A DNA stretch of 53,021 nt. Source: a virus. Positions within the stretch are counted from its first letter, which is position 1. Each line of letters begins with the position of its first letter. Positions 1-53,021 of the stretch are shown here, piece by piece. The notes under the pieces were generated by a model. That model saw only the letters and a list, made by a program, of their open reading frames with translations, searched no databases and was not told the origin of the DNA. A program made the translations under genes and the position numbers. The stretch spans positions 54,112-107,132 of the IMG/VR virus record IMGVR_UViG_3300021197_001557. One strand, given 5' to 3'.

Positions 1-14
1 AAGGAGGAGTCCGA

Positions 15-1058
15 TTGAGCATTGAACCATCCGCATCAGGAATTAAAGGAGTTAAGGCTCCGAGCGTTCATCCAGTGGCGGGTCGTGATGGCGAGTATTC
101 GGGATACGGGTATCACCCCGTTGACGGCGAGTCCCCTGACTTTCTTTTGAGAGTCAGTAAATCATCATTGAACACATTTCAATTCTGTGAACAGCAGTAT
201 TTCATCAAATACATCCTTGGTGTCAAGGAGATGGAGAACGATAACATGAGGAGGGGGACAAATGTCCACGATGCCTTAGAGGACTTCTATGACGCTATTG
301 ACCTTGAATATGCCAAAGTGTGTCAAGACGAGGGGGGCATCAATGCTGTCTATCGCTACTTCGCTACTTTCATCCCCTCAATGAGTAAAGAGAAGGAATA
401 CAAGGGAGAGGTTAGCCCCTCAACGCCCTTCACCCTAGGTGAGGAGGAACACCTCGACAGACTGATGCAAATTGAAGCGAGTCGCTTCATGACATCAGAC
501 CTAGAAAACTTCCTTCCCGTGATCAACGAGGACTCGCTGGATGCAATCATCGACCTGAATGTCGATGGAAAAACGATTCTAGTCCATTTGACAGGCATTG
601 TCGATAGAGCGTTTGCTGATGGTGCTGGCAACCTGCATATTCACGAATTAAAGACAGGGCTGTGGAAACACAGTGACTTCAAATTAGATTCAATGCGAAA
701 GGAGATGGCATTCTATGTCTATTTGCTTCGCAAGTCCAAGGGACACCCTCTTAGCGGCACTACTGCCACCTATTGGGGCTGGGACCATACGAAGGGAGAT
801 ACAGAAGGAAAAGAGTTGTATCGCTTTGTTGAGAATGTCCGATCAGATTCGATTCAAGAAGTGATAAGAGACCTGAAATCATTGGTCCGAATGCACTTGA
901 GATATACTGGGGACAACAATGGATGGATGTTCCCTCAAAAACCAAATGGCTGGGCCACTATGAAACTGTGCGAGCCTTGGTGCGCTGTCAAGGGCTTTTG
1001 CCCCAAATATGGGAGGGTATTGATGCCCCATGACATGAAGAAGGAGTTAGAAATATGA
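15..1058 (+). CDS. Cas4/RecB-like PD-(D/E)XK nuclease with Fe-S cysteines
   Basis: This 347-aa protein has the layout of a Cas4/AddB-type single-strand DNA exonuclease. A first cysteine (C58) follows the S-x-S-x-L-x-x-F-x-x-C element at residues 48-58. A G-T-N-V-H element follows with H85, then the catalytic core G-I-V-D (D197) and H-E-L-K (E211, K213). A C-terminal cysteine cluster C319, C323 and C329 would bind a 4Fe-4S cluster together with C58. The family processes DNA ends; in a virus it likely serves recombination or replication-fork processing. The start is TTG, chosen because a near-perfect Shine-Dalgarno (AAGGAGGAG, bases 1-9) sits five bases upstream. It is the first gene of the replication operon inside the window and overlaps the next gene by four bases (ATGA). 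The nuclease fold is confident; the exact role is inferred. Confidence 0.85.
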   Translation: MSIEPSASGIKGVKAPSVHPVAGRDGEYSGYGYHPVDGESPDFLLRVSKSSLNTFQFCEQQYFIKYILGVKEMENDNMRRGTNVHDALEDFYDAIDLEYAKVCQDEGGINAVYRYFATFIPSMSKEKEYKGEVSPSTPFTLGEEEHLDRLMQIEASRFMTSDLENFLPVINEDSLDAIIDLNVDGKTILVHLTGIVDRAFADGAGNLHIHELKTGLWKHSDFKLDSMRKEMAFYVYLLRKSKGHPLSGTTATYWGWDHTKGDTEGKELYRFVENVRSDSIQEVIRDLKSLVRMHLRYTGDNNGWMFPQKPNGWATMKLCEPWCAVKGFCPKYGRVLMPHDMKKELEI

Positions 1059-1510
1059 CTGATAAAGACGAATGGAATGTATGCTTGAAGAAACTGCCAC
1101 ATCAATATGCTGTGCTGATTAAAACGCTGGTGAAGGCTTCGCCTTTACAGGATGTGTCAGCAAAGAAACAGGAATTGTTGAAGCAGGCAAATGCAATTAT
1201 GAACGAATTGAATGTGAATATCGATAAGCACAAGACATTCAAAATATCCGATTTTCAGAAGAATGGATTAGTGGACCCTCCATACAAAGTTGATGCAGGG
1301 GATAAGCATCGCCGATACCAACCAACTACACGCCCGAAGCCTGTTAAGAAGGGAAAAACCACGGTTCAGACCACCAAGCCTAAAGCGAAGAAAAAGGCCG
1401 TAACCAAGGATGCACATGGATACCAAAAGAAACCAAGAAAGGTTCGCAAAGACAAAGGTGTCAAGCGTGGTCCTCAAAAGAACCCAAAGAACAAGAAACC
1501 AAAGAAGTGA
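1055..1510 (+). CDS. Lys-rich small protein with basic tail
   Basis: A 151-aa protein translationally coupled to the nuclease by an ATGA overlap. The first ~85 residues are mixed and probably helical. From about residue 95 to the end it is dominated by Lys, Arg and Pro, like a histone or ribosomal-protein tail, which suggests nucleic-acid binding. No catalytic motif is visible and I do not recognise a family. Its place between a nuclease and the primase suggests a replication accessory or DNA-coating role, by context only. The basic tail is not an artefact of a shadow frame, because spacing to both neighbours is tight (three bases to the next start). Confidence 0.7.
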   Translation: MTDKDEWNVCLKKLPHQYAVLIKTLVKASPLQDVSAKKQELLKQANAIMNELNVNIDKHKTFKISDFQKNGLVDPPYKVDAGDKHRRYQPTTRPKPVKKGKTTVQTTKPKAKKKAVTKDAHGYQKKPRKVRKDKGVKRGPQKNPKNKKPKK

Positions 1511-1513
1511 TCG

Positions 1514-2617
1514 TTGATGGGTTCCATGTTCCGCCATTTCCCTCGTGAGGTCTGTATGAGGACTCGCAGGGTTGTAAAGAACGAGGAGCAATTACAGAAG
1601 TATGTCCTAGCCACCAATGGTAAAGACAATATCACCACCACCGTATATGGGTTCAGGGAGTTGAAGCCGAAGGGCAATCGTGGCGAGTATAACACCGCTG
1701 TCATTCCTCATTTCGTGATTGATTTAGACAAAGACCGACTTGAGGGTATGAGCGATGCCGAGGCTGGACAGCAGTGTTCAGAAGAAGCATGGCGGTTATC
1801 AGCGCACCTATTGGAAAATGGGTGGAGACATGCAGTATGGTTCACTGGCGGTGGTTTTCACATATGGGTCAACCTTGATCAAGAGTATGTCTTAGAACCT
1901 ATGGAGTTGAATGACCTGCTTGTATCAGGAAGGGCGTTAATCTCAAAGTGGGTCAAAGACATGGACCTGCAAACACTTGACCCAGTTGTATCATTCAGGC
2001 CTGACCGCCACATACGGATACCCAATTCATTCAATTTCAAACGGAACATATGGTCAATTCCTTTGTATTTAGGAGGCATCTCCGAAGGGTGGGACATCAT
2101 TACTCAAAGAGCAAAGGAACCATCCCGCATTAGCATGTGCTTAATGGGCGACAAAGGTATGCCTTTAGAAGTAATCAAACGAGACCCAAACAATCCATTC
2201 GGCCCTCAAGGAGGGGGCTTTGCGAAGCAGGAGTTTAATGCTGAAGAGGTCGATATAGAGATGAAGCGTATTGGGAATATACCGATGTTGCCCTGTCTCG
2301 CTGAAGCCACATGCGAAACGGGTGCAAATCCTCCGCACCTGCCTAGGGTGTATCTGATGATGTATCTATTGGATTACTTCAACCGTTTCGCAAGACCCCC
2401 CTCCAATTCAAAAATACCTGTCGATGATCGAGTCAATCAGGCACACGCATTCATCGCTCAACTAAAATGGGCTGATTACAAGCCTGATGTCACCCATAAG
2501 TATCTCAAGCACGGAGCGGAAAAGCAATACCAAACGCCGACCTGCCCCACATTATACCGTGAAGGATTATGCGTAGGTAAATGTCCCTATTATGACGGAA
2601 AAGGAGTTGGAAATTAG
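1514..2617 (+). CDS. Archaeal-type primase, PriS-like catalytic domain joined to PriL-like C-terminal Fe-S domain
   Basis: A 367-aa protein in two parts. Residues ~60-190 carry archaeo-eukaryotic primase motifs: V-I-D-L-D (D70, D72, metal-binding), F-T-G-G-G-F-H-I-W (H116) and R-P-D-R-H-I-R-I-P (R165-R168). Residues ~255-362 resemble the helical Fe-S domain of the large primase subunit: P-C (C261), a helical stretch, then T-C-P (C344), G-L-C (C353) and K-C-P-Y-Y (C357), four cysteines spaced as in PriL. PriS and PriL are usually separate; a comparable fusion is known from the Thermococcus plasmid pTN2 replication protein. It would make RNA or DNA primers for genome replication. The TTG start at 1514 is followed by ATG at 1517 and 1526, so the exact N-terminus is open. 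Confidence 0.8.
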   Translation: MMGSMFRHFPREVCMRTRRVVKNEEQLQKYVLATNGKDNITTTVYGFRELKPKGNRGEYNTAVIPHFVIDLDKDRLEGMSDAEAGQQCSEEAWRLSAHLLENGWRHAVWFTGGGFHIWVNLDQEYVLEPMELNDLLVSGRALISKWVKDMDLQTLDPVVSFRPDRHIRIPNSFNFKRNIWSIPLYLGGISEGWDIITQRAKEPSRISMCLMGDKGMPLEVIKRDPNNPFGPQGGGFAKQEFNAEEVDIEMKRIGNIPMLPCLAEATCETGANPPHLPRVYLMMYLLDYFNRFARPPSNSKIPVDDRVNQAHAFIAQLKWADYKPDVTHKYLKHGAEKQYQTPTCPTLYREGLCVGKCPYYDGKGVGN

Positions 2618-2755
2618 ATGACAAAATGTAAATACATGCATGATACGAAATGCAAAGGCGAAGCAACTGAAAGAAACAAATGGGGAGTAGCAATGTGTGA
2701 ACCATGCTTGGTTCATTGGAAACAACACCCTGCGAGAAAACTGGGGGGGGTATAG
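2618..2755 (+). CDS. 45-aa zinc-finger-like protein
   Basis: A short frame that begins with ATG directly after the primase stop codon and ends flush against the next TTG start, so it fills the gap exactly. The product has C4, C12, C27 and C30 (M-C-E-P-C at 26-30) plus several His residues, consistent with a small zinc-binding module. It is basic, which fits nucleic-acid contact. I recognise no family. The end-to-end packing with both neighbours is the main argument that it is a real gene. Confidence 0.55.
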   Translation: MTKCKYMHDTKCKGEATERNKWGVAMCEPCLVHWKQHPARKLGGV

Positions 2756-3061
2756 TTGTCCAAAACAGATGAATTACCTCCTTGGAATGCTCGTGCAATG
2801 CAAATGCCTGATGGCGGCGTTCAATATGTTATTCTTCAGGGCGAACAGCCTGTTGCCTTCACAGGCGACCAAAACTTCGCTCGCTTGGTGATCGACTTGT
2901 TAGAGACCCATCGGACACCGTTGTTTCAAGAAATCCTAGGGGAAATCGCTAAGAGACAAGGTAATGAAACCGTTGATTTCAACGAAGTGTCTGAAACCGA
3001 TGACGACCTTGAACGAATGAAGGCTGAACGGCTCGCCAAACTTGACAAAGAGGATGATTGA
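2756..3061 (+). CDS. Hypothetical acidic protein of the replication operon
   Basis: A 101-aa protein starting at TTG immediately after the preceding stop, with a G-rich run at 2743-2750 as possible ribosome-binding sequence. The N-terminal half reads as a small beta/alpha domain (Q-Y-V-I-L-Q-G-E-Q-P-V-A-F) followed by a helix; the C-terminal ~30 residues are acidic, rich in Asp and Glu. No enzymatic motif is visible. It overlaps the next small gene by eight bases. A replication accessory role is suggested only by operon position. Confidence 0.65.
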   Translation: MSKTDELPPWNARAMQMPDGGVQYVILQGEQPVAFTGDQNFARLVIDLLETHRTPLFQEILGEIAKRQGNETVDFNEVSETDDDLERMKAERLAKLDKEDD

Positions 3062-3215
3062 GTTGCGGCTTACAGTCGTGGTTTGCGTCAACAGCGGATG
3101 TGAAAACAATGTCCGTTCAGGTTTCAGGCGGTGTGTTTCATGCTTGCAGGGCTGGACCCCCGCAAAGAGAAAGGAACAGGCTGACAAAATAAAGGCAATG
3201 CAGGAGGAGGAATAA
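3054..3215 (+). CDS. 53-aa zinc-ribbon-like protein
   Basis: A short frame with ATG at 3054, overlapping the end of the preceding gene by eight bases and stopping two bases before the XPF-like nuclease start. Cysteines at C11, C16, C27 and C30 (R-C-V-S-C at 26-30) form a plausible zinc site, followed by a charged C-terminal helix ending in three Glu. The end of the frame encodes AGGAGGAGG, which also serves as Shine-Dalgarno for the next gene. Together with the 45-aa protein it makes a pair of tiny Cys4 proteins in the same operon. Function unknown. Confidence 0.55.
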   Translation: MIELRLTVVVCVNSGCENNVRSGFRRCVSCLQGWTPAKRKEQADKIKAMQEEE

Positions 3216-3216
3216 A

Positions 3217-3930
3217 ATGCCTGCTGAAAAGATTCTATTCATTGACAACAGGGAGCGTTCAGGTCTTGAAGCACTTGTCAAGAAGTATCTCGATAAGAAC
3301 AAGAAACTGAAGTATCAAACTCGACAGAACATGATCACGGATTACGCTTTTGCCAGCGTCGGCATTGAATCAAAGTCAATAGAGGACTACATGCAAAGCC
3401 TGCATAGTGGACACCTAGAACATCAATTGCATAACCTTGATGACAATTACAATCAGGGTATTCTTTTGGTGTGGGGGACCCTCGACAAATATGTAGCCAA
3501 TGCCAAAAAGGGTGGCCGTAAAATCCCCTATGCACGAGCATGGGCTAGTTATGTCGGTTCCCTAGCGAGGTGGGCTGTTGATTATGACATCTCCATTATC
3601 ACATTCCCTGACCGTTCATCAGCGGCTAGATTCATATGCAAGAGATTTGAGAAGCACGACACCATTGGGTCTTCATCGACATACCGTGTTATGAGGAGAA
3701 CCAACTCCGAGGACATGCGTATGGATGTGTTAAGGGCGGCTGGTTGTAGTGAAGCAATCGCACAGCGTTTGATCGATGCCCATGGCTCTATCACTGAAAT
3801 CGCAGGCTTGACTCTCAAAGAGTTGATGCAAGCCGAAGGTGTTGGTAAAGTCCGAGCGCAGAAAATAATCACTGTGCTGAACAGTGAAGAGGCTGTCCCA
3901 AATGAAAAAGTCAAGATGACAAGGGCGTGA
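3217..3930 (+). CDS. XPF/Mus81/Hef-like ERCC4 nuclease with (HhH)2 domain
   Basis: A 237-aa structure-specific endonuclease of the ERCC4 superfamily. The catalytic domain (residues ~5-150) shows I-D-N-R-E (D10, R12, E13), D42, and G-I-E-S-K-S-I-E-D (E51, K53, D57), matching the family signature except that the usual E-R-K is E-S-K here. Residues ~165-225 form two helix-hairpin-helix units (G-C-S-E-A-I-A and A-E-G-V-G-K-V-R-A) that bind branched DNA. There is no helicase part, so it matches the short archaeal XPF form rather than Hef. It would cut flaps, forks or recombination intermediates made during viral replication. A strong AGGAGGAGG ribosome-binding site supports the ATG start. Confidence 0.88.
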   Translation: MPAEKILFIDNRERSGLEALVKKYLDKNKKLKYQTRQNMITDYAFASVGIESKSIEDYMQSLHSGHLEHQLHNLDDNYNQGILLVWGTLDKYVANAKKGGRKIPYARAWASYVGSLARWAVDYDISIITFPDRSSAARFICKRFEKHDTIGSSSTYRVMRRTNSEDMRMDVLRAAGCSEAIAQRLIDAHGSITEIAGLTLKELMQAEGVGKVRAQKIITVLNSEEAVPNEKVKMTRA

Positions 3931-3979
3931 GTGTTGAAATACTTGACCCTCATCCCATAAACTCCACAGGTGTAAAAAC

Positions 3980-5428
3980 ATGCTATTGAGACCAACTACT
4001 GATGCTGGCGGGAGAAAGTGGGATGACTATACTCTAGTCAAATCCGACTTTGAAGGCAGTAAATACATACGCAACTACATTTCACGATTCAACACAGTCT
4101 CTTTCTTTAACGAATATGCGGGGATGCTTTCATACTTCTTTGTAGCAGGACAAGCACTTTCACCATACATGCGAATACCGATACATGGCGCACATGTTGA
4201 TTGTAGGGTGCATGTCTATTGGATTCAACAATCAAGGACTGGTAAATCGATTGCATATGAGTTTACAGCAAAACTGTTGAGAGCGTGCGGCATTGAAACC
4301 GAGTCTTTCAGTGGTGGTTCTGATGCTAAGATGATCGGAACAGTCATGCAACAAGCGACATACGACGATGACGGTAAACCAAACGGTGAAGAGTATGTCA
4401 CAGTCCCCGGTATCCTAAATGGATACAAAACGCTTCTATTCGATGAAGCGAGTATATTGCTAAACGATGCAAAGGCATATTTTAGCGATAAAATCCTCTA
4501 TCTCCAACAAGCGATGGCTCCGATAGGCAGTGAGACCAATGTATTGGTTAAGCACCTTGTAGGGGGGTCTGTGAGGACTCCATCGGGCGTTTCTCTATGG
4601 ATGACCACATATCCACCAAAGGACATCATGTCGCATGTCTTAGAGAAGGGTTTCTTCCAGCGTGTGTTTCTATATCAAAATGATGTAGGAGTCGAACAGC
4701 GTCAAACCACCAGTGAACACCGAATGGGAGGGGTATATGTCCCCGTCCCTGACAAGGTATGGTCCTATGAAAACCTAGCCGAGTTTATTTTGGACATTCA
4801 AGGCTTGGTTAAGGCACGGCTACTGAAGGCCGCAGGTCTAACCGATGAGGAATGGGAGGCATTGGAAGAGGGTGTGAAAGAGGAGGTTGCCATTCGTCAC
4901 ACATACGACATATTCAACATAGGCCCGTCATATCATGCCGCACTGTTGAATGCTGTTGATGACTATTATGCGCTGATCAAAGGAATCAACAATGACATCA
5001 TCAGGGAGACAGCAATGTCATTCATCCCTAATGTCGAAAACTACACTATCATTTTCGCCAACATCATTGCCGCCACTATGAAGACATCTGTTATCACCGC
5101 CGACCATGTAATGATGGCGACAGAAATTATTTATGACAACCTCCATAACCTCATCATTTGGCTTGAACAGAAGCAGGATGTCAAGGCAAAGAAGCGAAGA
5201 GAGAACGAGATGCACGGCTGGAAAAAGGCATACAACCTATGCGGGAAGTTTGCCCATAAGAAGTCAGGCAAAGAAGTCGTGGCTAAGAAGGACCTTGAGA
5301 AGAGGTATTCCTCCGAGGCGGCTGTCAGCACTAGAACCGCTGAAAGAAGGCTCGACAAGTTGATCGCAAACAGTCAGGCTGAACGGTTGATGGATGGCCG
5401 TAAAGCATTCATACACTTGAGTTGGTAA
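3980..5428 (+). CDS. AAA+ ATPase, probable MCM-like replicative helicase
   Basis: A 482-aa ATPase. Walker A is Q-S-R-T-G-K-S (K89, S90), Walker B is L-L-F-D-E (D155, E156), a sensor-1-like M-T-T lies at 208-210, and F-F-Q-R (R228) sits where MCM proteins carry their S-R-F arginine finger. The C-terminus (residues ~420-480) reads as a winged helix (A-V-S-T-R-T-A-E-R-R-L-D-K-L), as in archaeal MCM. The N-terminal MCM zinc/OB domain is not evident. Between primase and nucleases a replicative helicase is the natural reading; a DUF-type viral AAA+ ATPase of other function is the alternative. A 49-base gap separates it from the nuclease gene; AGGTG precedes its ATG. Confidence 0.65.
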   Translation: MLLRPTTDAGGRKWDDYTLVKSDFEGSKYIRNYISRFNTVSFFNEYAGMLSYFFVAGQALSPYMRIPIHGAHVDCRVHVYWIQQSRTGKSIAYEFTAKLLRACGIETESFSGGSDAKMIGTVMQQATYDDDGKPNGEEYVTVPGILNGYKTLLFDEASILLNDAKAYFSDKILYLQQAMAPIGSETNVLVKHLVGGSVRTPSGVSLWMTTYPPKDIMSHVLEKGFFQRVFLYQNDVGVEQRQTTSEHRMGGVYVPVPDKVWSYENLAEFILDIQGLVKARLLKAAGLTDEEWEALEEGVKEEVAIRHTYDIFNIGPSYHAALLNAVDDYYALIKGINNDIIRETAMSFIPNVENYTIIFANIIAATMKTSVITADHVMMATEIIYDNLHNLIIWLEQKQDVKAKKRRENEMHGWKKAYNLCGKFAHKKSGKEVVAKKDLEKRYSSEAAVSTRTAERRLDKLIANSQAERLMDGRKAFIHLSW

Positions 5429-6156
5429 TGATGTTTAAGAAAAGTTTAGGAAGTTGGTTAGAAGAAAACAAGGTCTATACGATAAAGGCATTTTCTGAAA
5501 CAGATGCCTGCGATTTACCGCATGGCTGGGAAAAGCCAAGCGAGTTTACTTTGAATGCCATAGTAGCCTATGGAGGCGGCGAGCATCTAGTTTTCACCGA
5601 CGAGATATACACGGTTAAAATCAAAGCCCGGACTGTTGAAATTAGGAACCTTGACGCTTTTGGTGAATGGGTTCAAGGCTTGGACCCCGAATCAGTAATT
5701 ATAGGATATGGCTCTAAAAACTTCGACATACCGTTGATCGAGTCAGTGTATCCCCTCGCCTTTATCAACCGAAAAGGAGACCTTCTGTTTCACGACTTGT
5801 TGGAATTGGTTCAGGACATGACAGCGGAACACTATGACTCATATCCTCGGAGAATATCGTTGACGGCTTTAGCCAGTATGAACAAAATCCGTGATTCCAT
5901 CATACCATTGCCTAGTGTAGTCACCTCAACCATACAATTGTTGTCGATGTGGCGTTCTAAGAACAAGGCGGGTGTATTGAAGAATCTCGTCGCTGAAGCC
6001 CATACCATTGCACGCTTAATGTGGCAGATGGACATTGACGATGGCTCGTTGCTGATCAGGGACGAAAGAACGGACAAAAGAGTCAGACTTACTGCTGACG
6101 ACTTTTCAATTCGTTCCTGCAAGACTCCCGAAGACCATCAGAAAACATCCGATTGA
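5428..6156 (+). CDS. DnaQ/RNase H-fold 3'-5' exonuclease-like protein, catalytic motifs degenerate
   Basis: A 242-aa protein with the outline of the DEDD exonuclease fold. Motif II is recognisable as I-I-G-Y-G-S-K-N-F-D (N98, D100), followed by a D-L-L-E-L segment and S-L-T-A-L-A-S-M-N. The region expected to hold motif I (F-D-x-E-T) reads A-F-S-E-T-D (21-26), lacking the first Asp. The motif III region (A-E-A-H-T-I-A-R-L) lacks the usual Y-C-x-x-D. It may therefore be inactive or use shifted residues, perhaps as a structural or proofreading-like partner. ATG 5428 overlaps the helicase stop (TAATG); TTG 5422 and ATG 5431 are alternatives. It is the last plus-strand gene before the convergent junction. 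Confidence 0.6.
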   Translation: MMFKKSLGSWLEENKVYTIKAFSETDACDLPHGWEKPSEFTLNAIVAYGGGEHLVFTDEIYTVKIKARTVEIRNLDAFGEWVQGLDPESVIIGYGSKNFDIPLIESVYPLAFINRKGDLLFHDLLELVQDMTAEHYDSYPRRISLTALASMNKIRDSIIPLPSVVTSTIQLLSMWRSKNKAGVLKNLVAEAHTIARLMWQMDIDDGSLLIRDERTDKRVRLTADDFSIRSCKTPEDHQKTSD

Positions 6157-6283
6157 AATCCTCGCCGTCATCTTCTTCAATCTGTATTGGGATGTCCGTA
6201 AAATCCAATTTGTATGCTTCAATCAATATACCGAATAGCATCAACGCAATTAGGGTTCCTGCAAAGAAAAGTAAACTCACCAT
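6089..6283 (-). CDS. Small single-pass membrane protein
   Basis: A 64-aa frame on the minus strand, 21 bases downstream of the methyltransferase gene in the same direction. Residues ~3-24 form one strongly hydrophobic helix (V-S-L-L-F-F-A-G-T-L-I-A-L-M-L-F-G-I-L), followed by an acidic then basic cytoplasmic-like tail. This layout would suit a holin-like or envelope-acting viral protein, but nothing identifies it. It overlaps the tail of the convergent exonuclease gene by 68 bases. No clear ribosome-binding site precedes the ATG. A short plus-strand frame covers the same bases but looks less protein-like. Confidence 0.45.
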   Translation of the reverse strand: MVSLLFFAGTLIALMLFGILIEAYKLDFTDIPIQIEEDDGEDFNRMFSDGLRESCRNELKSRQQ

Positions 6284-6304
6284 CTGTCTCGATACTGGGA
6301 GAGG

Positions 6305-7666
6305 TCAGCGGCGCATGAAGTTTTCTATTATCTCTCGTGGACTGACCACGGCTTGGCCTAATGGAGATTGAGACAGACCATGTTCTTTTTCAGTTGCTAG
6401 GATTGCGTCTAGCCCTTCACCATATGGGATTAGAGACCTTGTGAAATATGCAGGAGCGGTGACATTCCTGCCCGCTCTATTTGTAAATGAGATGGGGCCT
6501 AATTCATTGATACCCGCTCTTGCGCCCGGAGGTGCGGCGGCGTAGTATTGATTCCCGTATCGTCCTGTTCTGATCGATTTAGGGTCCTCCCATTGACCCT
6601 CTTTTTTACCTCTTGGTTTGGACCTCCAATACTTTCCGTCAGTCAATTGAGGATAATCAGGCTCCCCGCTTAATTCAGGAGCATGGCTCAAACGCTCTTT
6701 GAAGTCCACGCTACCTCCCTGTGAGAGGAGTTGCTTCAACTCATGGGCCTGCAAGTTTCTTTGTTCACCTGAACCCGGATAATCTGTGTAAAGGACATTA
6801 CTGCCGTATAGAATGTCATCCAACGGATTACCGGCACTTTTCAATCTAGGGCGTGGTGTCCAGTCTTTAGGAAAATGACCAAAGAGGTCAGTGGGCTTCA
6901 ATTCAGGGATGCCCCCCCCGCCCACATGCATTCTTTGAGGCAACAGTGGAGAGAAGTCAGTGATACCGAATAATTCAGATGAGGCAGGGTTTTGATACGA
7001 AGCGTGTTGAATGTTCGCCATATCCCAATCGCCAAAGGAAGTGGGGTGGTATCTCAAAACAGACACCGGGTTCTCGATGAATGCTTTCATATCAGGATTG
7101 TATTCACGAAGGTCCTCCATCAAATCAAAGGTTCTTTGCATTGTCCTTTGACTGTTTATACCGGCCTGATTCTTTGGTTCCCAGCCTGCCGCTAAGTCTT
7201 CAGGATATTCCTCGTCGGTCCCTCTTAGCATATTCAATTCACGCTTCAGGTTCCTCCCTCCAACCTTCCATTGGTCAGGGGTTTTCCATGTATTACCGAT
7301 TTGTTGCATCGACCATCCTTCGCACGGTCCACTAGCGAATAATAAATCGATAGGCCCACCAAAGTCATCAATCATTTGATCAGCCGTGAGGTTGAGAATG
7401 TTGACTCGCTTATCGGGCAGGATACCAATTGGTTTTCCTTTATGTTGGTCCCAATCATATCCAATTACATTATGACCTCTATCACGGGCCGCAGTGGACC
7501 ATCCAGCGTGGACATTTGGCGTGCCATCAGGCCCAACGGACCCACCAACAGCGGAAAATAAATCGGCAACATTCAGGCGGTGATCATTCGACTTCATCAA
7601 AGCGGCCTCCAAGAGCATCCACCCTCTCATTGCCTCCTTATTAGATCGCCTATCCATTACTCTCAC
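6305..7666 (-). CDS. C5-cytosine DNA methyltransferase (Dcm-like)
   Basis: A 453-aa protein with the main motifs of C5 methyltransferases: SAM-binding D-L-F-S-A-V-G-G (35-42), the catalytic-cysteine loop G-P-C-E-G-W-S (C115; usually P-P-C), and I-E-N-P (E198). After motif VI it continues for ~250 residues with an unfamiliar target-recognition part. It would methylate viral DNA, usually as protection from host restriction. The GTG start is supported by a GTGA overlap with the stop of the upstream gene. Unusually it is the second-last gene of the late structural operon and carries a ~25-residue N-terminal extension ending A-L-M-K-S before the enzyme fold; this resembles leaders seen on capsid-module proteins here. 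Confidence 0.8.
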   Translation of the reverse strand: MRVMDRRSNKEAMRGWMLLEAALMKSNDHRLNVADLFSAVGGSVGPDGTPNVHAGWSTAARDRGHNVIGYDWDQHKGKPIGILPDKRVNILNLTADQMIDDFGGPIDLLFASGPCEGWSMQQIGNTWKTPDQWKVGGRNLKRELNMLRGTDEEYPEDLAAGWEPKNQAGINSQRTMQRTFDLMEDLREYNPDMKAFIENPVSVLRYHPTSFGDWDMANIQHASYQNPASSELFGITDFSPLLPQRMHVGGGGIPELKPTDLFGHFPKDWTPRPRLKSAGNPLDDILYGSNVLYTDYPGSGEQRNLQAHELKQLLSQGGSVDFKERLSHAPELSGEPDYPQLTDGKYWRSKPRGKKEGQWEDPKSIRTGRYGNQYYAAAPPGARAGINELGPISFTNRAGRNVTAPAYFTRSLIPYGEGLDAILATEKEHGLSQSPLGQAVVSPREIIENFMRR

Positions 7667-7941
7667 CGACTTGTTGATGACCGACTACCGCCAGCCCCTA
7701 GTTGTCTTCTCATAGCGGGTCTGACATTCCCACGGCTCTTGTTTCGCTGGTATCGTCTAGCGGTTTTACCACGCTTGTTTTTACGACTCACAGTCCATGC
7801 TTTGTTCTTGGCCTGACGCACAGGCCTGTCTGAAATGTTGTTCTTTGAATATCCTTTGAATCGCCCTTTATCGAGGTCTTTCAAGACAGCGAGTCCGGCT
7901 TCAACCGCACGGCTTTCAACCGAGGTCTCACTCTCCGCCAT
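7663..7941 (-). CDS. Small basic protein upstream of the methyltransferase
   Basis: A 92-aa protein coupled to the methyltransferase by a GTGA overlap. Residues 1-20 are acidic and helical with A-G-L-A-V-L-K-D; the remainder is very rich in Arg, Lys, Ser and Gly and looks disordered. Such composition fits DNA or RNA binding, for example a packaged DNA-condensing protein, but no family is recognised. Position at the end of the late operon would fit a virion-associated protein. Confidence 0.6.
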   Translation of the reverse strand: MAESETSVESRAVEAGLAVLKDLDKGRFKGYSKNNISDRPVRQAKNKAWTVSRKNKRGKTARRYQRNKSRGNVRPAMRRQLGAGGSRSSTSR

Positions 7942-8084
7942 ATGTTAGCGCACAGTGGACACTCCCATAGATGTATCCTTTCACGACTCCCCGCATAGAA
8001 GCCATTTATACGAATAGCCAAGACTACTTTCTTGCACTTGGGGCATTCCTGTGAAATCTTGTCCGTGTATTTTCTAGGTTGGAT
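7881..8084 (-). CDS. Candidate zinc-ribbon protein lacking a standard start codon
   Basis: An open frame between the fibre-like gene (stop at 8089) and the basic protein encodes E-C-P-K-C, about 25 residues, then W-E-C-P-L-C, a convincing zinc-ribbon pair, before a basic tail. An in-frame stop (TAA) lies at 8085-8087 and no ATG, GTG or TTG occurs before the first cysteine pair; only ATC, ATT or ACG could serve. It overlaps the next gene by 61 bases. It could be a real gene using a rare start, one reached by frameshift from the upstream gene, or a decayed gene. Coordinates give the whole open frame. Confidence 0.35.
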   Translation of the reverse strand: MQPRKYTDKISQECPKCKKVVLAIRINGFYAGSRERIHLWECPLCANIWRRVRPRLKAVRLKPDSLS

Positions 8085-8088
8085 TTAC

Positions 8089-9279
8089 TCACACCCCTGC
8101 GTGTGTGTATTCAATGATTACATGGTCATATGCTAGGCCACCAAACACCGGCATTCCGGGGTCAGCCGAGATGGTCAAAACAGTGCCTCCCACATTCATT
8201 GTGACCAACCCCGAACCCTCATGATACAACAATGGCTTGACCGCATCGGGAGTAGCACTTGAGATAAAAGTGCAACTAAGGTTCCACAGTGGAGCCGGTC
8301 CTTCGATTGATTGAAGCACCTTGTATGACAAACCACCCGGAGTAGCGGCGGGTATATTCAAAACCATAGGACCCACCCAAGGGAGTTTTACCTTTGCTGT
8401 TCTATGAACAGGGGTTATCTGATAAGAGGTTAAAGGTGTAATATCAGGCTGATAAAACAAGTGCGTTCCACCCACCCCTTCGGGGGCTAAGTTAGCACCA
8501 GTTGGGTCTCTAGCAAAAAGCAACCCTAAATCAGTGATTGGAAGGTTTGCCGCATTTAATCCCGCTATCATATCATTGCGTGGATTTTCATGGTCTGTTG
8601 CCGAGTCTTTGTCGATCAATGAAGACAAGGCTATCGGCCCCGGCCTGATGAAAGTCCTTTTGTCTTCAACCTGATGAATCACCGGGTTTGAAGCACCTTT
8701 GCCTATCCTCAACCATGCTAAAACAGTGGTCTGTCTTACAAGGTGAGCAAAAGGGGTTGAAGGGAATTGATTTGATGCGGTGTCGATGTATGAGCCATAA
8801 ACTAGCCCAATGTTTTGAGGTCCACGAGGGTCCACATAAACAAGCAAAATCGCTTCATCACCAGCGGCTACACCATTAGCAAGAGGGGCTACATTCCCCC
8901 CTATACCGCCTGCAACTCCGCCGGGGTGATAATCAATATGATAATTTGAAGCGGCGGTAATGTCTATCGCCGCACCACCACCAACGGTGTAATACATCCC
9001 ATCAATACACACTGTTCCAGTTGCTACTGAAATCTGATTTGTTGCCCCAATAGTGCCAACGGGGGTGATGTGACAATTGCCTGAAAGAGGGTTGTTACGA
9101 TCAGAATTGTTGTAATCGTTTAATCCAACCGGAACGACTCCATTACCTAGCATATTTTCAGTGAAGTTTGTAAGCGTGGTGGTGGTCAATACATCGGTAT
9201 CTCGTAAACCTTCAAATTGATAAGAACCCGCTGAAGTCGCTGTTTTGTTATGTCCTTCTGATAAATCTGTATTTGGCAT
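8089..9279 (-). CDS. Virion protein, probable tail fibre or appendage subunit
   Basis: A 396-aa protein, Gly-, Thr- and Ala-rich with regular beta-type sequence and few charged runs, as in fibre proteins. It follows the giant tail proteins in transcription order and overlaps the stop of the preceding 113-aa gene by one base. The first ~60 residues include a T-T-T-T-L-T stretch; the middle (residues ~90-190) reads like an adapter beta domain (G-D-E-A-I-L-L-V-Y-V-D-P). No enzymatic motif or named domain is recognised. Assignment rests on composition and position. Confidence 0.55.
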   Translation of the reverse strand: MPNTDLSEGHNKTATSAGSYQFEGLRDTDVLTTTTLTNFTENMLGNGVVPVGLNDYNNSDRNNPLSGNCHITPVGTIGATNQISVATGTVCIDGMYYTVGGGAAIDITAASNYHIDYHPGGVAGGIGGNVAPLANGVAAGDEAILLVYVDPRGPQNIGLVYGSYIDTASNQFPSTPFAHLVRQTTVLAWLRIGKGASNPVIHQVEDKRTFIRPGPIALSSLIDKDSATDHENPRNDMIAGLNAANLPITDLGLLFARDPTGANLAPEGVGGTHLFYQPDITPLTSYQITPVHRTAKVKLPWVGPMVLNIPAATPGGLSYKVLQSIEGPAPLWNLSCTFISSATPDAVKPLLYHEGSGLVTMNVGGTVLTISADPGMPVFGGLAYDHVIIEYTHAGV

Positions 9280-9620
9280 TACCTGACCTCCACTAGCACA
9301 TCCACACGGATTTCATTTGTCGTGTCTTTGGTGATTGGTAAAAACGAAGCCCTGTATGCGGGGTTGTCTAAGGAGGTCTCGCCATGCATAACAATCTCTT
9401 TGATGGCATTTGATGAGGTCAAAGTCGTGTCAAAAACCGCTGTAAATGAAACAGTCCTATCATCGATTCTTTGTATTGAAGGGGCAACCGATATTTGAGC
9501 GTTGCCAGCACCACCGTCTCTCGATGTAGCCTCTCCGCCAGTGGAGCCTAATGTGATTTTCTTGATCAGGCCCTGCAAATGGTCCGTTAAAGACGCTTTT
9601 ATTCCATCTAGTGTTGGCAT
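9279..9620 (-). CDS. Small tail-appendage-like protein
   Basis: A 113-aa protein between the 2415-aa tail protein and the fibre-like protein. The N-terminus is helical (D-G-I-K-A-S-L-T-D-H-L-Q); residues ~50-113 read as beta strands (R-T-V-S-F-T-A-V-F-D-T-T-L, I-R-V-D-V-L-V-E-V-R). This pattern is common in small baseplate or fibre-adaptor proteins that describe a response such as I-K-E-I-V-M-H-G-E-T. No catalytic residues. It probably links or caps a tail appendage. Confidence 0.5.
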   Translation of the reverse strand: MPTLDGIKASLTDHLQGLIKKITLGSTGGEATSRDGGAGNAQISVAPSIQRIDDRTVSFTAVFDTTLTSSNAIKEIVMHGETSLDNPAYRASFLPITKDTTNEIRVDVLVEVR

Positions 9621-9634
9621 ACTACTGTCTCCTA

Positions 9635-12600
9635 TTACTTCACCACATAGGGCCTGCTCTTGGACATTCCTATCGGTAATGCTCTATATGTGTTGGCAGG
9701 GTTTATTGCATTCCTAACACCAATCTGACCCTTTTTGTTTGTTGCCGAGGCTCTATGACCTATCGTCATTTTCGTGTTATTGTTTTGTCTAGCAATGATT
9801 CGGTGAACAGTGACTATTTTCACGCTAGTCGAAAGTGCAACTGATATTGATTCACTGTTGACCAACGAGTCATCGTTTCCAGCCGCATTGCCTATGCTCG
9901 CTTGTAGGTCCGAAAGGATACCGGATATTCCTTTCTCGTATTGAGCGACAACAAAATCACTGGTTCCATTTTCGTAATTATGCGTTGTTTCAAACACAGC
10001 GAATAAACCGCTCAAACCATGCACCGACAGGTCAAGCGTGATTACATCTCCGGGTTGGACTGATGTAGCATTAACCATGCCCATCACACGAACCATCGGC
10101 GCACCATTTTCGACCCGTGCGAGTAATGATTTTGCTAATCTCAATGCGTTTTTGTTTGTTTTCAGACCGGGGACTTCTTGAGTATATGACCGCACTACAT
10201 TCTCATTTGAACCCGCACCGGCCTGCAACTTCATCCGTTCAACATCCTTGACTTCAACCAAGATGCTTTCATTTTCAGCGATTTTGTCTCCTTTGACGGC
10301 GACTACATTCGGTGAATCAAACATGCGGCTGACAACAACATCTCTAGCCCCGCTGTCGGAACCTATTCGTATGCCAGTTTCTTTGAATATCTGATTTGAA
10401 TAGAGTAAAACCCCTGAAGCGGTGTTGATCAATTGGTTCCCATCTATTTGAGAAGAATTGCGAATCACTTCTAATATGTTCAAACCACGAGTATTCCTTG
10501 AAATGAAAGTCTGACTATGCTGAAGAATATCATTCAAGCAGGGGTGGCCTCCAACCCCTGAAGGCGAGATGCCGACTTCTAGCATGTTTATGTCCTTTAA
10601 GTTGAAACCTGCGGATGAAGATGCCGCATCATTCAAAAGAGTCATTACAGCATCTGTTGTCCTTATACCGATGGTGGCATATTGGCCAGCATAAACAGGT
10701 CCAACTTCGACCCCCGAATCGATTAGAGACTCTCCCTCCATATTCTTGAAAAGAGCATATTTCACCCCTAATTCATTCTTGACACTGGCAATTTTCCATC
10801 TGTTCCCATCGGTGTCAAAGAGGTATGGTGGTGAAAAGTTTTCATCGATTTCTCTTGAATCCCTAAGTAATTTTTGCCCTCTTTTCGCCGCCCTGATAGC
10901 CCCCTGATTGGGACCGTCTTCTATTACAAATGACCTTTGAGTCATCATGATGAAATCATTAGGGTGATACGAGGTAAGGCCACGATATGAAAGCCCGGTT
11001 TTATGTGTATTTGTTCCATCGTGCCTATACCATGACTGTGCCTGATATTCTGAAAGACTAATCGCATTATCAATGAATGACGGCAAGGCTGGATACTTCT
11101 TATCGACTGAAGTAGTGACTTCTTTCACCGCTCCGGTGGAGGCGGGGTATCTGATGATCGCCGTGCTTGTTGAAGTCCCAAACTCCTTCTTGACATAAAA
11201 CAGGGTCTTCCCAATCCATGTGTGTCCTGCTGGCAAAGACCCATTTGTCAATAATGGAGAAGTTGCCGCTGTTGAATCGATAGCCAATGTGTTTTTGTCT
11301 CGCCCAGTATAATGAATAGAACCGCTATAACCGAGATACATCAAATCGCCTGAATCGGGCAACATTGTAGCATCTCTCACTACAAAATAGGTTGTGCCGA
11401 GGTTTGTGTAAACCTGTTTTACATCAATACGATGACTATTCCTGTTGCTGTCTTTGTATTGTTTTCTTTTTGCTTCTTCAGGTCTTTGTTGGGCCGCATG
11501 ATCGCCAGCGATGTTGGTCCCTGAATGGGAATATCTCGTTTCGCTTTGACTGACTATTTCAAAACCGCCGGGGTGTGTTGATTGAGAGTATCTAGGTTCT
11601 ATTTCAGAAGAGAATATGCCCTCTTTGTTTATTCGATTTGCATCAGATTTGAAAAACTCAAGCATCGCAGTTGATGGTATAAGGTGGTAAACAACATCGT
11701 GATTATTCGGGTCAGGCCATTCTATTACAAATCTATCCGCCGCTGATAAAATTGGCTCCGTCATACCCTTCGCTTTGTTCATGTTTAATTCAAAAATACC
11801 GTATCGTTTGTCCCTATGATAGAAATTATCTGAAGGTTGCGCTGTATCTCCGGTGTCGATAGGTAAAGGTCCAAGATCATACCCATCCTGTCCAAAAGCA
11901 ACATTGTCCGGCGCAAACGCATACATTTTCAGCGGCTTAAACGGCCTGACAATATAATCGACAAAAGTCCTAGTAGGATGGGAAACAGACGCTCTTTCAC
12001 CACTCGCACTTGCTATTTGATTATTTTCTGTTGAAAGACTTCCGTCTTTTTGTCGGTTCAAGTATGTTTTTCTCAAAATGAACACACCGCCCCAAGGAGG
12101 TAAATCCGCCGCACCTCTTACATTCCATATGTCGGATGCCCCCTGTGAGGGTGTTGTTTTAGTGGTGTCGAACCCCGGAGAACCCTTGCTTGAATTATTA
12201 TCAATCGAGAAGACTGGTTTCTGATACAAGTTGGGAATTGAATGTGCTGAATTGCTGACCGTGACTGGGACCGCAAGTGTCCCAAGAGTATTGCATTTGA
12301 TGGAGGTTCGTAGTCTGTTAATGTATGAAGGTGTAACAGGGTATTGCTGACCGATTATCATATCTGAATGCAATGATGCCGCTTTTGTCGAAGTGATCAG
12401 ATAGTCGCTATTCCTCTCAACCTTTTCTTCTCTAGTGGTTCTCATGATAAGGCCCATTCTAGGCTGGGACTTCGATGACACTTGCCGATGCTCGCTTATT
12501 TCAGCAAGTGGCGTAGGCAATATCTCCCCCGCCAAATCCGAGTCATATCCCCAACCGCTAGATGGGAATGAACCTGTTGCTAAAGCATCGCTGGAATTGG

Positions 12601-15600
12601 TGTGTAGTGCATTCCCAACAAGATGCCAAGCAGAACCAAAGTGCGTGGTCTGAACAGTGGCTATTGACCCGGCTCCTGTTCCTGTTTCGTCAAAGGAGGG
12701 TATAACCGGGTCACTACCCTTGCTGACCACAGGCACTTGATTTAGAGCGAGATGTGTCGCCTGATATTCGTCAACCCACATTCCTGCGGGCATATGAATT
12801 GGTTTGAATAAACCAGCGGATTCTAATCCAAAAGACCGGCCAATACCAACAGGCTCATCATCAAAAGAAGTAATTGCTTCATTACTCAACCTGCCGTTGT
12901 AAGACAAAGGTGTTGCTTCGACAGTATGGCCGGATAAAATGAAGCCAATAGGAGAAGACCTCTCGATTCCTGAAACATTTGCATTTGACCATTTGTATCC
13001 GGGGTATGTAGCGGCTAATGCTACGGAGTCATGTTGCCCGCCATCAAAACGGCCCTTGCCGTAAACTGGGGACTGACTTGAAGCGACCTCCATAGGGTCT
13101 CCGGCCAGCATATCAACCGCATTAGAAGCGGTCCTGATTCCCCAAGCACGAACAGGCAATCTCCTCCCATGATCGAAACCAACCATCGGGGTGAGTCCCA
13201 AAAACAATTGATGTTTTGCGTTAAGAGTTGCACTTGGATTTTTGACAGTATATTTTCCAAATACGGTTTTATACGGGTCTATACTGTCTCCAATACCCTC
13301 ACCACGGGTGTATCTCAAACCAGCATATACCTTTGGCAACATCATTGTTCCTCTAGGTTCTCTTACGGTGGTATGTCCCATTATAACCGCTGACCCGGAT
13401 TTCAAAGAACCTGCGCCATGCCCACCGGCATTGAGACCATTATAGCCATATGACTGAAGCCATTGTAATGCATATATGCGTTCAAACTTCTGTGAAGGTC
13501 TAATTTGCCCATATCTGTAATTCGGGTTGGGAGACCCCGCTAAAGTTGGACCCATTATCGTGCTACCTGTATATGATGTTCTTTCAGAAGTTGCTGTCAA
13601 ATCCAACCTTGAATGATTCCTCAAAAACAAACCTCTAGTTGCCGGATATTGCATCGCTCTCGGCATACCGGACTCTCGGTATCTAAACATCATGAAATGT
13701 TCACGAACAGAACCAGTGACCGCAGGGTGAGCGTATTCAGCAAGCCAATGACATAGGAACGCATCAGGCTTCGCCCCCGTGTTTGTATCCTTTTCTTTCA
13801 AGATACCACGGTCCCATTCCGAGGGGGTATTGATGTTCATCATATTGGTGTAGTCGGGGTCATGGACGAACAAAGGAGGTATGGTCGCTAATTCAGTAGC
13901 GACACGAGGATTCAACCAACCCCATTCACTGCCTCTAACAGTGTATTGGACTGTTTCGTAGGTGGGGGTTCCCGTCGCCGACCCTGTATAAGGATGTTCA
14001 ATCAAACGAGTCATAGCCGGTTCGGGCCTTCCACCCGATAACTGATAATCACCGATCATGAAACCATTCACCATCACTTCAGAAGCGGCGGTGTATCGAT
14101 TTCGTGTCACAGGGACATATGAGTTTCCATCTGCGAATCTAAATTGAATGTCGGTGGCTGATGAGACTCCGCTGACAGATAAATCGGCCAATGGTTCACC
14201 AAATGCAACCTGCTCAACCCAACCCTCGACATTTGTGTGTTCTTGACCGGGTGCGATCAACCAATCGATTTGACTACCATCGCTATTTTTGAATGAATGC
14301 CCGTAATTGGCTTGAGTTTGAGTTTGACGGTTTTCACGGCCATAACCGATAGTCGCCTCCTCCAATGGTAAACCATCGGATGCAAAGGAACCTGTCGCTC
14401 CTTGATAACCCGCAAGACCTTTCAATTCGATGGTGTCTAAAGCCATCCTTGATGTGGTGGCCCCTGATGCCGGTGGTTTAGCCTGTTGGAAGCCATGGTG
14501 TTTGTTTTCGGTCTCCCCTTCATACATCAAAGAGTATGATGAACCATGGCTTCTATGCAATTGCCTTCTCATGCCAAAAGGCGTTCCTCTATGAGTTAAT
14601 GGAGTTACAAACGAATGCCCCTGCCTGCCAAATCTCAACCTTGCATGGGGTATTTTGTAGGGGGTGGGGGTCCCGTTATCAGTCAAAGGTAAAACAGAAC
14701 CTCTCTCGGCGTGGTCGGTAATACGATGTGCGGAGTAAATCCTTGTAGTGCCACTGGGGACCGCACCGGGGGTTATTCCAGTAGCCAGCCCCTGTTTTGG
14801 CATATCAGGGTGCAACAGCCTTTCACAATGGAAAATTAGCATTCGGTCATGAGTATCGAATTGAGAGACATGCCCCTGTTCAATCGCTCTATCCACTGAA
14901 ACATTGTTGGAACCAGTTTCAGCGGGAGCCACATCCCTGCCATACAAAGTAGCAACTCTCGACATAAATGTTGATTCTAAGTGGCCGGGGTCGTGTGCTT
15001 CAGGAGGAGACATTCCTCCCATGCCCCATGTTTTGTTTGAATGTGCTTGGATGCGGTCATGAGAAGACCTCACGAATATGCCGCCCGGTATATCCTCCGC
15101 TGATGGTAATGTGAGGCGGAGATTAGGGGTCAAATTGCCGTTGCTAGACGAGGGGCCTATACGCTCCTCTCCTGTAACGCTATCAAACGATTGATTTTCA
15201 ATAACAAAGTCCCTGATTACTGTCCCAAAAGGAGAACCCCCTTTTAGCGTGAGAATTGCCCCGGAGTCATCGACAACATCTATGTCCTCAAACACCTTTT
15301 CCTCATTAGTGATGGTAAGTCCTTCGACTCTTTCTGTGTTGATCGGGCGACGGACAAAGAATGGTTGGCTGTATTTAGGGGCTTCAATGCCGGTATAGCC
15401 TGATGACGCTTGATGATTTATCAAACTGCCTTGAGCGGCGGCGAGGCCAGTGCCGGAGATATGAGTTAGCCTGTCAAAACCCTCTCCGTTCTCTAAATGA
15501 TTTTGAGAGGACCCTGAATCTTCGCCGATAGAATATCCTTCATAGAGCATGATGTTACGCTGATTTACATCAGTGGATGTAGGCTGTTGAGTCCCATATT

Positions 15601-16882
15601 CCATTTTAGCAATCATTACATCGGTAAAGGTGTCAGGGTTTGCCGCTGTCATTCCACTAATCGCAGGTTCAGTGATCGTGAAATCAGGGGGAGGAATAGA
15701 AGGCAATAACGATGAGTTTAACCCTTCTATACTAAACCGACAAAAGCCATGATTTTCAGTATGTTTGACAGGCGTTCCTCCTCTCGATTCGTAATTCAAA
15801 GCGGGGAGGCCCATGTTGCCCCCGTCCATTGGTTTTGCAGTGAGATGCCAAACAGGTAATGTTTGACCAAGACCTTGGACAATAGGTCCTCCATTTGCCC
15901 CTGCCCAATAACCCCCGCTTGCTGTCGGATTTGACCTTTCCCATGAAATTACAATGGTATGCTGTGCTGGTGCGGCCTTTACAGTTAATTCTGAAATCCA
16001 CCTAGAACCTATTCCAGTTGCGGAGGTGCTTTCAATTAAAGTGGTGGTATCCATTGTGGTCCCTAGCACTTTATCCTTTATTCCAATCAAATCAATGGAG
16101 GGGCCGATGTCTGTCAATGTGTTGTTATATGCAGATGCAGAATAGCCACCCCAGTGTTGTTCGTCCTTTATCCACCCTCGCACTGGCTCCCACGAGTCAT
16201 AAGTGTAGGTTCGCCCTGCAACCGGGCTGTGCGAGGCTGAATGAGTTGTATCAATTGAGTCGCCTGATATTGCACCGCCTGTGTTCACGGTAAACTCGCC
16301 TTTAGGGGGGAGGTCCGATGGACCGCCGTTTTGAAATAGGTCTCTAAAATGTATTCTTAATTTTGAGGTCGTAGGTGCGGAAAAGGCCTGCCCGGTATAT
16401 TCACTTTCACCGGCCATGTTGACATATCTCGCTCTCAAGTATCTCGATGCCCCTCTTTCACCAACCTGTCTAACTCTTTGGCTGTTGATTTTAGCCGCAA
16501 TTACTCTAGTTGCTTCTTCAGAACCAAGATTAAAACCGCCTCCGTTTGCGACACTGTAAGCGGCAAGGTCAACAATGACCACATTTGTTGTATCACTTGT
16601 CGGTTGAGCCGGAACAGATGCCGCTCCTGCATTTGCCATGCAGGTCTTGATCAGGACTTGAAGTCCTTGTCTCCAAGATTGAGTGTTCCCCCCATATTGC
16701 CAGCCCCCCGTTCCTGTGTTTGAGTGTTCGTCACTGTATTCAGTATCGGGATAAGTGATATGCATAGAAAACCACCCCGAAGCCGGGTATCCGTTTGCAC
16801 TGCCTAAAGGCTGAATTGATGAGGGATAAACCTGCTTGCGGTCCATGTAGCCCCTGCTCGCTAAGTCCCCCATGTTCACCAC
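9635..16882 (-). CDS. Giant tail tip/baseplate protein with hub-like C-terminal domain
   Basis: A 2415-aa protein, the largest in the window. Most of it is Gly-, Ser-, Thr- and Asn-rich beta-type sequence with many aromatic residues, typical of tail-tip and receptor-contact proteins. Residues ~2180-2320 resemble the hub domain of phage tail proteins: a helix with L-A-K-S-L-L-A-R, then V-R-V-M-G, V-Q-P-G-D-V-I-T-L-D, and F-A-V-F-E-T-T-H-N-Y. That suggests it forms the central tail tip with a long variable N-terminal part. It overlaps the upstream 1934-aa gene by seven bases. It likely contacts the host surface; no glycosidase or peptidase signature was seen. Confidence 0.65.
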   Translation of the reverse strand: MVNMGDLASRGYMDRKQVYPSSIQPLGSANGYPASGWFSMHITYPDTEYSDEHSNTGTGGWQYGGNTQSWRQGLQVLIKTCMANAGAASVPAQPTSDTTNVVIVDLAAYSVANGGGFNLGSEEATRVIAAKINSQRVRQVGERGASRYLRARYVNMAGESEYTGQAFSAPTTSKLRIHFRDLFQNGGPSDLPPKGEFTVNTGGAISGDSIDTTHSASHSPVAGRTYTYDSWEPVRGWIKDEQHWGGYSASAYNNTLTDIGPSIDLIGIKDKVLGTTMDTTTLIESTSATGIGSRWISELTVKAAPAQHTIVISWERSNPTASGGYWAGANGGPIVQGLGQTLPVWHLTAKPMDGGNMGLPALNYESRGGTPVKHTENHGFCRFSIEGLNSSLLPSIPPPDFTITEPAISGMTAANPDTFTDVMIAKMEYGTQQPTSTDVNQRNIMLYEGYSIGEDSGSSQNHLENGEGFDRLTHISGTGLAAAQGSLINHQASSGYTGIEAPKYSQPFFVRRPINTERVEGLTITNEEKVFEDIDVVDDSGAILTLKGGSPFGTVIRDFVIENQSFDSVTGEERIGPSSSNGNLTPNLRLTLPSAEDIPGGIFVRSSHDRIQAHSNKTWGMGGMSPPEAHDPGHLESTFMSRVATLYGRDVAPAETGSNNVSVDRAIEQGHVSQFDTHDRMLIFHCERLLHPDMPKQGLATGITPGAVPSGTTRIYSAHRITDHAERGSVLPLTDNGTPTPYKIPHARLRFGRQGHSFVTPLTHRGTPFGMRRQLHRSHGSSYSLMYEGETENKHHGFQQAKPPASGATTSRMALDTIELKGLAGYQGATGSFASDGLPLEEATIGYGRENRQTQTQANYGHSFKNSDGSQIDWLIAPGQEHTNVEGWVEQVAFGEPLADLSVSGVSSATDIQFRFADGNSYVPVTRNRYTAASEVMVNGFMIGDYQLSGGRPEPAMTRLIEHPYTGSATGTPTYETVQYTVRGSEWGWLNPRVATELATIPPLFVHDPDYTNMMNINTPSEWDRGILKEKDTNTGAKPDAFLCHWLAEYAHPAVTGSVREHFMMFRYRESGMPRAMQYPATRGLFLRNHSRLDLTATSERTSYTGSTIMGPTLAGSPNPNYRYGQIRPSQKFERIYALQWLQSYGYNGLNAGGHGAGSLKSGSAVIMGHTTVREPRGTMMLPKVYAGLRYTRGEGIGDSIDPYKTVFGKYTVKNPSATLNAKHQLFLGLTPMVGFDHGRRLPVRAWGIRTASNAVDMLAGDPMEVASSQSPVYGKGRFDGGQHDSVALAATYPGYKWSNANVSGIERSSPIGFILSGHTVEATPLSYNGRLSNEAITSFDDEPVGIGRSFGLESAGLFKPIHMPAGMWVDEYQATHLALNQVPVVSKGSDPVIPSFDETGTGAGSIATVQTTHFGSAWHLVGNALHTNSSDALATGSFPSSGWGYDSDLAGEILPTPLAEISEHRQVSSKSQPRMGLIMRTTREEKVERNSDYLITSTKAASLHSDMIIGQQYPVTPSYINRLRTSIKCNTLGTLAVPVTVSNSAHSIPNLYQKPVFSIDNNSSKGSPGFDTTKTTPSQGASDIWNVRGAADLPPWGGVFILRKTYLNRQKDGSLSTENNQIASASGERASVSHPTRTFVDYIVRPFKPLKMYAFAPDNVAFGQDGYDLGPLPIDTGDTAQPSDNFYHRDKRYGIFELNMNKAKGMTEPILSAADRFVIEWPDPNNHDVVYHLIPSTAMLEFFKSDANRINKEGIFSSEIEPRYSQSTHPGGFEIVSQSETRYSHSGTNIAGDHAAQQRPEEAKRKQYKDSNRNSHRIDVKQVYTNLGTTYFVVRDATMLPDSGDLMYLGYSGSIHYTGRDKNTLAIDSTAATSPLLTNGSLPAGHTWIGKTLFYVKKEFGTSTSTAIIRYPASTGAVKEVTTSVDKKYPALPSFIDNAISLSEYQAQSWYRHDGTNTHKTGLSYRGLTSYHPNDFIMMTQRSFVIEDGPNQGAIRAAKRGQKLLRDSREIDENFSPPYLFDTDGNRWKIASVKNELGVKYALFKNMEGESLIDSGVEVGPVYAGQYATIGIRTTDAVMTLLNDAASSSAGFNLKDINMLEVGISPSGVGGHPCLNDILQHSQTFISRNTRGLNILEVIRNSSQIDGNQLINTASGVLLYSNQIFKETGIRIGSDSGARDVVVSRMFDSPNVVAVKGDKIAENESILVEVKDVERMKLQAGAGSNENVVRSYTQEVPGLKTNKNALRLAKSLLARVENGAPMVRVMGMVNATSVQPGDVITLDLSVHGLSGLFAVFETTHNYENGTSDFVVAQYEKGISGILSDLQASIGNAAGNDDSLVNSESISVALSTSVKIVTVHRIIARQNNNTKMTIGHRASATNKKGQIGVRNAINPANTYRALPIGMSKSRPYVVK

Positions 16883-19800
16883 TTCAACCTAGCCGCATAC
16901 AATGCTTGTGCTTCTGCGACTGAAAAAGCACGGTCCCACACACCAATATGTCCAAGGGACCCCCCCTGTAAAAATATCGGTCCAACACTGTTATGACCAT
17001 CTGTTGCCGGGACAACTTGAGGAGTCCCATATGTTGAGACTCCAACCACTGTGGGTCCTTGGTCAAAGTAATGCGCCCCATTGTGAGGCGCACCATGCAA
17101 AGCAACACCAACAGTCACCATGTTTTCATGCCTAACTCCTTTTGTGGCATCAACTGTTGATGGTCGGCCATTGGCCAATGGGACATAAGGATGATCAGCC
17201 ACACCTTCTGATGTAGGAGACCCTTGAGACAAATGCCGAGGGTATTTTGAGGCTCCTGATGTTGTCGTGCGGCTATTCGGCGCAGTGCCGTCATAGAGAC
17301 CGTCTTGGTCCGTAACTAAGAACGCTGACAAATCAACGCCATCGATGACCAGTTTACAAGTGGCGGTGGCCAAGCCTGACTGATTGCCGTCATGAACGAA
17401 GACGACATGATGCCATTCGTCATTTGTTATGGTCAACATACCGTGTGCCGCAGTATATGCGGCATTGTCAATAGTGGCGAATCTAGGTTGCCCGTTCACC
17501 AAATCAACATGATGAAGGGCGAAATTAAACTCTTGGACAGAAACCGAACCCGGCGCACCCCCCATTGAAACACCCCATGGGTTTCCACCTAAATCAATGC
17601 CGTGAATGATAGGGCCTGACATTCCACCTGCCCCAATAGGTCTGAAAAAGAAGGAGATGGTGAATGGTTTAGCCGCTGAAAGTGGCCTGTTTACTTCGTT
17701 TGAAATCTCACCTCCAAGCCCTGACCTCGGACCTAAATGAGGCAATGTGACCTTCGCTTGTCCAGTGCCTGTATTGTCCCAATCGTGGCACACCACATAT
17801 GGGTATCCAGTAGTCGGCCATGCACCAGCACCAGTGTGGCCGATGAATTGAATAGGTCTAAACTTGGTATGGCCGGTGGGAGAGGTTGGGGCTAAGGTTG
17901 CTTTTCCTGCTGGAACGCTCAACTTTTGATAACGGCCATATATCTCCTCTTTCAACACCGTTTCATCATCTTGAGGATATGCCTGCGTATATTGAGTGGT
18001 ATATCCCGTTGATGAGGTGAGAGGAGTCTCCTCGATCATCGAAAGGTATAGCAAACAATCGTCAATAGGCTCTCCTGTGGTTGTTCTTATCCGAGACTTA
18101 TGATGCAGGCCAATGTATGACTCGTCGTTTATCGTATCATGGTCTTTGATGTGTGTAAAGTCGAGGACCGCAGATGCTTTGTTGTGTTGGTGCAGGTTTT
18201 GCATTCCTGAAAAACCAGTAGGTCCTTTGGAGTAATGATGGTCGTATGAATCGCTATAATCGTTTGATGAACCATCGCTGACATCGACAACAACCCCCGT
18301 GTGACCTCCTCCAAAGAATAGGATTCCTTTTGAGTTTACTAGGGGCCAAAGTATCTCGACATCAAGCCCAATAGAGTCTGTTTCATTTCCAGCCGAGTCT
18401 TTATTGAATAAGTCGTCATAAAACTTATCCACTTCAACCCATGGAACGATATTCCGTAGTAAAACCCCATTCGTGACTCTAAATCCCCTATCAGTCATTG
18501 CAGTTATTTGCTCAAACCAAAACATCCTGCCATTTACTCGCCCTATGCCTCTATTTGTAGCACTTATCTCCGAGCCTAGGGTCAAAAGCCCTTCATATGC
18601 CTGATTATCAACAGCGAGGTATTTGATCGGTATAGGAGCGTTTGGAATAAAACCCCCCATACTCAAAGAAGCACCCCACAAACTATCGCTAGTCCCCGTT
18701 CGCCTTGGAACAACCATTTTCATGTAATTGCCAGTAATCGATGTATCTTCATCATCATCACTGAAAGTAGGTTCAATCGTTTTTGTTACAATACCTTGAC
18801 CAACCCCCGTATAAGAGCGAACCTGTTCATTATATGGCGAAAGTAAGCGACCATGTGAGCCGCCTGTGAAAGTCGTTATTGGGACAAATGTTTCACCATC
18901 GGAACCAATAGGCATTGGCGCAGGGAATGAGTTTCCTTGATAGTGGAGGCTGTTTGTTGCTAATATGCCACCCGAACCAATACAAGCAACTGGTTGATAG
19001 GGGTATGGGCTTCTGTTATTCAACCATATTGCGAAATTGCGAGCCGTAGCACCGGGGACCGTGCTATGAATAACGATGGTTTTGCCTTTTTCGCCGTTTC
19101 GACTTTCAACATCTTTGCCCTCAAAAGCCCTCACATAACCCATATGAGAGCCTGTATTTTCCTCCGCTAAATGCGCCAAGTCAAAGTGGTTTGGTGCATC
19201 AAATGCGCTCCCTCCTATGCTATTTTTCGCCGCTGGATGCCCCGCTAAATTGATTTTCCTAATGACTTCATCGAAACATGCATTGAAATCTCCTTTTGTT
19301 GTTGCTATCGCATTGAAATCTAACTCCATGGGTGCGACATACTTTGTAGTTAATCCATCACTAGACTTGCCCTGAAGAGAAAGTGCTGACGGCTTACAAT
19401 CGATTCCCATCACCAGCGGGCGATCAGCAAAAGAATACAATGACTCATCACAGTCATAGTCAAAGGCTTCCATAGAAGTGACCCCTCTCAACCAAAACTT
19501 GTTTATGTTGTTTTCATCACGAGTGATGTCCTCCCCTCCAATAGAAGAGACGGCTCTCCCGAAGAATAGGCCTATTTTCTGTGCAATAGCGAGCGCAATA
19601 GCGTCTTTCGTATGAGAGGTATGGCCTGACACGGCGAGAGGCCAAGAATCGCTTGCTAGGGAGGTCATACAGACATAAGCCCCTAGCGTAATGGTCATAC
19701 CCGCCGTGACATTGACTAAACCTGCCGCCGCTAATGACAGTGTTTCGGTTTTACGGTCAGATTTTGACATCGACCAAAGGCCAGTCGCTTCTGTAATGTT

Positions 19801-22680
19801 GAAAACATTGCCGGACCTTGAATCAACTTTAGCAACATACCCATTGACACCTAGTAGCCCTTGACCGATTGTAATGTAGTGAATACCAGTCAATGCCACC
19901 CCGTCAGTCAGGCCTAATTCCTCCTCGGAGTCCCAAGCATCCGCATTATCCACTGTGATCGTGCCAGCAACAACATCCACGCTTTCAACAACCGCTGAAA
20001 CGCTTGGGCGTTGGCATCGAATAAGTGGCCGGTGATGCGGTATTTCAGTCATTGCCCCGAAAGCCAATATCGACCAAGAGGTTTGCCCCCCATAACCACT
20101 TGCCAATGAGTGTTTGTAAATTGAATCCGTGACTTCAAAAGATGAGGCATATGCGTCGATACCCCAGTCGATTGAGAACCGACTTTCTTGATTCTTCATT
20201 TCAGGCCTGTTTACTGCCGTCATCGTGCAATCAATAGTCATGTCAAATGCCTTAGAAGTGGGTAAAGGTAAAATTGAATCAGATTCGGGGTAAAGAATCT
20301 TTTTCGTATCATAAAACATTGAGGGGAATAATGGCAATTCGACCAATGCTCTTGTCGATGCATAATAGGTTGATGCTTGCTTATCATTTCTTACTGAAGC
20401 ATTTCCTGCTCCCACTATACGGTCTTTCCATCCGGGGAAAAGAGGGTGTTGTATTCTTGAAGGCTTAATGTCAATAGCACCTTGGCCGGGACCCCCTAGT
20501 GAAAGTGAAACGGTTGGAGTCCCTATGTCTCCTATTTCCTTGATAGGCGTTCCTTCTGACAACTTGAAATCTCTTTCAGTTTTCTGATCAGCCAAGTCCA
20601 TGAGCATTGAACGCCCTCTAATTGTCAGCCCAGCATCCGCCGTAGTGCTTGTCCCCGGCTCAATCTCTTCGATTCGCCCCTTCATGAGAGTGTATTCCAA
20701 ATGGATAGTGTGAGACTCTTTTGGGTTTGAAGGTTGGGTAATCACATCGTCTAAAGCCCCGCCAATTCCCCTTGAAACTGGGTGTATCAAAACCAATAAT
20801 TCTTCGCTAGTGATGTCGTTATCGATTACATCAAACGCCCTGTTGGTTGTTGCTGAAAAGACACTAGACTCCTCTCCTTTAGTGTAATCTGTCGCCCCCG
20901 GACTTGACGACACCCTGACTAAATGATAATCCGCTGAAGTGTCGGGGTCAGGGACAACTGTGCTAGGTATTGCTTTTGGCCGACCAAACCCTCTATATGA
21001 AAACCTTTGATTCACTAAACAGTCATCAATGTTGATAAAGGGTGAAGGCGTAACATTGCCACTGGGAGCCGACATCAAAACATTTGATTTTAGAGGCTTT
21101 TTGAGGTTCTTAGCGGGGATGGATAAAATGCCTCCGGGGGCTGTAACCTCCATAGTGACCGATGATGGAGTTGAACCCGATAGTATGTCCCAAGGCCTCT
21201 TGAGAAGGTCTGCAAGTGGCCTTATCGTGCCATTAGACATCTCATACACTTGGCTCCCAGCAGGATATGTTTTTCTTACAACAAGGTGGCCATAGAAAGA
21301 GTTTCCACCTGTAATCCACGGTTTTGCATAGTGATTCACTACATTTTCAGGAGTTGTGATACCCGTCCCGGCGATTACCTCTCCCGTTAAGTCAATAGCG
21401 TCATAATGCACTTCAATGACTGGGGGGACACCATTAGCCACCAAATATGCAGGTGTCGTGATCAAAGCAACTCTTGTTTCTTTATCAGGGGTCAAATGTT
21501 GAATGTAAACTTGATTTGTAGGGGTATATTTGATGATTTGATTTACTCCAAGCATGTCCCCGGTATTATGTTCTCTAAAATCCGCTGAATGGTCTATATC
21601 GAGTGATTTTAACAAAAACGGCCTGATGTCCGATACAGCGATAGCGATAATGTCATCACATGTTGAAGAGGACATATTCATACTAGCAAAGCCGGAGGTC
21701 CTGAAATCGCCGGTTCCATATTCTGTGATAATTCGGTTGAATATGGTCGAAGGAGACAGGTTCATTGTCGCCGATACGGTTGTTGCTTTGTTCATCACAC
21801 GATGAACCTCGCCTTGATAGACCATTTCAGTCACTTTGACCATATCACTTTCATTAACAATACTGGATAACGATAAATCATCGCTTTCATAAGTGAAAGT
21901 ATCTGTTATCCCCTGCACTGTTTTTTTGACATATTGAGAATCAGGTTGGGGCAATGCTTTGAGGTAAAACTCTCCTTCAACAATGGAATATGATGTCACG
22001 CCACCCATAGCACCGTAAGTGGCCCCCTCGGTTGGCTCGATCAGAACACCTGTGTCATCTGTTGCCAGTTGGCCCCCGCTTGCGGGCTGACTCGGAGCAT
22101 ATGGTGGTGCGCCTTCGCCTTCGCCTTCGCCCTCGCCTTCGCCCTCGCCGCCGCCGAAGCCCTCGCCACCGCCACCATCACCAAGGTAATCGCCCGTGTC
22201 TAGTGCGTTCTGTATATCGCCGACTCCGACACCAAAAAGAACCTCTATATTGGAAATTGTCCAATTTGCTTTATCGAAAGGGTTCCCGCCTAATGAGGTA
22301 ATCACATGGGGGTCAAAGGTGATGTCAGGGACCGTTGGGTCAGCGGCATATCGCTCTTGGCCATCAGTCCCCGCTAAGAAAACAGTTTCCCCCAATGACC
22401 TTTGTATGTTTGTGCCTGCTTCCATCGGGTCCATCCCTAAACCATTTGGAATCGCTGTCACCATGTAAGCCGCTATATGACCTATTGAATGCCCAAGGTG
22501 AACCATGTGGGTGCTTGTCATGCCTGCGTGGTGAGGGGCGTTAAGAAGGCCCCAGTCCAAAGGCAATGCATGAGGTGAATCACCAAACAGTAAGGCTCTC
22601 GGTATGTATTCACTCGCTATGCCGGGGAACCAACCCGGTCCAGCGGCTTGCAGTTGTGTTTTGGTGATGTGTGTTGTCAT
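16876..22680 (-). CDS. Giant tail protein with C-terminal LamG/ConA-like domain
   Basis: A 1934-aa structural protein. Residues ~175-200 are a Gly-Glu repeat linker separating a ~170-residue N-terminal domain from the rest. The C-terminal ~280 residues read as a laminin-G/concanavalin-like jelly roll: F-T-I-S-F-F-F-R-P, D-E-W-H-H-V-V-F-V-H-D-G, K-L-V-I-D-G-V-D-L, and L-G-H-I-G-V-W-D-R-A-F-S-V-A-E-A-Q-A-L-Y at the end. Such domains bind glycans, so a host-recognition role is likely. The long middle part is beta-rich and unrecognised. It lies between two other large tail proteins in the late operon. Confidence 0.65.
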   Translation of the reverse strand: MTTHITKTQLQAAGPGWFPGIASEYIPRALLFGDSPHALPLDWGLLNAPHHAGMTSTHMVHLGHSIGHIAAYMVTAIPNGLGMDPMEAGTNIQRSLGETVFLAGTDGQERYAADPTVPDITFDPHVITSLGGNPFDKANWTISNIEVLFGVGVGDIQNALDTGDYLGDGGGGEGFGGGEGEGEGEGEGEGAPPYAPSQPASGGQLATDDTGVLIEPTEGATYGAMGGVTSYSIVEGEFYLKALPQPDSQYVKKTVQGITDTFTYESDDLSLSSIVNESDMVKVTEMVYQGEVHRVMNKATTVSATMNLSPSTIFNRIITEYGTGDFRTSGFASMNMSSSTCDDIIAIAVSDIRPFLLKSLDIDHSADFREHNTGDMLGVNQIIKYTPTNQVYIQHLTPDKETRVALITTPAYLVANGVPPVIEVHYDAIDLTGEVIAGTGITTPENVVNHYAKPWITGGNSFYGHLVVRKTYPAGSQVYEMSNGTIRPLADLLKRPWDILSGSTPSSVTMEVTAPGGILSIPAKNLKKPLKSNVLMSAPSGNVTPSPFINIDDCLVNQRFSYRGFGRPKAIPSTVVPDPDTSADYHLVRVSSSPGATDYTKGEESSVFSATTNRAFDVIDNDITSEELLVLIHPVSRGIGGALDDVITQPSNPKESHTIHLEYTLMKGRIEEIEPGTSTTADAGLTIRGRSMLMDLADQKTERDFKLSEGTPIKEIGDIGTPTVSLSLGGPGQGAIDIKPSRIQHPLFPGWKDRIVGAGNASVRNDKQASTYYASTRALVELPLFPSMFYDTKKILYPESDSILPLPTSKAFDMTIDCTMTAVNRPEMKNQESRFSIDWGIDAYASSFEVTDSIYKHSLASGYGGQTSWSILAFGAMTEIPHHRPLIRCQRPSVSAVVESVDVVAGTITVDNADAWDSEEELGLTDGVALTGIHYITIGQGLLGVNGYVAKVDSRSGNVFNITEATGLWSMSKSDRKTETLSLAAAGLVNVTAGMTITLGAYVCMTSLASDSWPLAVSGHTSHTKDAIALAIAQKIGLFFGRAVSSIGGEDITRDENNINKFWLRGVTSMEAFDYDCDESLYSFADRPLVMGIDCKPSALSLQGKSSDGLTTKYVAPMELDFNAIATTKGDFNACFDEVIRKINLAGHPAAKNSIGGSAFDAPNHFDLAHLAEENTGSHMGYVRAFEGKDVESRNGEKGKTIVIHSTVPGATARNFAIWLNNRSPYPYQPVACIGSGGILATNSLHYQGNSFPAPMPIGSDGETFVPITTFTGGSHGRLLSPYNEQVRSYTGVGQGIVTKTIEPTFSDDDEDTSITGNYMKMVVPRRTGTSDSLWGASLSMGGFIPNAPIPIKYLAVDNQAYEGLLTLGSEISATNRGIGRVNGRMFWFEQITAMTDRGFRVTNGVLLRNIVPWVEVDKFYDDLFNKDSAGNETDSIGLDVEILWPLVNSKGILFFGGGHTGVVVDVSDGSSNDYSDSYDHHYSKGPTGFSGMQNLHQHNKASAVLDFTHIKDHDTINDESYIGLHHKSRIRTTTGEPIDDCLLYLSMIEETPLTSSTGYTTQYTQAYPQDDETVLKEEIYGRYQKLSVPAGKATLAPTSPTGHTKFRPIQFIGHTGAGAWPTTGYPYVVCHDWDNTGTGQAKVTLPHLGPRSGLGGEISNEVNRPLSAAKPFTISFFFRPIGAGGMSGPIIHGIDLGGNPWGVSMGGAPGSVSVQEFNFALHHVDLVNGQPRFATIDNAAYTAAHGMLTITNDEWHHVVFVHDGNQSGLATATCKLVIDGVDLSAFLVTDQDGLYDGTAPNSRTTTSGASKYPRHLSQGSPTSEGVADHPYVPLANGRPSTVDATKGVRHENMVTVGVALHGAPHNGAHYFDQGPTVVGVSTYGTPQVVPATDGHNSVGPIFLQGGSLGHIGVWDRAFSVAEAQALYAARLKW
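22111..22175 (-). repeat. GC-rich Gly-Glu codon repeat
   Basis: Tandem six-base units (GCCTTC/GCCCTC on the plus strand) encode alternating Gly and Glu inside the 1934-aa tail protein. The run is much more GC-rich than its surroundings. It most likely encodes a flexible acidic linker and may vary in length between isolates through replication slippage. Confidence 0.85.
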
Positions 22681-22691
22681 TCATAATCACC

Positions 22692-25232
22692 TCAAATTGA
22701 ACCATACTTTTCAACGAAATACCCATTTACCTCGGTCATTTCCATATCAGTCAACGCCTTATCATAAATCATCCATTCAGCAATTCTGAAATCAGGTGGC
22801 GCACCGAAGTTGGAGGTGGTCGCCTCCTCCGCCGCTGTGTCAACAACTGATGCGTTACCTAGCAGGCTAAAAATGCCATCGTGAAAATCAACCGCAGTGT
22901 TGATCGAACCATCAGCAATCTGTGTTAATAGTTTTAGTCCACCGGACCATTCTTCAACCCGATTTGGAGATGCAACGCCATTGATTCTGATACAAAGTAA
23001 TTGCGTAGGTGCGGCAGGGGGGACTCCCACTGCGGAATTACCTCCACCTGCGTTTGTAAAAGTCCTGCTGTTTGCCGCCAAATTGTAATCCAAAGACGAG
23101 AGGTTAGTCCCGCCCTGAACACCAAAGACCCGTAAGTTGTTTGTAGCGTGATAGTCCATATTTACCATCATAAAAATAGTGTAGGAATTGGTCGAGGAGG
23201 TGGTGATTTTGTTTGCCGATGCGGTGTCGATGTTGACTAAACATTTCCCACTTGTAGTGACACCAGTCGTCGCTTTGTAACAGGGGTTTCCATGAAACAA
23301 ACTGCTACTAGGTTCCAATTCCCAGTTTCCACCGTTTGTATCCGTGTAAAAATCAATGAGATTGCCGCTCAAATCCTTGAAGTGTTTACAAAAATTGCCA
23401 CTAAAGGTGGTCGCATGAGAGGCACTATGCCATGAAATAAGGTTCGTTTTAGGCGGGTCAGGACCAATCGGGTTGTATGCCACACCTCCCACCGGAGTCC
23501 ATAATTTGGGAGCGTTTAGATGTGCAGGTATGGTCTTTGGTGATCGGCTTTGAACCGATACCCAATATGCTTCGTTATTATTCCCTGAAACATCCTTAAA
23601 TCGCTGTCCCTGTGAAAATATAGCACGAGTGTAGGCATCCTTTGGCCGAGTTTTCTGACCGGGGTTTGTAACAAGGTCTGTCTGTTTCTCTCCATCATCA
23701 AAAACCAAATCCCCATTACCCAAACATATCCATACGGGCGTGTCGTCTTCGTGGTGATATTTGAAACCGGATATTCCCGGCCTATTTTCCACGCCACCAA
23801 CCCCCGAAGCACCGTTTGCGGTATGGTCGCTAGTGGTGTGTGTTGAGACGCATAAGACCCAATTATTAGTGAAATCAACTCCGATGACTCTCACCCTTTC
23901 TGTTGGATTAACCATCGGGTCTAAATCCGTGTCCATTCCTTTTGATACAATCCGTTCAATCATATAGAGTTGGGACGATGGAATGAGTGATGGGTCATAA
24001 TATGGCAACCTTATCAAACCAGTTGACCCTTTGTGGTTTTTAGTATCGGGATGGGTTCCTGAATGATTTATGATCAAGTTTAGAGCCGACTGTGGAACCC
24101 CCGTAGTCAGTCCCGTCATATCCAAATAATCAAATGGCAAGCCAGTGGATTGGCCATCGGAAACCGTAGTTTCAGACGAAAACATAAGAGTCCCACTAAC
24201 ATACCAAGATTGCTCTCTTACCTCTTCTAAGGGGATGCCTGTAAAGATAGAAGCGAGTTTTTCGATACCAGTGTATGTATCGTTCACCAGTGCGGCATTT
24301 TGAGGCATGTCCCTTATTTTGAATGTCCCCAAACCTATGCTACTGCCGACAGCGGCTATTGTCCTAAAATCGTAGCCAGTGAATACCATGGGGTTGTCAA
24401 AGAGACCATCGTCGGTGTCAGGCCCGTCTCTCCCCTGTGTGACGCTCCCTGATTTTGAATTGTTGAAGAACCTAAAATCAGGAATATCAAAGTCGTCATT
24501 GAAATCCCAAAAACCAATGCATTCGTCAATGTTGGTCAAAGCCTCTATACTGGGCGTGACTACTCCACGACAAATACGAATGCTCTCGATCAGACCACGA
24601 TACTCGCCCCCCTTGCCTCCAATGAATAAATCAGATGACTTTTGGTCCATTAGCAATGCATCCCCTCCAAATGATAATTCGGCAACTAAGGCTGTATTGA
24701 TGAATAGTTTCAAAGAATGAGTATCAAATTGCGCCGTGACCAACATAAGTGGCTGTTTGTTTACAGTGTAGTCCTGTGGCTTCAAACGATAATCAGGATA
24801 CTTATACATGTTATCAGGGAGATATGCGCCAATAGAAAACTGTGTTTCAACGGTGTAGGACCTCTCCCCTGATATGACCGTAAAAGAGATGGGGCCTGCG
24901 TGAGTCCCTTTTACAGCGTCATATGCCCCAAAAGGATTGCCCACTTTCAAAGTGTATTGACCCTCTTTTGATAACACAGTGCCTCCGAGATCAGGAGAGA
25001 CGAAAGCATCTATTGTAAATGCTCCTCGTAATGCGTTTAGGGGGTTTGTTTCGTTTGGTATGTGCTGGCGACCTGTTTTAGTCGCATTGCTGTATTCTGT
25101 TCTAGTGTTGATGGAATATCCGGGGTGGTTCTTTATTACTCCTCTTTCTTTGAATGCACCAGTAGGGACGACTAAGCCATCAGTAGTGCCATTCAAGCGA
25201 ATAGCCTTGCCATAGAAGCGATGAACACCCAT
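22692..25232 (-). CDS. Large tail protein with two ConA/LamG-like regions
   Basis: An 846-aa protein. Residues ~55-235 have jelly-roll features (A-F-T-I-D-A-F-V-S-P, S-L-K-L-F-I-N-T-A-L-V-A-E-L, G-L-I-E-S-I-R-I-C-R-G-V). The C-terminal ~240 residues form a second such region (S-Y-T-I-F-M-M-V-N-M and R-I-A-E-W-M-I-Y-D-K-A-L-T-D-M-E), ending like the LamG domain of the next gene. The duplicated carbohydrate-binding architecture suggests an adhesin on the tail tip. It follows the Dit-like gene by five bases. Family membership beyond the fold is not recognised. Confidence 0.6.
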   Translation of the reverse strand: MGVHRFYGKAIRLNGTTDGLVVPTGAFKERGVIKNHPGYSINTRTEYSNATKTGRQHIPNETNPLNALRGAFTIDAFVSPDLGGTVLSKEGQYTLKVGNPFGAYDAVKGTHAGPISFTVISGERSYTVETQFSIGAYLPDNMYKYPDYRLKPQDYTVNKQPLMLVTAQFDTHSLKLFINTALVAELSFGGDALLMDQKSSDLFIGGKGGEYRGLIESIRICRGVVTPSIEALTNIDECIGFWDFNDDFDIPDFRFFNNSKSGSVTQGRDGPDTDDGLFDNPMVFTGYDFRTIAAVGSSIGLGTFKIRDMPQNAALVNDTYTGIEKLASIFTGIPLEEVREQSWYVSGTLMFSSETTVSDGQSTGLPFDYLDMTGLTTGVPQSALNLIINHSGTHPDTKNHKGSTGLIRLPYYDPSLIPSSQLYMIERIVSKGMDTDLDPMVNPTERVRVIGVDFTNNWVLCVSTHTTSDHTANGASGVGGVENRPGISGFKYHHEDDTPVWICLGNGDLVFDDGEKQTDLVTNPGQKTRPKDAYTRAIFSQGQRFKDVSGNNNEAYWVSVQSRSPKTIPAHLNAPKLWTPVGGVAYNPIGPDPPKTNLISWHSASHATTFSGNFCKHFKDLSGNLIDFYTDTNGGNWELEPSSSLFHGNPCYKATTGVTTSGKCLVNIDTASANKITTSSTNSYTIFMMVNMDYHATNNLRVFGVQGGTNLSSLDYNLAANSRTFTNAGGGNSAVGVPPAAPTQLLCIRINGVASPNRVEEWSGGLKLLTQIADGSINTAVDFHDGIFSLLGNASVVDTAAEEATTSNFGAPPDFRIAEWMIYDKALTDMEMTEVNGYFVEKYGSI

Positions 25233-25237
25233 TCATA

Positions 25238-26500
25238 TCACAATCCCACGAGTTGTTCAACTGCGGCCATCGAAAGGTCGTAGCCCCATACGGAGTCGCC
25301 CGCCGAATAAGAAGGGTCGAAAGAAGTTACAATTGCAGGAATAGCGACTCCTTGTTGTAAAAACGGATTAGGCCTCACCTTCTCTCCATTTACAATCTCA
25401 ACAGGGTCATATACGGAGGTATTTGACTCCGCTGAAAAGTCAGTCCCCGGACCCGCCGGGATTAAGAATTGCCTCAAAACTTGTTGTCCGTTTTGGTCTG
25501 AAACAACTGACTCATAAGGAATCCTAATTCCGATGATATACTTTTGAACGGCTTTGCTTTCACTGATTCGTAGGAATTGAGCGGTGTCCACGGATGCAAT
25601 AGAATCCGGCAGGTCAATTAGACTCCCTGTCAAAACCTGTGGGCTGATCAAAGCACCACCGGGGCTGGGGTTTGCTATCATGTTCATCAAGTCTTGGAGT
25701 TTGTCTCCTTTTGTCATTTTCAATGGTGCAACTCCGCCCGTTAAGTTGGAGATTAAGAATGGTTCGCTCCATGATTGGCCGGACCCGCCGCTTGCTGAAT
25801 CGGATTGTTTTATTACGATATGATTCCCTTGAGACCCGGTTTTTAGGTTGGCTAATGTCAACCTTTCACCAGTCGAATAAGTCCCACTAAGACCGCCGTT
25901 TTGCGCTTGATATGAAACAGCGGTTGCTTGGCCTTGGCTTTGAGCGATTGTCATCTCGGTAAGGAATCCAACTGGATTTGAATTGACATGTATGTTTGCG
26001 AGGGTTAATGCCTGATTGATTGCAGTTGCCACCGTTTCTGTATTGATGGTCGAGGCAATGTTGACATTTATTATTGACTTATTGGCAACGGTGTTGGCCA
26101 CAGAACCGTTTGTGAATCTGATCGTAATGTTCTCTCCTAAATTGGCCGTCAATTGACCTGCTGTTGAAAATACAATTTCTTTATTGGTCAAAGAGGTCTT
26201 AGCATAAGCCCATGATTGCGTGCTAAGTGATGCAAACCAAGAGGCCCCTAGGGACGACCCCCCTGAAACCGAGAGGTCCATCATCATAGACGAACCCACA
26301 CCGGCTGAACCGTTTTTGTCATCGGTTAAAACGCCCGTCACTTTGATTACAATGTTTGTTTGATTTAAGTCAAGTGCGGCACGAGTTGCTAGAACGGGCA
26401 ATGAGTGAACAGCAACCATCCTTTGAAAACTGAATGCAATTTCTTCGGCTTCTAATTCAATGACACTGCCGTCTCTCCTTATGAGTTGAATCTTTGGCAT
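25238..26500 (-). CDS. Tail protein after the tape measure, distal-tail (Dit)-like by position
   Basis: A 420-aa protein whose gene overlaps the tape-measure stop by one base. It opens with P-K-I-Q-L-I-R-R-D-G-S-V-I-E-L and continues as alternating beta segments with two or three probable Ig-like or jelly-roll units (I-V-I-K-V-T-G-V-L, I-T-I-R-F-T-N-G-S, I-V-I-K-Q-S-D). In siphoviruses the gene after the tape measure encodes the distal tail protein that starts tail assembly, and that is the likely job here. The call is positional. Confidence 0.5.
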   Translation of the reverse strand: MPKIQLIRRDGSVIELEAEEIAFSFQRMVAVHSLPVLATRAALDLNQTNIVIKVTGVLTDDKNGSAGVGSSMMMDLSVSGGSSLGASWFASLSTQSWAYAKTSLTNKEIVFSTAGQLTANLGENITIRFTNGSVANTVANKSIINVNIASTINTETVATAINQALTLANIHVNSNPVGFLTEMTIAQSQGQATAVSYQAQNGGLSGTYSTGERLTLANLKTGSQGNHIVIKQSDSASGGSGQSWSEPFLISNLTGGVAPLKMTKGDKLQDLMNMIANPSPGGALISPQVLTGSLIDLPDSIASVDTAQFLRISESKAVQKYIIGIRIPYESVVSDQNGQQVLRQFLIPAGPGTDFSAESNTSVYDPVEIVNGEKVRPNPFLQQGVAIPAIVTSFDPSYSAGDSVWGYDLSMAAVEQLVGL

Positions 26501-27981
26501 TACATTACACCTCTCCCATATCCACCTGAACGAGACCTTGTTCTAAATGTTCTTTGAACCTCTTGACTGACTTTATCGGCAATCTCACGAGCATTGCCAC
26601 CCCCGCTAACGGAGATATTGATGTTGTTTGTATCGCCGCCGCCGCCGCCGCCCATGCCTTTGACTGTGACTGGTATGCTACTGCCATCAGGAAGAGGGAC
26701 CACCGCTTCTGTCCCGTGCAGTGTAACCGGGTATCCTGATGAAGGTCCACGGGCAATACCGCCATCTGCAAAGCCGAGGAAGTCTCCAACACCGCCGACG
26801 AATCCACTTATGCCGTCAACAATGCCGTCAATAATATCAGTGATAGGTGATAAGAAGTCTAGGACTCCATCAACCCATTCTTCGACATATCCCCAAAGCG
26901 CATCAAAGGTATCCATAAAAATATCTCCGAATCCCACGATCAAGTCCCATACTTTGCCCCAATCGCCAGTGAAAACGGCTACAATGATTCTGATAATGTT
27001 GACGGCGACTCTCATTACGAACATGAAAAGGGCAACTGTAACTTGGAATGCCAACTTAAAACCAAGCCAATATGGGATTAAGAACGGAAGAATCCAATCC
27101 ACGAGTTTTATCACTATGGCTATGATGACAGCGACGATTCGTATTACAATACCTGCGACTTCAAACAACATTATGCCGACCTCAACTATGAAATCGATTA
27201 TGCCGCTTGAAATGAGGAAGTCAACAAAGCCACTTATGGCTCCTGTAATGAACGCAGTGACGCTTTCAAAAGTGACCCCCGAAGATTCCAAAGCCGCAAA
27301 AACAAGCCCAAAAGCCCACATGACCGACTCCATCAAACCGCCAACGGCATCAATCATCCCCTGTAATGCGCCTGTATCTGAAAGGTGTTGAAATATCTTT
27401 ACAATCGATTCTATTACCACGGCAACTATGGTGGTCCACATGGTATATCCTTGGATAATGCCTGCAAATATAGCCATCCCTGCGGCCATCAAAGGTTCGA
27501 TTATGGGCATAAAGTCTAGCCCCATGATTATCCCAATCAATTGCCCCACCGAGCCTATTATGCTCATGAAATTATCAATTATCCCCCCTAAAGCGTCTTG
27601 AATGGTGGGGAGCATATCGCCAAAGCCGCCCATTCCACCCCCTAAAAGACTCAACGCCATCATTAAAGCAAGGCCGATACCTATGGCCATAGTGAATGTC
27701 ATTACAATTTTGGTCATCCCCGAACCCAACATGCCAATTGTTTTGGTGATCGGTGCGGCGGCTTCGTCCATGGTCTCAAAAGCCTCGCTCACATCAGCCA
27801 TGACTTCAGTGGTGGTCTGCATTACCTGTTTCGATTTAATCCACAGGTCATAGAATGGACCAAATGCCTTGTTATACATTTTTGTATAGAGAGCGGCTGA
27901 TTGGACATTTTTAGTGAAACCGCCGATGGCAATACTTGCCGCCGCTATTTCACTTGTTGCCGCCGATGCACCTTCTGCCAT
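26500..27981 (-). CDS. Tape measure protein
   Basis: A 493-aa protein that scaffolds tail-tube assembly and sets tail length. The body is a series of long hydrophobic helices, several membrane-like (for example around residues 90-115, 135-160, 180-205 and 255-305). The C-terminus is typical of tape measures: F-A-D-G-G-I-A-R-G-P, T-E-A-V-V-P-L-P, a Gly-rich run, then I-N-I-S-V-S-G and a charged A-R-E-I-A-D-K-V-S-Q-E-V-Q helix. It is preceded by chaperone genes and followed by tail-tip genes, as expected. It is short for the family; at ~0.15 nm per residue a tail near 70-75 nm would follow. Confidence 0.85.
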   Translation of the reverse strand: MAEGASAATSEIAAASIAIGGFTKNVQSAALYTKMYNKAFGPFYDLWIKSKQVMQTTTEVMADVSEAFETMDEAAAPITKTIGMLGSGMTKIVMTFTMAIGIGLALMMALSLLGGGMGGFGDMLPTIQDALGGIIDNFMSIIGSVGQLIGIIMGLDFMPIIEPLMAAGMAIFAGIIQGYTMWTTIVAVVIESIVKIFQHLSDTGALQGMIDAVGGLMESVMWAFGLVFAALESSGVTFESVTAFITGAISGFVDFLISSGIIDFIVEVGIMLFEVAGIVIRIVAVIIAIVIKLVDWILPFLIPYWLGFKLAFQVTVALFMFVMRVAVNIIRIIVAVFTGDWGKVWDLIVGFGDIFMDTFDALWGYVEEWVDGVLDFLSPITDIIDGIVDGISGFVGGVGDFLGFADGGIARGPSSGYPVTLHGTEAVVPLPDGSSIPVTVKGMGGGGGGDTNNINISVSGGGNAREIADKVSQEVQRTFRTRSRSGGYGRGVM

Positions 27982-27982
27982 T

Positions 27983-28312
27983 CTATTCCCTCATTTGCTG
28001 ATTAACACGGTCAAAGTAGTCCTCGTCGCTGGTAGTGCGTAGTGGTCGCCCTCCTTTATGATTGGCCCCTTTGCCATTAGAACGGCCCATGTCTTTACGC
28101 ATTTTATCCATTTCGGCCTTTGTTGCCTCTTGGGAGACCCGCATGAAAATGAAATCGAGCATAACGCTGTCGTGTGATTGATCGTCCCACATGTGCGGTG
28201 GACATTTGAAATATGATGCAAGAGCAAAGGTCACTGTCTTGTGAGCCAGTAGCGTTTGCTGTGAGGGAGTAAAGTTGTTCTTCTCTCCGTCTGACTCAAT
28301 ATAATCCGTCAA
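27983..28312 (-). CDS. Tail assembly chaperone, downstream (T-like) part read by -1 frameshift
   Basis: A frame of 109 codons lying between the upstream chaperone gene and the tape measure, the lambda G/T position. It is in the -1 frame relative to the upstream gene and stays open back to a TGA just before the slippery site, so a -1 shift at 28330-28339 would fuse the two into one ~235-aa protein. The TTG at 28312 has no ribosome-binding sequence, which argues against independent initiation. The product is charged and helical with a basic Gly-rich tail (K-G-A-N-H-K-G-G-R-P). In this system both short and fused forms guide tape measure folding. Confidence 0.7.
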   Translation of the reverse strand: MTDYIESDGEKNNFTPSQQTLLAHKTVTFALASYFKCPPHMWDDQSHDSVMLDFIFMRVSQEATKAEMDKMRKDMGRSNGKGANHKGGRPLRTTSDEDYFDRVNQQMRE

Positions 28313-28323
28313 ATCGGAGAAGG

Positions 28324-28692
28324 TTATACCAAAGGGTTTGCTTCACCGCCGGATGCAAATTGTTGCATAATGTCCGTCAATGAAGGGAGGAACGCTTGGA
28401 TAGCGTCTCCGACTTCGGGTTTTAGATTCAATAGGTCTTCTTTGCTCAATGCGGGTTCTGTTCTGTCAATGCACCGTGTCAGCACATATCTCCAATACCC
28501 ACCGAGGTCAATAGAAGGAGATGCTTCGCCATCGACAACCTTGAAATCAACGAATTGAGACATTGCTTCTTGTTGCTCAATCCATGAAAGTGGTTTTACA
28601 TAGATAATCAGCGTTCCATCAGGCGTGTTGACCTCATGGCGATTGGCACTACGGCTCAATACAAACTTGCGATTATTCTGATCCTGTTGCAT
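28324..28692 (-). CDS. Tail assembly chaperone, upstream (G-like) part
   Basis: A 122-aa protein starting at ATG 28692 with GAGGTGG upstream; a longer frame to 28773 would overlap the previous gene by 100 bases and is less likely. It has a beta-rich start (H-E-V-N-T-P-D-G-T-L-I-I-Y-V-K-P) and a helical second half (S-K-E-D-L-L-N-L-K-P-E-V-G-D-A-I-Q-A-F-L-P), the usual build of G-type chaperones. Its stop lies just after a slippery sequence that connects it to the following frame. Confidence 0.7.
   Translation of the reverse strand: MQQDQNNRKFVLSRSANRHEVNTPDGTLIIYVKPLSWIEQQEAMSQFVDFKVVDGEASPSIDLGGYWRYVLTRCIDRTEPALSKEDLLNLKPEVGDAIQAFLPSLTDIMQQFASGGEANPLV
28330..28339 (-). promoter_or_regulatory. 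Programmed -1 ribosomal frameshift site
   Basis: Read on the minus strand the sequence is AAACCCTTTG, which holds two overlapping heptamers of the X-XXY-YYZ type in the correct frame: A-AAC-CCT and C-CCT-TTG. The upstream frame stops at TAA (28324-28326) just after it. Nine bases downstream TCTCCG (28315-28320) can pair with CGGAGA (28284-28289), a possible stimulatory hairpin with a 25-base loop. This is the arrangement used by tail chaperone genes of long-tailed phages. Confidence 0.75.
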
Positions 28693-29053
28693 CGTCTTCC
28701 ACCTCTTCAACAGTTTCTTCAGCCGGGGCTTCTGTTGAGTTTCCTTCTGTTTCAGCACTTTCATAACGCTCAATCAAATCCTTTTTGTTGCCATAAATCG
28801 GCAATCCTTTTTCCTTCAGCATAAGGCGAAGGTCGGTCACAGTCATATCCCATAGTCCTCCTGTTGGGTTCTCGACTACAATCGCTTCAGCCATAATTGA
28901 AGTGCCTGTTGAGTTGGAGTAATCAGGTAATGACACATGGACCTTCACTTCGTCAGCACCGAGTCCGGGGCCTGCATTTACTGATGTGCCTGTAATTGTC
29001 CAGTCAAGGGGCGTTCTGACCCCGTTTAATGTCACGAATCCTGATAGTCGCAT
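28673..29053 (-). CDS. SAP-domain-containing protein near the tail genes
   Basis: A 126-aa protein. Residues ~1-60 are beta-rich (G-F-V-T-L-N-G-V, V-K-V-H-V-S-L-P-D-Y). Residues ~68-97 match a SAP-type helix-extended-helix: M-T-V-T-D-L-R-L-M-L-K-E-K-G-L then N-K-K-D-L-I-E-R-Y. The last ~28 residues are strongly acidic. SAP folds often bind DNA but also occur in phage structural proteins as small interaction modules. It overlaps the chaperone start by 20 bases and follows the tail tube cluster. Confidence 0.55.
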   Translation of the reverse strand: MRLSGFVTLNGVRTPLDWTITGTSVNAGPGLGADEVKVHVSLPDYSNSTGTSIMAEAIVVENPTGGLWDMTVTDLRLMLKEKGLPIYGNKKDLIERYESAETEGNSTEAPAEETVEEVEDDATGSE

Positions 29054-29090
29054 AGACAGCCCACTACGGTATAACGCTTAATCATTACGC

Positions 29091-29519
29091 TTAATACTGG
29101 AATCTAGCGGGATTTCCTTTGAATCTAGGGTGGCCTTCAAACGCCGCTTGATCAGCAATTGCTTGTAATTCCTTTAGGCGTTGCTGGCTTTCTTTATGAC
29201 TTTTAAATCTCCCCTCCATTCTTTCAGTTGCTCCTGTTTTAGGCATGTTTCCCAGTGATTGTAAAGGAAAATCGGGGTCGCCTACATTAGCGGCTACGGT
29301 CCCCTGCATGTTGGCCACATTTGACATGTAATCCTCCGCCCAGCCTTCAGGGTCTCCTTTGTAAGGAGCCGGTATAGGGCTTTGCGAGACCGCCTGTGCG
29401 GTTTCTTGACCTCCAAGTGCCTGAAGTTGTTGCATGTCCTCTTCATAATCTCCCTTCAAGAATTGACTCCATGCGGAGTCCAATGCCTGCTTGTGAATCA
29501 TGTCTTCTGTTTTTGGCAT
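29091..29519 (-). CDS. Small protein with duplicated leader (copy 2)
   Basis: A 142-aa protein beginning M-P-K-T-E-D-M-I-H-K-Q-A-L-D-S-A-W-S, identical over its first 18 residues to the start of the upstream gene. I chose ATG 29519 over a longer frame because this start is shared, is preceded by GAGG, and lies ten bases after the preceding stop. After the leader the sequence differs: Gln-rich helices (M-Q-Q-L-Q-A-L-G) and a C-terminal basic/aromatic end. No family is recognised. It may be a virion-internal or assembly protein. Confidence 0.6.
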   Translation of the reverse strand: MPKTEDMIHKQALDSAWSQFLKGDYEEDMQQLQALGGQETAQAVSQSPIPAPYKGDPEGWAEDYMSNVANMQGTVAANVGDPDFPLQSLGNMPKTGATERMEGRFKSHKESQQRLKELQAIADQAAFEGHPRFKGNPARFQY

Positions 29520-29525
29520 TTTAAT
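29485..29525 (-). repeat. 41-bp direct repeat, copy 2 (gene-start leader)
   Basis: These 41 bases are identical to 30137-30177. They cover the last bases before ATG 29519 and the first ~11 codons. Similarity continues more loosely for about 20 further bases inside the gene. A recent duplication, or selection for an identical N-terminal peptide at DNA level, would explain it. Confidence 0.9.
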
Positions 29526-29529
29526 AGCC

Positions 29530-30171
29530 TCAATAGGTCCCATTATACCTTGATCGGGACCGGCCCATGGTGAGTTGTTTTGGTGCTTCATTTCGGGGCA
29601 TTTCCAACTGTGGTGGGTTTTCAAAACGGTCATAATACATAGGGTGAATCTCATCCGCTGACTGTCCGGGGTTTACCAGCCAGTCAGGAATCGGGTCCAT
29701 GACCGAATCTCCTGTCCCCTCGGTTCTCATACTGCTTTCTCCGGGTGCGTATTCAGGGTTTTTTGCCGTGTCTCTAGTTGAAACACGGGATTCACTGTTT
29801 TTATCAGGGAGAGCATACCCGTGTTTTCTGTCATAATCCGGGTGGGACGGGTCCCTTGCACCCCTTTCGTAGTGTTCAGGGTCGGGCCACATCACCTCTT
29901 TGTCTCCGGGGACTCTAGCACGCCGTTCCTTTAGGTCGGGGTTTTCTTCAAGCATCCCTCGCATTTCAGCATACATCTGCGACTCTTTTTCTCGCTCCCA
30001 ATCGGAGGTTGGTCTTGAGTCGTCAATTCTCGTTTGAAGGCGAGACAACTCCTCCCTCTTCTTATCAGCGTGCGCTCTATGACCATGCGGTTCATATGTG
30101 CCGTAAAACTTCAATAGACTCCATGCTGAATCTAGGGCCTGCTTGTGAATCATGTCTTCTGTTTTTGGCAT
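29530..30171 (-). CDS. Charged protein with duplicated leader (copy 1)
   Basis: A 213-aa hydrophilic protein starting ten bases after the tail tube stop. Residues 1-18 are shared exactly with the following gene; the leader then reads S-L-L-K-F (18-22). The remainder is very rich in Arg, Glu, Asp and Pro and probably disordered, with D-R-K-H-G-Y-A-L-P-D-K-N-S-E in the middle. No catalytic motif. The W-S-L-L-K element recalls W-S-L-I-K in the Cys-rich protein at 35000-35563. It may be packaged or processed during capsid maturation. Confidence 0.6.
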   Translation of the reverse strand: MPKTEDMIHKQALDSAWSLLKFYGTYEPHGHRAHADKKREELSRLQTRIDDSRPTSDWEREKESQMYAEMRGMLEENPDLKERRARVPGDKEVMWPDPEHYERGARDPSHPDYDRKHGYALPDKNSESRVSTRDTAKNPEYAPGESSMRTEGTGDSVMDPIPDWLVNPGQSADEIHPMYYDRFENPPQLEMPRNEAPKQLTMGRSRSRYNGTY

Positions 30172-30177
30172 TTTAAT
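30137..30177 (-). repeat. 41-bp direct repeat, copy 1 (gene-start leader)
   Basis: Identical to 29485-29525, spanning the start of the 213-aa gene at ATG 30171. The two copies lie 652 bases apart, so recombination between them would delete one gene neatly. Confidence 0.9.
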
Positions 30178-30181
30178 CACT

Positions 30182-32629
30182 TCATAGGGTGTAATATGGA
30201 TTTGTTTCTTCAATCTTCAAGTGTCGGACAACGCATTCAACTTCAACGGAGACTGGTCCTTTGTCATCAGGCAGTGGGTGGTTCGCTTTAACGATAGTAT
30301 AATCCTCAAGCGTGATTACTGTGTTTTGTCTTGTAGCCGCTGAACCTGTCTTGTTCATTCTGAACACGATGTCATTTGAATTAGTGTGATGCTTTCTAGT
30401 CCTCATTTCAGTCCAGTAGCGGTCATCCTCAACAATAGCCGAGAAGTTAAACTTGTATTCTCTCATTGCTTCTGTAATGTCAAGAGCCTGATGGGTTCCA
30501 CCATGTTGAACCTGATCACCGTCAAGAGTCTGTCCTTCAAATCCACGAACATACCAGCGAGCGGCGTTGTTGTTGGCAAGGCTAAACTCAAACTGTGTTC
30601 CACGGAGGACAGGTGCGCCGAATGCTTCAACGCTCAAGTCTTGGAAGAGATATGGCTTTTCACCGTCAACTGCAACACCTGAAACCAATCGATTAACAAA
30701 GGTATTCGCAGTGTTCTCAAACATACGGTGTGGGACAAACTTGTTGACAGTATCAGTATAATGCCGTGTAGCCTCATACTCCATTGTCAGTTTGCATTCA
30801 CCTTCGCTATCAGCCGCTAGTTTGGCGGATTGCACTTTACATCCATTGAAGAGTCGTAGCATTTGCTCACGACCCGGAGATGCGTCTGTTTGTCTATACG
30901 ATTGCTCGATCATGAATGTTGGGACATTAGTGTGTCCGAATAGCGTGTGAGACACACCATGAGCCAAAGCACCACCAGTGCCAATCATTGGGGTTCCTCT
31001 TCGGCCATCCTTGACAGTCAAAGCACCAGCCGTTGCATACACATAGCCCATTCTTTCAATGCCACATGATGCGGCAGTGTGGTCAAGTAGCCATGGTTCT
31101 TCGATATACAACTCGGTATTTCCTGCATTCTTGCCGATAATCCTGCGGATTTCATTCTTGAACACAGTTGGCAATGTAGCGTCAGCACCCGGAATAGAAT
31201 GGGTGTCTTTGTCGTAAATCTGAATATAATCGCCAGCGGAGTATTTCGCACCTAGGGTCGCATTAACCTTGACAAACACATCGCCTGAAGCAATGCTTGC
31301 AGTTGGCGAACCAAGAAGTTGGACAGGCACATCGACTGTGGCAACTCTCGCTTTAATTGCATCGATGTCGGCAACGGTCTTGTGCGCTGGTGCATCAACT
31401 AGGACTGAAGTGGATGCCGTAAATGTAGCGGAACCAGCACCGCTAGTGACAGTGATTGTTGCTGTTGGATAGGAGGTATATCCACTGCCTGCTTCAGTGA
31501 TTACGAATGAATCAATTGCGGTTCCAACGATAGTGACAGTCCCAGTGGCTTGAACGCCTCCTATGAGGTCAGGCGCACTAAAGACTACATCAGCGGTGTT
31601 TATCACTCCCGATTGACTTACATCAGCCAAAGCAGGCACTCCAACCGCTGAAGTAGCGGCGGCGAATGAACCGATCAAGACTTTACCGTCAGTGCCAAGA
31701 GTTTTGATAATTCCAGCCGCTGGGACTGTTTCATGAGAAGTGGCAAAGGTGGCTTCAGCAAAGACATGCCCCGCTGTTCCTGCATTGGTTCTAGCACCCA
31801 AAAAGATAGTCTGACCATCAGCACCACCAGTGAGGCTGTCGAGTCCAGTCGCCCCTAGTGTCGTTAGGTCTGTGACATTCACTTTATTGACCGACCCATA
31901 TGCTTGAACCGCCCAAATGTCAGTTGCACTGTCTTTGAGGTTCAATGGATTCTCGGTTAATATGGTTGCACCTGAAAAACTGTCAATGCTAGACAATTCT
32001 CCATCGCTCTTTGAAACACAGCCGCCAAGTGCATATTTCATCCACTTCAAGGTGTGTGCGTTTGTTTCCATGCTCCCACCGCCTAGTGTTTCACGACCAC
32101 TGGTCAATACATTGACATCTCGGCCCATGCCAATGACATGTTGCTTTCTGACATCAATTTCAGGTTCAGGCAATCCAAATGTGTTTAGCAACCCAATGAA
32201 TCCATCGCTTTTTACTTGAGACGATGCATCTATGCTTGCCGAATCAATGGTTGGACAGCCAACGCTATCGAGAGTAAAAATATCTGATGCCTTTGCATTG
32301 CCCGTAGTAGCCATTGCAGGTTGGACATTGATCGTATTTGATGAACAGTCATTCGCAGTGATGTAATAGGTGCGGCGTGTCGCTGAATAGTCATCAGACG
32401 CATATACATCTCCACCTGCTACACGAAGGACACATCCCACGAGAACATTATCAGGGACTGAATTATGGAACCACGCATTGCTACCGTATGTAATCACGGA
32501 GGTATTTGGCAATGTAGCGTGTGCCGCCACCGCCCAACCATCCGCACTGTTGTCGCCTTCTAGTCTCAATCCTGTTTCTTTGCCCCAAGATACTTCTGCT
32601 AAGTCGCCCTTGAATACTGTGTTTACCAT
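30182..32629 (-). CDS. Major tail tube protein, large form
   Basis: An 815-aa protein in the tail-tube position, after head-tail connection genes and before the chaperones. The C-terminal third is tube-like: M-L-R-L-F-N-G-C-K-V-Q-S-A-K-L, L-T-M-E-Y-E-A-T-R, and a final V-E-V-E-C-V-V-R-H-L-K strand. The N-terminal ~230 residues are beta-rich as well. The middle carries Ala/Thr-rich beta modules including G-S-G-Y-T-S-Y-P-T-A-T-I-T-V, a motif common in decorating domains. Usual tube proteins have 150-400 residues, so large surface insertions are likely. GAGGTG before ATG 32629 supports the start. Confidence 0.65.
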   Translation of the reverse strand: MVNTVFKGDLAEVSWGKETGLRLEGDNSADGWAVAAHATLPNTSVITYGSNAWFHNSVPDNVLVGCVLRVAGGDVYASDDYSATRRTYYITANDCSSNTINVQPAMATTGNAKASDIFTLDSVGCPTIDSASIDASSQVKSDGFIGLLNTFGLPEPEIDVRKQHVIGMGRDVNVLTSGRETLGGGSMETNAHTLKWMKYALGGCVSKSDGELSSIDSFSGATILTENPLNLKDSATDIWAVQAYGSVNKVNVTDLTTLGATGLDSLTGGADGQTIFLGARTNAGTAGHVFAEATFATSHETVPAAGIIKTLGTDGKVLIGSFAAATSAVGVPALADVSQSGVINTADVVFSAPDLIGGVQATGTVTIVGTAIDSFVITEAGSGYTSYPTATITVTSGAGSATFTASTSVLVDAPAHKTVADIDAIKARVATVDVPVQLLGSPTASIASGDVFVKVNATLGAKYSAGDYIQIYDKDTHSIPGADATLPTVFKNEIRRIIGKNAGNTELYIEEPWLLDHTAASCGIERMGYVYATAGALTVKDGRRGTPMIGTGGALAHGVSHTLFGHTNVPTFMIEQSYRQTDASPGREQMLRLFNGCKVQSAKLAADSEGECKLTMEYEATRHYTDTVNKFVPHRMFENTANTFVNRLVSGVAVDGEKPYLFQDLSVEAFGAPVLRGTQFEFSLANNNAARWYVRGFEGQTLDGDQVQHGGTHQALDITEAMREYKFNFSAIVEDDRYWTEMRTRKHHTNSNDIVFRMNKTGSAATRQNTVITLEDYTIVKANHPLPDDKGPVSVEVECVVRHLKIEETNPYYTL

Positions 32630-32640
32630 ATTTTTTCACC

Positions 32641-33072
32641 TCATACTGCCACTAACGGCTTGCTAAATGTAATGACCTCGGCCTGCATAGTGTAGCGGAA
32701 CATTCTCTTGCTACGGTCAGACAAGTCGGTTCGGGTCTTGAATATAACCCTGTCAAAGTTGGTTCCATCCCCTTTTCGATGGAGGTGGAGGATACGCCGG
32801 ACTTCATCACGAATTGCACTTAAACGCTCCCGGCTCTTTACGGTTCGCACATCGATGGTCAAATTGATATGCTCGTTAATGAAATCGAAAAGCAATTCAG
32901 GCTGTGCTTCGTTGTGTGCCGTTTCAAAAACACGCACAACATCCTTGTCTTGCATACGGACTCTTTTACCTTCGCCACGATCAAGAACGGCAATGTCCTC
33001 AATGCTTGGTTTAGGAGACACATTCCAATTAGAATTGAGCAAATTGACAATCGCTATAATGGCATCAGTCAT
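32641..33072 (-). CDS. Tail terminator/completion-like protein
   Basis: A 143-aa alpha/beta protein directly upstream of the tail tube gene, the normal site of the tail terminator. It has an N-terminal helix (D-A-I-I-A-I-V-N-L-L-N-S-N-W), a central strand (I-N-L-T-I-D-V-R-T-V), a helix with R-D-E-V-R-R-I-L, and a final pair of strands (R-Y-T-M-Q-A-E-V-I-T-F), fitting the compact fold of gpU/gp17-type terminators. Its ATG overlaps the preceding stop (TAATG). The role is inferred from place and fold outline. Confidence 0.5.
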   Translation of the reverse strand: MTDAIIAIVNLLNSNWNVSPKPSIEDIAVLDRGEGKRVRMQDKDVVRVFETAHNEAQPELLFDFINEHINLTIDVRTVKSRERLSAIRDEVRRILHLHRKGDGTNFDRVIFKTRTDLSDRSKRMFRYTMQAEVITFSKPLVAV

Positions 33073-33353
33073 TACTCAATCCCCCTGTATAGTTTATCTT
33101 TGAGGTGGTTAAACTTCATCCGATGAGGGTTATTTGGCAGTTGTATTTCGACAACATGCCCAATTTCCGCCTCGGTCATGTCTAGCCCATCCAATTCAGA
33201 CATAAGAGATTCACGCATGATTTGACCTTCTCGCCAATCATTTTCATTTGCTGGCAACTCTTTAGCGCACACATCCAACTTTTGAGATGTGTCTGTCAAA
33301 GACACCAACCATTCTTCGGTAATCGGGAACATTTTTTCAGCCATATCAGCCAC
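33072..33353 (-). CDS. Hypothetical small connector-region protein
   Basis: A 93-aa acidic, helical protein between the adaptor and terminator-like genes, overlapping both (eight and one bases). Contains one cysteine and a C-terminal basic stretch (N-P-H-R-M-K-F-N-H-L-K). Head-tail joining proteins of similar size are common at this place, but no sequence feature proves it. Confidence 0.5.
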   Translation of the reverse strand: MADMAEKMFPITEEWLVSLTDTSQKLDVCAKELPANENDWREGQIMRESLMSELDGLDMTEAEIGHVVEIQLPNNPHRMKFNHLKDKLYRGIE

Positions 33354-34983
33354 CCATACCCGCTACGATAATTGATTCTTGGAATGGGACCAACAACTGT
33401 TTTGCTTCAGTTTCCAACCTTTGCACTTTAGCGTTAAGGTCTATTCCTTGAGAGCCTTCGGGAAACATGACCGAATAATCATCAGCCATCAATATGTCAA
33501 TAACAACCAGTTTAGTGCAAGCGTCTTCGATCATCTTATCGACATACCTTTCGCCAAACACATATGAAATCTTTAGGCTATGGTTCTCAAAGAAGGGGTA
33601 TTGATTGTTAAACATGATTGCCCCGTTGTCCTCCATTGACCACCAGTCTGTTTGGCGTTCTTCAGAAGTGGCATCGCTATTGAATCGGTGTTGAGTCAGG
33701 GTATCTGTTGCCGAGACATTATCAGCAAAAGTCCCTGATAAATCGGTGACAATCGTGAATGTATTGCCCACACGGGTGCATAACGCTACATGATTACCCG
33801 AACATACAATGCCATACCCTAGTGCGAAGGTTCCTGCATCGTCAACAACAAACGAGGTGATAGGAGGCCCGGTCACGGATGTAATCGTGGTTGTGGCCGT
33901 AGCCCCTAAAGTGAATGTGAATGAATTGTTATTGGTGAGGCCAATAGTGGCTTCCTCCCCCTCCTCCGTTGAACGCATACTGCTGATCATAATTTTACCA
34001 TCGCCTTCATCGCTGTTGGCAGTGGCCAAAAACTCATGACAGACATTCAATGGTTTAGCAATTCCATTTGAATCGGTTCCTTCAGTTAAATTGCCTATTT
34101 GTATAGCGGTCTTTTCAGCGGCGGCATCCTGATTGACTAAGTTTGAAATCTGTTGAGCAATGGTTTTTATGCCGAAGTCTTTGCTCCATTGAGTATTGCC
34201 TGAACCCTGTTCAAGGGTTGCTGTTGCATTTACTCCACCGGGACATAGGAAAAACTTGTCTGATGCTTGTATCTGTGTTGGGTTTGTCACGGCCAATTTG
34301 ATACGAGAGGAACCTAATTCTCGATAGTAATCCCCCTGCCACACCGAAAGCCGTAAAATGCGTTGAACGGCTCTATTCTTCAGATATACCGCACCCACAT
34401 AATCGGTGTAGTATCTCCTTCGATATGGTTTGAAAGTGGTAAAGTTTTGATACTCGTCTGATACAAGACTTGGCCTCCACGACATACGGGTGGTCCTGTC
34501 AATGTAATCCTGTCTTTGTTTGATCAGGTCTTCAACATGGGATTTGCTCAAACCTCTTTCTTTGCTATTGCTTATTGAAGAGTTGGCTTGGACAACAGCA
34601 GTTTGAGCGGTTGTATATGCAACTCCGGGGTCTTCAGCAATGAGGTTCACTTTTCCCCCAGTGCCTGCTGATTTGACTAAGGACACGCTTAGAGTTGAAC
34701 CCATTGATTCAACATTGTCATAAACAGTGATACTGTCGCCCGCTGAAAAACCCCAGCGTCGATAGTCGGCTCCTCCAATGGGGATTAAAATGTAATTTGT
34801 TAAAGCGGTTAATGAAGCGTCAATGTTCGCACCAGTATCAACAGTGGTGTCCCCCGCTAGAGTCACGGGTTCAGGAAGTGGCAATTGTAGGTAATCGCTT
34901 ACTTTTTGGACAGTGGTGTAAACCAAGTCGTCAGGATATAACGGCTGACTAGGCCGATGACCCGGATGAAAGACTCTTGGCAT
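33346..34983 (-). CDS. Head-tail adaptor (connector) protein with inserted domains
   Basis: A 545-aa protein. The opening (L-V-Y-T-T-V-Q-K-V-S-D-Y-L-Q-L-P) and the end (Y-V-D-K-M-I-E-D-A-C-T-K-L-V-V-I-D-I-L then L-N-A-K-V-Q-R-L-E-T-E-A-K-Q-L-L) are the helices expected of a gp6/gp15-type adaptor ring. Between them lie beta-rich segments: residues ~40-135 form a Gly/Thr-rich domain and ~230-440 another, making it about three to five times the usual adaptor size. It follows the Cys-rich genes and precedes terminator-like genes. GGAGGGGGG before the ATG is a good ribosome-binding site. Confidence 0.55.
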   Translation of the reverse strand: MPRVFHPGHRPSQPLYPDDLVYTTVQKVSDYLQLPLPEPVTLAGDTTVDTGANIDASLTALTNYILIPIGGADYRRWGFSAGDSITVYDNVESMGSTLSVSLVKSAGTGGKVNLIAEDPGVAYTTAQTAVVQANSSISNSKERGLSKSHVEDLIKQRQDYIDRTTRMSWRPSLVSDEYQNFTTFKPYRRRYYTDYVGAVYLKNRAVQRILRLSVWQGDYYRELGSSRIKLAVTNPTQIQASDKFFLCPGGVNATATLEQGSGNTQWSKDFGIKTIAQQISNLVNQDAAAEKTAIQIGNLTEGTDSNGIAKPLNVCHEFLATANSDEGDGKIMISSMRSTEEGEEATIGLTNNNSFTFTLGATATTTITSVTGPPITSFVVDDAGTFALGYGIVCSGNHVALCTRVGNTFTIVTDLSGTFADNVSATDTLTQHRFNSDATSEERQTDWWSMEDNGAIMFNNQYPFFENHSLKISYVFGERYVDKMIEDACTKLVVIDILMADDYSVMFPEGSQGIDLNAKVQRLETEAKQLLVPFQESIIVAGMGG

Positions 34984-34999
34984 ACATTACCCCCCCTCC

Positions 35000-35563
35000 T
35001 CAATAATCGTCTCCGATTTCAAGATGACGGACTTTTCCGCCTTGTCTTCGCTGTTGTTTACCTGCGTGCCTTGATTCGGCCCGCCTGCGTGAACATGTCG
35101 AAGGAACCTCACCGGCCATACACTGATCGGGAGAATCTGTTGACATAGCACCGCATCCTCTTACTGAACATGGCTGTGCTTTAATCAAAGACCAACCGCA
35201 TTCACTTGCCTCTTGCACTGCTTTATCGAGTTTCTTCTTTGAGGCTGAACCGGCGTAGCAGTTTTCACATGCATTACCATCACTGTCCATTCCGTCCGAG
35301 CAATTCATACAATTCATATTCTTGTATGCTTTGTTATCACTCTTAGCGAAGTCCTTCTTTTTGCCATCCTCGTCCATATCCAATATGTTGACGGCATCAG
35401 GGGAGGAGTCTGTGACCTGCTTAGGAACGCCACAGTTTTCGTCGCACTGTTTCTTCTGTGCAGGCGTGCATTCGGAATAACTGCATTTGAAGTTTTTTTG
35501 ACAATATGCATTCTTTTCATTCATGTCGGCTCTTGCCTTTAAAATTAAATCGTTTTGGTTCAT
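35000..35563 (-). CDS. Cys-rich metal-binding protein (14 cysteines)
   Basis: A 187-aa protein with 14 cysteines: C21, C27, C32, C40, C44, then C85, C88, C99, C102 (C-M-N-C and C-E-N-C, a DnaJ-like zinc ribbon), then C122, C132, C137, C148, C157. The start M-N-Q-N-D-L-I-L-K-A carries the recurring L-I-L-K-A motif, and G-W-S-L-I-K-A occurs again at 123-129. The C-terminal ~30 residues are Arg- and Gln-rich. Several zinc sites or disulphides could form. It lies in the head-tail region and overlaps the preceding zinc-ribbon gene (ATGA). Function unknown. Confidence 0.65.
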   Translation of the reverse strand: MNQNDLILKARADMNEKNAYCQKNFKCSYSECTPAQKKQCDENCGVPKQVTDSSPDAVNILDMDEDGKKKDFAKSDNKAYKNMNCMNCSDGMDSDGNACENCYAGSASKKKLDKAVQEASECGWSLIKAQPCSVRGCGAMSTDSPDQCMAGEVPSTCSRRRAESRHAGKQQRRQGGKVRHLEIGDDY

Positions 35564-35901
35564 GCTACTTGCCTCACTTTTGTATTGCTATGGCTCCCTA
35601 GATTGTAGTCCATAGCACCGCCACATACAGCACAGGAGGGAGTCCAGCAAAAGTGTAGCATCCCACAGTCCAAGCATCTAGTGCCTGAACCAATGTTTTG
35701 GATGTCCATCCTTTCATTGCCTTTAATCTCCATTCGTATATCGGTGGAATTGCGTGCCAACCATTCTTTGCTGAATGGGGCAATAGATTCGTGAACAGAT
35801 GAGTTATGAGAGTTTGCTACTTCTAGCATTCGGCTATTGCGCCTCTTCTCGATTTCAACTGCTTCGTCAAGATCGACTGAATCAACAGAAAGTCTTGCCA
35901 A
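35560..35901 (-). CDS. Zinc-ribbon protein in the head gene cluster
   Basis: A 113-aa protein. The first ~70 residues are charged and helical; the last third is a zinc ribbon, R-C-L-D-C-G followed by S-C-A-V-C-G-G about 12 residues later. It is translationally coupled (ATGA) to the 14-cysteine protein, and the two may act together. No DNA-binding family is evident. Confidence 0.6.
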   Translation of the reverse strand: MARLSVDSVDLDEAVEIEKRRNSRMLEVANSHNSSVHESIAPFSKEWLARNSTDIRMEIKGNERMDIQNIGSGTRCLDCGMLHFCWTPSCAVCGGAMDYNLGSHSNTKVRQVA

Positions 35902-35915
35902 ACTGACCAGCCCCT

Positions 35916-36269
35916 TCAGGCTCGCCCGCCGGTAATCATAATTCTCATGATGAAGCCTGTTCCTTCGGTAACATCGCCGCTTAGGTCCAGTCCTGTTGCT
36001 TCAATAAGTGCAACATTTGCACCGCCACCGTCAGCAGGGTCGGTTTGAACATAAGCCTTGATTTTCTTGGTGGCACGGTCATATTCAAAGACATAACCGC
36101 CGGAGTTTTCAATGTGAACCATATCAGGGTTCGCTACATAGGATGTCGCATCGAAACCTGCGCCGCCTGCGTCCCATGTGGTGTCTGCTGTTGATGCACT
36201 AAGGGATACAGTCAATCTGTTCCCCGATACATTGGTTCTGCCATTCTGAATTACTACGAGGTCCGTCAT
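35916..36269 (-). CDS. Small beta-rich capsid-associated protein
   Basis: A 117-aa protein, all beta in appearance (D-L-V-V-I-Q-N-G, L-T-V-S-L-S-A-S, Y-V-F-E-Y-D, I-K-A-Y-V-Q, F-I-M-R-I-M-I-T). Ends in T-G-G-R-A. Such small proteins after the capsid gene are commonly head decoration or fibre proteins. I chose ATG 36269 over TTG 36278. No ribosome-binding site is obvious for either. Confidence 0.5.
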   Translation of the reverse strand: MTDLVVIQNGRTNVSGNRLTVSLSASTADTTWDAGGAGFDATSYVANPDMVHIENSGGYVFEYDRATKKIKAYVQTDPADGGGANVALIEATGLDLSGDVTEGTGFIMRIMITGGRA

Positions 36270-36318
36270 CGCTATCAATCCGTTCAGTATGTCTTTCCTT
36301 ATAACAATGACTTAGGTA

Positions 36319-36912
36319 TCAAGAATAGTAAACTATGACTTGAATTGGCCCTGTTGCGTCGGCGTGGAATGAGTTAGCACTTAGGAATTGTAGGACAAAC
36401 TTGACACTGCCACATACTCTCCCGGTCCATGGTTGAACACTGCTGATCACTCTAGCGGTTCCAGTTGCATCAGCAACATTTGGAGCCGCTGGTGTGCTAT
36501 GTCCTGACAACCCAGTCCTGACACTCAAGGCAATATCCATTGTAGTCCCGTTCTGTGCCGCACCTTCATTGGTTTGAAATTGATAGTAAGTTTGAGGGTT
36601 TTGTCCTGTAAAGTCAACGCCCTTGATTGGAGTAAAGAAGTCTTCCTGTTCGCCTGAACCCGTAAGAAAATCAGCATTTACCATGCGGAATTGTCCTTTG
36701 GTCGTTTCAACATCAGACTGTGTAGTAGCAACTGATGCACCCACATCGAGTTTAATCGTATGGATTTCTCCGTTGATCGGAATCTTTGCGGATTCAACCA
36801 TTGGATTTGACGCTAAGTCAGCCGCATCGAATTGATAGACTAGACGATTGACACGAGTCCTAGAAGCGTATCGTCCATCACCATCATCAATGGTGTGTTC
36901 AACAATACCCAT
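36319..36912 (-). CDS. Beta-rich virion protein
   Basis: A 197-aa protein starting in a TGATG overlap with the preceding gene. The sequence alternates short strands (I-H-T-I-K-L-D-V, Y-Y-Q-F-Q-T, S-V-K-F-V-L-Q-F-L, I-Q-V-I-V-Y-Y-S at the very end), fitting a jelly-roll or Ig-like structural protein. It sits among small capsid-associated proteins after the major capsid gene. No specific family recognised. Confidence 0.5.
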   Translation of the reverse strand: MGIVEHTIDDGDGRYASRTRVNRLVYQFDAADLASNPMVESAKIPINGEIHTIKLDVGASVATTQSDVETTKGQFRMVNADFLTGSGEQEDFFTPIKGVDFTGQNPQTYYQFQTNEGAAQNGTTMDIALSVRTGLSGHSTPAAPNVADATGTARVISSVQPWTGRVCGSVKFVLQFLSANSFHADATGPIQVIVYYS

Positions 36913-37376
36913 CAGGCTTCAACCCCTGCATTGAATGCAAGGGCCTTTTCAGTCAAGGTTGCTTTGGTATCCTTCGTAATCGTAGGAATGCCTTTGCTCC
37001 TGCACCATGACATCATTTGCGCTCTTGACATTGATTCATTGAATTGAGGTCCTTCATCGATTGCATCAATCATTGCTTGAGACTGTTCAGTAGCGGGTGG
37101 TGTTTCGACCACTTTTTCAACTACTTCTTCGACAACTGGGGTTTTATCCTCAACTGCGTCAAGCATTGCTTTTGATTTGTCTTCAGGTTCTGAATCCGAT
37201 ACTGCCCACATTGAAGCACCATTGTCGATCATCGGCATGATGACTTCTTTGATGAATGCTTGAGGGACATCTGTTCTTGACTCGCCACGAGCGAATCCAA
37301 ACTTATGTGGATGCAACTTGAAGTGCGTCAATTCAGCATAGGGCCTTGCACCTGTGTAGGTTAAGGTTAGAGTCAT
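36912..37376 (-). CDS. Capsid-region protein with C-terminal SAP-like helices
   Basis: A 154-aa protein. Residues 1-60 hold a beta opening (M-T-L-T-L-T-Y-T-G-A) and H-x-H-x-F. The middle (61-105) is an acidic linker with two copies of a short motif, S-K-A-M-L-D-A-V-E-D (68-76) and S-Q-A-M-I-D-A-I-D-E (99-107). The end (M-M-S-W-C-R-S-K-G-I and T-E-K-A-L-A-F-N) is SAP-like. A clear GAGGTGA precedes the ATG. Possibly a head completion or decoration-anchoring protein. Confidence 0.5.
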   Translation of the reverse strand: MTLTLTYTGARPYAELTHFKLHPHKFGFARGESRTDVPQAFIKEVIMPMIDNGASMWAVSDSEPEDKSKAMLDAVEDKTPVVEEVVEKVVETPPATEQSQAMIDAIDEGPQFNESMSRAQMMSWCRSKGIPTITKDTKATLTEKALAFNAGVEA

Positions 37377-37387
37377 ATAGACTCACC

Positions 37388-37774
37388 TCAAGCATACAAG
37401 AAGCAAACCCTGTGAGTATCGCCAGCGGTTCCACTGCCGGAGGTGAAGTTGATCACAGCGTTGTTTGTTCCTGATAGGTAAACTGCTGTTGGGACTTCAA
37501 AGCCACCGGACATGTTGTTGACTGAAAGAATTGCTAGTCCGTGGGTTCCACTTACTCCGACAATTCCTGTTGAGGTCAGGTCGAATGAGGTTGCACCTGC
37601 GGCTGTGCAGACTACATCAAGAATCATCATCTTGACTCCGCCTTCCGCTTGTCCTGCCGCCACGCCTGCAATTCCACTCAACCATGCTGTTGAATCATTT
37701 CGTGTTCCCATCCAAAGACCTTCGTCTAGGACTACGCTTGCTGTTGTTTCTTCGATATTTGTTACTACTGCCAT
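37388..37774 (-). CDS. Probable capsid decoration protein
   Basis: A 128-aa Gly-, Ala- and Thr-rich beta protein coded directly after the major capsid gene with a strong AAGGAGATG site. Sequence features: V-V-L-D-E-G-L-W-M-G-T, V-K-M-M-I-L-D-V-V-C-T-A-A-G, A-V-Y-L-S-G-T-N-N-A-V-I-N-F. Small beta proteins immediately after the capsid gene, with their own strong translation signal, are often decoration proteins made in stoichiometric amount. The call is positional plus compositional. Confidence 0.5.
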   Translation of the reverse strand: MAVVTNIEETTASVVLDEGLWMGTRNDSTAWLSGIAGVAAGQAEGGVKMMILDVVCTAAGATSFDLTSTGIVGVSGTHGLAILSVNNMSGGFEVPTAVYLSGTNNAVINFTSGSGTAGDTHRVCFLYA

Positions 37775-37810
37775 TAAATCATCTCCTTAATTTTCATTAC
37801 TCCATTATGA

Positions 37811-38980
37811 TCAAGCACTTAGGTCCCTCACCTTGCCGTGTGCGCCATAGAACAGTTGCCATAGGTTGCCCATTGTGTGGAACATTCCCATTTGACCTAG
37901 GCGGTTGATACCGAATGGGTCTCCTGTTTCAATACCTGATTCGTGATAGAGAGTTGGTTTTGCAGTGCAGAAGTAGGTGTAGTCAGTGTCTAGGTAATAT
38001 AGACGGCTGATTCCTGCTCCACCTTCGTTGTGAACATCCTTGGAAGGAATAAGAGGCACACCGTTGTATGTAGCAACGATAAATCCTGCTTCCATACCCG
38101 GAACACCTTTCACACCGTTGACACCCGGAACAACCTTCTTCATTTCAGTGAAGCGTTGTTGAGGTTGTAGCAACTGTTGAATCTTCTCAAGAGTATCGTA
38201 TCCAGTCATGATGACCTTTGGCTGACCTCCTCGTTCCCAAATGTTACGGAACATTCCATCGAGGATGTTCAGTGTAAGTGGGCGTTCAGCGGATGCCGCA
38301 CCAGCATCGACATTGGAATCATACCATTGCTGGGTGGTCCCTTCAGGTCGGCTGATGTTGTATTGATTGTGGTCTCCTGCTGTGACATCAAGGAAGGTTG
38401 AAGCCTTCTCGATCTTAGCAGATGAGGTAATACGGTCAATTGAGTCGAAGTCATTCAATGAAGTGCTACGGTAGGAAATATCCTTTAGAAGCATCTTGTT
38501 GATGGTTTCAGCATGGTGCTTTGCCATTTCCATTTTCATGACAGCACGAGCATCACCAAGACCGTCATCCTTGTCAGCAAGGAACATTGCGGTTTCAGTG
38601 AGGTCAAATGTGTGAGCCACTGTGCGTGGTTTGTCATTGACATGCAAGAAAGTTGGTTTGCTTGTTTCAGGCAGTGTTGCGTTTTCAGGAACGCCGCCAC
38701 CCTTGGAAGCATCAGGCTTGCCAGTGACGACTCTCCATCCACTCTTTTCCCATGGTTTCTTTGGCATGATTGAAAATGCGTTAAACTCTTGGTTCAACTG
38801 TGACCAAACCTTTCGGCCAAAAATAGCCTGATAGGTTCCGCTTGTAGTGGACATCAATGGAGAGTCAGCCTTCAATAGGTCTGTTCCGCTGTATGCCCAT
38901 GCGTTGTTTCCTGCTCCTGCACCGTAATACAGTCGCTCCATGTCTTCAATTGTTCGTAGGTATCCTCGTGATCCGCTCAT
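37811..38980 (-). CDS. Major capsid protein, HK97 fold
   Basis: A 389-aa protein. It has HK97-type order: an N-terminal arm, a long spine-helix region (A-R-A-V-M-K-M-E-M-A-K-H-H-A-E-T-I-N-K-M-L), then L-N-I-L-D-G-M-F-R-N-I-W, and an A-domain ending with Y-N-G-V-P-L-I-P-S-K-D and G-I-S-R-L-Y-Y-L-D-T-D. It follows the protease-scaffold gene directly, with AAAGGAGATG upstream of ATG as for a highly expressed protein. Residues 34-38 (D-L-L-K-A) resemble a maturation site; cutting after K37 would remove a short delta region. The long, well-formed frame and context make this call secure. Confidence 0.82.
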   Translation of the reverse strand: MSGSRGYLRTIEDMERLYYGAGAGNNAWAYSGTDLLKADSPLMSTTSGTYQAIFGRKVWSQLNQEFNAFSIMPKKPWEKSGWRVVTGKPDASKGGGVPENATLPETSKPTFLHVNDKPRTVAHTFDLTETAMFLADKDDGLGDARAVMKMEMAKHHAETINKMLLKDISYRSTSLNDFDSIDRITSSAKIEKASTFLDVTAGDHNQYNISRPEGTTQQWYDSNVDAGAASAERPLTLNILDGMFRNIWERGGQPKVIMTGYDTLEKIQQLLQPQQRFTEMKKVVPGVNGVKGVPGMEAGFIVATYNGVPLIPSKDVHNEGGAGISRLYYLDTDYTYFCTAKPTLYHESGIETGDPFGINRLGQMGMFHTMGNLWQLFYGAHGKVRDLSA

Positions 38981-39019
38981 ATTTTTTCATCTCCTTTTTC
39001 AAGTTGTATTCTGAAAGGA

Positions 39020-40348
39020 TTATTCTCCTCTCAAGGCCCTCCGTGCCAAGTCTTCAGCCGCAAGCCATCCATCGACACCATTGCCCATTGCGTTAAACTC
39101 TTCATGGGTTGGCACACGAACAGATGTTGTTGCAGGTTCAGCAACGACGGACTTCTGCAAGTCTGTGTTCTCTTGCTTCAACGAAAGGATTTCGTTTCGC
39201 AGGGAGTTGATTTGGCTACCAAAGTCATTTTGCTTTTGGATGGCCAATGCGTTTTCTGTTTCAGCATTGTAACGGTCTTTCCATTCCTTTTCAACAAGGG
39301 ACTTGACCGCTTCTTCATCACGAATGGATGCGTATGCGGAGTATGCTCGTTCAAGGGATTCAGGTGAAAGGTTCAAGCCGCCGCCTTTGATAACTTGCTT
39401 GTTACCTGAAGGTGCGTTCATCTTCATGGAACCAGTTTGTTTGATCACATTCTGATTGCCGCTTGCCGATGGGAGGCTTGGGTAAGAAGGTTCAGAAGCA
39501 GATTCACCGCTTCCTTCAGCATCTCCTTGACCACGGTGGCTGTATCCGCCACTGCCTTCTTGGAGATAGGCCTTTTCAAGTCCGAAGTGTCCACGGAGCG
39601 AATCAAGGTTGACTCCACTCTCATGTGCAAACTTTTCAAGCGTATCAATGTAGGCGATTGCACTACTGTCGCTTCGATCAGTTTTAACAACTGGTTCATT
39701 TGCTGGTTCTTCATCTTCAATGTGCTTTAACACACGGCTTAGGCTGTCTCGTATTTCGCTCAATGCTTCATTACTCATTTCTTGTTCACTTCCTGTATTG
39801 TCCATTTTAAGGATTGTATAGCGGGCTTCCGGGTTGATGCCCTTTTTGCACAAGGTAATCTCGTGCAATTCTAAATCGGTAATCTCCCTGTGTGTCCCAT
39901 GTTCAGGGGTGGTTTTGGTTACACGGAATAACGCTTGACCACCGATAGAGAATGCTTTGAGGTCGCCACTGCGAACCTGCTTTTGGACTTCACGAGCCTT
40001 TTGGATGTCATCACGGACACGGCATACGACAAAGAGTCCATGCTCGTCCACTTCTGACTTCCAAACTCGTCCTTCCGAATCTGTATAATTGTCAACTACT
40101 TCACCGACTTGAATGCCGCTGTGTGCTAGTTGAACATTTCTGAATGCTTTGTTGCCCATAAACTTGCCAAATGCCTTGGTCAATGCTGATGCGGGGATTC
40201 TGTCTCCCTGCTTGTCAACCATGTCCACGCTTGCATATCCTGCAATGTATAGGTCGCTACCTTCTGACGCTTTCAGAATAAAATCGCTACCGACAGCCGA
40301 GAACCCTGCGGTTCTGACAGTTGGATTAGCCATTATACTGGTCGCCAT
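39020..40348 (-). CDS. HK97-type prohead protease fused to scaffold
   Basis: A 442-aa protein. Residues ~25-180 are a His/Ser (S78-type) prohead protease: V-Q-L-A-H-S (H76), L-K-A-F-S-I-G-G (S134) and L-E-L-H-E-I-T-L. Residues ~185-442 are a charged, partly coiled-coil scaffold with a Gln/Lys-rich helix near 370-410. Candidate self-cleavage motifs F-I-L-K-A (23-27) and T-I-L-K-M (178-182) sit before and after the protease domain. It processes capsid proteins during maturation. It has no Shine-Dalgarno; a TATA-like element ~25 bp upstream suggests a leaderless transcript from 40348, with ATG 40333 as alternative. Confidence 0.85.
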   Translation of the reverse strand: MATSIMANPTVRTAGFSAVGSDFILKASEGSDLYIAGYASVDMVDKQGDRIPASALTKAFGKFMGNKAFRNVQLAHSGIQVGEVVDNYTDSEGRVWKSEVDEHGLFVVCRVRDDIQKAREVQKQVRSGDLKAFSIGGQALFRVTKTTPEHGTHREITDLELHEITLCKKGINPEARYTILKMDNTGSEQEMSNEALSEIRDSLSRVLKHIEDEEPANEPVVKTDRSDSSAIAYIDTLEKFAHESGVNLDSLRGHFGLEKAYLQEGSGGYSHRGQGDAEGSGESASEPSYPSLPSASGNQNVIKQTGSMKMNAPSGNKQVIKGGGLNLSPESLERAYSAYASIRDEEAVKSLVEKEWKDRYNAETENALAIQKQNDFGSQINSLRNEILSLKQENTDLQKSVVAEPATTSVRVPTHEEFNAMGNGVDGWLAAEDLARRALRGE

Positions 40349-40365
40349 GAAATCCGAGAATCATG

Positions 40366-40412
40366 TCTTTCTATATGAAGGGGTTGGATTATCAGTTGAT
40401 CTAATATATTGA
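40366..40412. promoter_or_regulatory. Candidate divergent archaeal promoters
   Basis: The gap between the protease gene (minus) and the zinc-finger gene (plus) is AT-rich and holds two TATA-like elements. CATATAG on the minus strand (around 40371-40377) lies ~25 bp before ATG 40348. CTAATATATT on the plus strand (40401-40410) lies ~25 bp before ATG 40431. Neither start has a ribosome-binding site, so both could be leaderless. This is an inference from spacing alone. Confidence 0.4.
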
Positions 40413-40430
40413 ATGACTATGGGTCTAAAT

Positions 40431-40643
40431 ATGTCAGACGATGGACACGAATGCAGTATATGTGGTGGGGAGTTTAGCGAGGAAAATGGCCGATTGGCCT
40501 TCATTGGAGGGGTTTTAATCAAAATAGGACCGTGGTGCATATCCCCTATCATGGAGATGTTCAAGGACCAAATCATCGAGGATTTCATAGAAGACCTCCC
40601 TCCCGATGTCCGTTTAGAAATTAGAAAACACTCAAGCGAGTAA
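40431..40643 (+). CDS. Small zinc-finger protein on the opposite strand inside the head cluster
   Basis: A 70-aa protein (from ATG 40431; upstream ATGs at 40413 and 40419 are possible). It begins M-S-D-D-G-H-E-C-S-I-C-G-G-E-F and has a later cysteine in G-P-W-C-I, then a helical acidic C-terminus (I-I-E-D-F-I-E-D-L-P-P-D-V-R-L-E-I). The C-x-x-C-G-G knuckle indicates metal binding. It runs against all surrounding genes and overlaps the end of the 1154-aa gene by 12 bases, tail to tail. It looks like a moron-type insertion with its own promoter, perhaps a regulator. Function unknown. Confidence 0.6.
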   Translation: MSDDGHECSICGGEFSEENGRLAFIGGVLIKIGPWCISPIMEMFKDQIIEDFIEDLPPDVRLEIRKHSSE

Positions 40644-43600
40644 TTCATCCTCTTCAAGTTGGTCAGTTGCTTCAACCTTGGTTCTTACTTCTTCTTCTGT
40701 TGCTTGGGCTTGAGGGGTTCTCAATGGATAAGAGAGTTTAGCCCGTCCCATTTCAATGTCAACAGTAGCGGGTCCATCCTTCTGTGGGTCCATGCTGATT
40801 TGCAGGTGATATGGCTGTTCTTCGGACTCCTCCTCATCTTCATCATTCAAATTAGACAAAGCCCCTATTGTTGTAGCATCATCGTCCGTCAATTCAGTCG
40901 GACCTCTTGGGGCGGTAATATCCGCCTGCATCCCTGACCACGCACCGCCATCAGGCGAAGCACCGTTCATGCGAGGATATACGAAGTTTTCAATGATGTC
41001 GTCATCAATTGCCTCATTGACAGTCCACTTATCTCCTTCTTCGGTTCTTTCAACACCATATTCAGGGCCAAAGACTTCAATCATTTTAGGGGTGAGTCCT
41101 TTGACAGCAGTGCATAACTCATCTGATGTCATTGATTCTTCAGCATCAACCAATGCCCTGCGTGCGTGAACCATCATGTGAGACTTTTCCTCACGATCAC
41201 CGCTGTCATCAAGTAATTCAGGCGCACGGAGAATCAAGTCGTCTCCTTCGCTGACACGCTTACGAGGTCTCTTTTTCTTAGCGGGTGCTGAATGTATTGC
41301 TGAATGAGTCCCACCAGTTGTTGATGAGACCATGCCCGAACCGGCTCCTGCGCCAGCCGCCGCACCTTCTTTCAACAAAGCGATAGCAACTGGACCCCAA
41401 AGTTTCAGTTGCGTCCTTGCATGTTTTACCAGCGTGGTGGTTCCACGATACACATCGATGTCCATAGCGTGTCTTCCATTGAATTGACCTTTGACAATAA
41501 CTGGCTCCAATAAGCCCGGATACTCCAAAATAATGTCCTGTCCTTTCACCATTACTTCAGGCAAGGGTCCATATGGGACTTTCTTGGCAATTTCTTCATC
41601 AGCAAAATGAACCCATTTAGGATGCATCTCCTTGCCTTTGATAAAAGTCGAAGTGGCATCTCTAATCAATAATTCAGTGCCGCCCAACTCATCCACTGCC
41701 TTCGCTAGACCATGCTCATCAGTTGTAATGCATGAGTTTGGCATTGGAAAATGTATGTTCTCATCAGAATGGTATAGTGTCCTCAAAGCATTCAACCTGT
41801 CTTCTAAAGGCTCCATGTGCAAGTCAGTGCCTTTGTGAACCAATAAATCAACAACATTCAACTTGTTGCCTTTGACATATGCATCAACCGTGAAATCTCC
41901 TTCACGCTCTTTCAATGCCTTCTTGACCTTTGATGGCAGGTCTATTGGGTCAACTCTCTTACCCTCCTTCTTGACTAGCATTCTTTTACCTTCAGGCATT
42001 TTTTGGACAACCCATTCACCACTAAACCCCTTGATCGTGGATAAGTCGTCTAAATCGTAAACAGTATGTGCTGGTTTGATCATCGTTTCAAACACGCCAG
42101 TTGGCTCATAATCATCCGCTTTTCTTAGTGAACCTGTTTGAAGAGGGGCATAACCGCTCGCATCAAGTGATGAAATAGCATTGATGTCTTTTGTTTTAGG
42201 TGACAACTTTGACATTGGACCCATGAGAGCGGGGGATATTGCTCTCACTAAATCAGCATGAGCCGTTCTTTGAAGTATATTGAAAGGAGCATCAGCAATG
42301 TTGTATGCGTATCCCTGTTGGTCCGGGTCATAACGCCATGTTAAGGTGGTGGGCATCTCATGCCCCCAAGCATCAGTATCGCCACTCACATAAGTTGGGG
42401 GGACGATAGCATGAGAGTCAGGTGAAACTGGCCCCACTGAACCCATAGTCGAAGACATTTCCGCATTTGGTGCTAGAGTTTTGTAGGACTCTCCCATTTG
42501 CATACGGAGTAATGAATGGTTTGCCGCCGCCGCTATTTGTTGGAGGTTGCCTCGGCAAATAGTGTGCATCATTTCATCATCAGAACCCATTGGGTTCAAA
42601 ACTTCAGGACCAAATTGAGCCATTACCTTTTGAGCGTGCTGTTGCATAACACGAGCGATATGACTGTTTGAGGCTCTAAAATGTTCGTTATGATGATTCC
42701 AATAATCATCAGTTGAAAACGGATGCTCCTCTCGTCCATAGCCAACTCTAGGACCACCCATGTCGGTTTGAGCGGCTAATGCACGCCCTAGGCTAGACAT
42801 CATCAAAGCATCATCAGGCACATCGATACGACCCCCGCTCAATTCTGACGGGTGTTCGTGTAGCCTATTTGATGCCGCTGAATACATGGCGAGTCTCTTT
42901 TGATAATCATTATCGGGGTCAAAGGTTGAACCTAATGCGGCCCTTCCGGGGTGGTCAGGTTCCATCTGATTTACAGCACTAGGGAAATGAGAGCCGCCTT
43001 GATTAAACGAACCAATGTCATCTAAATCGTGGCTGATCAAGTTTTTATTCATCCAACCACCGTTGAATATATCAGGATAAGACTGACTTAGAATGCCATC
43101 CAATGAACCTATGCTTCTCCCAACTCCTCCCCAATACTGGTATGGCTCCCAATGATGGTAATTCATTGAAGGCTCGACACCTGCCTCACTTGACACCCAA
43201 GGAGACATGTAGTGTTGTAAATCCCCGCCCGGATGGGGTTCTGTTGGCCCATGCCTATCGGGGGACCGTTGCCACCAAGAGGCCATTGGCTTGAATCTCT
43301 CTCTCCAATTCCTTAGCGCACGGCCCCAAGAGAGTCCTGCCTTTTCTTGAAATTGATTTTCTATTCTTTTAGCATCAGGTGAACCCTCTTCTGTTTTCGA
43401 CATTTGGCCAAGAAGGTCCATGAAATTACCACGCTGTCCTTCTGTATTCCATTCTAAACCAAACAGCATTGGCAACATGCCAAAAGAAGTGGATAACTCC
43501 TGTCTCTTGTTGTCATGATATTCATCATCACTAAGGAACGAATTGCGATTACGATCACGGGTGTAAAGGTCATGTTGGCTCTCGATTGGTAATCCAAGGT

Positions 43601-44096
43601 AATTGACAACTGACATTTCACTGATGGGAACCTTACTCTTGGCTTTCTCCTGTTCAGCCATAACCGGCAGTTGTTCAATAGAGCGCATGATATGATGGAC
43701 ATATTCAGGGTCTCCATGTGCCGCACCGTGCAATAGAGGGTGGCTATTTGATTTCATACCAAAGGGGTGGTGTTCGCCAAAAGGGTTGTCCTCCTTTGCC
43801 TGTGGCCAGTCTTGAGTATAATCGGTTGTCACCTTTGCATGACCTGAAAGGTAATTCTTGAGATTTTCAGGGATAACCATGCTAGAGGCGGATACCGGAC
43901 TATTCAAATCACGCATTGAATATGCGGGTGTTGTTTCAGCAACTGCTAATGTCGAAGCCAAAGCCTCATCATTTGGCGTAGGCATACCGTCCTGCATTGC
44001 TTCTGTGTAAGAAGGAATGTCCACATCCTTTAACAAAAGTATGGACAGGACCGTATCGGTTCTTTTGAGAATCAACTCTTCCTGTTCTTTAGACAT
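40632..44096 (-). CDS. Large head-module protein with DNA-ligase-like nucleotidyltransferase domain
   Basis: A 1154-aa protein between portal-associated genes and the protease. Residues 1-655 are unrecognised, rich in His, Trp, Pro and Gly. Residues ~664-835 follow the order of ATP-dependent DNA ligase motifs: Q-K-M-P-E-G-K-R (K699, place of K-x-D-G), F-T-V-D-A-Y (735-740, place of L-D-G-E), V-V-D-L-L-V (748-753), P-L-E-D-R-L-N-A-L (763-771), T-E-L-L-I-R-D (E808, motif IV) and H-P-K-W-V-H-F (825-831). The missing Asp and Glu make activity doubtful. Then come a hydrophobic segment, a Lys/Arg patch (940-947) and an acidic C-terminus. Motifs L-R-K-A (657-660) and L-I-L-R-A (954-958) bracket the domain. 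It may be a virion polyprotein. Confidence 0.55.
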   Translation of the reverse strand: MSKEQEELILKRTDTVLSILLLKDVDIPSYTEAMQDGMPTPNDEALASTLAVAETTPAYSMRDLNSPVSASSMVIPENLKNYLSGHAKVTTDYTQDWPQAKEDNPFGEHHPFGMKSNSHPLLHGAAHGDPEYVHHIMRSIEQLPVMAEQEKAKSKVPISEMSVVNYLGLPIESQHDLYTRDRNRNSFLSDDEYHDNKRQELSTSFGMLPMLFGLEWNTEGQRGNFMDLLGQMSKTEEGSPDAKRIENQFQEKAGLSWGRALRNWRERFKPMASWWQRSPDRHGPTEPHPGGDLQHYMSPWVSSEAGVEPSMNYHHWEPYQYWGGVGRSIGSLDGILSQSYPDIFNGGWMNKNLISHDLDDIGSFNQGGSHFPSAVNQMEPDHPGRAALGSTFDPDNDYQKRLAMYSAASNRLHEHPSELSGGRIDVPDDALMMSSLGRALAAQTDMGGPRVGYGREEHPFSTDDYWNHHNEHFRASNSHIARVMQQHAQKVMAQFGPEVLNPMGSDDEMMHTICRGNLQQIAAAANHSLLRMQMGESYKTLAPNAEMSSTMGSVGPVSPDSHAIVPPTYVSGDTDAWGHEMPTTLTWRYDPDQQGYAYNIADAPFNILQRTAHADLVRAISPALMGPMSKLSPKTKDINAISSLDASGYAPLQTGSLRKADDYEPTGVFETMIKPAHTVYDLDDLSTIKGFSGEWVVQKMPEGKRMLVKKEGKRVDPIDLPSKVKKALKEREGDFTVDAYVKGNKLNVVDLLVHKGTDLHMEPLEDRLNALRTLYHSDENIHFPMPNSCITTDEHGLAKAVDELGGTELLIRDATSTFIKGKEMHPKWVHFADEEIAKKVPYGPLPEVMVKGQDIILEYPGLLEPVIVKGQFNGRHAMDIDVYRGTTTLVKHARTQLKLWGPVAIALLKEGAAAGAGAGSGMVSSTTGGTHSAIHSAPAKKKRPRKRVSEGDDLILRAPELLDDSGDREEKSHMMVHARRALVDAEESMTSDELCTAVKGLTPKMIEVFGPEYGVERTEEGDKWTVNEAIDDDIIENFVYPRMNGASPDGGAWSGMQADITAPRGPTELTDDDATTIGALSNLNDEDEEESEEQPYHLQISMDPQKDGPATVDIEMGRAKLSYPLRTPQAQATEEEVRTKVEATDQLEEDELLA

Positions 44097-44109
44097 TCAA
44101 AACCCCCTT

Positions 44110-44565
44110 TCACAGGCGGTTCTCAATTTGTTTGAGCAATGCCTCTATTTCATTGATGACTTGAACATCCTCGGCATCAGCGTTTTTCTTGATCATTGTC
44201 AACTTAGACATTTTGTCCTCGACAGAATCCCGATACATTCCTTTGGTGGTCCCACCATCATTCATGTGCATATGCAATGATGAGCCTTTAGCGTCATATC
44301 CGGTTTGATATGATGCGGGCATTGAATAAACTTCACTAATTGGTTTTGATGCTGGTGCGGTATCTGAAAAGTGTGGATAAACTTGGTTGGTCGTATAACC
44401 CGCCGCCGCTTGAACCGGAACGCCACCTGCGTGGTCCATGAAAGTAGGAACCGCATTGTCGCCAGTTGGGTCCTGTTGATACTTCAAAAGCCCCAACTCC
44501 ATAGTCAGGATGTCTTTTAGTAATTCGCCTTCAGGGGTTTCGGAGGGGTCGTGCCATTCAATCAT
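44110..44565 (-). CDS. Hypothetical head-cluster protein
   Basis: A 151-aa protein from ATG 44565, which overlaps the previous stop as ATGA; a frame open to 44598 is less likely. The first ~35 residues are helical (E-G-E-L-L-K-D-I-L-T-M-E-L-G-L-L-K), the middle is Pro/Gly/Ser-rich and probably loose, and the last ~40 residues form a charged coiled-coil helix. No family known. Possibly a minor scaffold or internal head protein. Confidence 0.55.
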   Translation of the reverse strand: MIEWHDPSETPEGELLKDILTMELGLLKYQQDPTGDNAVPTFMDHAGGVPVQAAAGYTTNQVYPHFSDTAPASKPISEVYSMPASYQTGYDAKGSSLHMHMNDGGTTKGMYRDSVEDKMSKLTMIKKNADAEDVQVINEIEALLKQIENRL

Positions 44566-44900
44566 TGTCGCATCACCGTCTGTTCTGCTTGTTTCCACTC
44601 TTCTAATTCATCGTGCCTCGATTGCTTTTGAAAAGTATCCCCCGTTCCATTGAATGGTCCTGAAAAGGATTGAGAATTGTCTGATACATCCCTTTGTAGG
44701 GGGTCATAGGCTTCATCAGCCATTGGTGTCACTACTTTCAACCACCCTGCTTTCTTCATCATGGTTTCAGGGTCATCGAGAGATTTGGTTAGCATAGTGT
44801 TCTGTGTTTCTAGTGAAACTACACGCTGGCGCAATTCCTTGATTTCAGTGACCATCTCTTTCATCAGGTCGATCTTGGCTTGCTCCTGTTCGTCGCTCAT
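44562..44900 (-). CDS. Coiled-coil head-cluster protein
   Basis: A 112-aa protein. Residues 1-45 are a heptad-like coiled coil (L-M-K-E-M-V-T-E-I-K-E-L-R-Q-R-V-V-S-L-E-spaced Leu/Val); the rest is polar and loosely structured with a Gln/Glu-rich end. It is coupled to the next gene by ATGA. A scaffold-helper or oligomerisation role is plausible, with no direct evidence. Confidence 0.55.
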   Translation of the reverse strand: MSDEQEQAKIDLMKEMVTEIKELRQRVVSLETQNTMLTKSLDDPETMMKKAGWLKVVTPMADEAYDPLQRDVSDNSQSFSGPFNGTGDTFQKQSRHDELEEWKQAEQTVMRQ

Positions 44901-44906
44901 TTCAAA

Positions 44907-45428
44907 TCACATCGCTTGAGAAGGGTCCATAGTTGCCGCATCTTGTGGTGGCATTGGTTGAGGCATATTCATTGGGTCTTGTTGCATTGATGCCGCCATC
45001 ATTGGGTCATTTACAGGTGGTCCGTGTTGACCTAGTGATGCGTGGACCTCCTTTATCATGGCTAAATCCTGCAATAGGCTCAATTGCTTTTGTCTCATTT
45101 TTTCAATATCAGCCTGCATCGCTAAAGTGGTTTCGGGGGCAATGCCTGTTGCACGACCCTGTGAAAGTAATTGTCCAACACTAGCAAACTCATCTGCTAA
45201 GGCTTGAATGCCCGCATCCATTGAATCTAATGAGACACCTATTGCTGATTTAGGTGGTGCGGGTGGCATACCCATTTGAGGCATACCCGCTTCCATTCCC
45301 GGCATTTGACCGGCTGGTGAAGGCATTGGAGGCATCATAGCCTGCTTGATGATCAAGCCGTTGTATGCTTCACCTTCATGACGGAATCTAGGAGATACCG
45401 CTTTACTGTTGCCTTCATCCCAATACAT
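44907..45428 (-). CDS. Met/Pro-rich coiled-coil protein
   Basis: A 173-aa protein from ATG 45428, preceded by GAGGTG at proper spacing; GTG 45437 is the alternative. Residues ~30-58 and ~145-173 are unusually rich in Met, Pro, Gln and Gly; the centre is helical (M-Q-A-D-I-E-K-M-R-Q-K-Q-L-S-L-L-Q). It contains G-L-I-I-K-Q near residue 25. It is downstream of the portal and may assist portal or scaffold assembly. Confidence 0.55.
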   Translation of the reverse strand: MYWDEGNSKAVSPRFRHEGEAYNGLIIKQAMMPPMPSPAGQMPGMEAGMPQMGMPPAPPKSAIGVSLDSMDAGIQALADEFASVGQLLSQGRATGIAPETTLAMQADIEKMRQKQLSLLQDLAMIKEVHASLGQHGPPVNDPMMAASMQQDPMNMPQPMPPQDAATMDPSQAM

Positions 45429-45438
45429 ACTTGACACC

Positions 45439-45804
45439 TCAAAATACTCGGTGTGGTCGCATTACTGTTGTTGAACGACCTTTGCGTGAAATACCAGTCA
45501 CGGCTTGGTCTTGAGTCCCATCGTAATCTGAATCAGTTGGTTTGAATTGGTAAAGGTTGCCAGCCGACTTTTGAAGTTGGCTAGAATCTGTCGCCGAGGT
45601 AAAGGATTTAGCCAATCGGTCATGCAGGTCTAGGTCGGATTTTAGTTGCGAAAGAGCGTTTTGTGCCGCCTCTAGGTGCTTGGCAATATCGTCACGATTG
45701 TTATGCTGTATTGCTGTTTGCATTGCTTCTAGTTGCGCTTGCGCTCGACGGGCCATAGGGTCCATCTTCGTAATAATTCCAAAATCTCCAATCGTTTCGC
45801 TCAT
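45439..45804 (-). CDS. Helical protein next to the portal
   Basis: A 121-aa protein from ATG 45804 (GGAG upstream; GTG 45813 is the alternative). Residues ~12-65 are a long amphipathic helix pair (A-R-R-A-Q-A-Q-L-E-A-M-Q-T-A-I, A-L-S-Q-L-K-S-D-L-D-L). The C-terminus is polar and basic. It ends ten bases before the next gene. No family recognised. Confidence 0.5.
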   Translation of the reverse strand: MSETIGDFGIITKMDPMARRAQAQLEAMQTAIQHNNRDDIAKHLEAAQNALSQLKSDLDLHDRLAKSFTSATDSSQLQKSAGNLYQFKPTDSDYDGTQDQAVTGISRKGRSTTVMRPHRVF

Positions 45805-45837
45805 CTCGACCACTCCATCCGATGCATAGGTTACTCT

Positions 45838-47670
45838 TTATCGTTGCCCTTTTGAACCGGCTCTCCGCTCAATTTGGTTGATTCTATCGTCAACCGCTTT
45901 TTCGCCTGCTGATTTCATGTCTCTTTTGTCTCCTTTAGTGGATGACATAGCCGCCTCTCCATCAACTCGTTTGATATGGTCAGGGGATTGACCACCGCCC
46001 GCCCTATTGCCCATTTGACTGTTGCCAATGGTTCTCAAAGAAGGGAGGTCATTCGCCGCATTTACCGCCGCTGATTCGGGGATTACCATTGAACCCCCTC
46101 TATTCGGAGTAAACTCGGTCCGTTTGAATAACATTTCAGGGGTCATTTCGATTTGGTCCCTGCTCGTCTGAACAGGACCGCCGCCCTGTTGACCGCCGCC
46201 CTGTTGACCACCCTGTTCAGCCGCCGCCGCTTGTTGAGCCGCCGCTACTTCTTGAGGGTCAGGTTGCTTGTAATCAAACTCTAGCATTTGGTTATCATTG
46301 CTGTCCCGTAGGTTTGCATCGAAACCTGCTTGCTTCATTTGCATCATGTTTCTAATCGCCATTTCATCTCGGCGTAGCATCATGATTTCGTCTTCTTCTT
46401 CGTGTGGACTCAAAGTCAAGGTCCACTCGCTGATCGTGAACGCTTGCATCAATGCGGGGAATAGAACCGTATTGTAAATCGATTGAGAATAGGCAACCGA
46501 CCTGTTGCTGACAACAATTTGCATACCCTCGTTATTCAGGCCTCCACCTGAAACATCGTTCATAAATACATTTGAAACTCCAAAGAATGCGGCTATCCGC
46601 TGGCGGATGTCGTCCTTGATTGGGATATACTGCAACTCTTCTAAAGTGTCCATCATACGGACATACTCAAGACCTCCTCTTCCCGATTCGGTTTCCACAC
46701 CAACAGTAGGAATGTAATTTGGGTCTCTCTCAAGATGCTCTTGGATATTGCGTGCCGTCCTCTCAACAGTTTCAAGGTTGGATGATTTGATGACCATTAC
46801 ACCACGAGGCATCCTGCGCTTTTGATATGCTGAATACACATAGTTGTCCATTGCGATTAAGGTGTTTACCTGCCTCCACATTGTAGCAATTGGGCTACGG
46901 CCATAGAGTTTGGAGGGAGACCATTTACTGACATGGATGATTTCATCATCGGTATAGACCTGACCCGAACCAACACCTGCAAGGTTCATGTAATGAATAG
47001 GGACAACCGCCATGCCTGTTTTAGGACACTTTGCATCCTTGTCAGTGGTTCTAAAAGACCGATCAACAAGACTGGTGTATTGACGGCCACCACGGACTCC
47101 ACGCTTATCGGCGACAATACGCATGAAAATAGGGTCTGCACGAGTCACCTCTTTGATTCGATAAAATTGAGGTTTCTTTGTTGCCGGGTCGATGAAGTAT
47201 TCTTTTGTCAAAACAATGTATGAGTCATCGACAATGTTCAGGTCCATTTCAATTTCACGAAGGACTTCGATAAATGATTGCTTCATTCGGTTATTCTCGT
47301 TAAGGATTAAGTCAGCATATTCAAGTTGCTCTTTGTCAGGTGGTCTCACTTCGCCGCCGCACATCTCGCAGGACTCAACCTGTTGCTGATATTCCTCATC
47401 GCAATCCCTGCACTTAACAACAAACTTAGGTTTCCATGCCCATCCCTTTCTGAAGGTTTCAACATTCAAATGGTTGAGGATTGAGCGAAGGACTACGCAT
47501 TCATATGCCGCCGCATATAGAGCGGGGATGGTAATACCTTGAAGCAAAGGTGGTTCCTGAACGCCACTTGTAAACAAGGGCATGGCGGGGACCGGCGTGG
47601 TATGGCGTTCCATGTCAACGCCAATTGCCGAGAATAACCTCTCCATACGCTTTGAGTTTTCACTGGCCAT
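45838..47670 (-). CDS. Portal protein with inserted zinc knuckle
   Basis: A 610-aa portal of the HK97/SPP1 group: Y-E-C-V-V-L-R-S-I-L-N-H, D-S-Y-I-V-L-T-K-E, E-I-I-H-V-S-K-W-S-P-S-K-L-Y-G-R-S-P (the well-conserved portal motif), then the stem helix region A-M-D-N-Y-V-Y-S-A-Y and I-A-A-F-F-G-V-S-N-V-F. Unusually, residues 87-104 hold two C-x-x-C pairs (C87, C90, C101, C104) forming a likely zinc ribbon near the wing domain. The C-terminus contains Gln/Gly repeats (around 495-515). ATG 47670 is chosen for AAAGGAGGT eight bases upstream. The portal is the DNA entry vertex and meets TerL and the adaptor. Confidence 0.85.
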   Translation of the reverse strand: MASENSKRMERLFSAIGVDMERHTTPVPAMPLFTSGVQEPPLLQGITIPALYAAAYECVVLRSILNHLNVETFRKGWAWKPKFVVKCRDCDEEYQQQVESCEMCGGEVRPPDKEQLEYADLILNENNRMKQSFIEVLREIEMDLNIVDDSYIVLTKEYFIDPATKKPQFYRIKEVTRADPIFMRIVADKRGVRGGRQYTSLVDRSFRTTDKDAKCPKTGMAVVPIHYMNLAGVGSGQVYTDDEIIHVSKWSPSKLYGRSPIATMWRQVNTLIAMDNYVYSAYQKRRMPRGVMVIKSSNLETVERTARNIQEHLERDPNYIPTVGVETESGRGGLEYVRMMDTLEELQYIPIKDDIRQRIAAFFGVSNVFMNDVSGGGLNNEGMQIVVSNRSVAYSQSIYNTVLFPALMQAFTISEWTLTLSPHEEEDEIMMLRRDEMAIRNMMQMKQAGFDANLRDSNDNQMLEFDYKQPDPQEVAAAQQAAAAEQGGQQGGGQQGGGPVQTSRDQIEMTPEMLFKRTEFTPNRGGSMVIPESAAVNAANDLPSLRTIGNSQMGNRAGGGQSPDHIKRVDGEAAMSSTKGDKRDMKSAGEKAVDDRINQIERRAGSKGQR

Positions 47671-49126
47671 CAGCAACAACCTCCTTTAGAATCTCATCAA
47701 AAGTGTCAATGGACCAATTCCACGACTTCATCATTTCGATTTGAGTTGTAGGCAATGCGTAATTGAAGGCTAAAACCTTCTTTGCGTTTTCATCGCCGTC
47801 CAAAGACTTCTTCATGATGATCGCATCCTGCTTCTTTTCATTCATTGAAGGTATCGCCCATTCTAAGGCTTTACGAACAGCAAACTCCCCTTCAATAATC
47901 AAAGATGAACCCTCCGCCCTAACATTCCTGACACCCATCTCACTCTTAACAGCGTTGGCATAAGAAGGTGCGTTCAGACTAGAGAATTGCATTGTGAGTC
48001 GTGGCTCGCCACGGGGTCCAATTCCCAACTCTCCGCTAGTATCTAGCAGTGAACCGACTAGCCTGCCAACATTCTTAATTAGAATATCAGGTCGGTCTAT
48101 GTCATAAAACAGACTTCTTTCATCCGCTCTTTTACCTTGACCTGCTGTGATTATGTCGAATAAGAAGCCATGGGATTTAATGAGTTTAGCAATTTCTTTA
48201 GAAGGTGATGATACGCCGTATGACTGTAAAGTTTGAGCATTCATTGGACCTCTTTCATACATGACATCCGCACATCGTTCTAAGACCGCATTCTCACGAG
48301 ATGAAAGTCTTGCTGACTTGTCAATTCGGTTTCGCCATATACCCTGTGCTTTTTGTCTTTGCTCATCATCACTGGATGAAGTCCATGCCTTCACCAACTG
48401 TAAAAACGGTATTTTTAGACGCTCGGTGTTTTTGTTTAACTGTTCGTAGTCCCTGTCATTCAATGGCAATTCATTTACAATTTCAGGGTTCACTCCTTCA
48501 AACTGCTTGACGATGGCTTTTCGTTCCGCAATAATCAGCGGTTGCATTATTTCCAATGCATCAAACCTTTCGGCCTTGATCAGAATATCTGTCACTTTCG
48601 CACTACTCATTCCAAAGTTGTCTAAAAAGTAAGAACGGGTTATCGGCACTTGGGCTTCAATAGGGGGTGGTGCTTCGGCTCCATCCGCCTCTCCGGGTGC
48701 TGAACCACTCAAATCGTTTTTCATCCCTCTCACTCCGACATCGGCCCTAGGACCGCCTAAATCATTCGGGTCTATTGAATCCAATAATGCTTGTCCATCA
48801 TCAACCGGCTCGGCTGGCATATCAGGTTCGGGCATTGGCGTTCCATCAATAGGAGGTTGTTCAACTGTGGTCTCCTGTTCCTCGGCGGTTGCTAATTCCT
48901 CCTCGGCTTGTCGCTGTTCGGATGAAGTTTCTTTGACCTTCTTCCTTGCTTCATTAAGCAACGCACTGCCCATTGACACAACCCGTTGACCACGGCCATA
49001 GGCGTTATCCTGCCTTTGATTTGGGTCAAACTTCAAAATAGCATCAACAATGCATTCGACCCCAATCACTGCTTCTATTCGATCACGCACTTTGCCACCC
49101 CAATCTCTTGCTCCATGTGTCGGCAT
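47660..49126 (-). CDS. Hypothetical protein between terminase and portal, with winged-helix-like region
   Basis: A 488-aa protein. Residues ~60-160 are an acidic Pro/Glu-rich linker including G-Q-A-L-L-D-S-I-D (111-119). Residues ~275-335 read as a winged helix (S-R-E-N-A-V-L-E-R-C-A-D-V-M-Y-E, then T-L-Q-S-Y-G-V-S-S-P-S-K-E-I). D-I-L-I-K-A occurs at 180-185. The start could be ATG 49126, inside the terminase end, or GTG 49090, which has GGGGTGG upstream. A DNA-contacting packaging or portal-associated role is plausible; no family known. Confidence 0.5.
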   Translation of the reverse strand: MPTHGARDWGGKVRDRIEAVIGVECIVDAILKFDPNQRQDNAYGRGQRVVSMGSALLNEARKKVKETSSEQRQAEEELATAEEQETTVEQPPIDGTPMPEPDMPAEPVDDGQALLDSIDPNDLGGPRADVGVRGMKNDLSGSAPGEADGAEAPPPIEAQVPITRSYFLDNFGMSSAKVTDILIKAERFDALEIMQPLIIAERKAIVKQFEGVNPEIVNELPLNDRDYEQLNKNTERLKIPFLQLVKAWTSSSDDEQRQKAQGIWRNRIDKSARLSSRENAVLERCADVMYERGPMNAQTLQSYGVSSPSKEIAKLIKSHGFLFDIITAGQGKRADERSLFYDIDRPDILIKNVGRLVGSLLDTSGELGIGPRGEPRLTMQFSSLNAPSYANAVKSEMGVRNVRAEGSSLIIEGEFAVRKALEWAIPSMNEKKQDAIIMKKSLDGDENAKKVLAFNYALPTTQIEMMKSWNWSIDTFDEILKEVVADGQ

Positions 49127-50498
49127 CGAGGATTACAATGTTATCCCTATACTCTTTTGTTGCTTGAACAGACAAAGCGAGCGCAATGACCATATCGTCA
49201 TGTGCGCCCAAACTCTCCATCCTGCCGTTCTCAAGCATGGTGAATGTTGACAACTCGGTGATGAGGCTGTTCATATGCCTCAATGTCGAGCCTTCGTCTT
49301 TGTAAGGAATCGCTAGATGCCCCTGTTCAAAGTGTAACTGCAATGTGTGAATTAACGCTTCTTTCTTCATTCGGCTCATATTGAACGGTTTGATTGGCAA
49401 GTCGCTAATCTCTTTCAATACTTGATTGAATGCTACTGCAAAGTTGTTCGTCTCTAATTCAATAATAACAGGGTTGAATCGTGCATTTAATTCAATGATT
49501 TTGTCAATCTGACTACTGAAGTCCATCCCTTTTTCATGATGGGTGTGAATGACTCTCTTGTGCCTGTTCTCATCCATGGCTATAACCATCATGCAGGTGT
49601 AATCCGCTTTTCTGTTTGCACTGATAGCAGGGTCCCAGCCGATGTAGTAATTGAAATGCTCATCAGGGTCAGGGTAATATGAGAGGGATAATGAATCGTC
49701 CTTTGCGTTGGCGATCATCTCTTCGGGGAATAGGCTCTCTTCACTGGATAGTGGTTGACATAGATATTCACGAGTAAATGCAATAGAGGTCATCTCATTG
49801 CGTCTTGAGTTTAATGCGTCTAGGTTCCACCGTTCAGGCCATAGAGGGTCCCCCGTCTTTTCATCAATTGCGGGATATTCCCTGACTTCATACCCTTTGA
49901 GACCTTTCAATTCGGCGTAAAGGTCTGTGAATGAGAACGGGGTTCCGACTATGCATAACTGTGCGGTGTGGTGGAGGACAGGCAATAGTGCGGTGTAAAA
50001 CCATTGAGCAACCGACTTCAGTTGAGTCGCCGCTTCACTGGATAAAATATCGTCAAGCACTACAATGTCAGGGTGCGCTCCACGAACCGCTTTGCCGACA
50101 GACATAGCACGGATAGAGGATTTGTTTGTAAACTTGAATAGTTGCTTCGCCCATCCACGCTTTGGTTTTAGGTGCTGTAAAGCAGGGGTCATCATAATCA
50201 ATTCATCCATTTTCGCCATGTGGTCAATGGATTGATGTTGACTGTGTGAGAAGAATAAGACCTCGGTTCCGGGGTTGTATGCCATTTTCCAAAGAAGGTA
50301 AACACGATAGAACACGGACTTGCCGTGGTCTCGTGATGCAATAACGCAAGTCTTGTTATGCCCCTCCGACATCTCATACCATTCTTTGTGAAAGTGTGCT
50401 AATTGGAAGCCGCATATGTCTTCAAAGAAGTATTTGAAATCACGGCGACCCATTTCATAATCGACTTTTCCAGTTAAGTCAAGGAGGGGGTTATTCAT
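49083..50498 (-). CDS. Terminase large subunit
   Basis: A 471-aa packaging motor. The ATPase part has S-R-D-H-G-K-S (K60, S61; Walker A), I-V-V-L-D-D (D149, D150; Walker B) and I-V-G-T-P (coupling motif). The nuclease part has Y-Y-I-G-W-D-P-A (D289), V-I-I-E-L-E-T-N (E347/E349) and G-A-H-D-D-M-V-I-A-L (D434, D435), an RNase H-type catalytic set. It translocates and cuts viral DNA at the portal. The ATG overlaps the stop of the preceding gene (ATGA). No separate small subunit gene was recognised. Confidence 0.92.
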   Translation of the reverse strand: MNNPLLDLTGKVDYEMGRRDFKYFFEDICGFQLAHFHKEWYEMSEGHNKTCVIASRDHGKSVFYRVYLLWKMAYNPGTEVLFFSHSQHQSIDHMAKMDELIMMTPALQHLKPKRGWAKQLFKFTNKSSIRAMSVGKAVRGAHPDIVVLDDILSSEAATQLKSVAQWFYTALLPVLHHTAQLCIVGTPFSFTDLYAELKGLKGYEVREYPAIDEKTGDPLWPERWNLDALNSRRNEMTSIAFTREYLCQPLSSEESLFPEEMIANAKDDSLSLSYYPDPDEHFNYYIGWDPAISANRKADYTCMMVIAMDENRHKRVIHTHHEKGMDFSSQIDKIIELNARFNPVIIELETNNFAVAFNQVLKEISDLPIKPFNMSRMKKEALIHTLQLHFEQGHLAIPYKDEGSTLRHMNSLITELSTFTMLENGRMESLGAHDDMVIALALSVQATKEYRDNIVILDADTWSKRLGWQSA

Positions 50499-53021
50499 TG
50501 GTCATCACCCCAGCCCGCAGGCAAGAGGCTCATATTATCCTGAACCGCCATTTGTTCCTGTGGCCCCTGATCAAAGAATGATGAAGGTAATAGGGAATAA
50601 TTGTCATTAGGGTTTTCTGATTTTAGCATTCGTGGTGGCATCTCGCCACCCTCGGCCAATGCCCTTGGCGCAATATCCATTCTCATTGGGATTCCTTCAC
50701 GCAGTTGACTTGAGACCGACAGTGGTCCCACGCCTTCAGGCATACCTTCGCCCGGATAACGGACCGCCATATCCTTGGTTGGCCAATGACCCAAAGCCGC
50801 TAATAAATCAGCACCAAACGCTTGGTTGCCGACCATTCTCTCCCCCGTGTTTCCTCCTAACAAGCCTTTGAAATCCTTCGGGTTGGTTTCATGTAAGGTG
50901 GCATTGACATCATCAATAGGCATTCGACGGCCAACTTGACTACGCATTTGTCTTGAAGGCAGGGCGTGCCTCGTCGGGTCGAGGTCACTAAATCCAAATT
51001 GTCCTTTCATGCCGGGGACCAGTTTACCGGATTTTGGTGTGCCTTGGCCTTGGCCAAACATGATTCTAGTCTCCGAGTCATCAGGGCGAGCGGAGCGACC
51101 TGTCGGTCTAAACCCTTTTTCCTTCATTGCGTTGATGATCGAGTATGGCAATCCGGGCTGTTTTTCCCTTGGCAGGCCGCTCATCCCATCTCCCGTCCTA
51201 GTGCTGAAGTCATACTGCGGCAGTTTCATCCCATCGACACCCGTATGCCCTTCGGGGTTAAATGGATGAAGCAACTCACCGGCTTCATTTGTTGCCGTTG
51301 GGTCAGGGAACATTGATGGAGTTGTAATTTTCTGTGGTTTGCCGGAGTATTTACGGTCTAAAGCCCTTGCTAATGATGCCTCGTATATTCCTCTTTTCAA
51401 CTGATTACCGTGCTTGTCTGTTTCGTCCAATCCGGGGACATCATCAATATGTGAAAAACTGGGGCCTTCAAAAGTGCGAAACTTGCTCATTCCTTTCGAC
51501 CCCTTAATTGGTCCAATGGCCTTCACAGCCTCCGCTATTTTATCAGGGTCAACTTGAGTCACCCTGTATTTTTGGTTAGCATAGACATCTCTTGATTCAT
51601 CCTTGAATTGCTGTCGGTCTTCAAGTGAAACAAAATTAGGGTCGTCCTTGTCTGTTTCGCTTTCAGAAAACATGTTGTCATAAGGATACATTGGCTTGCT
51701 CATACCGGGGAGTTGAGTCGCTCCCACATTTAACATTCGGCCACTGTATCTGTCAACCGCTCTCATTCCAACCGGCTCCCCTGCGTCATTCCAATACACA
51801 TAGGTATTTGGGGCCTCTCTTTGTTTACCTGACCCCATTGTAAGTTTTCTTGCATATGAGATTGCGCTGATCAACTCTTCAGGAGTTAGAGTTGGCGGTT
51901 CGGACTCTAAATCGTCAAAGTCGTAATGAGTCCCAAACTCATCCGGTTTAATATATCGCCTCATATTAGAGTCTCGGTCATTACCATAAGTGTATTTCTT
52001 TGCATAACCTTCTTCGCCTAGGGCCTCTTTTTCACCAAGAACGGGGTCCCCCTGTTCATAGTCCTCATTAGAAGCAATGAGGTCGTTTAAGTCGTCCAAC
52101 AAGTCGTCATAATTCTCTCCAAGAGCATCAGCCAAGTCCTCGTCAAGCATATTCTTCAGATGTATAGCGGCGGCGAGATTCCCCCCCTCGGCCTCCTCCA
52201 TATACATCGGCCAATACTTGTCGGCATTTGAAGCGTATATCATAGGAAAATCCTCCGGCTTATCCGGCTCATCCTTTGGCTTATCTAGGATGTTAGGAAT
52301 CTCCATCATATCGCCCATAGTCTCGCCGTCCTCCGGTCCGAGGTCAGGGTTATCGAGGTCGCCGGGTGTTGGCTCCTCTTTAGGAGGCTCAACCTTTTCG
52401 TCTTCGATTAAATCATCGACTACTTCAATAGGAACAGATTGGCCTTTTTCACTATCCCACCTTGATGATGCCATTTGCTTTTCTTTGTCAGTGGGCGGTC
52501 TATTCAACTGCAACACTTTACCGTCGAATGTGGCTTCGCCTCCGATCAACTTCTCGGCCTTCTTTTTGGTAATTTTACTGCCGATGATAGTGCCATCATC
52601 CGCCACTTGATACATACGGTTAGGCATTTCAACCTGCATTGTCTCCTCGGCAATGTCTTCAGTTGATTCCTCTTTGCCACCAATTGGGACAAGGTTCAAC
52701 AAGTCTAGCAACTTATCATTGTCAACTTTATCAGATAAAGGAATTACATCGAGTAAATTGTCGGAGTTTGGAGAGTCTTTAGTTTCTTCAATAATCTCTT
52801 CTTGAATCTTCCGGTTTACCTCTCCAATATCAGGATTCGTCTCACTTTCAGCAAAATCCAAATCGTTATTTGACATTATTTCGTCCCAGCCTGCTTTAGC
52901 CGCTTTTTCCTCAACGGTCTCTTCAGGCTCCTCCTCCTGTTCTTGAGGAGGCGTGTCCGTTCCGGGGTCCATAGCCTGCCATGCGTCATCCTCCTCCTTT
53001 TCAGGTTCAGGTTCAGGTTCG
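50495..53021 (-). CDS. Acidic head-module protein, 5' end beyond the window
   Basis: The frame is open to the edge of the window; the first internal ATG is at 52972 (825 aa from there), but the frame continues upstream through E-P-E-P-E-P-E-K-E-E-D-D-A-W-Q-A, so the real start is probably outside. The first ~230 residues are strongly acidic and disordered. The rest is Gly/Pro/Asp-rich with a helix-rich piece near 225-290 (A-A-I-H-L-K-N-M-L-D-E-D-L). Near the end it has R-M-L-K-S (K784) and twice S-L-L-P. It lies directly before TerL where a small terminase could be, but nothing identifies it as one. Confidence 0.6.
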   Translation of the reverse strand, partial: EPEPEPEKEEDDAWQAMDPGTDTPPQEQEEEPEETVEEKAAKAGWDEIMSNNDLDFAESETNPDIGEVNRKIQEEIIEETKDSPNSDNLLDVIPLSDKVDNDKLLDLLNLVPIGGKEESTEDIAEETMQVEMPNRMYQVADDGTIIGSKITKKKAEKLIGGEATFDGKVLQLNRPPTDKEKQMASSRWDSEKGQSVPIEVVDDLIEDEKVEPPKEEPTPGDLDNPDLGPEDGETMGDMMEIPNILDKPKDEPDKPEDFPMIYASNADKYWPMYMEEAEGGNLAAAIHLKNMLDEDLADALGENYDDLLDDLNDLIASNEDYEQGDPVLGEKEALGEEGYAKKYTYGNDRDSNMRRYIKPDEFGTHYDFDDLESEPPTLTPEELISAISYARKLTMGSGKQREAPNTYVYWNDAGEPVGMRAVDRYSGRMLNVGATQLPGMSKPMYPYDNMFSESETDKDDPNFVSLEDRQQFKDESRDVYANQKYRVTQVDPDKIAEAVKAIGPIKGSKGMSKFRTFEGPSFSHIDDVPGLDETDKHGNQLKRGIYEASLARALDRKYSGKPQKITTPSMFPDPTATNEAGELLHPFNPEGHTGVDGMKLPQYDFSTRTGDGMSGLPREKQPGLPYSIINAMKEKGFRPTGRSARPDDSETRIMFGQGQGTPKSGKLVPGMKGQFGFSDLDPTRHALPSRQMRSQVGRRMPIDDVNATLHETNPKDFKGLLGGNTGERMVGNQAFGADLLAALGHWPTKDMAVRYPGEGMPEGVGPLSVSSQLREGIPMRMDIAPRALAEGGEMPPRMLKSENPNDNYSLLPSSFFDQGPQEQMAVQDNMSLLPAGWGDDQ

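Follow-up and report, generated by a model that had tools for sequence, protein, structure and literature searches.

Known systems close to the one considered here are those of phages HK97 and T5. Since the mature capsid chains in the solved structures begin at residue 104 in HK97 and at residue 160 in T5, the residues just before the cut (P1) are K103 and K159; K103/S104 (a slash after a residue marks the bond) is named as the HK97 cleavage site (PMC10275583), and the initial annotation of the DNA studied here was right to state that the HK97 protease cuts its capsid protein after Lys. In the T5 capsid protein pb8 the bond is Lys-Ala (K159/A160), within the sequence RHLK/A, where P2 is Leu and P3 is His, i.e., the hydrophobic residue stands at P2 instead of P3. 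Other described enzymes, T4 gp21, the phiKZ protease and SPN3US gp245, belong presumably to other peptidase families (S77, S80). Their codes are [LI]xE, SxE and AxE, respectively, with a free middle residue, and the SPN3US and phiKZ enzymes undergo C-terminal autocleavage (PMC5694885). Like our system they have a three-residue code and several head substrates, with extra propeptide cuts proposed (PMC5694885), but their P1 residue is Glu, whereas it is Lys in the virus analysed here.

The stretch of DNA that we have analysed (the window) comprises 53 kb out of a 107-kb virus record. Its head genes form a block on the minus strand, running from 53 to 35 kb, in the order 825-aa protein, terminase, 488-aa protein, portal, four small proteins, 1154-aa protein, S78 prohead protease and major capsid protein (MCP), followed by several small genes (Table 1). 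The MCP has 80 close relatives in IMG/VR and an identity of about 30% to the proteins of the haloviruses HVTV-1 and HCTV-1. We call the virus magrovirus-like because the magroviruses of marine archaea and the Druskaviridae form one MCP clade (PMC8651126). The Druskaviridae (HVTV-1, HCTV-1, and HCTV-5) share with the window a homologous MCP and protease, the same code and a Lys-Ala bond at the aligned MCP site, but their internal head proteins are different, with zeta toxin, sialidase and ADP-ribosyltransferase annotations. Sequence searches with the MCP and the protease gave no credible solved relative, and the AF2 model of the MCP was not usable (mean pLDDT 30.7), probably because its relatives are nearly all >75% identical.

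Table 1. Positions in the window of the head proteins discussed and of the motif copies considered as cut sites.
Feature	Coordinates	Strand	Basis
Major capsid protein (MCP), 389 aa, HVTV-1-type	37811..38980	-	PHROG 24667 E 5e-44; HVTV-1 profile E 6e-38
Predicted MCP maturation cut K37/A38 (TDLLK/ADSPL)	38867..38872	-	motif in 64/64 relatives
S78 prohead protease (about 25-180) with scaffold-like C-terminal extension	39020..40348	-	PF04586 25-178, E 6e-10
Predicted cut K26/A27, N-terminal edge of protease domain	40268..40273	-	46/57 relatives
Predicted cut K181/M182, C-terminal edge of protease domain	39803..39808	-	Lys aligned across nine viruses
Predicted cut K259/A260, protease extension	39569..39574	-	62/62 relatives
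Predicted cut K399/S400, protease C-terminal extension	39149..39154	-	61/62 relatives, local conservation 0.54
1154-aa head-module protein, DNA-ligase-like fold at about 676-895	40632..44096	-	AF2 and Foldseek
Predicted cut K659/A660, linker preceding ligase fold	42117..42122	-	55/55 relatives; linker 652-671 pLDDT < 50
Predicted cut R957/A958, linker following ligase fold	41223..41228	-	linker 928-967 pLDDT < 50
Possible cut K39/Y40, 162-aa cassette protein	44479..44484	-	K in 51 sequences, P1' Tyr in 49
Predicted cut K39/S40, 112-aa head protein	44781..44786	-	46/52 relatives, P3 Leu, P2 variable
Possible cut K31/Q32, 176-aa head protein	45342..45347	-	K in 25/26, P1' mostly Q/N, local conservation 0.27
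Predicted cut K69/S70, 124-aa head protein	45604..45609	-	full motif 30/48, local conservation 0.47
Predicted cut K16/M17, 124-aa head protein	45763..45768	-	K and M in 48/48, P2 variable
Predicted cut K440/S441, 488-aa protein	47804..47809	-	31/42 relatives, local conservation 0.51
Predicted cut K184/A185, 488-aa protein	48572..48577	-	29/41 relatives
Motif copy K784/S785, 825-aa protein, cut uncertain	50618..50623	-	sequence only
Possible cut K9/A10, 187-aa Cys-rich protein	35534..35539	-	K/A-[D/S]-M ahead of Cys module in relatives

All of the short hydrophobic-Lys peptides that the initial annotation had pointed out are present in proteins of the window: DLLK37A in the MCP (the number is that of the basic residue), FILK26A and TILK181M in the protease, LILK9A and SLIK128A in the 187-aa Cys-rich protein, LILK11R, LRK659A and LILR957A in the 1154-aa protein, ILIK184A in the 488-aa protein, RMLK784S in the 825-aa protein, and WSLLKF, located in ORF 29530-30213, beyond the enriched block. 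Expected counts were obtained from shuffles of each protein in which its composition was kept. The narrow form of the motif used in that annotation, [ILVFMW][ILM]K[AS], occurs 9 times in the head genes (35-53 kb) vs. 2.1 expected (z 4.9), and elsewhere (tail, connector and replication genes) it is at chance level, with 2 vs. 1.7 in the tail genes, 2 vs. 1.0 at 1-8 kb and 0 vs. 0.7 at 28-35 kb. The wider form [ILVMF]xK[AS] was found 29 times in the head genes against 12.1 expected (z 4.8), and is at chance level among the tail and replication genes of the window. The enrichment relative to shuffled proteins is real and is restricted to the head module.

When the 20 residues were scanned at P1 in the head genes of the window, Lys alone was enriched (z 5.6, with 1.5 for the next residue), and Glu, the mark of a T4-type code, appeared 15 times vs. 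16.2 expected. Without the condition on P3, K[AS] is not clearly enriched, either in the window (61 vs. 49.7) or in HVTV-1. In an unbiased logo of the magroviruses and haloviruses, given K[AS], P3 is the most informative of the remaining positions (Leu 3.1x, Val 2.6x, Ile 2.3x; Leu 3.8x in the haloviruses) and, given a hydrophobic P3 and Lys, Ser and Ala are favoured at P1', with Gln and Met next, a preference that the same analysis did not find in the downstream genes. The motif is better written as [L/V/I/M/F]-x-K/[A/S], with a hydrophobic P3, a free P2, Lys at P1 and a small P1'. From the original wording the Lys and the hydrophobic residue were retained, but P2 is free, and P1' is Ala or Ser and less often Gln or Met. 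At single conserved sites the Lys and the class of P3 are fixed while P2 drifts; the idea of a motif that is kept while the sequence around it varies is true of certain sites but not in general, as its density over expectation (3.2x in variable vs. 3.9x in conserved stretches) does not discriminate between the two. Four of the copies originally quoted were dropped: LILKR at the N terminus of the 1154-aa protein is RLRTD or similar in many relatives, SLIKA is kept in 3 of 19 relatives of the Cys-rich protein, and comparison was not possible for RMLKS and WSLLKF, as the 825-aa gene yielded no relatives and WSLLKF virtually none.

The position of the MCP site is occupied by Lys and then Ala or Ser in every one of the 64 MCPs compared, and K37/A38 aligns with K102/A103 of HVTV-1 (MSK/ADN). 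In a profile comparison with T5 pb8 the best stretch was centred on the cut site and placed K37 on K159, with an E value of 0.15 that is not significant, the similarity between both MCPs being weak. The known HK97 site, FNK/S, fits the motif. Further copies of it are found at residues 9, 52, and 87 of HK97 gp5 besides 103, and at 19, 54, 71, and 121 of T5 pb8, so that the eight copies are confined to the propeptide that is removed, the mature part being free of them; shuffled propeptides reached four copies with P 0.002 for each phage. The HVTV-1 MCP also has its four copies (13, 24, 70, and 102) in the predicted propeptide and none later. A cut at the capsid delta region had been suggested for the window, and the conserved K37/A38 agrees with it, but the MCP lacks a delta domain of about 100 residues, of the size found in HVTV-1, and only a 37-residue leader precedes the site. 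This differs from HK97, where the scaffold is the 103-residue delta domain of the MCP, and from the Druskaviridae, whose MCPs retain a delta region in which three more copies of the motif are found.

The protease gene adjoins the MCP gene. Its significant match to the S78 profile (39.9 bits, cut-off 21) places the enzyme in this family, and activity on prohead proteins may be predicted for it. Around the His and Ser at the expected catalytic places, LAHS and FSIGG of the window align with FNHK and MSVGF of HK97 and with FGHD and FSIGF of T5, and the protease matches those of T5-like phages (pb11 in T5) with E values from 2e-5 to 8e-3. It resembles the HK97 gp4/gp5 system in its S78 protease and in the Lys that ends the protease domain, but unlike HK97 it has a long extension, which we infer to act as scaffold, and many more predicted substrates. 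Each member of the protease family carries about 8 copies of the motif. At the N-terminal edge of the domain FILK/AS of the window corresponds to VFK/SK in HVTV-1, LFK/AK in HCTV-1, YIK/SI in T5 and, with Glu, MLE/SHD in T4, in an alignment made of short stretches only, and in which the T5 placement was shifted by a second alignment. At the other edge, Lys followed by Met, Ala, Ser or Gly ends the S78 domain in the window, HVTV-1, HCTV-1, HK97, T5, PG07, Slocum, Wakanda and NiceHouse, in agreement with the earlier proposal of a cut at the protease-scaffold boundary (K181); the more divergent halovirus relatives have no Lys at this edge.

Among the remaining head proteins, the Cys-rich family keeps its K/A-[D/S]-M site with different residues at P2 and P3. 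The 1154-aa protein gave an AF2 model (mean pLDDT 70.6) that is mostly confident up to about residue 643, with a second fold at about 676-895 after which a linker leads to a small C-terminal part. The best Foldseek matches of this fold were archaeal ATP-dependent DNA ligases (E 4.6e-6), and the model points to a ligase/nucleotidyltransferase fold, any catalysis being putative. The canonical ligase motif I, KxDG with its invariant Lys, was not found, the sequence being QKxPxG with K699 in 46 of 55 relatives. No Pfam ligase match was obtained within the record of the window. Sites had been claimed on both sides of the ligase-like domain, and K659 and R957 do fall in predicted disordered linkers. 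At the former, Lys, followed by Ala or Ser, is present in 55 of 55 relatives with His, Leu, Phe, Arg, Gln or Thr at P2, and at the latter Lys or Arg precedes A-P in 42 of 55.

The pattern was also recovered in other viruses. Lys was the top P1 residue in all 49 magrovirus loci, and the genes upstream of the MCP (MCP included) contained 1380 copies vs. 391 expected, compared to 292 vs. 218 in those downstream; these loci are mutually related and have conserved sites in common, so that the counts are not independent, and they are inflated because conserved copies inside folded domains were counted. Three small genes right after the MCP are depleted (1 vs. 9.6, 2 vs. 8.4, and 0 vs. 4.3). Applying the motif without refitting, the head genes of HVTV-1 had 20 copies vs. 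6.2 expected, those of HCTV-1 19 vs. 6.7 and HCTV-5 16 vs. 6.0, and divergent halovirus contigs had 48 vs. 13.7 (z 9.3); these haloviruses took no part in the definition of the motif, yet are related among themselves. In the tails there were 5 copies vs. 5.1 (HVTV-1) and 5 vs. 5.4 (HCTV-1), and in the early genes of HVTV-1 10 vs. 14.7. As a positive control, the same scan of T4 head proteins recovered Glu (20 vs. 7.4) and not Lys (5 vs. 5.8), and it was flat for the head proteins of P22, a virus without prohead protease. Conserved copies also exist in two downstream proteins (K147 of the 545-aa and K781 of the 815-aa protein) and inside folded domains, as K58, K97, and K117 of the protease, K298 of the portal and, probably, K317 of the 488-aa protein. 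The copies in folded domains are probably bystanders that are not cut.

We believe, with a probability of about 85%, that the motif is a code for cleavage by the S78 (HK97-type) prohead protease which the virus itself encodes. This reading of the initial annotation is well supported by what was computed, that is, the presence, enrichment, Lys specificity and conservation of the motif, its positions at domain edges, its agreement with the HK97 cut and resemblance to that of T5, and the confinement of the copies in those capsid proteins to the propeptide. The cutting in this virus, its order and the choice among the conserved copies are what we infer from this. The protease would be built into the prohead, where self-cleavage at K26 and K181 would release it. 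It would also break up its scaffold-like C-terminal extension at several places, trim the 37-residue leader off the MCP at K37/A38 and act on linkers within the internal head proteins, those before and after the ligase fold in the 1154-aa protein among them. It would be a lysine form of the prohead protease code, common to HK97, T5 and archaeal viruses.

An alternative, also raised at the outset, is that the motif is a capsid-targeting or scaffold-binding peptide that anchors head proteins on the capsid or the protease and stays uncut. Such a role would suit the concentration of copies in the products of genes lying upstream of the MCP, plausibly prohead-interior proteins, and the closeness of several to N termini (K16 of the 124-aa protein, K26 of the protease). 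However, the copies are mostly internal or C-terminal, several of them in linkers or at domain boundaries, the Lys at the propeptide ends of HK97 and T5 are known cuts, and the freedom of P2, when P3, P1, and P1' are fixed, resembles subsite recognition. We found no support for targeting and consider it unlikely. Even less credit can be given to the idea that the motif is a side effect of lysine-rich, helical proteins resembling scaffolds, whose helices commonly contain LxKA. The extension of the protease is indeed scaffold-like, and some conserved copies are probably in folded helices (e.g., ALTKAFGKF), but the shuffles preserve composition, and Arg, Glu, and Gln would suit helices equally and yet are unenriched at P1. 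Besides, T4 gives Glu and not Lys, the P22 head proteins show nothing, and K659 and R957 sit in predicted disordered linkers.

The cutting might also be carried out by a trypsin-like host protease, as Lys at P1 is trypsin-like and some phage proteins are trimmed by the host (P22 gp7 by host OpdA, according to its annotation). This we regard as highly improbable, the weakest of the explanations considered, since an S78 protease with a copy of the motif on either edge of its domain is encoded beside the MCP, there is hardly any enrichment of Arg at P1, constraints exist at P3 and P1', and the code is common to viruses of Bacteria and Archaea.

The P1 residue may differ with the enzyme. In the head proteins of vir519, a virus of Methanofastidiosa, Gln is favoured at P1 (12 vs. 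2.6 expected), and it is also the residue at the matching place of the MCP and at the N-terminal edge of the protease. The final Asp of D-x-x-G-D, kept by all the Lys-type proteases compared, is missing from the vir519 protease, and T4 gp21, with Glu at P1, reads NRNKR at this place. A search for relatives of vir519 repeating the Gln pattern found none, and the observation concerns one virus only. It is conceivable, although we hold it as a tentative and rather doubtful proposal, that a single Lys code extends across an entire lineage of S78 proteases in bacterial and archaeal tailed viruses, that P1 co-varies with the protease, and that the magroviruses use the code to set free internal modules of the head, which may be ejected and of which the ligase-fold protein is one. 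An enzyme comparable to those annotated in the halovirus head module is Alt of T4, which this phage packages and ejects, and by analogy a role as ejected cargo would be a guess.

The hosts of magroviruses are uncultured archaea that are abundant in the sea, and we have found no account of their head maturation in the literature searched. Such a code, legible in the sequence itself, predicts which proteins are cut and where, and which are probably located in the interior of the head, the ligase-fold protein included. It also connects archaeal viruses with the cuts known from HK97 and T5, and could be tested in cultured haloviruses such as HVTV-1.

The cleavage motif proposed for the S78 prohead protease is almost absent, by observed against expected counts in the relatives, from three small genes lying downstream of the major capsid protein gene, and their products behave as if they avoided it.

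Small genes downstream of the major capsid protein gene, with motif counts in relatives
Coordinates	Motifs observed	Motifs expected
35916-36278	2	8.4
36319-36912	1	9.6
37388-37774	0	4.3

When motif counts were compared residue by residue at P1, the head proteins of the Methanofastidiosa virus vir519 (L088:3931-10032) were found to favour Gln, with 12 occurrences against 2.6 expected, and the protease of this virus is without the last Asp of D-x-x-G-D.

WSLLKF, a peptide quoted in the initial annotation, follows one copy of a 72-nt direct repeat (29461-29532 and 30113-30184, 88% identical), both copies of which encode, in two adjacent small ORFs, the near-identical peptide IKMPKTEDMIHKQALDSAWS.

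The 162-aa gene (44110-44598) takes the form of a hypervariable cassette gene in relatives, where it carries modules of an EF-hand-like (DxDxDG) and a Cys-rich (KADMxEKNxYC) type; a similar Cys module is also present in the 187-aa Cys-rich protein (35000-35563). The head block also encodes a ligase-fold protein (40632-44096). Although a DNA ligase gene has been ascribed to magroviruses (PMC10160649), there were no Pfam ligase matches in this virus record. In the head module of halovirus HCTV-5 (L093:6177-15647), the portal-to-protease interval carries ADP-ribosyltransferase, sialidase and zeta toxin annotations, and these are possibly virion-packaged enzymes.
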